From contig NC_045141.1 in assembly GCF_008831285.2 (NCBI RefSeq), forward strand, positions 16,416,106 to 16,480,105: a stretch of 64,000 bases of DNA, given 5' to 3'. The position numbers and the translations under genes were made by a program. The notes beneath the pieces were generated by a model. That model saw only the letters and a list, made by a program, of their open reading frames with translations. It ran no database searches and was not told the origin of the DNA. Below are positions 1-64,000 of this stretch, piece by piece. The number at the start of each line of letters is the position of its first letter. Position 1 is the stretch's first letter. The stretch comes from Nymphaea colorata (lineage: Eukaryota > Streptophyta > Magnoliopsida > Nymphaeales > Nymphaeaceae).

Positions 1-1800
1 TAAAAATATGACAATCAATTGTAAGAAAAAACACTTAATAGGTCCTTATTTTTTGTTATTAAAACATTTGTCACACCCACAACGATAGATGATCTCAAGT
101 GGTCCTTTGCCTTTGCACAAATTTTGAAGCCTTTCATTTGTAGGCAAATAAAAGATCCCCGAAAAGCTACGGGGATACTCTTTAATTATTCTACGGTGTT
201 ATTTTCTTAAACTAAATAATCTGAAAGCAGAAGGTGGAAATTTGTACGCCACAGGTGGCTCCGTCAACGTAGCTCAACAAATTAAGGTAAAAAACTAATT
301 TGTTCGTAATGTACAAATGGTAAAAACGGATTTGTCAATTTGAAAAAGGATAATATGTTTGGATTCATTTGACCCGTCAATATGGGCAAGGATTAATTTG
401 ACGTGCCTTTTTTGGAATGGGGATGCTAACGGGTTCATTACCAACCTCCTTTTGAATGTTGAACTGCATCTGGTAATAAGATTTGGATCCGGTTAGTGGT
501 CAAATTCGAATTTTGGTATACAGTTTCATAATCAAACCAAATCCAATCTCATATAATCGTCACTAATGCTTGTGTTGTAATTGTTTTAGTTTTTCGTTTT
601 AGTCATCCGGCAGCATCCATCATCTCCAACATATTTTAATCTCCTTAGCACATTAAATTAACATACTCTTTAGTGCATAATTACTTTATAATGTGCAGGA
701 AACACTGATCACATTCCAAATACTTCTTCTATTAATGGTCTATTTGTTGTTATTAGACCTTACTAGCAAGTCTGATTGGTCGTTAGCCCATTCAGGCAAC
801 CATACATCAATTGCAGGCCTTCCAAAAATTTCTTCACATGGCTTGGGCATGGTCCCCGGGCGCGAAAAAGCCAGCCCCAGTTGGTCCAACGGGGCTCGAT
901 TGGATCCGATTTATTTTTTTTATTTTTATTTAATGATAATATATATTTTATATTAAAAAAAATTTAAGTTAGGCCTACACATGGCAGCCATCTCTTTCCA
1001 GCCAAGGATATGACAATATGTCCCATCTGATAAGTTGAGAAACTTTAATTTGTTCTCACTTCTGTCGCACCAAAGAAAGTTACCGAACACCTATCTAACT
1101 TCTGACAGAAATGAGGCGGTAAAATCAAGTGACAAGACTCTCGTAAATAGAGAGATCTGCCGACGTATGAAAACATTCTCTTCTTCAATTCAGTAATTCA
1201 CCTTTAACAAGATTAGTTCATATTGGGGTTCAGTAATTTCTTCGCTTTGAAGCGGGAGGCCCAAATGTTATGTTGGAAGATCTGCTCTCCTCCACTCTAA
1301 GGCACTTACCGACAAGCCTGAGCATTTTGAGTTCACTCATACACTTCTTAAATCTTAAGGATGGCGAAACACTTCTACCCTCCTATATATGGATATAAGA
1401 ATATATCGGCATGGAGTATAGAGAAGATGCATGGTTTTCAAATTCCTTTTCATTAAAAAGCAATGGATCTAAGGCGATTTGAATTGTGGATCTCAAATCA
1501 CCTCAGATTTTAGATTGGTGGTCGAATGCTGACTAAAGGAGCTAGATAAGATTTTTTGTCATGGAGCAGATGCGGCAAATGCTACAAGATAATGTGTAAT
1601 AAAAGATGGAACCAATGATAGTTGGACCAAAGCAGAAAGCATCGAATACCCAAAAATCAGTTTCAATGTACAAGAGAGACAATTAAAATAAAAAAAATGA
1701 CCACGTCTGATTGTTTTTAATACCAGCATAGTAAAACTGTGACTCAAGTTGATATCATATAAGAGCAAAAATTAATTAATTAGATCTTATATATCATTTT
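1..1800. repeat. Duplicated O-methyltransferase 3' flank, first copy (gene part lost)
   Basis: Bases 1-1030 match 1803-2727, and bases 1030-1580 match 10104-10590, the sequence just downstream of the O-methyltransferase gene. Bases about 1615-1680 then match 11515-11580, which lies inside the last intron of that gene. The stretch corresponding to about 10,590-11,510, which contains the last exon, is missing here. I read this as a relic of a tandem copy of the gene's 3' end. It has no usable open reading frame. The window starts inside it, so more copies may lie to the left. Confidence 0.7.
843..977. mobile_element. 135-bp insertion flanked by an 8-bp direct repeat
   Basis: The paralogous copy at about 2660 lacks this stretch. 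It is bordered by CACATGGC at 835-842 and again at 978-985, which looks like a target-site duplication. The left half is GC-rich and the right half is a long A/T tract. No clear terminal inverted repeat is seen, so it could be a short non-autonomous DNA element (8-bp duplications are typical of hAT) or a truncated SINE. Confidence 0.55.
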
Positions 1801-1802
1801 AG

Positions 1803-2727
1803 TAAAAATATGACAATCAATTGTAAGAAAAAGCACTTAATAGGTCCTTATTTTTTGCTATTATAACATTTGTCATACACACAACGATAGATGCTCTGAA
1901 GTGGTCCTTTGCCTTTTTACAAATGTTGAACCCTTTCATTTGAAGGCAAATAAAAGGTCCCTGGAAAACTATGGGGATACTCTTTAATTATTCTTTTTTA
2001 TGGTGTTATTTTCTTAAACTAAATAATCTGAAAGCTGAAGGTGGAAATTTGTACCCCACACGTGGCTCCGTCAACGTAGCTCAACAAATGAAGTTAAAAA
2101 ACTAATTTGTTCGTAATGTACAAATGGTAAAACCGGATTTGCCAATTAGAAAAAGGATTATATGTTTGGATTCATTTGACGCGTCAATATGGGCAAGGAT
2201 GAATCTGAACGTGGCTTTTTTGGCTGCGAATAGGGGCTAACGGGTCCATTACCAACTTCCTTTTGAATTTGCTTAACTGGATCTGGTAAAAAGATTTGGA
2301 TCCGGCTAATGGTCAAATTCGAATTGTGGTATATAGTTTCACAATCAAACCAAATCCAGATCTCATGTAATCGTCACTAATGCTCGTGTTGTAATTGTTT
2401 TTTGTAGTGATAAGTTTTTTCGTTTTAGTCATTCAGCAGCATCCATCATCTCCAACAGATTTAACCCCCTTAAGCACACTTAATTAACATACTTGTAAGT
2501 ACAGAAATACTTTATAATGTACAGGAAATACTGATCACATTCCAAAATAATTCATCTATTAATAATGGTCTCTTTTTTGTCATCAGACCATACTAGCAAG
2601 TCTGATTGGTCGTCAGCCGATTCAGGCAACCCTATGTCGATTCCAGGCCTTCCAAAAAATTTTTTAAAATGGCTGCCATCTCTTTCCAGCCAAGCAAGGA
2701 TATGACAATTTGTCCCAGCTGATAAAG
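1803..2727. repeat. Duplicated O-methyltransferase 3' flank, second copy, left part
   Basis: This is similar to bases 1-1030, minus the 135-bp insertion. In the first copy this segment runs straight into the part that matches 10,104 onward. Here the two parts are separated by the insertion at 2728-10098. Confidence 0.75.
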
Positions 2728-3223
2728 TGAAATCACCCCAATTTTTTTTAAAAAAATATATATATATGTTATTTTAAGAAACCCAAATTCAAACGCAAGA
2801 TTCAAATCCAAGATCCAACTTTCAGGTCCAAATTAGATCTAAAACTCAATTTTAGATCCAAATAGAGTATTTGAAACTCAAAATCCAAAATTGAGTTCAA
2901 AACAACAGAATCTGGTCCTATAAGCGCTGTGCGCGCATGCACAAACCTCTCCCCGTTTTATGGTTTGTCCTCGCACCAAAATATGTTTTTACCTAAAACG
3001 AAGCCGACCACTCTTTTGATACAAAAAAAAATCAATTTTATATACTTTTTTTAATAAATTAAACAAAAAAGGGATTTTTTATCATAAACTTTAGAGAAAA
3101 AAGAAGGAGAGGCACCTGCGACAAGATGTTGTGCGCCCGGGCGATATAAAATCGCACACAAACGTGGGCTGCACGACGTGCGATCACGCGTCGAGCACGA
3201 TCCCGTGCGACAATAGAGATCCT

Positions 3224-3244
3224 GACATGCGCCTAGCGCATGTC
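3224..3244. repeat. Perfect short palindrome in a GC-rich block
   Basis: Arms GACATGCGC and GCGCATGTC are separated by three bases. They lie in a GC-rich block (3118-3260) rich in GTGCGA/TCGCAC motifs, inside otherwise AT-rich LTR-type sequence. It could form a stable hairpin. Confidence 0.6.
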
Positions 3245-3839
3245 TGTGGCTGAGCTGGGGCCTGTAAACGGCATAGGCTCATTTCATTGATAAAAACCAC
3301 CTCCCAAAGGTAGTTTTAGCTCTGTTGGGTGGGCAATAGCCCTGCCCACAGTCCAAATGGGTGTTTGAAGGGCTAATGGCCAATCTCATTTAGTCAAAGT
3401 TTATTTTCTTTTACAAAAAATGAAAATAATTAAAAATTATGTGAAATTCAGATGAAAATAAATTCAAAAAAAATTCAAATTTTGAGTTTTGGCTCCAAAA
3501 CTCTCTTTAAATACTTCCACAATCCTCCATCTTGGATATGAGCTAGTCTTTGGAGAAACTCTACTGTATTTTCCTTTGAAGACTGGAGTTTTTTCCTTAA
3601 CTCTTTTCCTTCATTTCCCTCTTCATCTTTCTTTTTCTCTTTCTCATTTCTTCTTTAACTTAAGCAAGATTCATTACGCTACAACTCTCTTAGAGGCATC
3701 ATATTAGAGATTCACTCAAATGGGATGTAGGATCGTTCCAAGTTAAGGTGTTCATTTTTCAAAAATCGTTCTCATTAGAGGTAAGTAGTCTATCATCTCT
3801 TTCTTTTCTTTTCCTTGTTTCTTTCCTTCTTCATCTCCC

Positions 3840-4014
3840 CATGGCCATACAAGATTACTTTAAAATCTTTATTTTGGAGTTCAAAAGTAATTCTTGAGCG
3901 TACCGGGAGCGTGAGAGGACGAAGTAATGTTCCATTTTATTGAATCATTCTTTCTTTTCTTCAATATAACCTTGTTTTTGTTTCTTTATTTTCTATCTTC
4001 TTCATCTTCCCATG
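3840..4014 (+). repeat. About 177-bp repeat unit, first of three
   Basis: The unit starts CCATGGCCATA and contains a segment around ACCGGGAGCGTGAGA. Two further copies begin at about 8284 and 8460. The gap between the first copy and the other two is exactly the nested element at 4015-8283. Confidence 0.65.
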
Positions 4015-4677
4015 TGTTACGACCCAATTTTTTTGACACCAATCTTTTTTTTTTATAATAGCGAAACTAACATTATGTCATGACCAAAACCGAATCAAAC
4101 ACATTGTATTAAAGAGTGGACTCAATCAACTAAAGAAACCACAAAGCCCAAAACCGACGCAATGTCCAGACTGTCAATGCCCGTCCATCACAAGACTGAG
4201 ATCGTCACTCCATGAGCTAAAATCTCTCAAGAACTACTTGTAGAGAAAGAAAGATGATTCAGAATTCCTCTGAGTTTGAAAAAATCTAGCCATGAATGAA
4301 CATGGCCCTACAAAGTACTATTTGGTCTCGTCACACAAATTTATAATTCATAAGGGGACCTTATGGTCAACACCCATAAGTCATCAAATCTTATCATACA
4401 TTAGAGGTACGTCTCATCTTCAAAAACGAGGTGTTCACAACCTCCAAATATTCGTAGACTTTCATCCATGGCCTATCATTACAATGGGTATGGTCATCGT
4501 GTCGAGCAACAACAGAAAACCCTGTGGGCACAATTCACAGGCAGAACCGAACATATCCTGAGATATCTTAGATCGCCGCTGCAACAGCAAGATCCAACCA
4601 CCAGTGTTATCTGAAGTGGTAGATCGGCCCCTCTAGGCACCCGAGCTGAAGGACCAAGAGACGCCTTGCTCTCCAAC

Positions 4678-5589
4678 CTATGTCACAATGGTGCGGGTAT
4701 GGGTACGGGGGTACTGGTACTAGTATGGCATTTTTGTAAATCTTGGTACGGGTACGCGACTATTATATATATTATTATATATTTTTAATTCAAAAATATT
4801 TATCCCATGGATCAAGATAATCTCATAAAACACACAAAGATCCTTCCATGAATCCATATAAAACTTACAATGTTCCTTCCATGAATCAACGTCATAAAAC
4901 ATACATGGACTTGGCAGGAGCTTCAAAGAAGGAGCCATTTTCAAAGACATAGCACATGGATTCAGGGACACGTAAAAGTGAGCAAGTCATTGCAGAAAAT
5001 GAGGGTTTGGATGCAACCTTTTTTTGCTGGAAAAAAGGAGGTTCAAACTCTTACGCCCTTTCTCTCCCAAACTATCAGCCAAGGCCAGCGGTTCCATTTG
5101 AAAAACAAAAAGACAGCCAGCAAGGTAATCAGTCACCGACTAAAGTGTTGGTTTTCCCTCAAAAATCTGGGCAATGCAGATGGTTAATCTTCTTTGAAAC
5201 CATGGAAAGACAAAACATTGATTTCATTAATCACAAAATCGAACATCAACATTCAAGACAAAGCCCTAAACAAAGAAGCGACCGTCTGTCACCGTCCAGT
5301 TTCCAACCAGTCACCGACCCATCGCCATGCAGTCGCCATCCGCCATCGCTGCCCAAGGTTGCTGCAAATGCAAGAACTCACCACTGGCACTGAGGGAAGC
5401 AAGAAAGTCGAGAAGAGAAAGAGAAGGAAGGTTGCGCGATTTTAGTTTTACGTTTTAAAAATATGGTTTGGATCTGGTTTCAATTGGAACCAAATCCAAA
5501 CGTACCAGCCCGTACTTGCGTACTGGTATTGTCATACCGGCGTACCGGTATGGGTACGCCCCCCGAATGGGCCTACCATTGTGACATAG
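4678..5589. mobile_element. Non-autonomous inverted-repeat DNA transposon (hAT-like), 912 bp
   Basis: The ends carry a perfect 15-bp terminal inverted repeat: CTATGTCACAATGGT on the left and its reverse complement at 5575-5589. The flanks are TCTCCAAC (4670-4677) and TTTCCAAC (5590-5597), a likely 8-bp target-site duplication with one change, as in hAT elements. Inside each end are clusters of GGTAC / GTACCGGTA motifs in opposite orientation, as in transposase-binding subterminal regions. The middle has an open stretch at 4956-5393 (145 codons) with no recognised domain. No transposase is present, so it would need one supplied in trans. Confidence 0.75.
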
Positions 5590-6019
5590 TTTCCAACATA
5601 AACATAACAAAATCCCGGGCCCTTGTGCCGCTCAATACCTTCTGAGCCCTCCAATGTAGATAGAGGAGTGTGTGACAACAGTGAGCTCACGTGCACCACT
5701 ACCTCTCGAGACAAAACCAAACACTTGGTAAAAACACAAGCTCGCACTCGCATATACAATGCATACACAGTCCATGTTTCGCCTATGAACCTCAAATGTG
5801 AGGGTTTATCATTACTAGACATCGTCTATTACCTCTCACAGAAAGCACCCTCAAGCTGAGTTTTTTAAACATAAGCAATAAGCTATTTTCTAACTTAATT
5901 TAATGACAACAAAGCAAAGTCGACTAGACAGGAAATAACATAGAGAATATCAATTCAAGAAATCTCACATAATATAATCATCATTTAGAAGCAAGAGATT
6001 AATGTTTTAAATCCTTATA

Positions 6020-6540
6020 ATGCGACCTTCTTCCTCCGCTTTTCCAAAAATTATGAAATTTTATAGAGAAAATTTTCAGAAGCAGATGAATCCAATGAGC
6101 TCTTACTCGACATTTTCCGACACCGGAGCTGACAGTGTCGGCCGCTGGAATCTGGTTCAGTTTCTGGTTTCACATGAAAGCATTCTAAGGACAGGCGGTC
6201 ACTCTAAAATCAGTGTCTCCTCAACCGCTTACCCAAAAATTATGAACTTTTACAGGAATAATCTTCAGAAACAGACGAAGCCAACGAGCTTTTACTGGTT
6301 ATTTTCCGACGCCGAACCTGACAGCGCCGGCTGCTGGAATCTGATGTATTTTTTAGATTTTCTTTCGCTGAAAGCACTCCAGCAACAGGCAGTCATTCAA
6401 AAATCCATATCTTTTCATCGGTGGCTCCAAAAATAATGAAATTTTATAGGGAGAGTCTTCGCAAAAATCCAAGGAGCCTTTACTCATTATTTTCTGACAC
6501 CAGAGCTGATAGCGCTGGTCGCTGGAATCTGACGTAGTTT
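6020..6540 (-). repeat. Three tandem repeats of about 190 bp
   Basis: The motif around CCAAAAATTATGAA recurs at 6044, 6233 and 6427 (spacings 189 and 194). A second motif, GCTGGAATCTG, recurs near 6145, 6334 and 6521. The copies differ at many sites, so the expansion is not recent. They lie inside the nested LTR-type insertion. The open frame across the first two units is most likely a by-product of the repeat. Confidence 0.75.
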
Positions 6541-7534
6541 TCAGATGGTCAGTCTAGAATTCATTTAACTACTTTGGTAGTAGAATTGACACTAACAGTT
6601 TCTTTCTTAAGATTAAACAGCTCATCTTCCCAGTTTTTACTTATACTTTCAACTTTGCAACTGTCCGAGGTACGATAGGGTTCATAAGGTAGGGTGATAC
6701 TAGTTAGAGGTGTGAGTACGAAGGCTAGTTGAGGGTCAGTGTAGCCTTGTTTCATCAGTATACTCATAGAATTCACCTCAGTTTTTTTTTTTTTGTCCTG
6801 TGATTTCCTTATAGTCTTTTGCAACATGAGAATCTCTTTTCTCTAATTAAGCATACGGGTAGGACTGTCTAAATCAAACAGTAGCCTATGTCTATGTTAC
6901 ATGAGAGTCAGCCCCTTTGTAACCTTTACTGTCTAAAACCTTTGAATTCAGAATGTTTCATTCTTCAAACGGAACATGTACAACTGTCATATGTGCATAT
7001 CATCAACTTCAGTATACTTAGGTCTCCATGGTACTAGAAACACATTTTACGAACAATTCCAACATAAGGGTGCCTCAGCAAGTTTCGTATAACCATATTA
7101 TGAACCGAGTACCCTATTATATATTCTTTCACAAGCAGTTCATGTGTGTTTGTTGATCCCATTGGGTGGAATTGACCCTGGGAGTCACCTCTGCTGTGAA
7201 ACAGAGGACCGCGGGTGGGAAGCAGGAAATCGCAGACGACCAGTGATCTACCTCCTTGACGTGTTTCATCTAGAAAGCTAGTTTAAAGCTGAGCTTCAAG
7301 GTATCCCATCCTCACCGGTGACACAAGATGCTGCCCAAGTTTCATCTGAAATGGAGCGAGTATTGATTTTTAAATATTATGCGATTTCTGTCCTCCCTGA
7401 GTGACGCCTGAAACAGGGATCACCTGAGGGCATTTAACCAGGCCGAGCCTCATGGTATTGCCCTCAATATACCCTTTTTACTTTCTGTACACATTTAATT
7501 ACATCTCATGCATGCATATATATATTTTCATTTT

Positions 7535-7690
7535 CAAGAAATCAGAGATAGCTGACACCAAGAGCACTTCATATCGGTTCCAGCATACAACACCTTACAT
7601 CTCAATTCATATCTATTATATATCTAACGTGCATATTTATATAACATGCATATCGGAAATCAGAGATAGCTGAGACCAAGAGCACTCTGT
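7535..7690. repeat. Short direct repeat, about 117-bp spacing
   Basis: AAATCAGAGATAGCTGA followed by CCAAGAGCACT occurs at about 7539 and again at about 7656. The interval is AT-rich with several ATATAT and CATGCATAT motifs. No coding content is seen. Confidence 0.55.
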
Positions 7691-8283
7691 GTAAGTACAT
7701 AGATTCACTATTATAACATGCATATCTATATATATCTACAAGCATCAAAGGTACAAGGGCTACATGCTGCAATCATAGTTGAACATTTCCATACCTGTAA
7801 AGTCCGATATAAATTTCCAGCAGCAATCCTTTTATGCTTCTGGTACTTTTCCAATAGTCTCTTCCCTTGATCTCAACCGTAAGAGAGCCAAGATGAGGAT
7901 CTTTCCGTCTCTTTTTCCCTCTTTCTCTCGAATTCCCTGCTATTGGGCATTCCTCTCTATGGCTGCAGCAAAATGAGTGATTAATTGCTGCAAAATAGGG
8001 TTAAATACACCTTCTACACGGCCTCCCTCCTTGCCATACGAATTTTGTTTTCAGTTTCTCTCGAGTATGGAATGATTTTTCAGTTTTCCCTCTTGCCATT
8101 TAATCTTTTCAGTTACTTACTCTCAGTCATGTTTAACTTCGGCAATACGTTTGTTTCTTTCCAATATGTCCCCTTGACAGTTTTTAGTTATTCCTTGCCA
8201 CCCTTCAGTCTACCATTTTTAACTCCTCCCAACATTAACATTTCAATAATTAAGGAAACAAAGGAGAAATTGTGGGTTTTACA

Positions 8284-8640
8284 CCATGGTCATATGATAT
8301 AGCTTTTGAATCTCTACTTTAGAGTCGAGAAGTTATGATCGAGGTGCACCGGGAGCATGAGAAGATGACATGATCTTTCATTTAATAATTGAATGATGTT
8401 CACTCTTTTCTTGAATATAGTGTTGTTGTGATTCCATTATTTTCAATCTTTTTCATCTCCCCATGGCCATATGAGATAGCTCTCAAATTTCTATTTTAGA
8501 GTTAAGAAACTATGCTCGAGTGCACCAAGAGCATGAGAAGATGAGATGATATTGCATTCTATGATTAAATATGTTCTCTCTACTACTTGAATGTTGCTTT
8601 ATTTTAAAGACATTATTCATAGTTGCTTAATTTTTTTCTA
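8284..8640 (+). repeat. About 177-bp repeat units, second and third copies
   Basis: The units start at CCATGGTCATATGA (8284) and CCATGGCCATATGA (8460) and share the segment around GAGCATGAGAAGATGA. They continue the array whose first unit is at 3840-4014. Confidence 0.65.
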
Positions 8641-9132
8641 TTTCATATATATATGAGAGTGTGGTTTGGGATTCTCTCTTTATTATTGTGTTGATTAAAT
8701 TTTGAGGTTGGGGCTTGTCCAACCCGAGAAAAACCTTCACAAATTTACACATGTTAAAGTTTATTTTCATATCATTTCGCGTTAGTTTCCTTTTAATCAC
8801 CTGATTAGGAACCCTAATATATGCCTTATTGTGTGGTTTGGTTTTCTTCCATATCCAACGGTGGAAGAAACATATTTCTTTATAAGAAATGAAATAACTA
8901 TATTATATGTTCATATATAAAAATATTTGAGATCATGTTTTCCAAAACTTTTTCGAACGAACCCTCTCTAATGTGGCTTTGGAGTCTTAGCTTAGGCTCT
9001 TGCATGAGTCTAAGCTACCCTCCGACCTATATCAAACTTAAAGTCGGTTATTTTAAGTCATTTCTTATGATGATTCCATTTCTCTCTCTATGTTTACATA
9101 TTTTATTTTAAAAATTTTTATATCAATATGAA

Positions 9133-9136
<4 letters not shown>

Positions 9137-9176
<40 letters not shown>
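9137..9176. repeat. (TA)n microsatellite
   Basis: About 20 TA units in AT-rich intergenic sequence, followed by CT-rich tracts near 9310-9330. Confidence 0.9.
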
Positions 9177-9181
<5 letters not shown>

Positions 9182-10098
9182 AATTTCTAGATGAAGGCAT
9201 TTCAAAAGAGAAAGAAAAGATTCTATAGAGAGAAAATATGATAAGCTTATATATGTAATCTCCTCCTCTTTCAAAGGTCTTTCATCTAGTAATCTTTGAA
9301 GTCTCCTTCTCTCTCTCTCTCTCTTTCTTTTATGAGAGTGTTTCATCTTTTCCATTCTTTTAAACATCTTTTTCATAATTTTTTACCGACTTCAGCAGGA
9401 CCAAAATTCAAGTAATGACCCAATATTAGATTCATGCTTGATGGTTTATAGTCCCAATCTATTTTCAAAACTTGTCTTTCTTCATAAACATTTATTTTAA
9501 CTATAAGAAAATAAAAATCTTAAATATATGTTGTGGTAAAAATGCCTTTTAGATGAATATTATGGTATGAATGTTTTAATCATATAGGATTAATGCAATC
9601 ATGCATTACACTTATTTAACATCACTTGTGATCACAAGCACCACTCTAAAAAACTTAAGTAAGAGGAGATGGAGCTCTAACTACGAGGTAATCGAATTAG
9701 AGCAAGATCTCAAACCTACTTAAAATATTAAGAGAACACCAAAATGATTTCTAAAAAATGATCTTCAAAAGATTTCAAACAATGTTTGTAAAGATATTCT
9801 CAAATCAAAATGTTTCAAATTATCAAGTGATTTTTCAAGAATCTTTTCAAAAGTTTGAAACATCAAACTTTTAACATTTTTCTCAAACACTATACCGCAT
9901 ATAAAATGAAAAAGATATTTAAGATAAAATGAAATGCATCAATGGTAAACATAGTCATTAGATTGATTACCCCCAGTAAAGGTGTCGGGAACGGTTGATC
10001 GTTGTACCGACGGGCGAGTCTCTTTCTCTCTCATTTTCAAAATAAAATCTCACTTTTCTGAAGCACTCCAAATACCAATAATTTTGAGGATGAGAACA

Positions 10099-10590
10099 TA
10101 AGGTGAGAAACTTTAATTTGGTCCAAAGAAAGTTTCCAAACAGCTATTAACTTCTGATAGAAATGAGGTGGTAAAACCACGTGACAAGACTCTAGTAAAT
10201 AGGGAAATCTGCCGACATATGGTTCCCTTCTTTCACGAAGTAATCTACCTTTAACAAGGTTAGTTCATATTGGGTTTCAGTACTTTCTTCGCTTTGAAGT
10301 GGGAGGCTGAAATGTTTTGTTGGAAAAACTGCTCTCCTCCACCTAAGGCACCTCTACCCTCCTATATATGGATATAAGAATATATCGGCATGGAGTATCG
10401 AGAAGATGCATGGTTTTGAAGTTCCTTTTCATTAAAAAGCAATGGAACTAGGGCGATTTGATTTGTTGATCGCAAATCACCTCAGATTTTAGATTGTTGG
10501 TCGCATGCTGACTAAAGGAGCTAGATAAGATTTTTTTTGTCATGGAGCAGATGCGGCAAATGCTCCAAGATAATGGATGTAAGATAAGAC
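10099..10590. repeat. Duplicated O-methyltransferase 3' flank, second copy, right part
   Basis: Matches 1030-1580, including a shared TATATATGGATATAAG stretch (about 10,365 and 1385) and CATGGAGCAGATGCGGCAAA. It was originally continuous with 1803-2727. It leads directly into the 3' side of the O-methyltransferase gene. Confidence 0.75.
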
Positions 10591-11084
10591 CGGCCAAAAA
10601 GTAAGGAATTGGATTTTATACAAGTAAAAAAAAAAGGCAAAATATTCTCATCGCCAGAATGATCGGCAAAATAGAAAGGAACTAGAATTTGTCACATTAA
10701 AGAAAAGCAAAATCCATATTAATGGAACTAATAAAGGTCAGAACCCCGACACATAAAATTACTTGGGGCACTCAGAACGGTGGCAGAGGTAGGATTTGGC
10801 TGATGCCGCCATTGTCCATACCAGCCCACATAAATTGTCTTATTTATATAGAATTGAAATACAACTAAGCAATAGAGAGTATGTGCTTGCAATCACAATA
10901 CAATAAAAACTTTATGGATGGAACGCCCAAGAGCCCAACCAATGAATGCACAATGTGCTTGAGGGCATCCCGTCTCCCTCAACAATGAGGAGCTTCACAC
11001 TGATCCACATTAATTCATTTCAAAGCCATCTATACTACTACATGGTTTTAAATGGAAATGTTCATTCTTGAAACAGTACTCATA

Positions 11085-13085
11085 CTAGAGGCAATCGGTG
11101 CTCTTGTTCTTGTAGAATTCAGTGACCGAGAAATTGTAAGCGCAACATAAGGCCTTGATCCCTGCAAACCCAGCAGCCCTCGCCAAACCCTTAAACTCCT
11201 CCTCCGTCCTCTCCTTCCCTCCATGATTTAGTGCCAACATCAAGACATCGAACTGCAACGCCGCAGATGTGCTTAACCTGTTATCTACAGTCTCCGGCAA
11301 AACCATCTCCACAGCAATCACCTTGCCATTCTCTAGCAGTGCCTTCCAACAATTCTCTAGCAGTTTCAGGCAATGATCATCATCCCAGTCATGAAGGATT
11401 GACTGCAACATATTTAGTGATCATGGCATATTAGAATAATAGATTAATAAATTGTTAGTGCTTAAATTTTCAGTCATATATGTGTATATGTGTGTCTATC
11501 TTGCTATAATCAAGGATAGTTGGAACCAAGCAGAAAACATCGAATATCAAAAAATTAGTTTCAACGTGAAAGAGTGAGACAGGAAGAGAGAAGGCAGAAC
11601 CTTCATGAAGATGGCATCGCCAGTTGGTACGCTAGCAAACATATCGCCTTGAACATGTTGAACGCCTGCATTACATGACAGCAGAAAACGAGCATCCATG
11701 AATGAGCACACAGGTTGCCAGACTCATGAGCACACACTATGTCAAATAATTTGGTGTAGCTAGGTCGGCAAATCTGGCTTTTCTTTGGTTTGGTAAGCTG
11801 AGCTCAAAAGCCGAAGGGGTCCCAACACCAACATATAAGCTGTTTTGGTTTGTTGATCAATACTGCAGGATATATATACCTCAGTTTGCTAATTATTTCT
11901 TTTCTGTATAAAAATGTGGCAATTTGAGTTATTAATTTGAATTAATTTCATTCCATCTTGACCAAAAAGGTAAATCTGACGCATAATGGTTACCTACCAG
12001 GCCAGGATATGTTGGAGCTTCTTCAATGACAAGTGGTGAGTCGAAGTTGGTGCCCTTGATGTGGGGGTACTTTGCTGTAATGAGGCTCAGGTTGCCACCA
12101 GTCCCTCCCCCAACGTCCACCAGGGAGCGGAGGCCATGGAAGCCAGTATACGTCTCCAGGATCTTCTTCATGATGATGGCCGAGTGATGGTGCATGCTCT
12201 TGTTGAACAGCTCATTGAAGCGTGGGTCCTTCCGATGGTAACCAAAGCAGTTCATGCCGTAGGCCCTGTGGAAGGGGATGCCACCATCCAACACTGCGTC
12301 CTTGAGATGATACCATGGCTCCATGTACACCTTGTCTTGCAACATGAGAACCGGAGGTCCAAAGGAATCACCACTCTCATCTCCGAACAAGAACCCCGAT
12401 TTATTTCCCAGCCCATATCTCCTGTTCACAACATCCCCACCCATATTTGTTTTTTAGCCATCGCATGCACAAAACCACATAGAATTCCCCTATTTATTTG
12501 TCCAATCGTCCATATACCTCCAGCCACTCACACCCGACGCTTGATAGCTGGATGGAATAAAGCTCCTTGTGGGTTTGCAAGCTAAAAAAAAGAAAAATGC
12601 AAAGGAACAGCCCCACAAGCGCCGGTGGTTGAGGACCACTGCCGGCATTTTTGGGGAGGCAAGTGCCTCCCTCTCAACAACAGAAAATTCCCTCGAAGAG
12701 GTCGCTGCCTCTCGAAGTGGACGGTTCTGGAAGAGGGCATGTGATGGACGACGCGCTGTTGGCGTCGTTTCTCACATCTCTGTATGTAAAGAGGGAAACT
12801 GAAGGAGAGGAAAAGTGAAGATTATCACCGCTGGGTCCTGAAATCGTGATTGTTGTTGGTGTTGGTGGTGGCAGAGCAGGTGAGGATTGAGTAGCTTATA
12901 AGCAGTCGGAGCAGGCGCTCTATCAGGGGCGGCGCATCCGGATTCTTTGCACACAGTCGTTCTGCTATCTCTTCAGAGGTAAGCAGTGTTGATCCCTCCC
13001 CCTTACTAGCTTCGGCCATCACCTCTAAGATGCCCAACTCTATAGCAGCACAGCAGCACTCGCCAGTTGCCACGCTGATAGGCAT
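11085..13085 (-). CDS. Caffeate/flavonoid-type O-methyltransferase, 4 exons, altered N-terminus
   Basis: Class I plant O-methyltransferase (COMT family), which moves a methyl group from S-adenosylmethionine to phenolic hydroxyls in the cytosol. The exact substrate cannot be read from sequence. Exons are 12829-13085, 11994-12421, 11601-11665 and 11085-11402. All introns are GT-AG and the phases join in frame, giving 355 residues, near the family's usual ~360. Visible are SAM-binding LVDVGGGTGGNL, the DAIFMK strand, catalytic base HDWDDDHC (His), the Glu of VIAVEMVLP and the Glu of GGKERTEEE, so the catalytic triad is complete. The oddity is at the start. Another ATG at 13135 opens a frame reading EEEACLSAWQLASAAV, the normal family N-terminus, but it is out of frame with the rest. 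About 19 bases around the usual PMxLK segment appear to be missing. The protein would therefore start late, without the normal dimerisation helix, or the gene is a recent pseudogene. Confidence 0.8.
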
Positions 13086-13135
13086 GCTTCTTCTTCCAAC
13101 CCACTGGTGGTGCTCATGATCTGACGGCTCTCCAT

Positions 13136-14939
13136 TAATCTGCTAGACAAAAGGCAAAGGCAATCAAATCTACGAATTTGCAGCAAGGCAGGTGACCTCC
13201 TTTTGTGTTTACTTCACTGACAATATGCCTGGATCGGGTGTCGTTCTCCCTTTCATTTCTGAATCTTGAAAGCTGAGAGCTCTAAGCTGAACCTCTTTGA
13301 AGCTAAAAAGTGTGGCTCCTCGTAAGACCTCTCATCCTAATCTTTATAGAAAAGGCCGGTTAAGGCCACAAGGCGCCTATTACTGCTGGGGGCAATCATC
13401 GTTGCAGCAATTTAATCGGTCCAACATCTTTTCACATGGAGTGCCCACAATACTCAATTTCATAACAAATAATCAGCTTTAACCTCACAAGCCAAATCAT
13501 GTGCTTCCATAGACAAGAAACATGCATTGCTTCTAACTTTAAGAAAGGGCATGGAATCTCTTCTTTTTTAGGATGGAGGACCAATTTGGCTATTCAATTT
13601 CTAGTACTTGGCATTAGTTGGTAGCGCTGAAGCTTTGGTCAGACGAACAGTGATGTGCGTTGAAAGGGTTATTGAGATCAGACAGATCGTACTTGCTTTG
13701 AACGTGATAGCTCGATCAAGAGGGCCACCACAGTTTATGAAAGACATATTTGATTCAAAACAGATCAGTAAAAATTATGCTACCTTGTGAAACATTCTTC
13801 AAAAAGAGGCTGCTTAGACTTCTGGATATACAAGACTCTATACATAGACAAATTGGTGACCAGTTTAAGTAGATTCATGAACCCTTCTCAGTGAAATTCA
13901 GTGTTCAACAAACCATAGACAGCTCTGCATAAATTGCATTGACAAACTTCAGATTGAAGGAGGCAGAACAGGTTACATTATTTTGATTTTGCTAAGTTTC
14001 TTGGAAAGATCTCAATGGGGTTTTGCCCAACCCCAAGTTGCCAATTTAAAAAAACAAAAAGAAAGAACAGCACGTGTTGTGATAACTGCTTTGGCTGCCT
14101 GTTAATAAGAGGACAAGCATCTTCCATGCACTTGGATCTCTACTTTCTTTTTTTGCTCCCTTTTTTTTTTCTTTTTTAATTTGGGTCAACAAGGCTGAAA
14201 CCCAGTAGAGACTCGCTTCTGATCTTGAACTCCTGACCATCCTCGACTTGAAGGTATTCATGGCGCGCTTTTGTTATTTTGCTTCAACTCTTCTTCGGTT
14301 ATGCTTATTAAGAATGTTGAAACACAATGTGTCAACGAATTAGGGGTAGCTTTTCTGTTTTTAATAAACAAGGGAACGTAGAACTGACAGTGAGAGTGAT
14401 AAGCATATGTAATTATGTCCTATGTAATTATGACAAATGAACAGCCAGACATTGGAAGCGAGAGCTTCACAGGAGCGGAGATGAAATAAGTTTGACAGAT
14501 GGACAGGAAGCCGAGCAGAAACTTCGCGGGAGAAGGGGAGTGAAATTTGAGAAAAGGAATGTTCTATAGGTTTCCTTAACGCAGAAGAGAAATGCGTTAG
14601 AACAGCAGCAAACACTAACGCAATCCCAAAATGCGTTTCAGAAGACTATAATTGACACTAACACATGCTTTCACTGAGTTTCTGTATGTTATAATTGTCG
14701 TAAAATTTAGTTTTTGTTATGGCTCTTAATATTATGTAATTTTTAGACGGCTGATTTAGAATTTTGTGGAGGAAATTTTAACATGTTGATCAAGCACTCG
14801 AACATTTCTTTATAAATATTTTCTGGGTTCATAAAATAAAAACATAACCTAAATTAAATTGAAATGGATGAAAAAAAAGGTCCATTCCACCCCATTCCAT
14901 TCAAATTAGATTCCAGTGTATTGGTCCTCTCTCCAATGG
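13136..14939. other. Intergenic, upstream of the O-methyltransferase
   Basis: No gene recognised. It holds the presumed promoter of the minus-strand O-methyltransferase, though I see no convincing TATA box near 13,160-13,250. The region is AT-rich with T-tracts at 14,150-14,180. Confidence 0.5.
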
Positions 14940-16450
14940 CTGACGTTCAAATTGGAGTTACTTGAAGAGACGAAAATTTTGAGGATCAAAAGCCTCCTAT
15001 CAGCATGGCAACACATCCAAGAACATGTCCACCCTTCTCAATGGCATAAACTATCTTAGGTGGGTCAAAGTTGTGCGTTTATTTCTTAGTGGGAGAGCTA
15101 AGGCTGGTTACATCAACGTTAAAATCAAACCTTCAGTCATTAATGATTCCAAGTATGAAAAATGAAAATCTAAAAACGACATGGTTATGTCGTGGCTGAT
15201 CAATTCAATGGAGCCATTAATAGTAAATGTGTTCATGTATCAAAGTACAACTCAAGGCATATGGGAGTCTGTCAAAGAGTTATTTAGTGAGCAAAATAAT
15301 CGTGGAATATTCCAAATACAATGTGACATTGCTACAATCACGGTGGGAGACCAGGATGTTCATCTCTACATCGGCCGACTTTGCAGTCTTTTATGACAAC
15401 TCCTTCAGTACCAACGCTGATCCTACTGTCTTCGAAAGACAAAATATTTAAAGTTTTGGCTGGTCTAAGTGAAGACTAAGAGAAATTGCGCAGCCAAATC
15501 TTGAACTCGTCTCCTCTTCCAACGTTCAATACAGCTTGTCAAATTATTCGAAAAGAAGTTTCTAGGCAGCGAGTTGTGAACTCATCCACCAAAAATGAAG
15601 GTCCAAAAGAAAATTCCGAAACAATGGAATATATTTCTTATTCTCAATGAGGACAAAGAAGTGGATTAAACAATACAAGGAAATGCAGTAAATTAAAGTG
15701 CACTCATCACAACCAAACAGGTCACACTCGACCTGACAAGGAAAAATCTAAGGACATCAACATGGCTAACTTTGTTACAAAGGAGGATCTAGAGAATTTT
15801 TTTCAAAAATTCTCTGATACCAACTCGTCTCCTCTCAACTAGTCAGTGCATTCTCAGAAGGTAAGGCTGTAACCTTCTTTATGCAAAAAATGATACTTAG
15901 ATTGTTGATTCAGGGGCTACCGATCACATGATTAGTGAATCATCCAAACTTAGTGAACTTACCAAAGTTTATAAATAGCCGGTGTTCACTGCCGATGGTT
16001 CTTCCATATATGTCGAGGGTGCTAGTACAGTCATGTTCTTTGGAAAAGATATGTCTAAAGCTCTTATTGTTCCCAAACTTGCAGCGAATTTAATCTCTGT
16101 TAATAACAACACACAAGCTTTGGTAATTTTCTCTCTCAATGACGTAACCTTTTAGGAATTGAACTCGAAGAAAGTGATTGGTAAAAGTCATCTACAAAGA
16201 GGCCTGTATGTGCTTGATGATGATTATATTAGCCTCCTCACCAACCAAAACAAGAGAAGAGATTTTGAATATTGCACATGGCACGCCGATTCAGTCACAT
16301 TTCAGATTGAAGTCTCAAGTAGCTTGCCCTTCATCTCATTATTGAAAATTGGTCCTGCAACACTTGTGAGTTTTCCAAGTTCACATGACCTCTGTTTCAG
16401 CCAACTATAGAAAAGTCATTACAAGCTTCTGATCTTATTCATTCTGATAT

Positions 16451-16476
16451 GGGGGGGGGGGGGGGGGGGGGGGGGG
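16451..16476 (+). repeat. G26 homopolymer
   Basis: Uninterrupted run of 26 G on the plus strand, rare in an AT-rich plant intergenic context and able to form G-quadruplexes. Length may be affected by sequencing error. Confidence 0.9.
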
Positions 16477-16739
16477 TTTGCTCCTGAAATATTTCATACA
16501 AGATATAGATACTATGTTTCTTTTATAAATGGTATGACCCTAGTAACTTCGATTTATTTTCTCAAGAATAAAGGTGAGGTACCAAATATATTTGAAGAAT
16601 TTCACAATCTCATTCATACTCAATATGGAACCAATATTAAAAAACTTTGTTCTTATAATGGAGGTGAGTATGTTAATGATCATCTTATAGAGTTTATGAG
16701 AAGGAAAGGCATATAACCTCAATATTCATGTGCTGGAAA

Positions 16740-16755
16740 CCCCCCCCCCCCCCCC
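16740..16755 (+). repeat. C16 homopolymer
   Basis: Uninterrupted run of 16 C, under 300 bases from the G26 run and of opposite strand sense, so the two could pair. Confidence 0.9.
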
Positions 16756-18150
16756 AAAGCAAAACGACATTGCCGAAAGAGAAAATCGTCAACTCTAGAA
16801 CATTGCCCGTGCTCTTTGATACACATGAATGTACCACAAAAATATTGAAATAAAGCTATTGGAACTGCTTGCTATATATCTAACCGGATCCCTAACTCTA
16901 GCATTGATGGAAGGGTCTCTCTTGAGCTCATTCTCAACCGGCCAATATCTATTAAACACCTCAAGGTGTTCGGGTGCAAATGTTACGTCCATATGCAGGA
17001 AAAATTCAAAAATAAGTTTCATAAATTTGTTGTCAAGTGCATTTTTAATACTAATGTCTTGATCCCATTACAAAGAAGATGATGGTCTTAAGGGGTGTAA
17101 ATTTTTTTGAAACTGAAAATTATTTTGCTGGTGCTCGATAAAGGGAGTAGATTTTTCAGCCCATTGAGCAAAACTGCAACATCCTTCTTCCTTTGATCGA
17201 CGCCTTCAATCAGATCACATGCTGACCACATGATGAGCCAAACCAGCTTCCTTCTAATGAAAAAGTTGCTGATGAGAAGGAGATAAATAATGAAGAAGGT
17301 TCTCAAACCCCATCCACCAACATCACCAGCTCCCTTCCTCAAGTAAGACATTCATCTCGCCAGTGCAGGCCAACGGTCTGGTTAAGTGACTACTATACAT
17401 ACTTGTCCGCTGATAATATCCACTCTATTGAAAAATATTTGACGTCTGATGAAATGTGTAATTTTTTCAAACATTATGTCCATGTGACTTACTTGTTACA
17501 AGAACCAAAAAATTTTGAGGAGGCGAATAAAGATGTAAAATGAAAAGATGCCATGAAAGAAGAACTTATAGCTCTTGAAAAAAAACCAAACTTGAGATTT
17601 TGCACCTCATCGTGAGGGAAAGAAACTTGTTGGGTGTTAATGGATCTATAAAATCAAATTCAAAAATAATGGAGAAGTAAAGAAGTACAAAGACCGGCTT
17701 GTTGCAAAGGGGTTCATTCAAACTGAAGAGATTGATTACACTAAAACATTTGCTCAAATCGCAAAAATGAATATGGTAAGGGCTCTTCTTGCAGTTGCTT
17801 TCATAAAACGATGGCATTTTATGCAACTTCAAGTTAAAAACACTTCATGGAGAATTGAGTGAGGAGGTATTCATGGAAGTACTACAAGGTGTCAAGATTA
17901 AAAGTGGCCATGCATGCAAGCTTAAGAAAGTCTTGTACGGCCTCAAACAGTCGTTTTTCGCACGTTGTTCTCTTGCCTAAGCTTAGCCCTTAACAAGTAT
18001 AGTTTCAAACAAAGTACTGCAGGTTGTTCACAGCTACTCTAGGTGACAAGGTAACCATATTACTGGTATACGTTGATATTATACTTTTTGGGCCCAATTT
18101 TTTTTTTTTTTTTTGCGTCCAGAAGTTGAAGCATCAATTTGTTTCCTTCC

Positions 18151-18989
18151 TTAGAATCGATCACCTTTCACATATACATATACCTGCTGCTTTGTTTTAG
18201 TTCCTCTTTTATGCCTTTAGCACTTTTCAAACGGGTTACCTCAACAACACCTACTATTGACGTTACCATAAGCCTCGAATCCGAGGTATGTAAACCTTAT
18301 TTTTTTTCTGCCGCAAATCAATTCTTCTTCTCTGACGCATCTACAGATTTCATTAAAACTGCAAGGATTTTGGTGTCTAGGTTGGCAGCTGCCCCAAATC
18401 TAGGGGAGGAATCTCTTTGTTCTACCGGTTCGTCATCTACACCAACGCTGTATCAACCACGGTTTATGTGTACGTGTATCAACCATGGTTTCATCATGTT
18501 TTTTTTTTTTCCACCGTTTGTGTATGTATCAACCATGGTTTATTTCTCTCTCTCTCTTTTATCATGTACATATCAACACGGTTTCATCATGGGTTTTTTC
18601 TTTTTCTTTTTTAATTTTTTTGATTCATGATGTGTTGGCAAGCAAATCACTATATATACTGTTCTTCAAGCTGCAGGTGTTCTGAAAGAGCCCAGTTCAT
18701 TTAATTAACCACATCGCCTTGGACTCAGGTCCCTAAAACCATTCTTCTTCTTCATTTACAACACACTCTAACTCCTTTTTTTTAAGCAAAGACTCATAGT
18801 TTTCATCAAGCATGGGGATTCAAAATGAAGGCCTCCCGAAGCAACTCTGCTGGGGGTAAGGCTTCCCCGACCTTTATTAATAGCGAAGGAAGAATAACAA
18901 AGTTATGGCCTTCATTTTAAGAAGTTTACGCCATTTGGACTGGCAATACATGTGTGTGTGTGTGTAGAGAGAGAAAGAGAGGGAGAGAG
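18151..18989. other. Intergenic with short repeats
   Basis: No gene recognised. The motif TATCAACCATGGTTT or a close variant recurs four times between about 18,447 and 18,590. A 12-bp inverted repeat, AAAATGAAGGCC at 18822-18833 and its complement at 18907-18918, bounds a 97-bp unit resembling a tiny MITE. GT- and GA-rich microsatellite sequence runs from 18,950 to 18,989 and is the target of the copia element that follows. Confidence 0.55.
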
Positions 18990-19294
18990 TGTTACAGATT
19001 AGAGAAAATCACCTCATGAGTTGCCTTATTTTGTTATGGAAAGACAACTCCTAAAAGAACGTTGAAGAAATGAACGTTGTCTTCTTTCCTTCCTCTCGTT
19101 GTTTCCTCTCTTAGCTCTTTAGCCGTTGTAAACTCCAAATAAAGAGTATCACTGCAACGAGCAAAAGAATGTAACAGAAATAAAAAAATTTGTGACTTCT
19201 CCCGTGGATGTAGGCATTCAAGCCGAACCACGTAAATCTTGCCCCTGTTTTTTCTTCTCTAGCTTGACACACCATTAGATTCAGGATTTTAACA
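18990..19294 (+). repeat. 5' LTR of the 18990-23910 copia element
   Basis: 305 bp, from TGTTACAGATT to GGATTTTAACA, with 5'-TGTTA and TAACA-3' ends. It appears identical to the 3' LTR. Confidence 0.95.
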
Positions 19295-19370
19295 TGGTAT
19301 CAGAGCGCATCTCTGCATAAGGCCCTGCTCTTTTTCCTCCTGTTATCAAGAACATCCTCTGCTCATACCT

Positions 19371-22300
19371 ATGGCAGAATCCCATGGTAACGAGAGCAGA
19401 GATTCATCCAAAACGTCAAAGGATGATCACAGCAATCATACTCTGAAGATCACCTCAACGTTGCTGAATGGAGCAAACTACCTCAGCTGGGCTAGAGCAG
19501 CTCGACTCTTCCTCAGCGGCAGATCAAAGATTGGGTACATAAATGGCGACATCAAACAGCCACCCAAGACAGATCCGCAATACAAAGGATGGGAATCTGA
19601 GAACGATCTGGTAATGTCCTGGCTCTTAAACTCTATGGAATCTCATATATCTGATACACTTTTATATCAAGAGACTGCAAAAGAAATATGGGAAACTTTG
19701 AAAGATCTTTTTAGTGAACAAAATAATGCTGCTAGAGTCTATCAGATTCAGGTCGAAATTGCTAAGCTAATCCTTGGAGACAAGCCTTTACACATGTACT
19801 TGAGCCAAAATCGCAGTTTGTGGGAAGAACTTATGCAATATAGACCACCGACCTCAGATCCAGAAATTTACAAACAACGTGTTGAGGAAGACAAGGTGTT
19901 CAAAATTCTTGCTGGCCTTGGCAGTGACTATGAAGGATTCAGAAGTCAAATTCTTATGACTACTCCCCTTCCTAGTTTCAATAGTGTATGTCAAGCTATA
20001 CAACGAGAACACTCTAGGCGCAAGGTCATGAATCAATTGCCCAATACCCAAACCAGTGAGGAATCATCTGAGAAGATGGCTTATCTTGCTCTCAACGATG
20101 CTACCAACTCCAAAAATCAAAATAGCAGCAGCAACTACCAAAGAAATCGGAACAAGATCAAGTGCACTCATTGCAAAAAACTTGGTCATATCCGTGAGAA
20201 ATGCTGGGAATTGGTTGGACGTCCTACTAGGGAGAAGGTACCCACGTCCAAGGAAAGTGACGCAGCAAATTTCGTCACCAAAGGAGATCTGGAAAAATTT
20301 TTTCAACAATTTTCCAAGACTAATTTAGTTTCCTCCCAACCTGTCCACAACAAAGAAGGTACGTCTCATGCTCTTTACACTTTTTCTAATGAATCTCCTT
20401 GGATTATTGATTCCGGTGCTACAGATCACATGACGAGTGACTCTTTAAAACTAGCTAATTTAGAAAATGTAAAAAGGGGTCCTGTTTTTACTGCTAATGG
20501 AGCCCCTATTGCCGTCAAAGGGATTGGAAAAACTTCTTTGCTTGAGAATAAAGCATGCTCTACAATTTTATATGTGCCCCAAATTTCTGCTAGTTTCATT
20601 TCTGTTAGTAAATTAACAAAATCTCACAACTGTCTGGTTACTTTTTCTCCAAAGGAAGTGATCTTTCAGGACCTTACAACGAGGAGGGAGATTGGTAGGG
20701 GGCGTGAACTCAATGGGCTGTACGTGTTGGATCAGCCAGACTCTAGCCTTCTTACCTACTCCAAGAATGCATGTTTTTCAGAATATCATAAATGGCACTC
20801 ACGTTTGGGGCATATTTCAGACCGTACTTTTAAACTTTTGTTTCCTAATGTTCATGTTGGTAATTTTGCTTGCGATGCATGTGAATTTGCTAAGTCAGTT
20901 AGATTACCTTTTCATCATACTGCTGAACGATCTGCTGAATTCTTTGATTTGGTGCATTCCGATGTTTGGGGACCAGCCCCGGTAGACTCTTATTTGGGTT
21001 ATAAATATTATGTGACTTTCATTGATGACAAGTCTCGTGTTACATGGTTATTTTTTCTAAAATTCAAAAGTGAAGTACCACAAATTTTTGAAGAATTTTA
21101 TAACATGATTTTTACACAATATGGAATTAAAATAAAAAAGCTTCGGTCTGACAATGGTGGGGAATACATGCACGAAACTTTAAAAGAGTTCATGAGAAAA
21201 CGCGGAATTCAACCACAAAACTCTTGTGCCGGAACTCCGCAACAAAACGGAGTGGCGGAACGCAAAAATCGGCAATTACTCAATATTGCCCGTTCTCTCA
21301 TGATACACATGAACGTTCCCCAACATTTTTGGACTGATGCTATTGGAACAGCCTGCTACCTCGCCAATAGAATTCCAAGTTCTAGTATTGACTACAAAAT
21401 TCCTCTTGAAATCTTGTTAAATCGAAAAATTTCCATCCAACACTTAAAAGTGTTTGGATGCAAGTGTTTTGCTCACATACAAGCAGGTTTTCGAAATAAA
21501 TTTGACAAAAGAGCTATGAAATGTATTTTTCTTGGTTATTCTAGTAGAAAAAAGGGATACAAATGTTATGATCCTCATTCAAAAAAAATATTTTGTGACT
21601 CGAGACGTCAAATTCTTCGAGCAAGAGCCATATTATGTTTTTTCTAGACAGGGAGAAACAAGTTCCACAAAAGACGACAACTCTATTCGTCCACTACTTA
21701 GAATTTTTGATGAAGTTCATGGATCTTATCATACGGCTCCTGAGCCTCTTGTCGATGAAAATGCCTCCAATGAAGTGCTACACCAAAACCTTTATGAACC
21801 CGAGTCAACTGAATTAGCTCCTCAACCTGAACCTACCATTCAGTCAAACCAACCTGTAGTGAACCAACAAACAAGACCCCTTGAGTCCATCACTACGGAA
21901 AACCCTAGGAAATCATCAAGACTACATAAACCTCCATCAAAGCTTAGTGACTATTACACTTATCTGTCCACCCACAACTCTCACTCCATCGACAACTACT
22001 TTACCTTTGACAACATGTCTAAATCCTACAAAGACTATATCCTAAAAACCTATTCTATCCAAGAACCAAAAAACTATGAGGAGGCTAGCAAAAATAAACA
22101 GTGGAGGGATGCCATGACAGAGGAAATTTCAGCACTACAGAAAAATAACACTTGGGACCTAGTACCATTGCCAGATGGAAAGAAGATCGTTGGGTGCAAA
22201 TGGATCTACAAGGTAAAATATAAAAGTGATGGTTCTATTGAACGTTTTAAAGCCCGACTAGTAGCAAAAGGATTTACTCAGACTGAAGGAGAAGATTACA

Positions 22301-23596
22301 CTGAAACTTTTGCACCAGTTGCAAAAATGAATTCGGTCAGAACATTGCTCTCAGTTGCTGCAAATAAAGAATGGGATATTATGCAACTTGACGTAAAAAA
22401 TGCATTTTTGCATGGAAACATCAATGAAGAGGTCTACATGGAGGTCCCTCAAGGCATTGAAAGCAAGATGGGCTATGTGTGTCGATTAAAAAAGGCCCTC
22501 TATGGACTTAAGCAATCTCCACGTGCATGGTTTTCTCGTCTTAGTGATGCGCTTGCCAAGATTGGATTCAAAAGAAGCTCCGCTGATTACACTATGTTTG
22601 TTTCCACACGAGATTCGAAGATCACAATTCTTCTTGTGTATGTTGACGACATCATTATGACAGGAGACGACACTGACTTCATGAGTCGAGTCAAAAAGTA
22701 CCTTCACAGCCAATTTGAAATAAAAGATTTAGGCATATTAAGGTACTTTCTGGGTATAGAAGTGGCACATTCAGATAAAAGAATTTTCTTGTGTCAACGG
22801 AAATATGTCTTGGATCTCCTTCAGGAAACCGGATGCATGGGAGCTAAGCCAGTCGACACTCCATTGGAACTCAACTACAAACTCACACATGACGATGGTG
22901 AAATAGTGAAAAATGTCCATAGCTTCCAAAAATTAGTTGGCAAGCTAATTTACCTAACTGTCACTCGTCCGGATATTACTTATGCAGTTAGCCTTATAAG
23001 TCAATTCATGCATAAACCAAGATCAACACATGTGGAAGCAGCTCATAGAATAGTAAGGTATCTAAAGGGGTCTCCTGGAAAAGGAATTTTTAATGAAAAG
23101 AAACAAATCTTTTGATGTCTTTGGATACTCCGATGCAGACTGGGCTGGTAATCCCAATGACAGAAGATCTACATCAGGCTATTGCACATTTGTTGGAGGA
23201 AATCTAGTAACATGGAGAAGCAAAAAACAGTCAGTCGTAGCTCGATCAAGCGCAGAGGCAGAGTATAGGGCTATGGCATCTTGCACATGTGAACTGGTGT
23301 GGTTGAAATCGTTACTGAAAGACATGCTTGTGGACGTAAAGATTCCCATGAAACTTCTTTGTGACAACATGGCAGCAATTCACATTGGAGCAAATCCAGT
23401 TTTTCATGAGAGGACAAAGCATATAGAAGTTGACTGTCACTTTATCAGAGAAAAAATTCAAGACGGGACTATAGAAACTCCATATGTTAACAGTGACAAT
23501 CAACTTGCAGATATTTTGACGAAGACCCTTGGACGAAACAAGCACCAATACATTTCAAACAAGTTGGGACAGATTGACATCTGTGCACCAACTTGA
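19371..23596 (+). mobile_element. gag-pol coding region of the 18990-23910 copia element
   Basis: Approximate parts: gag with zinc knuckle 19.4-20.2 kb, protease 20.4 kb, integrase 20.8-21.5 kb (WHSRLGH, then NGVAERKNR), reverse transcriptase 22.1-22.9 kb (VKNAFLHG, YVDDI), RNase H 23.1-23.5 kb (SDADWAGN, SSAEAEYRA). This is a virus-like element copy. It is broken, with about two breaks. Confidence 0.9.
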
Positions 23597-23605
23597 GGGG
23601 GAGAT

Positions 23606-23910
23606 TGTTACAGATTAGAGAAAATCACCTCATGAGTTGCCTTATTTTGTTATGGAAAGACAACTCCTAAAAGAACGTTGAAGAAATGAACGTTGTCTTC
23701 TTTCCTTCCTCTCGTTGTTTCCTCTCTTAGCTCTTTAGCCGTTGTAAACTCCAAATAAAGAGTATCACTGCAACGAGCAAAAGAATGTAACAGAAATAAA
23801 AAAATTTGTGACTTCTCCCGTGGATGTAGGCATTCAAGCCGAACCACGTAAATCTTGCCCCTGTTTTTTCTTCTCTAGCTTGACACACCATTAGATTCAG
23901 GATTTTAACA
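23606..23910 (+). repeat. 3' LTR of the 18990-23910 copia element
   Basis: 305 bp, matching the 5' LTR with no difference seen by eye. It is preceded by the polypurine tract at about 23594-23604. Confidence 0.95.
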
Positions 23911-23915
23911 GAGAG

Positions 23916-26900
23916 AGGGAGAGAGAGAGAGATTCATGTGTCAATCAAAAGGATTGTTATGTTAACCAACCACGCCCAAACATGTAAAAAGTGTATCTTG
24001 TTTGCTTACCGATGCTTGAGGGTGCCTGAATACTCGCAGCATCTATTTGGAGTTAAACCTTGTCGCATACTTATATGAAAATATGGCCCAAGTGACAAAT
24101 GTGAACGTTTGCATGAATTGAATTTTTAGGTAGAAAATACATGGTGGAAGTTTGCACAAACATCTGTAAACTCTTTCATAAATTCCAAAAATTAAAGTTA
24201 CATTTATGAAACAAAATATGGTGCTATTTTCTGATGTGTATTTTTGTTGCCAAACTACCCATTAAAGTAATATGGAAAAAAAAAATGTGGGGTTGGTGTG
24301 GCCAATTGACATCACCAGGCCATACACAGGGAGAGCTTCTTATACAGGAAAGACTTCCCGGGCATGAAGTCCAATCTCTCGTAGCATGAGATATATATAT
24401 CCCTGAATTTCAGGGAATCTCAAGTGTGCAGATCTAAGTAGTGGAGCTTCTTATACCCTCGGATCTCCCATCATTTAACCTGAGATCTGAGGATAAAAAA
24501 AATCCCCCTAATTGAAAAGGCTGCTTAATTAATGTCGAACTCGGAATATTTTATCTTAGCATCCCATTAAAAGATCCCATGAATTTATATCAGCTCAAGA
24601 ATCACCGAGCAATTAAGCTGCATGTCAGCCGACAACAAATAATAATCTTCTTTCCTGGCTCACTAGATTGAAACCTGATTTGAGACCAATGATTCAAAAT
24701 TTGATTAAAGAAAAAGAACGTTATAGCCTGCTACTTTTATGGTATTTCAGTTGTATATGCAATTATTAGTCTGGGTATTTGTGAGCAGGGTTTTCCTTTT
24801 TTTTTTTTTTGTATGGAAAGACTAATAAAGAATTTGATGCATTTTAACTCATAAATGTTAGATGTCGGTCTCCTAAATCAACCCTAAGACTAAGGAAATG
24901 AAAAAACATGAATATATACATATACATATTTTTTATAATCTGTCAGTCATTTAATAGTGGCATCTGCGCAAGTTAAAAGTCATTGAATTAATAATGATTA
25001 ACATGAAAAAGACCAGTTATAACTTATAAGTACGTTTATAAAATGACAAAAAGACGTCAAAAAAGAAAAAGAGATATATTTTAGTCTATGTCATTTCTAG
25101 GTGTCACAATTAGTTAATGCCGTTAAACAGTTAACATATATAATTTGAAGATTTGCTGTAGAAGCTTGTCACCCTTCCCACATTGACGTGGCCATTTTTG
25201 TTTGCTGTCGAACATTATTCATGAATATTTCAACTTTATAGATCAACATGACATATTTAAATTTATAAAAATCGGTAAATAAAATACACCAGTCAAATTT
25301 CTAATTAAGGTTCTAATAACTAATGGTCATAAATTCTTCAGATCGTTTTCATATTATATAAATAAATCTATAAAACAAATAGATGAATAATATTGAAACT
25401 CAAATATAGGGGCAGATACGGAAGGTCGGGCCTTGGCGTCCGGGGACCAACGTGGGCACCGCCACCTTCTTCAAATCACAAGTTACGGCACATAGAAGTC
25501 CCCTTGATTTCTCCAACCCATTGTATTCAGTTGAATAAGAAAGTTTTAAAAATATAATATATTTAATATACTATTTTTTAAAATAATTTACTCACTATTA
25601 ACAAAAAAAATCCCGAAACAACGTACCGTGTAAAGGAAACGAACACTAGGGGCGTCCTTCCCCACCCATTCCCGTTGGCCAATGTTTTTCCCGAGGCACC
25701 AATTTTCCTCTTTATTTCAAATAGATGATGTATGTTTTCGAAATTCATGATACCGGGCCATAAATCTTCCCTCACTGAGAATGATATCCATTATTTGGAG
25801 ATCTTCCATCTACCGGAAACCATCTGCAGGGGATTAATGTCCCCCGATTTTATTCAAAGAAGAGCACAGAGGTGTTCCGTCTTGAACAATGCTACCTGTG
25901 AGTTTGTTTTCTCATTCCAATATCGAATATGCGCCATAAAAAAAAAATTATTGTGTTTATTTTTTAACAAATGAACGAAAATACATATGGACTAACGAAA
26001 AATAACAGCAACTCTAAATTATTAAAACAACAACTGTGGCACCCTACATTGGCCCATTGAAACCTCGGGCTTGCTTCTCTCTCACCTTACATGAATGAAC
26101 CCGTTCTATGCAATTTTTAAAAAAAATTACACTTGTAGGAAAATTTAGAAATAATCGATACAAAAACGAAAATGTGGCGCAAGAGTACCGTTGGCGTGAC
26201 GAATGTGGACAAAATTCCCGACGCTTCTGTAGTCCGTACAACGTTAAATGAATAAAAGAAGTTTGAAATGATGACCCGATTTTTACCTAAAATTCCAAAA
26301 CCAGCTCCATACTTTACTGAAGTTTTTGACATTAATTATGACACGTATTGTCCCCACCGAAGGCGTCAGGAACGCCACCCGTGGAATATATTTCTATATA
26401 TATGTAGATATGGAGATAAGGTTTTCAGATTGCTTCCAGATTCACTGAACCCTGCGATGCCACTGCACATACCGACATACGTTATGATGTGAACTCTTCC
26501 GTTCGGACACAAGAGGCCTGACGGAATTTAAAGTCGGACCGAAATCCAACTTTATAGCACTTGGGACACTTCCAAACATTTTCCAAATCATATATGGAAG
26601 TAAATATTATATGGAAGTTAATTTAGATGCGAATTTGAAAGTTATGGACGTTTTATTCATTTGTACAAATCAGATTCGGATATGTTATGGACTTTTTAGA
26701 ATGTGCATTCAAATCCATAAACGTGAATGCCCAATTAGTAGGTTAATTAAGGGTACATCTAATTCAAATATGATCCATTAAAATGGTTAATAAGACGTCT
26801 ACTGCCCCATTAGTTGGTGGAAATGTTAGATCTGCGCCCTTTTTCATTTCTAATTCATATGCAGGTGAATGGTACAGACAGACCTACGATTCTAAATAAA

Positions 26901-29110
26901 CTATAGCGCGTCACTTTCATTCTAGAAGACCTGCCCACTCAACCAGATGACATAAGATTAGATCAGCTAAATACCTAACAAATCGGGTTTGGTACAACTA
27001 GAAAAGCCAACATTGCTAGAATCGATCAGCGAAATAGATAGGAAACAAATGTGCAGATTCAGATGAGTGTTATCTTAATTGCTAATTTACAGGATTAGGT
27101 GTTCCTCTGTTCATGCGGTTCGACAGTCCTTCAATCCGCCACAAGCTTAAAGGAAAAAATAATTCGTGATGAGCTGTTTCATTTGATTTGAAAGACTGTT
27201 ATCGCAGAGAAATGGGAGCAAGGATATTAACTCGACTTTACTTATGATGGTGCAGAGCAGAAGGCTTATACAAAGATTCTTCTGTCCAACTCCAAAACAA
27301 GGAATTTCAAAACATAGACCCTTGAACCCGTGGGAAGGTGTTTCCTTACATGTGAACATAAAAACACCAATAGCCACTGTACTGTAAACCACCATTGTAT
27401 ATACACAAACACAGGGGAACACATCCATTAAATTTTTTGCAATGCCGTATTTTGGAACAGCAGATTGCAGTATTCGCAGGAGCTGTGCAAGGGCGTGTTC
27501 CATATGCCCAGCGTTTGCTTCTCAAGGAGCTTCATTAACTAGTGGGATGGGATGGGGTGCTGATTTCGATCCGTGGATTCAAACAGCCTGGACTTCCAGT
27601 TCCCACAAACGAGGTTCAGTGCTTCGGGACAAGATGGGGGAGGTGGGATGAGGTGCTGGGGCAGAAGAATCTGGATGCACAGAGAACAACATAAAGTGAA
27701 ATTAAAGCCTTCAGAAAGCAGCCCATAGCAGCAACAGCAGCTTGTCCCCGATCGAGGATCAAAGAAATCCACAGAAATTGCGCAAAACAAGTGCAGAGAG
27801 AGTGAAAACTGTTTAGCGCTCTTTCTTTTTTTTTCATAGAAAGATGAAGTATTTTTTATGCTCACCCGACATTGCTTGATATCGGTTCAATAATTCTTTG
27901 TTATACAAATACTGTTTATCAATTCCATTAGCTTGAGAGTTGAGACTGCTAGTCGTTCTTGAAGAAGCTTTAAAAACCCTTTAATAAACAATATTTTCTT
28001 TGATCAAATAGATCAAAGCTTGAAATGGGTCGAAGACAATCTGTCAACCAACTCAATATGATATGCTTTAGTAGACTAGTGCAGTAAATGTGTCTTGCTT
28101 CTACCGAAGAAAGTTGAAGAAAATTGTAATATATAGTTCAAATTGTTTCAATAAAAAATATAAAAAAACAAAACAGTACAATAAATTTTTAAAAATTTTA
28201 AAAAACTAAAAGTAAGAAGAAAATAAAATAAATAAGAAACTAATAACACAAAGAATTGCAACAAGAAAAAAATTAAAAAAAAACTGTTTGGCATTAAAAA
28301 AACTGAAAAAATAAAAAAATGCTTTAAAAACACCTTTTTCGTTTTTAACTTTTTTTAAAAAACACGTTTTTTTAATTTTAAATAGTCATTTAATTTATTG
28401 CGTTTTTTTGCTTTTTTTAAAAAAAAAACGCATTTTCTATCAAGATAGTTTCAACCAAATAAACCTGATTCACCCGGAAATAAACCTGATTCACGGGAGC
28501 CACTTTGGTTAGACTTGCTATTTTATTTTATTTTATTGTCTTGTTACCATCCCAATTTTTATGATGGATAGGATTTGGAATGTAATTAAGCAGGTGTAGT
28601 TCTTTTCCTTGAGACGGCAAAAAAGCAAAACCAGGGGCAGGCCTTCGGCTGTCTTCTTTTCGGGTTTAGCTTCTATGAAAACTAAAATTAGCGACTGTTA
28701 CGTACGAAGGAAATTTTTTATGACACTGACATATTATTCTGCAGGAGGTAACGTAATGGGCCACCGCGCCTTTCACTTCTTTAATAAATATCTGCCACTT
28801 CCTTAGTACTTCTTTTGACAAGTGTAACTCTTCAACAGTGATGGTGTTGAAATGGTTAGTAAATTACTGTTTTTTACATGTAATGATGAAGTCGCAGGCT
28901 AATTCTTTTGATCTTTTTTTTTTGTTTCTCCGGTTTTTCTTTTTATTTCTTTCAATTGTTTCTTTCACCTTTCACCGTCGGTCGTCCACCTATCCTTGTA
29001 AACCAAAAAGCATTTACTACTGAAATGGAAATGTGCTCTTCAGTTTCTTTAACTGGGGTGGGTTCTTGTTACCAGCAGCAAGAAGAAACCAGTGGGTGAG
29101 CGAGCGGCGG
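23916..29110. other. Intergenic, AT-rich, no recognised gene
   Basis: Both strands were examined. The open frames here are short, AT-driven and show no known domain. The only structured item is the AT-rich repeat at 28141-28445. Confidence 0.6.
28141..28445 (-). repeat. AT-rich dispersed repeat, inverted relative to 31015-31320
   Basis: The reverse complement contains the series TTTTTTAATGCCAAACAG then TTGTTGCAA then TTTTTAGTTTT, in the same order as 31,110-31,230. It is probably a MITE-like, AT-rich element copy. Ends are unclear because of A/T homopolymers. Confidence 0.5.
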
Positions 29111-29187
29111 GCCGACCCCTGATTTCCTTCCTCTCACAAACCCATACAAGTTTACCCTCTTCTCCCTCCCTCTTGGGCGCTATAAAT
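29111..29187 (+). promoter_or_regulatory. A1 promoter: GCCGAC box and TATA box
   Basis: GCCGAC at 29111-29116 within GGCCGACCCCTG, and TATAAAT at 29181-29187, 70 bp apart. The ATG is 138 bp after the TATA. GCCGAC fits the DRE/CRT core RCCGAC bound by DREB/CBF-type AP2 factors. Use as a binding site is inferred. Confidence 0.6.
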
Positions 29188-29324
29188 TGCACCACTCGCT
29201 CCCCTTCCATCTTCACGGTCATGTGCATTCCTCTGTCTTTGGTTTTGGTTTCCATCAGATCTCCTTTCTCTCCTTCTTCCTGTCAAATCTTTCCTCCAGT
29301 TCTCTAAATTCTAAGACTACAATA

Positions 29325-30005
29325 ATGGCTGGCGAGTCTAATGTGCAGGCTTCATCTCCATTGGAGTTGACAGGCCTAGGACCTTTGGACCAGAAGCTTT
29401 CTATGGCAAAGCGCTGCGGCCATGGTAATGCTTCTCTCATTTATCCATCCTTCTTCCTATGATTTGGTTTCGTTTTCCTGGTTTAAAAGAACTAATGTGC
29501 TTTTTGGTAGTCTGGATCTGAGGGTTATATATGTTGTTTGTGTGCAAATGGGACTAATCTAATATGGTATTTGGTGATGACAGAGGGCGTGGTTGCCGGA
29601 GCAAGAGCCGCTGTGGTTGCAACTGTTGCTAGCGCAGTCCCCACTGTAATTACCTCTTTCTTTCTATCATCTCACTTTTTCTTCTGTATTTGTAATACGA
29701 AGCTTACTGACGACGGCGTTACATGAAATGGCAGTTGGCAAGCGTGAGAATGATACCATGGGCAAGGCGCAACCTCAACCCCACCGCTCAGGCCCTCATC
29801 GTCTCCTTAGGTACGAAAGATGTGTCCATTCCTCACAGACCACAGGCTCTGTATCATGATAGTTAATCATGGGTGTTAGTTGCTGGTTCTTGACTGTGTT
29901 TGGTTTGGTTTGATTGCAGTGGCAGGCTCGGCGTACTTCATAGTTGCAGACAAGACGGTGCTGGCCACAGCAAGGAAGAACTCTTTCCAGAACCTCCATC
30001 CCTGA
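29325..30005 (+). CDS. ENOD93: Early nodulin 93-like protein, copy A1
   Basis: Four exons: 29325-29424, 29584-29645, 29735-29810 and 29920-30005, all introns GT-AG, giving 107 residues, the family's usual size. Family hallmarks are LDQKLSMAKRCGHEG (21-35), a first hydrophobic helix about 36-54 ending SAVPT, LASVRMIPWARRNLNPTA (55-72), and a second hydrophobic stretch about 73-89 followed by [14 protein letters not shown]. The protein has no signal peptide and is a small two-helix membrane protein. In other plants ENOD93 proteins were found in nodules and nitrogen-responsive tissue and, in Arabidopsis, with mitochondrial cytochrome c oxidase. The role here is inferred from that. The start is fixed by the shared MAGES/MAGD opening of all seven copies; an upstream in-frame ATG exists but lies in the 5' UTR. 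Subtype A. Confidence 0.92.
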
Positions 30006-32299
30006 ATCATCAGGCCATTCATGCACATACAATGGAAATGTTTTATGTCTCTACGTATCTTTTGCTTCAGGCTTTTTCTACTGGAGTTGTTCTCAACCCG
30101 TATGAGCAATGTATAACAGCTCTCCTCCATATGTATAAATACGAATGATCTTTCTTCCCAACAGTTTGGTTGTTCGACTCTTTTTGAATTGAATCCAGAG
30201 AGAGAGTAGCCGCGCTGAGCCGAGCCAAGGTTGAGCCAACGAAGGCAGTATGGCGTTGGTAGAGTGATGATTCCCCTGCATTATTTTGGTTCTCCAAGAA
30301 AACAGAGGACCCCCTGATTTGTCCTCATCTTTTAACATGCGCGGGCCCACCACCCGTTGTTTTCTCCTCATCGTAACTGTGGACCCCACAACGCAATCCT
30401 CCAAAATTGGTGGGCCCTTCCAGGTACAACCCCCTGCTTTGCGGCCTCAAGAAGTAAAAATGGGAAATTTTATCTACGTATAATCTTTTACCATTAATTC
30501 AACGTGGCCCCTCATACTTTTCGTGTATTTCCGAGCAGGTGCTTGGGTTTTTGACAGTCAAATACTGAAGCTAGGCAATCATTGAAAACGAAAAGAATGC
30601 GCAAAAAAGGAAATTTTAGGAAATATCATGTCCAAACGGATAAGGAGAGAGAGAGAGGGTCACGATTTACAAATTCACAATATATATTTATAAGAGAAAC
30701 ACAGTCCACACTGTTAGATCATTTCTAATGTCCCGTTATTTGATTCCCATGCCAAATTATCAACTGATATAAGATTTAATTAGTTAATGCATACGACTTC
30801 CATCGGATTCATATCGTATAGGCTGATTTATTTTTAGATACGATCTAACTTTATATCTGATGTGATTTTAAAAAGCGATTTGTCATGATTTAAGAAAAGT
30901 GAGTTGAGGGAAAACGAATATTAAGTTAGTCATTTTCTTACTTAAATAATGCTTTTTAATCGTCAACAACGAATCATTTTTTTTTTCAAAAATTAACTCA
31001 AGTAAAGCATGTTTTATTAAATTAGTATTTATAAAAAAAAAAGTGAACATGAAATGCCGTTTAAAACTTTAAAAAACCCTTTTTTTTAAAAAAAACATGT
31101 TTTTTCGCATTTTTTTATTTTTTAATACCAAACAGGTTTTTTTGTAATTTTTTATTTTTTATTTGTTGCAAATCTACTTTGTATTATTATTTTCTCACTT
31201 ATTTGATTTTTCTCTATTTTTAGTTTTAAATTTTTTAAAAAAATACTTTTTTTTTCACAATCTCCATATTATACTAAAAAAAAACCTTGAATTTGTCTTA
31301 AAATTCGGAGAAGTTATTTGTGACTATGTAGAAATATCATATTTTGTTTTAACATGAATATAAGAAACCCAATTTTTATCTCATGTCCAAATGCGCAGCA
31401 GTTTCACCGAAACGGATTTATTGAGATCATTAATACGAACCAAAGCTAAATGGAATCTGAGTTGATAAGAATCGATCTCATGTGCAGGTGCTGTTGTTTA
31501 AAGGCTTATTCTCGGCAAGCAAACCACAGAAATCACCATCACAAAGAAGATTAAAATATTGAGATTTTAGTCAATTTAATACTAGATAATCTTGTTTACG
31601 TGCAAGGATTGTGTTGGTTCTAACTGATCCCTTAGGACATACTATTAACCCTCGATTTGAAAAATTTTTCCTCCTATCGCTTTCATTTCTACACCTTCCT
31701 ATCAACTCATGAGCAGAAAAATAGTAAAAAGAGGGCCTGCCACCAATCCACCAGCCAAGAGAATAATGGATCGACCAATAATACTTGGGGCTTAAAAGCT
31801 GCGTGTATAGGAAAACCATGGCCTCCCACATCTGGATAGCAGGAGGGCGCAGCTTTGTATCACCCATTATTGCGCTTCATGGCACAAGGGCTTTGTTTCT
31901 TCCATGATCACTGTGTGTTTTCTCTTTCTTTTTCTCTTTCTGTTCTTACCCTGCATTATCGGTTTCAATATATATATTGAACCACAAAAACCAAATTCAT
32001 TAAAATTAATTATTAAACTTTTTTTTTTTTTTGTAATTTAACTTTCATAGATACGACCTTAAGCTTGTTAGTCATTTTTCTTACTTTAATAATAATTTTT
32101 AATAATCGACGAATAAATGGTTTTTAAAAAGTTAAAATTTTCATAATACAAAATTCTTTTTTTGTTTAACAAAGGATTTGAAGTAAATTACTATTTATAT
32201 AAAATTAGTATTTATAAACACATGAGGAGGTTCACATTTTGTTTAAAACATTTTTTAAGATAAATTTAAGAGGTTTGGTTTTTCTTTGTTACTCAATCG

Positions 32300-32330
<31 letters not shown>

Positions 32331-33045
32331 GTGTGTGTGCACTCAATAAGTGCATGATTAAATCCGACATTTGAAAATTAAATCTATAAAAATAAGATGC
32401 ATTGATACAAGTACAAACTGAAGAACTAAAATTAATTTTTATAATTTTAAGGCACAGCATTATTTAAAATCCTATTTGTTTCCGGTTATAAAAGATGATG
32501 CAAATTAATCGCAAAAATGAGCAAGGGAATTAATGCTATGTTTTCGAATAAGCTGTCGTACTAAATGGATATTTTTTGTCTATCAATGATGACGGCAAAG
32601 TAGCAAAACGATGGGTCCCTTACCCCTTCTCGCTTCTCAACTTGTCCGGATTTTCCACTAAAACCGAAAGCTTCTGTCTCCAAAGGAAATTATATGACAT
32701 CGACGTTAGTTCATCCGTTCATGCATCCGATCGCTCCAAAGGCTTCTAGTCCTCTCTCTCCCACTTCTTTATTAAGGCCCTGTCCTTTTGCCATGGAACA
32801 GAGAGTTTTCACCGGAGATGGTAAAGCTCCAGGCGACTTTTCTAGTTTTCACGCCGGTAACGATTAAGGAAGTGGCCAGTAATTTTCCCTTCCTGAATTT
32901 TGGTGTGTATAATTCACGTTTTCAACCTTTTACTGTGACTTCTGCAGTAGTAAAAAATCTGAAAACTGTTCGCACAAGTCGGAATGCTACAAAATGGAAT
33001 CTTAGATAAGTTTTAGACTGCCGGCAGGGAGTGAGCGAAACCACC
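30006..33045. other. A1-B1 spacer
   Basis: No gene recognised. Parts match the A3-B2 spacer (46.9-48.8 kb): 30,200-30,240 with about 47,075-47,120, 31,560-31,860 with about 47,540-47,840, and 32,550-32,640 with about 48,380-48,450. This shows that gene and spacer were duplicated together. Confidence 0.6.
31015..31320 (+). repeat. AT-rich dispersed repeat, inverted relative to 28141-28445
   Basis: Contains TTTTTTAATACCAAACAGG, TTTGTTGCAAATC and TTTTTAGTTTT in the order seen in the reverse complement of 28141-28445. The pair flanks gene A1 in opposite orientation. Confidence 0.5.
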
Positions 33046-33112
33046 GGCCGAACCCCGAAATTCACAAACCGGCGGGAACTCATCCACTTCTCTTTTCTTT
33101 GGCACCATAAAT
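33046..33112 (+). promoter_or_regulatory. B1 promoter: altered GCCGAA box and weak TATA
   Basis: The position of the shared GGCCGACCCC box reads GGCCGAACCCC here, so the GCCGAC core is lost. The TATA position reads CCATAAAT (about 33,105) instead of TATAAAT. Promoter change and promoter position are seen directly. Reduced activity is inferred. Confidence 0.55.
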
Positions 33113-33230
33113 CTCTCCATCCACTGCTGCCCTTCAGTACTCCCACATCAGAACCTCACTGCTTTCTTCTGTTTGACTTAACTCTTCGTCGTTAAATCCC
33201 TCCTGCTTTCTCGATTTGAAGCGGCAGAAA

Positions 33231-36200
33231 ATGGCTGGTGATAAGACGAACGTGCAGGCTTCATCTCCACTGGAGGTGAACGGTCTCGGACCCCTTGACC
33301 AGAAGCTTGCTATGGCAAAGCGATATGGCCATGGTAGTACTTAGTTAGAAACTATCTCCGCTTGCGAGTTCTCTTTTGCTGATCAAGAAGACTAATTATT
33401 GTTGGAAAATGTAATGCGAGCCCTAACTCAGCTACAAACTCAAATTTATGCGGAGAAAATCCAGCAGAGTCTCGACGTCCAAACTGATGCTCAATAATAA
33501 CTTGGCAAAGTATACTTAAACAAACAAACTATTTATTCATCAAACTGGATATTACAAAAGAAGACTTAAGAAAACTCACCTCGGCGCACGCAGTGAGCTA
33601 ATACACCCAACGCCCTTGAAACTTCAACACTTGAGTTCACGAAGTGAACACACCAGCACTCACCAGCTCACAAAGTGAGCACACACTAAACCTCAACTCA
33701 ACTCACAATGCTCAATCCACCTCACAATTTTTCACACATACCCCTCAACCATCATCCCCTATTTATAGGAGAGGAGGTCGGTGGATGAAGCTTCCACCGA
33801 TTTCCACATTGTTTCTTTTTTAATTATTTTTCTTTCTTTTTAATCAGCACCGACATTATAACCACCGACTTAAAGGAGAGGCTCAAAGCCTCATGAGTCT
33901 TCTCGACTCATCTCAAGAGAGTCGGTGGGAGAGTCGGTGATGACTCTACAATCTCCCCCTCATTACCGACTCTCTACTTATGACTCCTAACATTCTTCGA
34001 AACTTGGTGAACGTTTGCACTGGCAGGCTTTTGGTAAAGATGTCAGCAACTTGATCTTCTGAAGCGATTGGCTGCAATTGAATTTCTCCTCTGAGTACCT
34101 TTTCTCTGATAAAATGATGTTCTACTTCTATGTGTTTTGTTCGAGCATGGAAGACAGGATTTTCTGCAAGTCTGACTGCACTTTGATTATCGCAATAGAG
34201 TCTCACTGTATAATCCACGTCTTGTTTAATGTCTTTCAGCAGTCGCATCAACCACACACATTCTTGTGCTGCTTGAGATGCTGCTCTATATTCAGCTTCT
34301 GTTGTAGACAGTGAAACTGTCGGTTGTCTCTTGCTGCACCATGAAATTGCACCACTTCCAAGACTGAATGTATATCCAGTGGTCGATCTTCGAGTTGATA
34401 AGTCTCCAGCATAATCCGCATCACAATGACCAACAACTTGACAAGTTGGTCCCTTCTCATAAAGTATACCAAAGTCAAGAGTTCCTTTGATATACCTTAA
34501 TATTCTTTTTAGTGCTTCTAAATGTGGCTTCCTTGGAGTTTGCATAAACCTGCTCACAACACCAACTGCATAGGCAATGTCTGGTCTTGTTAATGTTAAG
34601 TAAATTAGGCTTCCAACCAGTTGCCGATACATAGTAACGTCTTCTAGCTTGTCTCCTTCGTCAGTTCTAAGCTTTGCATTTATCTCAATTGGTGTTGAGA
34701 TAGGTTTACATCCGAGCATACCATACTTACGTAGTAAGTCATGAGCATACTTCTTTTGACTTAAAAATAGTCCTTGAGATTCATAATCAATTTCTAATCC
34801 AAGGAAGTGTCGCAACTCTCCCAGCTCTTTCATTTCAAATCTCACCGTGAGATGTTCACGAATGAGATTAATTTCTTCATTGTCATCTCCAGTGATAATT
34901 AAATCATCAACATAAATTAACAAGATAGTAAGTTTCGTACCTCTTGTCTTGATGAAGAGACTTGAATCTGCTGAAGAGACTTGAAATCCACTAAACACCA
35001 AAAATTCAGCTATTTTTCCGTACCATGCTCTTGGTGCTTGTTTTAGTCCATAGAGTGCTTTTCTTAACTTGCAGACTTAGTCTGGCTTGTTTGGAGATTT
35101 GAATCCTTCAGATTGCTCCATATAGATTTCATGGTCGAGATCTCCATATAAGAATGCATTTTTCACATCCATTTGCCATAACTTCCAGGATTTACTTGCA
35201 GCAATGGCTATCAGAACACTTACGGATGTGATTTTCGCAACAGGACTAAAAGTTTCTTCAAAATCAATATTATACTGCTGAGAAAATCCTCTCGCGACTA
35301 GTCGAGCCTTATATCTATCAACTGAGCCATCTGTCTTTCTTTTTATTTTGTAAACCCATTTACAAGTAATGGGCTTTACTCCTGCAGGCTTTGGTACGAG
35401 CTCCCAGGTTTCGTTATGCTCCAATGCCTTTATTTCATCTTTCATTGCTGATTGCCACTTTTCAACATCTTTTGCTTCTTCAAAAGAAGCTGGCTCGATC
35501 TCCTCCATGATGGCACAGTCTGCATCTACATACTTGGGATTTGGTTTTGGTATTCTTGTTGATCTTCTTAGTGTCATGGGTGCTTCTTCTGGCTCTTCAA
35601 ATTGTGATGGTCTTTCTTTTTCTGTACTTCTTTGTTGGACTGGACTGACTCCAGTTCTCCATGGATCTATACGTTCTTCTCGTCTTGGACTATGTTCAGG
35701 CATCTGGCTTCTCTAGTTGTCTTACTTCTATGTCTTCAGACTGAGGCTCTCCTTGATTCATCTCAAACTGTATTTTGTTTTGAACGTCTCTTTCAAGAAC
35801 TGGAGAGTCTGGAAGCGTCTTCTTCTCTTCTGACCACCACGATGATGCTTCATCGAAGATGACGTCGCGAGAAACATAAACTTGTCCTGTGCTAGGATTA
35901 GCACATCTCCATCCTTTCCGATATGGGTCATATCCGACAAAGACACACCTCTGTGCCTTTTTGTCGAACTTAGTCCTGTGCTGCTCAGATATAAAAACAT
36001 AACATACACAACCAAATACTTTAAAATAACTCACAGATGGCTTCTTTTTATGGAGCATTTCATATGGAGACTTAAAATTAAATCTCGGCTTTGGTAATCG
36101 ATTGATTACGTGTACAGCGGTGCTGACACACTCGGCCCAAAATCTTGGTGGCATGTTCTTTGCATGCATCATGCTTCGACATGTTTCTGCTATGTGACGA

Positions 36201-39200
36201 TTTTTCCGTTCTGCCACTCCATTTTGCTGTGGCGTATAGGCACATGTGAATTGTCTTTGAATACCATGTTGCCTCGTGTATGTCATAAACATATTGGATG
36301 TATATTCGCCACCATTATCGGTTCGTAGACACCGAATTCTATGCCCAAGTTCTTTTTTCACCATCTGGTGAAACTCCTTAAATTTTTCAAGTGCTTCAGA
36401 CTTTTCTTTCATAAAATAGACCCAAGTATATCTCGAAAAATCATCAATAAAAGTGATGAAGTACCACTTACCTCCAACTGATGGGTCTGCTACTTTGCCG
36501 AATACGTCTGAATGCACAAGCTCGAATGGCGCTTTAGCTCTATATTTTGATTCTTTGTATGGCTTCCTGTGCGCCTTTCCATACTGACATCCTGGGCATA
36601 CTTTATCTATTCGTACCTCAAGCTTGGGCAGACCAATCAACTGCCCCTTATTAGACATCTCCCGAAGTTTGTTGTATCCAACATGAGCGAGTCTCTCATG
36701 CCAGATATCTGCTGTGTCATGCTTCTTTGTTTTGTCAATATATGTTGTTTCTGCGGACAAGACATATATTGACTCAACTTTCCTTCCTTCAAACATGGGA
36801 GTTCCTTGAACATCTTCATCTTTATAAACTTTTACATCATTTGGGCCGAACAAAACATAGTGCCCCAAAGCTGTTAGTTGTGGCACAGACAACAAATTTT
36901 TTGTCATTCCTGGAACATGGTAAACGTTCCGTAAAATCCGGTCTTTACCGAAGTTGGCTACAACCTCTGCTTCTCCAATATGTGCCACCGGGAGCTTTGT
37001 GTTGTTAGCAGTAACAACAACTCGATTTCCATCATATTCTTTCATACTTACAAACTTGCTCTCATCACCAGTCATATGATTTGAGCATCCAGAATCAATT
37101 ATCCAATCAGTTTGATAATTGATCTTCTCTTCTTTTTCTTTTACGGGTTTTGTATGAGCGGAATTGCATCTTTCTTGTGTAATATCTTCTTTAACCTCCA
37201 TTGAGTACAGAAATGAATTTTTCTGTACAACTTCATTAGCTCCCCCATTTTGTTTACTTGTCATGACTGCATTTCCTTCATTGATTCTGACTCTGCAGTC
37301 ACGAGCAATATGACCCAATTTCCCACATCTAAAACATTTCACTTTTGGTCTCCACTGCTGTGTAGTTTCTCTTGTTTTCTTTTCTATATTTTTCTCTTTC
37401 TTTTCAGCAATATTCCTACTTGGAGACCGAATGACTGGCTTAGCTGGCCATCGTGATCTCTGACCCTTACTAAACAAAGCTTCCTCATTATTTTCCTTGA
37501 GAGAAAGTCCAGCCATCTGCTTTGCTAATGTTTCTTGATTGATCAAGAGATTTTCTAACTCCAACAAAGTTGGTTGAACTGGCCAGCCTTGAACACCAAT
37601 TATAAAACTACCAAATTCTGGACGAAGTCCACGAATAAGGATTCTCCGCATACGGGCCTCACTAATTTTAGACTCAGGGTCGATTTGAGATATTTCTCTA
37701 CAAAGATTTTTAACCTTCATAAAATATTCTGCTATCGACATGCTTCCCTGAGTTAATGTAGCTAAATCATTTTCTAATAATTGTAGGCGGGCATCATTAG
37801 CTCGAGAAAATAGGGTTGCAAAAGCATCCCATGCTTCTTTAGGAGTCGTAGCATCTCGTATATGCTCTAATAAATCTTTCTCAATTGATACTTTAATTGC
37901 AAATAGAGCTTTCCCTGCTTTGATCATCCATTTCTTTTTAGCTTCTTCATCGACAGGAATATTACTGTCAGATCCCAATACTATCTCCCATAATTCCTGT
38001 CCTAGAAAATACGACTCCATACATGATTTCCAATAGCCATAATTGCTATTGTTAAGTTTCTCAATATTGTTTAATGCAACTGCTAATGCCGCCATAATTT
38101 CAGGATATAACTATTCAATAAATCGGCCCTCGAACAGAACCTTGCTCTGATACCAATTGTTGGAAAATGTAATGCGGGCCCTAACTCAGCTACAAACTCA
38201 AATTTATGCGGAGAAAATCCAGCAGAGTCTCGACGTCCAAACTGATGCTCAATAATAACTTGGCAAAGTATACTTAAACAAACAAACTATTTATTCATCA
38301 AACTGGATATTACAAAAGAAGACTTAAGAAAACTCACCTCGGCGCACGCAGTGAGCTAATACACCCAACGCCCTTGAAACTTCAACACTTGAGTTCACGA
38401 AGTGAACACACCAGCACTCACCAGCTCACAAAGTGAGCACACACTAAACCTCAACTCAACTCACAATGCTCAATCCACCTCACAATTTTTCACACATACC
38501 CCTCAACCATCATCCCCTATTTATAGGAGAGGAGGTCGGTGGATGAAGCTTCCACCGATTTCCACATTGTTTCTTTTTTAATTATTTTTCTTTCTTTTTA
38601 ATCAGCACCGACATTATAACCACCGACTTAAAGGAGAGGCTCAAAGCCTCATGAGTCTTCTCGACTCATCTCAAGAGAGTCGGTGGGAGAGTCGGTGATG
38701 ACTCTACAATTATGACATAATCTTTGTTTGGTGATTGAAAATTAATGTGTGCAGAGGGAGTGGTGGCAGGAGCACGAGCAGCTGTGGTGGCTACCATTGC
38801 TAGTGCAATTCCTACTGTACACACACACACGCTTTCTCTCTCTCTCTTTTCCATTATTCAGGTTACCAACAGCTGATTATATCTGTTGCGTGCAATGGCA
38901 GTTGGCAAGTGTGAGGATGTCACCATGGGCAAAGCGCAACCTCAACCCCACAGCTCAGGCTCTCATTGTTTCCTTAGGTAATCATTCAAAGAAGTTGGAA
39001 CGAAGTAACTGATAAATTGAAAATACATAGGTTTTCAATTATTGCATCACTACATATACCATTATCTTTCTCTTCAGTCTTGCATCTTTTCTGATCATGG
39101 AAGGAACACTTTTTTTGCAGTGGCTGGCTCAGCGTACTTCATAGTGGCAGACAAGACGGTCTTGGCCACTGCAAGGAAGAACTCTTTCGAGCACTTCCAT

Positions 39201-39206
39201 CCTTGA
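33231..39206 (+). CDS. ENOD93: Early nodulin 93-like protein, copy B1, with a copia element in intron 1
   Basis: Exons are 33231-33333, 38755-38816, 38902-38977 and 39121-39206, GT-AG throughout and 108 residues. The opening is [18 protein letters not shown], the middle [18 protein letters not shown], and the tail KNSFEHFHP. Subtype B is recognised by MAGD and SPWAKR, against MAGE and PWARR in subtype A. The coding sequence is intact. Intron 1 is 5421 bp because a 5.3-kb copia element sits in antisense orientation; without it the intron would be about 107 bp, like its paralogs. The splice sites are undamaged, so correct splicing is possible, but early polyadenylation or silencing is plausible. 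The promoter box is also altered in this copy. Confidence 0.88.
33400..33950 (-). repeat. 3' LTR (left end) of the B1-intron copia element
   Basis: 551 bp, TGTTGG to TCTACA on the plus strand. Matches 38158-38708 except for one base near its start. Confidence 0.95.
33951..38095 (-). mobile_element. gag-pol coding region of the B1-intron copia element
   Basis: Gag, protease, integrase, reverse transcriptase and RNase H follow each other in copia order on the minus strand. This is a virus-like element copy with about two breaks. Function is not expected from this copy as it stands. Confidence 0.9.
38158..38708 (-). repeat. 5' LTR (right end) of the B1-intron copia element
   Basis: 551 bp. Next to it, at 38140-38155, lies the primer-binding site. 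Confidence 0.95.
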
Positions 39207-39399
39207 TTAGAGCAACGGCCGGCCATTCATACACATATATGATGGAAATGTCTATGTGTCTACGTATCTTTTGATTCAGGCTTTTGTACTGGAGACGTAT
39301 GAGGTTGCACCCGTAGAATTAAATCTGTATATATAATATCATTCTGCTTAATTTCCTGCACTGCGGGAGTTGTTTTGTCAATTGATCAAGGTGTACATC

Positions 39400-39431
<32 letters not shown>

Positions 39432-41645
39432 CAACAAAGACAATGACATCGACTCGATCTGGCCCGGTCAGGCGGTCAAATCACAGGATTGATTTTGATA
39501 AGCGTTAGGTGGAGGCTGCACAGCCCGAAACTTGGTGCACCTATTTAATAAAACCAAATTAATGTAACAGTCCCGTGTTACTGATTTTCTCCTTCGACTA
39601 TGTGAAAAGGGGTGAGTTTGGTTAATATTTCTAGTAAGGTGGCCCGAGTACCGAGCCCAGCTAAGGCAAAGCCAAGTGTAAAAAGGAGTGAGTTTGGTTA
39701 ATATTTCTAGTAAAGTGGCTCGAGTACCGAGCCCAGCCAAGTGTAAAAAAAGTGAGTTTACTTAATATTTCTAGTAAAGTGGCTCGAGTACCGAGCCCAG
39801 CCAAGGCAAAGCCAAGTGGGTTTCGGTTCAGTGAGATTTTGTTCCCCAAAGAAGCAGAGGAATTAAGACACTCTACGAAGGTGCCCCATTGTTTTCCATC
39901 TAAAAGCAAATGTACCAGTGGGCAGATCTCTACGTGGGGACGTCACACCGATCTGATGTCCCGGTTGCCGGCCATGCCATTATAGTGCTTGCCGCATCTG
40001 TGTTTTAAAAGTTGCAAGAGATGCTTTGACATGTTTTCTAAAAAATACATGTTAACTTTTGTGCTTTTCGTATTAATTTTAAAGCTTCGCGTATTATTTT
40101 TGCATATGGAATCTATTTTTTTCAACTGTTTTGCGTTTTTCTCAACCTTTTTGTATTAATTTGGGCAAGTTTTTGTGAAAGTTTGCATATATATATATAT
40201 ACCTAATTACTGTATTCCTTTATTCACAATTTTTAAAATTGTTGTGCATGTATCCATCTCTCGTACTCATGCACATATCACTATATTTGTAACATAGAAC
40301 TGACCGTGACAACAATGATACTTTTTTTTCATGAATATCAAACTTGATGACGTCATGGACATGTATTTTCAATGGGAAGTTGCTGGGTGGAGCTCAAGAG
40401 ATTTTTATGTACAAAAGAATGAACGGATGAAAAAATAATACACACGTCATGGACATGTATTTATTATTTATCATTTGCAAGCTCCACCACTTGCGCACAA
40501 ACTACAAATTATCAATGATATGTCTATACATATATGTGGGACAGTGACTAAGGAGGCTCATTTAATGTTATGTTATTTTTGTTTAGGAAAATATGGAATA
40601 ATAGACAAATTTTAATAAAATTATAGATGGCAACGGCTACCGTCCTTTTTAATTTTATATAAAACAACCCCACTTGCCGAGTTTTGGATTTGCTTATTGT
40701 CTCAACATAAAACAACCAATTTAATTTAACGGACCTTTATTTTTATATTATAAACGAAGCAATGATATGAAGCCCGACCTAGAAATGCTGAAATGTCCAA
40801 ATACGCCGCACTATGAACATGCATGTTGCACATGCACACGTACCCCCATGCATATGAACGCGTGCTCGCACATGCACACATAAAACTTAGAATTTTTTTT
40901 TCTATAATTTTCCTAAAAAGATGAAAGCTTTTCAGCTGCAGGAGAATTCTTTATTGTTAATTTTATATACACTCACATTTCTGATATTTGATAAAAGTTA
41001 TACAAATGAACGGGTTAGAAACAACTCGTTAAATAATATATATCAAAATTGCGTCTACCAACTTTCCATCATCAAATAAATAAACATCATGTATAATTAA
41101 AATGTCTTCGACTAAAAACAAATATATTTCAAAAATATCATTGTTTGCATTATAGAAGTGCCTAATATTTTGTTTCTTTTTGTGACAAGCATTATGAACA
41201 CATTATGCAGACTAGTGTTTGCAACAGCCCGGGCGCATGAAATGGATGTTTTCCCACAATTGATCGATGGGCAAGAGAGATAATAAATCCATGGGTGACT
41301 CAAACTGGGCTTATTTTCTTCCCCAGCTTTTTCTTGACCTTTCTGAATTCCGGAAGCTAGCTGCCGTTTCGAAAGAAAAAAGGAAAGGGACGTCAGTTTC
41401 TTCTTTGTCAAAAGCTGCCTACATTGCTTCTTCCTTTGTCTGGCAACAGTGATAAATTTTCGCCTGTATTGGACTTCGTAATCAGCAATTTCCACACATT
41501 TATTAGAACTCATGTTACTTTCATTTATTGTTTTATCATCCACAACAAGATTTGTGAAGATCTTAATGGTCATGTGGATTAAATTAATGAAGGTGTGGGA
41601 CAGAGGAATGCATTAGAGTTCATCAAGTGCATGAAACCACAGCCT
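39207..41645. other. B1-A2 spacer
   Basis: No gene recognised. The segment 39,485-39,600 matches the 3' flanks of B2 (49,930) and B3 (54,664). A (TA)n tract lies at about 39,402-39,427. The sequence near 40,340-40,370 (AAACTTGATGACGTCATGGACATG) has relatives at 51,245 and 56,170. Confidence 0.6.
39606..39819. repeat. Tandem repeat, three units of 64-77 bp
   Basis: GTGAGTTTGGTTAATATTTC or a close variant starts at about 39612, 39688 and 39752. Each copy also carries CGAGTACCGAGCCCAGC. The middle unit is shorter. Confidence 0.85.
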
Positions 41646-41732
41646 GCCGACCCCTGATTTCTTTTCGGTATTTCCCAGACACGCACAGAATCTCAGCCCA
41701 CCGATCTTTCTTTCCTTCTGGTCACTATATAT
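41646..41732 (+). promoter_or_regulatory. A2 promoter: GCCGAC box and TATA box
   Basis: GCCGAC at 41646-41651 and TATATAT at 41726-41732, 80 bp apart. The ATG is at 41884. Confidence 0.6.
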
Positions 41733-41883
41733 TGTTCCAACTATTGCTCTTCCATTCACCAACCCATTCACCAACCCGGCATCACAACCACCTTTCCCTC
41801 CTTCCAGCCTTCTGCTTCCAATCCCTCTTTGTTCTTTATCTCTAAACCTCTTTTCCTCTCCTTTCAATTCAGGTCTTATTCCA

Positions 41884-42578
41884 ATGGCCGGCAAGTCTAA
41901 TGTTCAGCTCTCATCTCCATTGGAGATGAATGGCCAGCTTGGACCATTCGACGAGAAGCTGGCCACGGCAGACCGCTACGGCCATGGTATATATAACTCC
42001 TCCCACCCACATCATCTCCACATTGTTATGCTTTTCATGGTTTCATTTTCTGTGCTAAAGGAGCTGATATGGTCTTTGGTTTTCTTGAGAATGGAGGAGG
42101 AAAAATTTTAATGGTTTGTGAAGGGGCTTAACGTATACTGTATTTGGTGCTAACAGAGGGAGTGGCAGCAGGAGCAAGAGCAGCTGTGGTTGCAGCTGTT
42201 GCTAGTGCTGTACCCACTGTAATTACCTCTTTCTCTCTTTCATCTCACTTTTTCCTCTGTAGTTGTAATAAGAAGCCTACTGATGAGGGAGTTACATGAA
42301 ATGGCAGTTGGCAAGCGTGAGAATGATACCATGGGCAAGGCGCAACCTCAACCCCACCGCTCAGGCCCTCATCGTCTCCTTAGGTACAAAAGATGTGTCC
42401 ATTCCTCACAGACCACAGGCTCTGTATCATGATAGTTAATCATGGGTGTTTGTTGCTGGTCCTTGACTGTGTTTGGTTGGATTTGATTGCAGTGGCAGGC
42501 TCGGCGTTCTTCATAGTTGCAGACAAGACGGTGCTGACCACGGCAAGGAAGAACTCTTTCGGGCACTCCCATCCTTAG
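41884..42578 (+). CDS. ENOD93: Early nodulin 93-like protein, copy A2
   Basis: Exons are 41884-41986, 42157-42218, 42308-42383 and 42493-42578, GT-AG, 108 residues. Subtype A by the PWARR motif and by intron 2. It is the most divergent copy at the N-terminus: MAGKSNVQLSSPLEMNGQ, then LGPFDEKLATADRYGH where the others read [13 protein letters not shown]. The change of Lys to Asp before Arg removes a charge conserved in all other copies. The first helix has A instead of V and T at two places (EGVAAG, VVAAV). The second half is standard. The tail is KNSFGHSHP. It is probably functional but may have altered partner contacts in its N-terminal segment. Confidence 0.9.
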
Positions 42579-43984
42579 TTACAGCAACCGCCGGCCATGC
42601 ATACACATATATGATATATGATGGAATTTGGAAATGATTGTCTAAGTTTACATGTAATTCGAGCCTACTTGAGTTGTTATATACCTGTATGAGCAATGTA
42701 TATAGCTCTGTGGAAATGCTTATCTAAGTTTATATTGTAATTTCAATCCAGTTCAGCTGTTATTTGCCTGTATGAGCAATATATATAGCTCTGCGCATAT
42801 GTACAAATGCTGATAATTAATGAAGCTTGTTTCTTCACCAATATTTTTGGTAGTATTGGTCTATGTTTAATATGAGAGAGGCAGAGAGAGAAGCCAAGCG
42901 GAGCTAGAGCCGAGCCACTGGTATGATTCAGGCGGGCTCATAATTCGTTGCTCGTAAACGGAGGGGACCCCCTGGACGGCCACACCCACTGTTTTCTTCT
43001 TCTCGATGATCGCAGGGAAGAGGACAAGGATGGGGTTCCCACGCACGCACGCTCCTGCCCCCAGAAACGCCGGATCGACTAAATACAACGTCCTCCCACC
43101 ATTGATGAACCCGTCCAAATACAAAGAAACGGCTCCCCCTTCGCATCAACCCAAAAGAATCGAAAAGGAGGAAGATGAGAACGGGGGCCTTTCCTGCGCT
43201 GATAACGTTTTTAACGTCACTTCTCTGGATTTTCAATCAGGTTCATCCATATATATATAAGGAAGAAATTGGTAGCTCTCGTATCGTTATCATTAAGCTA
43301 GAGACAAAAACCAGATCATTGTAACGGGTAAAATATTTTTTTTTTTATGGAAATTTAACCTTGAGAATATGCTCTCAAGCATAGGTTGATGGAAAATATA
43401 TATTATGGTGATCATTTTTTGGACTTTAAAAATTAAAAGTACTTATTCAATAAGCAAAAATGAACGGCTTCCATAGCATCAAAATTTTGATAGTAAAAAC
43501 TTTCTTTTTTACATAAAACAAACAACTTGAATCAAGGATGTTTTTGGACACACCCTTTTGTGTGTTTGGTGTTTGTAATAATTTACAATATCAGCTTTTC
43601 TGGTCCTGTGTGTGTACGTAGGTGCTAATACGATGACAATGAAGTGGATTTACCTTTAATTATATCCACATTTTCTGCTATTCAAATTACATGTTTGGAA
43701 TTATAATTCTACGAGCAAAGAAAACCCGTATATGAATCTGAGTCTAAAATCTGATTTTTTTTCATTCACATATGAATTGCAGAACCTTCCCGATTTTCAA
43801 AATGTAAACATGTAGGATATACTATATTTATTTAAAATTCAATTCGATCATAATATATCTGATCGGATATTTATGTATAATATTTTTCAATCAATATTAA
43901 TTATTTTTTCATATCTGATTCTTTCCAAATGGTTTGGTCAAACATTGGATTCAAATCGAATATATTGACATTCCTACCAATATG
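42579..43984. other. A2 downstream spacer
   Basis: No gene recognised. The stretch 42,880-43,110 resembles the 3' flanks of A1 (30.2 kb) and A3 (47.1-47.3 kb), sharing CCCCCAGAAACGCCGGA (about 43,060 and 47,262). Confidence 0.6.
42630..42795 (+). repeat. Two tandem units of about 82 bp in the A2 3' region
   Basis: GGAAATG...TCTAAGTTTA and CCTGTATGAGCAAT...ATATAGCTCTG occur twice, 82 bp apart. It probably lies in the 3' UTR and may duplicate a polyadenylation region. Confidence 0.7.
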
Positions 43985-44330
43985 CAGAAATCTTACCGTG
44001 ACTGATCTTACTATCCCCTTAACTTGGAAAAGCCTAAACAAGCTCTTAATTATGAGGCTTTCAATTCTCACATAACCATACATAAATCATCATCTTCATC
44101 ACCGTCTCTTCTTGCTTCCTTCTTTTCTGATCACGGGAGGAACATGAGGAACATTTTAATGGCACTGGCTGGCTCGACGTTCTTCATTCATTGCAGCAGA
44201 CAACACTGTCTTGGCCACACAAGAGGAAGAACTTCTTCCAAATTTGCGACGCTTGCAACCAGAGAATCAGATCATGTACTGAGAACTATATATATATATA
44301 TATATTATCATTCTGCCTTCCTACTTGTGT
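43985..44330 (+). pseudogene. ENOD93-like relic, subtype B intron 3 and exon 4 only
   Basis: Bases 43,985-44,165 resemble the end of intron 3 of B2 and B3 (shared CATCATCTTCATCAC stretch). Bases 44,166-44,240 resemble exon 4 (TGGCTGGCTCGACGTTCTTCAT, then GTCTTGGCCACA). The AG of the splice acceptor is replaced by AC. Small insertions and deletions within the exon destroy the frame. Exons 1-3 are absent. It marks the place of a lost B-type gene between A2 and A3. Confidence 0.75.
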
Positions 44331-46012
44331 TGTCTCGTTCATTGATCGAGGTTATCGAAGGAACCTGTGGCTTTATGGTGGTTCACATTTACAAAACCAC
44401 TTGCGGAGTTTGGATTTAACCTTTTTTTGTCTCGACATCAAGTAGCCCCATTTTAATTTATTTTAACTATATTTTTGTATTTGCCAATTAACCTTTATTT
44501 TTTGCGTTTGCTTTCAATCATTTAATTTATAGAAAGAAGCAAATACTGAGATGCGGCCCCATTCATTTGGAGCTGCGTGCATGCATGTACTCAATCACGT
44601 ACGCACACAGACTAACTTTTCACTGCGGACTCATTCTTTAGCATTAAATTCAAATACCCTCACATTTCTAGATATTTTTGATGTTTCCGATCACGGGTTA
44701 GGGCGCTAGCGGCCATTCAAATGAACCGTCGGTCGCCTTAACAACATTAATCTGAATCTGAACACTTTTGTATTCGTAATTCCACTGCCATGAACCGCTT
44801 TATATTGTCGTTTTGTTTTCCTGTTTGATTCATAGAAAAAAGAATATGGAACCAATGTTATCAATAAGTGAGTAGGAGGGAGTGTTTTTTAACTAATCTT
44901 TAAATTAATTTTTTCATAAACATAGAAAAAAGAACTGGGCCAACAACTACCGTGATTACAAGATGCATATCTCTCTGCTAATGACTTGGTTAAGGTTATT
45001 CAAAAGTTTATATATATAAATACTTTATATATATATATATTCCATAATATCGAAAAGGTATATGGCCGAATAATTGATCGAAGAGTAAAGAGCAAAACAG
45101 TGGGTGCCTTCCATCCCTTTTGCCTGCAATTTTTTCCAACTTTTTTTGAGTTCCCGGTAAAAGGCAAGTGGCATCGGTATTATTGTACGATTCAAAGTTG
45201 GCCGTTGGGGCCACGTTGAGGTAGACAAGTTAAGTGCGAGAGCAGAGCGCACCGTGCACAGTAAAGTAAAAGAAGGGAAAGATATTTTTATAATTTATTA
45301 AAAAAATGTTTTTCGTAGTCTTTTTATTTATTTTCATTTTTAGTTTGATCTTTACAAAGAATTTTCTTTTTCGGTGTGAACCAAGAGTATTTTAGCAATC
45401 AAGCTCCAATCGAGTTTCACAATGTCAGATCAAACTGGACTGGTTTAAGCTCGAGAAACCAAGAGACTCACGTTGGTAGCTGGCTGGCTGTGGAGCAAAA
45501 CTATGAAAAATCTTATCCTAATTTTCTTAAACTCAATATTTCAATGAGTCGATGATATGGTTAATTTGAGTGGTCAACTCGCTTAATAGCTAAAGCTTTA
45601 AGTTAAGTTCGATCCCAACTTATTTAATAAATGAATAGACCTTATACCAGTGAGTTTGAGTCGCTCCATTCATTGTTTCAACCCTATATTAAGCCTGAGC
45701 ATCTGGCCGAATTGAGTCAAGCTCAGGTTTTTGAGTCCGGCCGAGCCCGGGCCTGAATTTTAGATGTCCGGCCTGATGCGCCTTACCCTATATCCACCAC
45801 ACTCCCTTTGTTTCTGCTACCTTCTCAAACCTACTCTTTTTTTTTTTTCCTTCCTTTGCACTCGCAACGGTGATTTATCAATATGCTCCAGTTTATAAGC
45901 CATGTAATGAATTTGTGAATATCTTAACTTGGATCAAAGCTGTGGGACGAAGGGCTACTGTACTACTAAAGAAAGAAAGATGAAACCGGAGGCTGAGAAG
46001 GGCATGCAGGGG
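44331..46012. other. Spacer before A3
   Basis: No gene recognised. The sequence 44,370-44,480 resembles 51,890-51,990 and 40,655-40,720, showing that the 3' flanks of B-type copies were duplicated with them. A stretch of CTCGAG/TTGAGT-rich repeat-like sequence lies at 45,400-45,770. Confidence 0.55.
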
Positions 46013-46096
46013 GCCGACCCCTGTTTTCTCTTTTCTATTACTTGATGCTGCAAAGGAACCTCCGCCCTCTCCCCTTTCCGTCTGGCCATTATATAT
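46013..46096 (+). promoter_or_regulatory. A3 promoter: GCCGAC box and TATA box
   Basis: GCCGAC at 46013-46018 in GGGGGCCGACCCCTG, and TATATAT at 46090-46096. Spacing is 77 bp. Confidence 0.6.
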
Positions 46097-46208
46097 TGGA
46101 CCAACCACTGCCCTTCCCCTCATCACCTCGCAGCATTCTTCTTCCGATCCATTTCCTTCTTCATTAAACCTTTCTTTTCTTCCCTCGATTCAGATCTTAT
46201 CAATCACT

Positions 46209-46880
46209 ATGGCCGGTGAGTCTAGCGTGCAGGCATCGTCTCCTCTGGAGATGAAAGGCCTCGGACCTTTCGACCAGAAGCTTGCTATGGCAAAGCGATG
46301 CGGCCATGGTAACGCTTCCCATTCTCACCTACTCATTGTCATTCTTCCGGGGGTTTCGTTTTTATTGGCTCAAGGGGACTGAATGTACTTCTGTTTTTCT
46401 GCAAACTATAAAGGGGACTAAACTAATATGGTGTTTGGTGATGACAGAGGGCGTGGTTGCAGGAGCAAGAGCCGCAGTGGTTGCAACTGTTGCTAGTGCA
46501 GTCCCCACTGTAATTGCCTCTTTCTCTCTCTCTCTATCATCTCTCTTTTTCTTCTGTATTTGTAATACGAAGCTTACTGGCGATGGCGTTACATGATATG
46601 GCAGTTGGCAAGCGTGAGAATGTTGCCATGGGCAAGGCGCAACCTCAACCCCACCGCTCAGGCCCTCATCGTCTCCTTAGGTACAAAAAAGACATCTCCA
46701 TTCTTCACAGACCACAGCCTCCTTACAGTATGTATCGTGTCATGATAGTCAGTCATGCTGTTTCTTGACTGTGGTTGGTTGGATTTGATTGCAGTGGCAG
46801 GCTCGGCGTTCTTCATAGTTGCAGACAAGACGGTGCTGACCACGGCAAGGAAGAACTCTTTCCGGCACCACCATTCTTGA
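46209..46880 (+). CDS. ENOD93: Early nodulin 93-like protein, copy A3
   Basis: Exons are 46209-46308, 46448-46509, 46605-46680 and 46795-46880, GT-AG, 107 residues. Subtype [34 protein letters not shown], and [15 protein letters not shown]. The second membrane segment reads [14 protein letters not shown] as in A2 and A4, where A1 and the B copies have Tyr for the first Phe. The tail KNSFRHHHS has three histidines in a row, unlike the others. The intron phases are the same as in all copies (1, 0, 1). Confidence 0.92.
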
Positions 46881-48836
46881 TGAGAGCAACGGCCGGCCAT
46901 TCATACAGAAATGTTTATGTATCGTCGTGTCTTTTGATTCCCTCTTTTCTACTGGCGTTGTTTATCGACCTGTACGAGCAATGTATAACCGCTTTCCCCA
47001 TATGTATAAATATTAAGATTGATGTTTCTTCACCAATATTCTTGGTTGGTGCATCTGCTCCATGCGAATGAGAGAGAGAAGGAGAGAGCCGAACCGAGCG
47101 GCCTTGGAGCCAAGCCAAGCCTAAGTTTTAGGAAGGCTCATAATTGCCTGCAATATTTTAGTTCTCCCAGTAAACAGAGGGTCCCCTTCTTTGACATCCA
47201 TCATTCTTAATTAGCACCTCTGTTTCCTCCTCCTGGTTGACAAGAGGACAACACCACCCCCAGAAACGCCGGACCGGCTAAATACAACGCACCCCCCACC
47301 ATTGCCGTCGCCAAAGGACGAAATCAAGGAAATTCCACTTACAGACAATGAACCAACATCAATTTCAGTGGGCGTCTCAAATTTTCTGAATTTTCCATGA
47401 AATGTACGCTACTGTTTGAAATCAGAAAACGACGCACCTCCTGCAAAGTGTTCGTGATATCTGGAAATTCCACTTTACCATTAAAAGTTTGATGACGACG
47501 GATAACTATGTACGAGATTGTAAACATCTTAAAATATTGGGATATTAGTCAATTATGGATGATGCTATATATAACTAGGATTGTAGTGGATTCCAACTCC
47601 CTTATGCCAATAGGAAACATTTTCTCCCCAGGCTTTTGGCCCATTAACTCTTAATTAGAAAAATTATTCCTTCCATCACTGTCATTCTTCACCTACCCAA
47701 CAACTATCAGCAACAAGTTAGGAAAAAATCGAACGGTGCCACCTTTCCACCAGCCAAAGGAATAATGATGGAGTAGAGGAGCGTAAGAGCTGGATATTTA
47801 AGAAAACCATGAGCTCCCACTTGTGGGTAGCACGAGGGCAGTTTTCCAATGCCAGTATTTCAGCCTTTATTTCGGGCAATCCTTATAATTTGATTCTTCC
47901 ACTCATGGACGTCATCATCTTTATATATATATATGTGTTCGTATTCTGCATTAAAAAGAGTCACTCATCCATCTACTTCAGACCTTTCAATACAATATGA
48001 TAGACTGTTAAGAAAAAAATGATAGATATTTTTGCCTTGTATAATTAGTTAACACTTTTTTTTTTCTCTTACCTGTTTCAAATGAACTGCCCTGATAAAA
48101 TGGCCGGATGAATTTAAAAATTGAAAGTCATCATTCATATATGAAAAATATACTGTATTTTAGCAACGTGTACAGTGATTACAGGTCATCCGATTAATTT
48201 AATTTAACATCCATAAGATATGAAAACATCTATAAGGCATTAATTTTGAAAAAGCATCTGAAGCAGGGCACATGCACTTCGTCTCCCAATCAACCGTCGT
48301 ACTAAACATCCACAAGGTATTAATTTTGTAAAATTATTTTAAGCTGGGCACATGCACTCATGTTCCAAAAAACAGTCGTACTACTTTAAGTCGATAATTT
48401 TTCCATCAATAGTAACGGGCAAAACAGCAAAACATGCAATCTGTGCCTACCTCAAATTCTGATGATTTTCCACTAAATTAAACTGAAAGCTTCCGTTGCT
48501 AAAGGAAATTCTGTGACACCGACGTTCCTTGTAACGATGCAAAGGAGCCACATGGGAACATCTCCATGCATTCCGTCGCTCCAAAGGTTTCTGGTCCTAG
48601 TCTCCTTTTAGCATGGAGGGAGAGTTTTCACCTGTGATGGTGAGCTGCTGTCTGTTCTTCTCGTTTTTACACCAGTAATAACGAAGCAGGGATCAGTAAT
48701 TATCTTTCTGAATGTTCATGTGTATAATTAACGTTCTCAGATTATTACTACGACTTCTGCACAGGTAAAATATATTACAGTTAAACTTTAGTATGGCCGC
48801 CAGAAAGTGAGCGAAACCACTGGCTGTGGCCGGGGG
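46881..48836. other. A3-B2 spacer
   Basis: No gene recognised. It is homologous in parts to the A1-B1 spacer (30.0-33.0 kb), consistent with duplication of an A-B pair. Two short related segments occur near 48,215 and 48,310 (CATAAGA / CACAAGG...TATTAATTTTG). Confidence 0.6.
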
Positions 48837-48907
48837 GCCGACCCCTAGAATTCCTTTCATAAACCAGCGGAATCTCACTCTCTTCTCTTGCCTTTGGTAT
48901 TATAAAT
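48837..48907 (+). promoter_or_regulatory. B2 promoter: GCCGAC box and TATA box
   Basis: GCCGAC at 48837-48842 and TATAAAT at 48901-48907, 64 bp apart. The surrounding about 170 bp is almost the same as in B3. Confidence 0.6.
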
Positions 48908-49013
48908 TGCACCATCCACTGCTCTTCAGTACTCAGAACCTGCATTGATCTTCTGTTTGCGACTGAATTCTTCTTCCTTAAATCTCTCCTGATCTCTGTT
49001 CTTCAAGCTCACA

Positions 49014-49821
49014 ATGGCTGGTGATCGGTCCAACGTTCAGGCTTCATCTCCACTGGAGATGAAGGGTCTTGGACCTCTTGATCAGAAGATAGTTATGGCA
49101 AAGCGCTGCGGCCATGGTAGGACTTCATTACCAAATGTCTCTGTGAAATTATTCCCCTTTCTCTTTTTGGGGTTTTTTCTCTTTTGCTCATGAAGTCTAA
49201 CTAATAATTTCTTATGCAGAAGGAGTAGTGGCAGGAACAAGAGCAGCTGTGCTTGCTACCATTGCTAGTGCAGTTCCTACTGTAAGATCTCTTTCTTTCT
49301 TTATATCTCTCTCATCTTTCCTTACATTATTAATGCGAACAACATCTGAAATATGTATGCTTTTTTGGTGCGTTCAATGTCAGTTGGCAAGTGTGAGGAT
49401 GTCACCATGGGCAAAGCGCAACCTCAACCCCACAGCTCAGGCCCTCATCGTTTCATTAGGTAATCTTCAAAGAAATTGACAGTAAATGATAACCGAAAAT
49501 AAACATGGATCCCTCCATCTTTTCCCTAGGTCATGTTCTTTTGGGATCCTGTTTGGCGCTAATGCGCCAAAAATCTTGCCTTACGGATTCCTATGCTGCC
49601 ATCTAGGGCGGACAAGCCTTTGAAAGAGAAAAAAAGCTCTTAACTATGAGTCTTCAGTTCTCACTTGAATCATCATCTTCATCACAGTCTCTTCTTTCTA
49701 CCTTCTTTAATTTTGGAAGTACATTTTCATTGCAGTGGCTGGGTCGGCGTACTTCATCGTTGCAGACAAGACGGTCTTGGCCACAGCAAGGAAGAACTCC
49801 TTCCAACACTGGCAACCATAG
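49014..49821 (+). CDS. ENOD93: Early nodulin 93-like protein, copy B2
   Basis: Exons are 49014-49116, 49220-49281, 49384-49459 and 49736-49821, GT-AG, 108 residues. Subtype [19 protein letters not shown], then LDQKIVMAKRCGH; the first helix reads EGVVAGTRAAVLATIAS, where Thr replaces the Ala of other copies except B3; [10 protein letters not shown] follows. The tail is KNSFQHWQP. Intron 3 is 276 bp, longer than in A1-A3. B2 and B3 are the most similar pair in the array, from the promoter through the 3' flank. Confidence 0.92.
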
Positions 49822-52800
49822 AACTAGATCATGTACTGGGAAATAAATCTGTATATCTAATATCTTTCTGCTTTCCTACTTGTCCTGTTTTGTTCATTTA
49901 TCACGTATGTATATATATATAATCACAGTTTGATCTTGATAAGCATTAGTGGACGCTGCACAACCACAAGGTTTTTTATCGCCTAATTAATGAAACCAAA
50001 ATGGAACAGCCTATTGTTACTGATAAGAAGAAGTGGTCTAATTAAGTTGGCTAATAATGTCCTTAAAGTGAACCGAGTAGCAAGGTCATGTGGGAGTGAG
50101 ATTTTATTCTTCCAAATTAAGAAGCAGAGGAATTCTGACCCACGGGTTTTTCCATACTTTCAATAACCCATTGTTTTGTTATCAAAAGTTGAGCAGCTGT
50201 GTCCAAATGCAATGCACCAATGCATACGCTATACATGCGGCGCAGGAAGAACATCCGCCCCCTGGTTGCTGGCCATGCCATTTAGCGTTACTAAAAATTT
50301 TCATCCCTAAGAGAACATGTTTATGTTAACTTTTATGTAAGATTCTAAATGTACTTTATATTTAAGATTGTATATATGGGTTTGCTAAAGTGATTAGTTA
50401 TCTTGGTTGCCAGTATTTCTTGGGTTGTAATTAAAACTGTTAAAAAGTGGGTTGAGATTCATCGGACCAGTTACTCGAGCTCGGTGTGAGTTTGGTCGTT
50501 ACAATCAATCTTTCTCCCTCGTAATAAACATCTTTAAACTTTGAATTTAAATAACGAAAAAATTGCTTAATAGATCGTTAACTCAAGCTACCTAGATTGT
50601 AAAAAAGAAAAAATTGCTTAATAGATCGTTGATCAAGCTGCCTGAAGACCTATGACCAAAATCTTTCCCCTGACAACAACTAATAAAAACAATTATTCAC
50701 CCAAATTCATACAGAACTTGATCATCCACACGCTAATTTGTGAATGTGAATGTGCACAAGTTTGTTAGAAAGAATGTAACAGCGTGAGGAAACCTAGATT
50801 AGTAGTTTGGCTTCTTACTTTTGTGGGGGTGTAACTCATGCCCCGAAATTCATAGCTTGAAAAAGATTTTAATTTTTCAATAATTGAATGGAATAGTTGG
50901 GCCCGAAATGAAATTAAAAAAAAAAATTGCCATGATAAGCAATAATGAAAAGATATTGCTATCAGAACCCTAAATAATGCAGCGCATAAGACATCCGTTG
51001 TTAGGTATCGGCCTGTGTTGTCCATGACTAAAATCATCATATTTTATTTTTATACTTTCTTCATGAATGAGTTGCACTGGTCGGCAAAATCGGGCTGTGA
51101 CGCCGGATCTGCAAAGGTGCGGCGTTTATTCCATTCCCCATAAAAGGAGGTGGCCGAATCGGGCTTCATATCGTTGAACGATGCGTATCAGCCGATACGT
51201 AACTATGCAGTGATGAACGACGTCCACTTTCGTCGTGAGCATCAAACTTGATGTTGTCTTGGATGTGTATTTAATTGTTTGTGAAAGAAACAAACATTTG
51301 CAGAAAAAGACAGATGGGCCGAATATCAGAGGCTCATAACGCATGGCATATTTTTTTAGTAAAGTTTGAAAAGACAAAATTTTAAAATAATTTATACATA
51401 TATGCCTTGAGATTGCTAAGTTTAAAGGTACTAAAAGGTGATGCTGAAATATGTATATAACGTATTCTTTTATCAGAGTTTCATGGGGCCCAGGCACCCT
51501 GGAGGATAAACGTCTAACTTGGTTTTCTAAAACATGCTAATCATGACATAAAAAAAAAGAATTAAAAAGTTTACATATAAATTTTATAAATTTTAATTGT
51601 CTTATATAAAAATTTTGAAAATTAATATTTCAAAAATTTGGAAACTTTAATTTGCTCCACCTCATGAAAAATTTCTAATTCTGCTCCTGATGCTAACTAA
51701 TCATTCATAATCACCAAGCGTTCTTTTCTATGGACTTGCAGGATGTGAATTGGTTTGAATAAAATTATAGAAAAGAACGATGTGACCAGGACACCTAGAT
51801 TGATAATGTGCATAGATTCTTACTTTGCTGGGCTGTAATTAATGCTCTATATCAAGTTTTTTCTTTTTTTAACTTATCTAATTCAACCTGTGTCTTTATA
51901 GTAGTTCACATTTGCAAAACCACTTGCGGAGCTTGGATTTTATTTTTTGTCAAATATATCAAGCAAAGCCATTTTATTATATTTTTGCTTTATGTTTGTA
52001 TTTGCTAATTAACCTTTATTTTTGCATTGGCTTTCAATTCTTTCTTGGATGCGCATAATTTTATTTTAATTTTAGAAAGAAGCAACGATATGATACCTTA
52101 ATTAAGGTTGAGCATCACGCACGTACCGGGCCACAGCTCGTGACTGCCCCCAAAATGTATACAGCCACATAATTAATTGAAGTATATTTTTAATGTCAAC
52201 TCAGGTTGTAAATTTTTATAGTATACTTTTATTATAATCTATTGCCTTCCCACACAATTTAAAGTAATATGATCTTGGTTATGATTTGCCAACAATTTGA
52301 ACTATAGAAGAGGTCATGAATCTAAAAACACTTGTTCAACTTGTATTTATCTCTCGCTATGTCAACCATCTAATTCTCCATGTGCCTCGGACATTTAGAC
52401 ATTCATGCTCAAAACATGTTTGCAAATGGTTGGCTAGTTAAAACCTGTCATGTCCCTAATAAAAACTTTCATGAGAATTAAAAAAAAAATGGAAAATAAC
52501 TTAAGATGAAATTTTACGCTTTAAAACAATTAGAACCAAATTGGAGTGACTCCGATCCAAGTTACCAATCCATCGAGTCAATTGATTCCTGGCCGAGTGA
52601 ACCAGTTTTGGTGCTGACTCCGTTGAATTCCAACTTGTGGCCCAACAAGAGGACAATCCCTAGCCGATTGGTAAGTTCTAACGCTGAACACAAGTCTAGT
52701 AGAGTCGACTCATGGATCATTGGGCTCGAGTTTGGCTCAAGCTCGGGTTGAGCAGCTCGAGCTAGACTTGATCAGCCAAATAGAAGCTCAAGTTCCACTC

Positions 52801-52996
52801 GTTTAAAATCGAAAATTGAAAGAATGAGAGACCGACACCGACAACCAGGAACGAAACTTTTGAAAAAATTTATCCTACTTTTACTGAACTCGGCACAAGA
52901 TATTACAGTTCTCACAACTTACGACCCAAAAACTCTTATACAAACTTTAGAATGGCCAGCAGAAAGTGAGCAAAACCGCTGGCTGTGGCCGGGGGG
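49822..52996. other. B2-B3 spacer
   Basis: No gene recognised. Segments near 49,930-50,050, 51,075-51,260 and 51,890-52,030 have relatives downstream of B3 or B1. Near 52,720-52,800 is a short CTCGAG/CTCAAG-rich patch like that inside the MITE at 55644-56110. Confidence 0.6.
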
Positions 52997-53067
52997 GCCG
53001 ACCCCCAGAATTCCTTTCACAAACCGGCGGAATCTCACCCTCTTCTCTTGCTTTTGGTATTATAAAT
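52997..53067 (+). promoter_or_regulatory. B3 promoter: GCCGAC box and TATA box
   Basis: GCCGAC at 52997-53002 preceded by seven Gs, and TATAAAT at 53061-53067, 64 bp apart as in B2. Confidence 0.6.
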
Positions 53068-53173
53068 TGCACCATCCACTGCTCTTCAGTACTCAGAACC
53101 TGCATTGATCGTCTGTTTGCGACTCAATTCTTCTTCCTCAAATCTCTCCTGATCTCTGTTCTTGAAGCTCACA

Positions 53174-54072
53174 ATGGCTGGCGATCTGTCCAACGTTCAG
53201 GCTTCATCTCCACTGGAGATGAATGGTCTTGGACCTCTTGACCAGAAGCTAGTTATGGCAAAGCGCTATGGCCATGGTAGGACTTCATTACCAATGTCTC
53301 TGTGAAATTATTCCCCGTTTTCTTTTTGGGGGTTTTCTCCTTTGCTCATGAAGTCTAGACTAATAATTTCTTCATGGGAAATGAAATGAATGTGGGTGCA
53401 GAGGGAGTGGTGGCAGGAACAAGAGCAGCTGTGCTTGCTACCATTGCCAGTGCAGTTCCTACTGTAATCTCAGTTTCTCTCTCTCATCTTTCCTGACATT
53501 ATTAACGTGACCAACATCTGAAATATGCATGCTTTTTGGTGCGTTCAATGGCAGTTGGCAAGTGTGAGGATGTCACCATGGGCAAAGCGCAACCTCAACC
53601 CCACTGCTCAAGCCCTCATTGTTTCATTAGGTAACATTCAAAGAAATTGACACTAAATGATAACTGACAATAAACCTGGATCCCTCCAGCTTCCAATAGA
53701 ATGTATTTTGTGGTCAAACAAGCACAGGGTAACAGCAGATCCTGTTTGGTGGTGAAACAAGCCTTAGGTCCTGATCTTTTGTGGTCCTGTTTGCGCGTTA
53801 ATGTTCAGAAATTTTACCTTGACGGATCCCTACTGTTACCACTAGTCGGGAAAAGCCTTTGCAGGCATACATGCTCTTATTTATGAGGCTTTCATTTCCC
53901 ACAAAACCAAATATAAATCATCATCTTCATCCCTGTCTCTTCATTCTTTCTTATTTTCTGATCATGGACGTCCGGTTTAATTGCAGTGGCTGGCTCGGCC
54001 TACTTCATTGCGGCAGACAAGACGGTCTTGGCCACAGCAAGGAAGAACTCCTTCCGGCCCTTGCAACCATAG
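53174..54072 (+). CDS. ENOD93: Early nodulin 93-like protein, copy B3
   Basis: Exons are 53174-53276, 53402-53463, 53555-53630 and 53987-54072, GT-AG, 108 residues. Subtype [57 protein letters not shown]. The second helix reads AYFIAADKTVL, with Ala for the Val of all other copies. The tail is KNSFRPLQP. It lies 4160 bp from B2, the apparent duplication period. Intron 3 (356 bp) has gained sequence containing a repeated CCTGTTTG motif, also present in intron 3 of B2 and A4. Confidence 0.92.
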
Positions 54073-54350
54073 AACTAGCTCATGTACTGGTAACTAAATC
54101 TGTATACATAATATCGTTTTCATTTCCTACTTGTCTTGGTTTGTTCATTTACCACAGATTTTTTCACCTCTCTCTCTCTCTCTCTCTCTCTCTTACCACA
54201 GATTCGGTTAAAGCGCCGCCGCCTGATGACTGTGCCGTCTTTCCTCTTTTCTCTTATTTTTCTGTGCATTGTATTGTATATTTGTTCCTCCTACTTGTGT
54301 TTTTTGTGTAATTTTGTTCTTTGCAGATTGTTTTTGTATTTAGGAGACCT

Positions 54351-54391
54351 CTTGTCCCCAAATTTTGTTATATATTCCCATTTTATTGGCT
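54351..54391 (+). repeat. Direct repeat left of the 5S sequence
   Basis: The roughly 41-bp sequence starting CTTGTCCCCAAATTTTG is repeated at 54541 with one visible mismatch (TATTGG versus TATCGG). The interval between copies is 190 bp. It contains TATATA about 35 bp before the 5S start. Confidence 0.85.
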
Positions 54392-54407
54392 TTCTCTCTC
54401 TCTCTCT

Positions 54408-54526
54408 GGGTGCGATCATACCAGCACTAACGCACCGGATCCCATCAGAACTCCGAAGTTAAGCGTGCTTGGGCGAGTGTAGTACTGGGATGGGTGACCT
54501 CCTGAAAAGTCCTCGTGTTGCATCCC
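54408..54526 (+). rRNA. 5S ribosomal RNA gene, isolated copy, probably decayed
   Basis: Full-length plant 5S rRNA starting GGGTGCGATCATACCAGC and ending GTTGCATCC, about 119 bases. The internal RNA polymerase III promoter is recognisable: box A AGTTAAGCGTGCTTGGGCG, intermediate element GTAGTACTGGG (the usual sequence is GTAGTACTAGG), and box C GGATGGGTGACC. It differs from the standard plant sequence at several places, such as GAGTGTAG for GAGAGTAG and CTGAAAAG for CTGGGAAG. No T-run terminator follows directly. It is a single copy outside any 5S array, so it is probably not a source of ribosomal 5S RNA. Confidence 0.9.
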
Positions 54527-54540
54527 CAGAGAGGGGACAT

Positions 54541-54581
54541 CTTGTCCCCAAATTTTGTTATATATTCCCATTTTATCGGCT
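54541..54581 (+). repeat. Direct repeat right of the 5S sequence
   Basis: Second copy of the CTTGTCCCCAAATTTTG repeat. Flanking copies of a spacer are what one or more units of a 5S rDNA array would leave. The repeat is far too long for an ordinary target-site duplication. Confidence 0.85.
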
Positions 54582-54599
54582 CTCTTTCTTTCTCTCTCT

Positions 54600-54603
<4 letters not shown>

Positions 54604-54662
<59 letters not shown>
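54604..54662. repeat. (TA)n microsatellite
   Basis: About 29 TA units directly after the 5S-bearing insertion. The B2 flank has a short ATATATATA tract at the matching place. Confidence 0.9.
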
Positions 54663-54663
<1 letters not shown>

Positions 54664-54664
<1 letters not shown>

Positions 54665-54935
54665 ATTCATTTTGATAAGCATTGTTGGACACCGCACAAC
54701 CAGATACTCTTTTGTCACCTGAAACCATCTCCTATTACTGATAAGATAAAAAAAAAAATGGTCTAACGACAAAAGCATATTAGCCGATCTGGGTTCAGAT
54801 TTTTTGGAAGATCAAATCATAGATCGATTTTGATGAGCATGAGTGAACCCTGCACAACCTCAAACTTTTTTGTCGCCTAATTAGTGAAACTAAAATGGAA
54901 CGACAATTTCTTACTACTGATAAAAAACGAAGTGA
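54664..54935. repeat. Duplicated B-type 3' flank segment
   Basis: TTTTGATAAGCATTG...CGCACAACC at 54,668 recurs as TTTTGATGAGCATGAG...TGCACAACC at 54,827. Related single copies lie after B1 (39,490) and B2 (49,933). So an extra local duplication occurred downstream of B3. Confidence 0.65.
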
Positions 54936-57592
54936 TCTAATTTTGTTGGCCAATAAGGACCGTAAAGAGTAAGTATCGAGCCTAGCCAAGCCAAGTGGGC
55001 TTGGTTCCCAGGGTCATGTTGGACTGACATTGTATTCGACTCAACGTTTCTCGATTTGCTAACGTGCTTTATGCGTTTCGGCAGAGAAGTCTTGAACACG
55101 ATTTATATGTTCAATTGCGTCATATTGAATAATGTGGTTTTTTTAAGCACGTAAGAGTATTTGTAGTGTTATTTTTTTAGACTGGACTGCAAATTGTGAG
55201 TGCATGGTTCTACTCAGGTTCCAAAATAGCTTTGGATCAATAAGATAACGCAAGAGAGAAGAGCTTCCACCACCTTGGATATCTCCCCTCCTGCCCCTAC
55301 TCCTATCAGTACTTAAACAAAAAAATATAAAATTAAATGACTCCTGCAATGGATGCCCTCTTACATTATTCTCTACAATTATTGTCAGACTTCTGAAAAT
55401 GCAAAAAAAAAAGTGCCATGGTAGGCAGTGTAGTTGTGATGCAAAGATATTGCGAGTTGTTCATTACTAAAATAATATTTTATTTATATATTTTTTCATG
55501 AATACTTTTCTCTGGTCGGCAAAATCAAGCTGTAACGCCGGATCTGTAGAGCTGCGGCCTTTATTTAGTTTCGAATAAAAAAAGAATGGCGCCGGATCGG
55601 GCTCCGTGTCGTTGAACGAATACGAGCACAAGCACGGCTTAACTAGGGGTGAACAGCGAAACCTCGAGCTTGCTGCTTGAGCTCCAGAATAGTTGCTGGA
55701 CACAAACAACTTGAGCTCCACTCTATAGTTCCGTGTTAAGTTGAAGGTGGATTAGATTAAGACTTGACAAATTCGTTTATAGAATTGATATTTATCGTTA
55801 CGCGTTAAGCTTGAACTTGACTCTATTAAAACTCTACAAACTCGTTTGAATAAAATTGATATTCAACTTTATATATTGAGTTCGAGCTCAACTCGATTAA
55901 GGCTCAACAAACTCGTAAACTCGTTTAAATATATGGACCTGATTAAGGTTCGACAAACTCGATTAAGGCTCGAGCTCAACTCAACAATTACGTGTTAAGC
56001 TAGAAATCAACTCGATTATTTAATGAACTCGAGCTCGAGTTGTTATGCAAATGACTCACCTCAAACTCTTTCATGAGCTAGCTTTAACCAGTCCAGCTTG
56101 TTCACCCCTAATTAACACTTAACAATGCCGATTGTAGCGACAATGATAAATGACGAACACTTTCGTCGCAAGCATCAAACTTGATGACGCCTTGGACATG
56201 TATTTAATTATATTTGTAATAAAAAATACAAAAAAAGGCATTGTGGCCCGAAGGTCATTCAGGAAGGGAGACTCGTAATGCATTGAGAGCCAATGAAGGG
56301 TGAAACAAAAATCTTAACTGGGTTGGTACAACGGTATTAGGTAGAGACCTGTTTCAAACTGACATGGAAGTTGCCAGCACCAAGGTCGGTCCGACCTTTT
56401 GCTTTTTTTTCAGCCGTGAGTCAAACCCAGCTCTTCCAAAGATGAAACTGAAATACTATATAATTTATTCTTTTGTGAAAAGACACAGGAGCGTATGAAA
56501 ATTTTGATACCCACAGAAATGCTGCAATGTCCAAATTCGGTGAACTGCACGCTGCACATCCTCATGTACGCATGCATTTCAGAGCGTGCTCATATTTACA
56601 CACAGAAATGAGATTTCTGCGCTTTTTTTTATACGTGGCCTAAAAAGATAAAAAAAAAAAAAAAAATCACCTGCACACCAATTTTTAATGTTAATTTAAA
56701 ATACACTCGTATTTCTGATAATGTATCTCATAGGTTATCATAGGCGGTTTAAAACCAAATTTTATCTACATTGCTAGGTGAAAAGTGTACAAAAAATTGC
56801 TAAAAACACTACGAACTGCTAATTACATTATAAACAATCATTAATGTTTGCAGCTACTTTTTAACGAGAAATATTTATGTTTAACTATGCACAGCACCTG
56901 ACCTCTAGATCCACTTATTTGCTAACATGGATGATTGAAATATTTTCAACCAGCAAAGTTATCTTAAAATATTGTTGTTGTATTTGAATTGTGAAGTGCC
57001 CTAACATATATATTTTTTGTTACAAGCATTGTAGAATAATATAAACACGTATCTCTTATTACATGACTGATTAGATAAGATTATCAACAATTATGCAGTA
57101 ATTATATAGTGCACAAGAGCAGCACTGAGCAGAAACCATGGGTGGCTTCCACCGTTTCCTTTCCTACTTTTTCTAACTTTCCTGAATCCCGAGAGCTGCC
57201 GTCGTTTCAAAGGGAGGAAAGGTTAGGCTGGCATCAATATCATCGTACGAATCACCAAAGAAAATGGGGCCACGTGCATCTAGCCATCCTTCCAACACTA
57301 TCCCTTTTTTTTTTTCTTCTTTCTCAAAAGCTTCCTCTGATTTAACTTTCGCCTGTATTATTGGACTTGTGATCTCGAATTCATAAACCACGTTTCTTTC
57401 ATTTATTGCTTTCTAGTTAAGCATCTCTCCCTCTCTCTCTCTCTTTAAATCTGAGGCGCATAATGCATTTTATGAAGATCTTAGTGATCATGACTTCACC
57501 AAAGCTGTGGGACGAATGGTAATTGTATTGTACTAAGAGAAGAAGAAGAAAAAACCAGAGGCTGATGGGGGCTTTGCAGGGGGCCGACCCAT
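54936..57592. other. B3-A4 spacer
   Basis: No gene recognised. The interval 55,515-55,620 plus 56,120-56,215 matches 51,075-51,270 in the B2-B3 spacer. The interruption between is the MITE at 55644-56110. Confidence 0.6.
55644..56110. mobile_element. MITE with 12-bp terminal inverted repeats (467 bp)
   Basis: It begins TAGGGGTGAACA and ends TGTTCACCCCTA, a perfect 12-bp inverted repeat with the TAGGGGTG start typical of hAT-like MITEs. The interior is made of repeated CTCGAG, GAGCTC and ACTCGATTAAGG motifs. TTAAC lies on both sides, but a clean 8-bp target-site duplication is not visible. The related spacer near 51,190 lacks the element. Confidence 0.7.
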
Positions 57593-57664
57593 GTTTTCTC
57601 CTTTGTGTTTCTCGAAAACCAGAGAACTTCGGGCCTCTGCTGTTTCCTTTTGGGCATTATATAT
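57593..57664 (+). promoter_or_regulatory. A4 promoter: GCCGAC box and TATA box
   Basis: GCCGAC at 57593-57598 in GGGGGCCGACCCATG, and TATATAT at 57658-57664. Spacing is 65 bp. Confidence 0.6.
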
Positions 57665-57809
57665 TGTACCAACTACTGCCCTTCCCTCGACCACCCACAC
57701 ATCACAATCCTCTGTCCCTCCTTCCAACTTTCCTGCTTCCAACCCAAGTTTTCTTCTTGCTTCTTCACTAGACCTTTCTTTCTTTTTTTACTCTCAATTC
57801 ACACCTACT

Positions 57810-58688
57810 ATGGCTGGTGAGTCTAGTGTGCAGGCTTCATCTCCGCTGGAGATGAAAGGTTTCGGACCTCTTGACCAGAAACTGGCTATGGCGAAGCGCT
57901 GTGGCCATGGTAACGCTTTTCCCACTCTCATCATCTTATACATTTTCGTCCTCTGAGATGGGTTTCTTTTTTTTTTGGCTCAAGGAAACTGATATGGTCT
58001 CTCGTATTCTTGATCTGAGGGCTACATTGTGCTGCTTTCTAAAGAGGACTAATGTATACTGTATTTGGTGATGACAGAGGGAGTGGTAGCAGGAGCAAGA
58101 GCAGCTGTGGTTGCAACTGTTGCTAGTGCAGTCCCCACTGTAATTACCTTTCTCTGTCTCTCTCTCTCTGAGCTCACTTTTCCCTCTGTATTTGCAATGA
58201 GAAGCTTACTGATGATGGCGTTACATGAAATGGCAGTTGGCAAGCGTGAGAATGGTACCATGGGCAAGGCGCAACCTCAACCCCACAGCTCAGGCCCTCA
58301 TCGTCTCCTTAGGTATAAATCAATGCCCCAAACAACCCGTCTTCTCATCTCATGGACAAACAAGCAAAGAAAGAAAGAAAGGGTGCCTCCAGATCCTGTT
58401 TGGTATTAAAACAGGTCCTCTGTTCCCCGATCTTCTGTGGTCCTGTTTGGGTCCTGATCCGCCCATAACAGGCCACTAAAAAAATTAACCTGCTTCGGAG
58501 TCTGTGTCCGTTTCTCAGACCATCTCTTCACGATATCGAGATAATTTTTTTTGTTGTTTCTGTTTCCCAACTGTGGTTGGTTGGTATTTGATTTGGTTGC
58601 AGTGGCTGGCTCGGCATTCTTCATTGTCGCGGACAAGACTGTCCTGACTACAGCAAGAAGGAACTCCTTCAAGAACATGCAGCTCTAG
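57810..58688 (+). CDS. ENOD93: Early nodulin 93-like protein, copy A4
   Basis: Exons are 57810-57909, 58078-58139, 58237-58312 and 58603-58688, GT-AG, 107 residues. Subtype [63 protein letters not shown]. The tail RRNSFKNMQL differs from the others (RR instead of RK, and no His or Pro near the end). It is the last copy in the array. Intron 3 (290 bp) is longer than in A1-A3 and holds several copies of a CCTGTTTGG motif. Confidence 0.92.
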
Positions 58689-61600
58689 ATTAAACTTTAC
58701 TTTGTATCTTTTCCTGCTACAAATTTTATACAGCATCTGCTAGTGTTTGTCGTTGGGTTATTTCATGGCTCTAAAGTCAGTACTATGTACAGGTTTCATC
58801 AGACAGAAATATATTATCGAGCTGGCAATATTTCAAAAGCCTTTCTGATCAATTGGAATGCATGCACAACCAATTATTTACTCCGGAAACTGAATTCTTT
58901 AGTTCTAATCTAAAGAACCTTAAGGACCTGCAACTAAATTAAAGGGTCTGCCTTTCCAGAGGAAAGCCAAGGGCGAGTACAACCTGTATGGGCCATGGCT
59001 GGCCGCAACCACGAGACAAAAAAAAATCAGCCTCCAGAATGGTAACACCTTCGGATTCTTTTGTAACCTGTTCTTCGAAACTTTTTGATCTGCCACTTCC
59101 AAGAAAATTGAATTGGATAACCTCACGATATTAAACCAGACACGTCGATTACCCGAATGCACATTATTTGATATTTTATCACGAAGAAAACCCAGTTTGT
59201 CATTCCAGAAATTATTTCCAGATGTCGATCATTAGAACAAAATCCAATCATATTCCAAACATGTTTTAAAATTTGTAAATTTAGATTCTATTCATACTTG
59301 GCCCGGGTTGAGATCAGCGTTTAAGTTCTAGTCTACTTGGGTTGAGACCAACAACTGAACTGATGTATTTGGTTACTGCTTAGTCAGACTCGGTACAAGA
59401 ATTCAATATAAAATTGTTACTTAGTAATTGTACATAATTGTATGGTCGTTCCATATATCTCCTAGCATTAATTGGCAAACGAAGCATCCTGGTACTCTGC
59501 ATCACGCTTACCATGTCACGATGTATGTTTAGCATGCCCTGTTTTGCCATTTGGTGTTAATTCGTCATATATCGGGCGATTTTGTTAATGTGAAACACCC
59601 TCAAGATGACTATCTCTAGAGGATTTAGGCAAACACAATTTATGATCAGGTGTAGAGCAATCAGTTTGGTGCAGTAAGATGATGTTTACGGATGGAGGTT
59701 TTGATGTTTAAGAATGAGGGAGGTTTTGCCTCCTGAACTGTAGTCAACACAAAAATGTGTATCTCCCCTCACCCTAACATACTCCGTTGCCTTTCCAATG
59801 TGAGTTTCTGGTTTGGCAAATTCGTGTCAAGACTCTAACTGTCGAACGTACTTACTGCTAAGATTTTCAGATCAGTGTTCTCTTCATTTCTACATCATGT
59901 CACATGTTCTAGAATCCAAATATTTCAGTACAGCTTGTTCCTAGGTTTTTCAAGAAAACTCTTATCTATTGTGATGTGGGTTGCTGGCAGGCTAACTTTC
60001 TTGGAGTACCTTGGAATGACAGATTTGATCCTTATCGGATCTCCGTTCTATCCCAACTTTTGGTATCAATTCCACTATCAGTGCTCTGTTAGGTGGATTA
60101 GAGTATTTTCCTGTCGTTTCACACCTGAATTTGTTACTTTTTCAGGCCTATGTAACATGGAACTTGAAAAAGCTCAGTTTATCGTCTATCATTCTTCCGA
60201 CTGCTTGCAGTTTGTCTTTGGTGCTGCAAGAAAAGAATGTGATGCGATATGTTTGAAAAGGTCCGCAAGTACTTGAATAAAATGCATCTTTCATATGCAT
60301 TTAGGTCCTATCATATACACTCGGTGTGTTTATGTCACGTAGTGTCGTGAAAGTTGTGACACCTGTCAACTCCCATTTATACAACTGCGTCATATCTGTA
60401 GCATATGCGCCTTCCAATATACCATCATCCAGAGTTGTGACATGGTTTCATGTCCTTTGCCATGGATTAAATTCTATATGTGCTAGTAGGCATTTTTGAA
60501 GGACAGAAGGAAAAAATACGACGTATTTGAAGTTCGAACACCGGCGATTTCTCGGCAGTATTTGGGCTCATGCTTCTGCCGGCTTCTAAAATGTTCATTC
60601 ATATGAAAAACACTTCTCATAAACGAGAATGTTTGAGAATTTAATCTCCTAACTTGATTTATAAATGTTAAATGCCTTCATTACTTAACAAAGGGGTAAT
60701 GGTTGAGGGACCCTTTCTCTCTGCTAATAGAAAATCCTCTCTTGTAACTCAATGTTTATACAGTGGCGATAGGTGATGAAACAGTGGTTTAGTGGATTGA
60801 TGTTTGTTAGGCTAGCTGTGAAGAGTCATGTAAGAAATTACTTTCAAAAGCATGCTACCGAGATTAGACAGACTTAGACATGGATAAAAGATGCAACATG
60901 GACTTGGTTCAAGATGGGCATACGATAACAGAGCCCTTCGTTGGATATAGATGCTACAAACCATCAAATCATCCGATCAAGAACCCTGTTTATGACAAAA
61001 TCTTTGCTGCAAGTGAAATATGACATACGTCTTTCATTATGTGGCAGTATCATGCTTACTTTTTCTTGGCAAGGAAGAAAATTTTTAAGAGCAAACAATA
61101 GAGTTGCTGAGATTTCGTCATTCACATGATACAGTGGTGGCTTAAGCAATTGAGACTTTGGTAAACAAATTATTCTCATCCTGCCAGTTCCTGTTTAAAG
61201 TCCAAGTGGCCTGCTCTACAGCATTAGCTTTCTACTACCATGAGACTCATTTATTGGTTGCTGCATATGTTCTCCTCAAAGGCAGTGTTCCATAACTTGG
61301 TAGAGTATCTTCCAGGTATTCAGCCTTGTGAGAAAGGACGTGTATCTCCCGTCTTAATCGGCCATTGAAGGTGATTTTATGAAGTTGTATATACCGGCGA
61401 TTTTAGTCATTAAAAAAAAAAAAAAAAAAACAACAACAACGGCCAAGAAAAAATGGAAAAGGCATGGTACTTCATGGACTTCTAAAAGATATAACATGAA
61501 CATCTATACCAAGCAACCATTGCAAGGAAGCGATTGCATTTCTTGGTACTGCCAGTGTCGGTCACTCAACTGGCACTTGAGCATTTGTTGCCTGTTAGCA

Positions 61601-61882
61601 TCGTGATTTTCTGTCCCTCCGCCACCACCAATTATGCATTTAATTGGCAGCGATGGAGGCGATCAAAAAACCTCCTGATTCAATCTCCGTCATCAATTTT
61701 GCAGGCTATAATGGGGAATGAACCAGTTCTTGCAGGCCTATGCTTCTTACGAACCAGTTCATTGGAAAGAAAATTCATGCACTCTGATAAATCAAAAACT
61801 ATTTATAGGCAAAGAAACCAAAATGGGAGTGGATCAACAGCAAACTTCCATGAAAATAATAGCTTTCTTGCAATTTGTTTCA
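58689..61882. other. Intergenic between A4 and petM
   Basis: No gene recognised on either strand. The longest open stretch (59875-60276 plus, 133 codons) shows no known motif and has ordinary AT-rich composition. An A19-like tract lies near 61,411-61,430. Confidence 0.6.
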
Positions 61883-62245
61883 TTACTCTTCTTCAAGTGA
61901 CGCTTCCACTCGGAGAAGAATGAAACCCACCGCCACGCCGACCAGAACAAGGCCATTCATGATTGCAGCAATTCGGAAGATCTCAGAAACAGCATTGCAG
62001 GTTGATGAAAGAGCCCCACCACCGCTTCTTCCTTTGGCTTTCGTGGAGTCAAGCACCATCGCGAAAGCCTTTTGGGTGCAGACGGGCAGCCCCAGGCAGC
62101 TGATCTGATTCTCAGCCTTCAATCCTCCAAAAGGACTGATGCCACCAATGTAGTTCACCCGGGTGCCCTTCCTCTTAGCAGAGCTGCTGCAAACCCTGCT
62201 GCAAGTAAGCAGTGCCTGAGATGCCGTCGCAGAGGCGGTCGCCAT
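61883..62245 (-). CDS. petM: PetM, cytochrome b6f complex subunit 7 precursor, plastid-targeted
   Basis: PetM is a small single-helix subunit at the edge of the thylakoid cytochrome b6f complex, which passes electrons from plastoquinol to plastocyanin. The 120-residue precursor starts [15 protein letters not shown], a Ser/Ala/Thr-rich, acid-free plastid transit region. It contains [15 protein letters not shown] (about 31-45), typical of plant PetM precursors, then [17 protein letters not shown] with [17 protein letters not shown] at the C-terminus, the mature membrane helix and acidic tail. The start is chosen at 62245 rather than the in-frame ATG at 62272, because TTGCAG just before AGATGGCG is a good splice acceptor and lies between the two. 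It is a single uninterrupted coding exon. Confidence 0.87.
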
Positions 62246-62247
62246 CT

Positions 62248-62412
62248 CTGCAATCCAATTAAAAGTAGTCAATCACTCACAAGCAACTGAAGGGCATAAC
62301 CGAATCCAACACCCCTGACTTGCTTTTGAAAGTAGTAGAAATTGGAAACTAAAATGCGTAGAGAAAACATATAGGACGAACAAGTTCAGATGGGAAAGGA
62401 AGATCAGTTCAC
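62248..62412 (-). other. Probable 5' UTR intron of petM
   Basis: On the minus strand the donor ACTAAG|GTGAAC ends an exon at 62413, and the acceptor GATTGCAG|AGATGG starts the coding exon at 62247. The length is 165 bp. The upstream exon (about 62,413-62,605) contains short upstream open frames not in frame with PetM. Confidence 0.55.
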
Positions 62413-62634
62413 CTTAGTAAGAACTGATGGGTGCCTTGCTTGCTTTCTGTGCTTCTTCCTGAATTTGCAGATTGAGAAGCGTAAGGGTGCTAAGTATGAG
62501 AAGGAAGCCTGTGGATAAGACGAAGGTAGATGTGTGGTGGGCACAAGCCTTCTGATCCTCTCGTTGGAAATAACCTTTTCCTTTGCGGCCAATACAATCG
62601 GTCTCCAAATTCTCCTCATAGATGACTGTATTCA

Positions 62635-62642
62635 CTATATAG
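62635..62642 (-). promoter_or_regulatory. Likely TATA box of petM
   Basis: Minus strand CCTATATAG, about 390 bp upstream of the coding start and about 220 bp before the inferred donor site. Transcription would begin near 62,605. Confidence 0.5.
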
Positions 62643-64000
62643 GCAACAAGCCTGAAGCTTGAGCCTCACATCTTCGTAATCTAACGGTCTAAATCTAGAG
62701 CCTCCTTGTGGGACTCATTCCTAATGGCAGTACTATGAAGTACGTGAGATGAGATGAAGAGTACATCGCAGCATCAATCACATCGTCGGGTTGGACCTCT
62801 TTAATATAAGGTGATCCATATCCGGATCCAATTAAGGGGTTGCTGGCTGGGCTAGGCAGATTCGGACCGACGAGCATTTGATTTTGCAAATTGGGTCTTG
62901 AGGACTTGGATTCTTCAACTACCCAAGTTGGGCAACTCCCTCCTTAACCAGGCTGGTGTTGCCGATGCTACATCAGGTAATTTCGCATACCAATCTCCAT
63001 TTCATGTACTTGGATGGAAGATGAAGAGAACTGAACATATAATTAAGTTGTGAAACTCCTGTAGGTGGACTTCTGAAATGCTTAGTGCTGATAAGCTTTG
63101 GTCTAATGGTTGTTTCTTTTGCCAAATTTTCTTCATGCTTCAGCCAGAATTTTGTGGCTTATTGACTCGATCTATAACTAAGCCATGTTTGTAACAGGCT
63201 GAGTTTCTTTATCCCTTTTCTTTTCGGAAGACACTCGGTATAGTCTTGTGCAGGCATCCAATGTTTTCAGTATCTAACCATGTATCTCGTTGTAGATTAT
63301 CAGCACCTTAACATCCTCACTGCTTGTTCGTTGATGCTCAGTAATGTTCTTGAATCGTTGGTAGCAGAAGTTCTTTTTTTTTTTTAATCTTTTTTTTGGT
63401 TCACTCCATCTCCGTCTACCTGATTCTGGCAGTCGTCAAAATTTTGTGAAGTTTTGCCTACAATTGATTCCAGCTGATTGTAACTAGCGAGGACGCAGTA
63501 GACTGTCATTTGTTTTATATGAACATTTAAGAGAACTTGCCATACTATAAATTAATTATGACTGATGATTTGTGAATCATGATAGTAACTAAGTTTTAGC
63601 ATGAAAGCAACCTTTTTGCTTTAACTGGGTTTGCATTGTGAAATTTATGGAGATTATGTTATACCCTACTTCCAGATCCATGAATTTTGAAGCACAAGTA
63701 TAATGTTAAAACCATATCTCTCAAATCGACGTGTCGTTCCCATCCTTGTTAAATAAAAAATATGGTTGTACTTTTCGATTTGAGAATGTTTAATGCAATC
63801 TGACTTTTGTGATGTTATCTTTTGCGGATTCATTTTTAATTGAAAAAGTCCGGAAATGGCTTCTTCCCAATTCAAACATAACTTCAGTTTTGAATCAATT
63901 CGGCTGATTACTTGAAATTTTTAGAAATTGATTTCAATAACGACTGATTTTAATGACATTGAGTAGAAAGTAGTCTGGCTTCACCTGTCGATGGCCTGAT
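62643..64000. other. Intergenic upstream of petM
   Basis: No gene recognised. It holds the presumed upstream promoter of petM, a T-tract near 63,376-63,400 and AT-rich sequence to the window end. Confidence 0.55.

Follow-up and report, generated by a model that had tools for sequence, protein, structure and literature searches.

ENOD93 proteins of plants have been described as about 90-130 aa long, typically with two hydrophobic or transmembrane stretches (PMC11530774). The same source presents the protein as mitochondrial and as a relative of the yeast RCF2 N-terminal domain, cites a published mitochondrial location for both the Arabidopsis and the rice protein, and reports that ENOD93 occurs with a complex sized like complex IV (PMC11530774). 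Loss of ENOD93 in Arabidopsis, where the gene has been linked to complex IV, is reported to lower ATP synthesis rates in isolated mitochondria and to shorten roots; in cereals, ENOD93 has been linked to nitrogen use efficiency (PMC11530774). Clusters of these genes have also been described. The S1 region of Oryza glaberrima (African rice) is reported to contain seven putative ENOD93 genes that all point the same way (contig coordinates 267-333 kb), with O. sativa orthologs LOC_Os06g04930 to 05020 (PMC3053390), and a table for wheat 7A lists seven ENOD93 genes, TraesCS7A02G091800-093300, in 0.82 Mb (PMC9554612).

We analyzed a stretch of DNA of 64,000 nucleotides (the window) and confirmed that it carries a tandem array of seven intact ENOD93 genes. 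This array resembles the one in rice, where seven ENOD93 genes of about 0.5-0.75 kb each also share one orientation at kilobase spacing, but the rice genes are described as spread across 66 kb and as interrupted by an F-box gene (PMC3053390). Wheat 7A likewise holds seven ENOD93 genes in one region, although there the region spans 0.82 Mb (PMC9554612), and closely located ENOD93 paralogs like those described here are reported for soybean and pigeonpea (PMC3749373). The Arabidopsis gene At5g25940 belongs to the same family and encodes a small protein with two hydrophobic stretches, yet it is a single gene with a tested function (PMC11530774). The original prediction held that most plants have only a few ENOD93 genes and that the array was a notable lineage-specific expansion. 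The single gene in Arabidopsis (PMC11530774) speaks for that claim, but it is not supported in light of the seven one-strand genes in African rice (PMC3053390), the rice family of 7 also stated in PMC11530774, and the seven genes on wheat 7A (PMC9554612). We consider such an expansion extremely unlikely, even if the array could still count as expanded by comparison with the plant's close relatives. Given that rice and wheat 7A already show seven ENOD93 genes, the present array is an ordinary further case of a known kind.

The seven intact genes, each with four exons, and one exon-4 relic all lie on the + strand at 29.3-58.7 kb of the window, in the order A, B, A, b, A, B, B, A, where A and B are two sequence classes and b is the relic. 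The gene models are A1 at 29325-30005 (exons 29325-29424, 29584-29645, 29735-29810, and 29920-30005; 107 aa), B1 at 33231-39206 (exons 33231-33333, 38755-38816, 38902-38977, and 39121-39206; 108 aa; with a copia element enlarging intron 1), A2 at 41884-42578 (exons 41884-41986, 42157-42218, 42308-42383, and 42493-42578; 108 aa), A3 at 46209-46880 (exons 46209-46308, 46448-46509, 46605-46680, and 46795-46880; 107 aa), B2 at 49014-49821 (exons 49014-49116, 49220-49281, 49384-49459, and 49736-49821; 108 aa), B3 at 53174-54072 (exons 53174-53276, 53402-53463, 53555-53630, and 53987-54072; 108 aa), and A4 at 57810-58688 (exons 57810-57909, 58078-58139, 58237-58312, and 58603-58688; 107 aa). These models, together with the Pfam and profile matches, bear out the original prediction of seven intact copies and a relic in this order on one strand; its extent of 29111-58688 ends exactly at the A4 stop codon and starts in the A1 promoter, 214 bp before the ATG. 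Exon sizes are 100 or 103 bp for exon 1, 62 bp for exon 2, 76 bp for exon 3, and 86 bp for exon 4, the GT..AG splice ends are intact at all 21 introns, and every gene has a single, stop-terminated open frame of 107 or 108 codons.

All seven spliced proteins matched the Pfam ENOD93 family (PF03386; curated cut-off, 25 bits) over the entire 78-position model with scores of 121.7-130 bits, and at 107-108 aa all seven fall within the published length range. Hydropathy analysis found two hydrophobic stretches in A3 and B2, the two copies checked, in agreement with the published picture of plant ENOD93 (PMC11530774). The dN/dS ratio over the whole coding sequence was 0.10-0.42 in the 21 gene pairs, and the genes are same-strand neighbors with intact frames and a ratio below 1 in every pair, as in a tandem cluster under purifying selection. 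With the genes masked, nhmmer searches of the window with A, B, and all-gene profiles returned only the relic, the genes' own 3' UTRs, and matches with E >0.05, and tblastn of the exon peptides over the window gave no match below E 0.30 beyond the genes and the relic. Since neither search found a further ENOD93 copy elsewhere in the window (outside 29-59 kb), the array seems to terminate within it. Beyond the array, one side carries O-methyltransferase-like gene fragments (11-13 kb) and the other a PetM-like ORF (62 kb). From the split genes, the copia elements, and the PetM-like ORF, we infer that the window is plant nuclear DNA.

The A and B copies had been expected to form two clades, which was borne out in four of five segment trees, all of them unrooted and built from overlapping segments, with the coding tree having exons in common with other trees. 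Support for the A/B split was 96/98 in the coding tree, 100/100 from the promoter to intron 1, 100/100 from exon 2 to exon 3, and 100/99 from intron 3 to mid exon 4. The exception was the fifth tree (the end of exon 4 plus the 3' UTR), in which B1 joined A1-A3 with support of 95/96 and A4 sat on a long branch, grouped with B2, B3, and the relic; forcing the B copies together was not rejected for this segment, with a borderline AU p of 0.057. The earliest-branching A copy also depended on the tree, being A4 in the coding tree versus A1 in the promoter tree. Identity between A and B copies was 38-60% in intron 1, intron 2, and the 300 bp upstream. Within intron 2, the A copies were 84-92% identical to each other and B2 and B3 were 88% identical, with B1 at 61-68% to B2/B3. 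Silent divergence was 0.53-0.76 between A and B, 0.20-0.52 among A copies, and 0.19-0.36 among B copies; A4 diverged from the other A copies by 0.42-0.52, which is close to the A-B distance, and its 250 bp 3' flank was just 33-37% identical to those of the other six genes and the relic. The longest coding branch of the seven was that of A2, which may be under weaker constraint. The residue after the RM motif is S in the B copies and I, L, or V in the A copies.

The spacers had also been proposed to be homologous in the same pairing as the genes. With the genes removed, comparison of the nine stretches between or beside them yielded 40 matches, all on the same strand, and none was obtained in ten first-order shuffled sets that served as the control; three of the 40 were simple repeats (S1-S7), and several others were promoters or 3' UTRs adjoining genes. 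The A-to-B spacer S1 (30006-33230) had three collinear matches with S5 (46881-49013), the other A-to-B spacer, and three with the A-to-b spacer S3 (42579-43978, searched as 42579-44039), and two matches linked S3 and S5. Following the B genes, the B-to-A spacer S2 (39207-41883) had three matches each with the b-to-A spacer S4 (44344-46208, searched as 44251-46208, including the relic 3' UTR), with S6 (49822-53173), and with the B-to-A spacer S7 (54073-57809). S4 was homologous to S6 and S7 as well, with the two S4-S7 matches confined to the 3' UTR and promoter beside the genes. The proposed pairing was thus recovered for S1/S3/S5 and for S2/S4/S7, the latter with S4-S7 homology beside genes only. 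Because the A-to-B spacers match each other and the B-to-A spacers do likewise, we take the repeat unit of the array to be A-spacer-B-spacer, and the array would have grown by unequal exchange of such A-B blocks.

The b relic (43979-44343, + strand) matched the B-gene profile with an E of 5e-61 and comprises B-type intron 3, exon 4, and 3' UTR. Its exon 4 is broken, being split across two frames, and neither a promoter nor exons 1-3 were found next to it; loss of most of one B gene would have produced this remnant. S6, which separates B2 from B3, begins with about 2.2 kb of B-to-A type, continues with about 0.86 kb of unmatched sequence, and ends with about 230-270 bp corresponding to a B promoter. 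B2 and B3 were joined in four of the five trees (92/90, 100/99, 98/96, and weakly at 69/71), the grouping being absent from the intron-3 tree. The make-up of S6 would fit duplication of a B gene with part of its spacer or, alternatively, deletion of an A gene that once separated B2 from B3. Searches with A, B, and all-gene profiles, with the seven genes masked, found no hidden A relic between B2 and B3, an outcome compatible with either B duplication or A loss.

B1 contains an A-type tract at 39185-39294 (+ strand), which covers the end of exon 4, the stop codon, and the first ~88 bp of the 3' UTR. The left edge of the tract lies between 39163 and 39185, and B-type sequence is found again from about 39316. 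At 77 diagnostic sites, where A1-A3 agree, B2-B3 agree, and the two groups differ, B1 was A-like at 30, including 14 of 14 within 39185-39294 and 16 of the 63 before it. The maximum chi-square break of B1 was placed in exon 4, at 39162, with no value as large in 2,000 permutations. Given that the uncorrected p values of A1, A2, A3, and A4 in the same test were 0.04, 0.22, 0.24, and 0.06, B1 alone stands out; the chi-square tests and the identity tests below were run post hoc, once the pattern had been noticed. The B1 3' UTR was 87% identical to that of A1 and 86% to that of A3, versus 52% and 53% for introns 1 and 2 (p of 2e-8 and 7e-7), with intron 1 of B1 compared without the copia element but with two target-site duplication bases left in. 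Against A2, identity of the tract was 60% globally (p of 0.12 versus the introns) and 89% over the first 64 bp in a local alignment; the A2 3' UTR was itself just 48-54% identical to those of A1 and A3. Identity of the tract to B2, B3, and A4 was 42-46%.

We considered that the A-type 3' end of B1 could instead be ancestral, with B2, B3, and the relic having lost the tract by one shared deletion. In B1, the tract runs straight into B-type 3' UTR, and the absence of ~90 bp could then be all that sets B2, B3, and the relic apart at this place; the AU p of 0.057 for this segment is compatible with such a history. However, the tract is 86-87% identical to A1/A3 while introns 1 and 2 of B1 reach only 52-53%, and A4 has no A-type 3' UTR (46% to A1). 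Retention since the A/B split would, given this contrast and the lack of the tract in A4, require the 3' UTR to have evolved unusually slowly in only some of the copies, and we judge an ancestral 3' end to be unlikely.

Identity also varied along other pairs of copies. B2 and B3 were 93% identical over the promoter, intron 1, and intron 2 (393/423) versus 78% over intron 3, the 3' UTR, and the 3' flank (412/531; p of 3e-11), with 92-97% giving way to 62-75% at about 49.5 kb and values of 85-92% thereafter in exon 4 and the 3' UTR. A1 and A2 shared 50% identity upstream of the gene, rising to 61% in intron 1 and to 90% and 95% in introns 2 and 3, respectively, before falling to 62% past the stop codon. 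Uneven constraint along the gene could be responsible for part of the identity steps, including those of B1. Conversion-like exchange between copies was probably part of the array's history, and gene conversion is the simplest cause of the mosaic identity. Neither A/B alternation nor gene conversion in an ENOD93 array was found among the open-access titles and abstract openings listed.

The original prediction had described a simpler history, in which an A-B pair was duplicated in blocks, one B was partially lost, and a single B was duplicated late. Its A and B groups, kept apart in four of five trees, and its block-homologous, collinear spacers were both recovered, and the joining of B2 and B3 in four of five trees agrees with a late B duplication. 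What it omits is exchange, together with the 5.3-kb copia insert in B1, and it is weakened by the mosaics, namely, the A-type tract of B1 within B-type sequence, the B2-B3 identity step at about 49.5 kb, and the rise in A1-A2 identity toward intron 3. A history free of exchange is improbable in our judgment. We hold it to be highly likely that the locus is a seven-gene ENOD93 array encoding putative mitochondrial, complex IV-associated proteins, shaped by unequal exchange of A-B blocks, by the loss of most of one B gene, and by partial homogenization through conversion, which would have been nonallelic.

The element that enlarges intron 1 of B1 is a Ty1/copia LTR retrotransposon of 5.3 kb at 33400-38708, inserted antisense to the gene (- strand). 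Its ends, which were determined by reading the sequence letters directly, are bounded on both sides by the 5-bp target-site duplication ATTAT (33395-33399 and 38709-38713). The element is young, given that a single difference separates its LTRs over 555 aligned bases, and three open pieces rather than one continuous ORF carry the gag, integrase, and reverse-transcriptase domains. Death of B1 through this insertion was considered and rejected; the element is contained within intron 1, and the splice sites, frame, and coding sequence of the gene are intact.

By analogy with the work in Arabidopsis and rice, each copy would encode a small mitochondrial membrane protein related to the RCF2 N-terminal domain, and the protein may associate with cytochrome c oxidase (complex IV) and affect respiratory ATP production. 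The copies are presumably active. Instead of a new function, multiple copies would supply the same protein from several promoters, adding dose and range of expression. One could also propose that A and B are two functionally distinct versions of a complex IV regulator, both maintained over a long time, that alternate because block duplication copies both, with exchange homogenizing the parts they have in common and sparing the class-specific parts, which in this reading are the promoter, introns 1 and 2, and the residue after the RM motif; we regard this as distinctly unlikely. Among solved structures, a single-sequence search found no relative (its one match, with an E of 0.81, was a serine dehydratase-like protein), and a profile search gave no matches at E up to 10. 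A scan of viral contigs and another of prokaryote genome contigs yielded 22 and 88 pattern matches, respectively; none was confirmed and neither scan produced a relative, as expected given that ENOD93 is a plant protein.

In summary, the array by itself leaves our knowledge of ENOD93 arrays unchanged. Multicopy ENOD93 arrays complicate breeding and knockout work, and the array described here is a case where one gene tree can mislead, because its copies seem to exchange pieces.

Across the 64 kb there are five copies of the motif GGGCCGACCC (at 29109, 46011, 48835, 52995 and 57581) and none on the opposite strand. Every copy is located upstream of a gene of the ENOD93 array, namely A1, A3, B2, B3 and A4. 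GCCGAC was found 64-80 bp upstream of a TATA-like box in six of the seven array promoters; the B1 promoter carries neither an exact GCCGAC nor an exact TATA-like box. The core is similar to the DRE/CRT element.

Intron 1 of B1 contains an antisense Ty1/copia element, which spans 33395-38713 including its target-site duplication, ATTAT. Its LTRs differ at a single position among 555 aligned bases, and the element is young. A second Ty1/copia element with bounding LTRs (99.4% identity across 316 bp) lies on the + strand at 18979-23910, and a diverged relative (67-68%) was observed at about 16.5-17.9 kb. Elsewhere outside the array, a direct repeat of about 0.85 kb was found within 1-2674 (1-843 versus 1803-2674, 87%). 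On the - strand are O-methyltransferase-like gene pieces with Methyltransf_2 and dimerisation domains (11088-13142) and an ORF (61886-62272) whose domain match is to PetM, cytochrome b6f subunit 7.

The spacer between B3 and A4 includes a 5S rRNA sequence at 54408-54526 that matches Rfam RF00001 with 107 bits. This sequence is flanked on both sides by direct repeats of 66 bp, 190 bp apart, and sits inside a 0.5-0.66 kb stretch that is absent from the B2 3' flank. Cassandra is a kind of element that bears 5S. The spacer copy may be either a stray 5S unit or a putative 5S-bearing element of the Cassandra kind.
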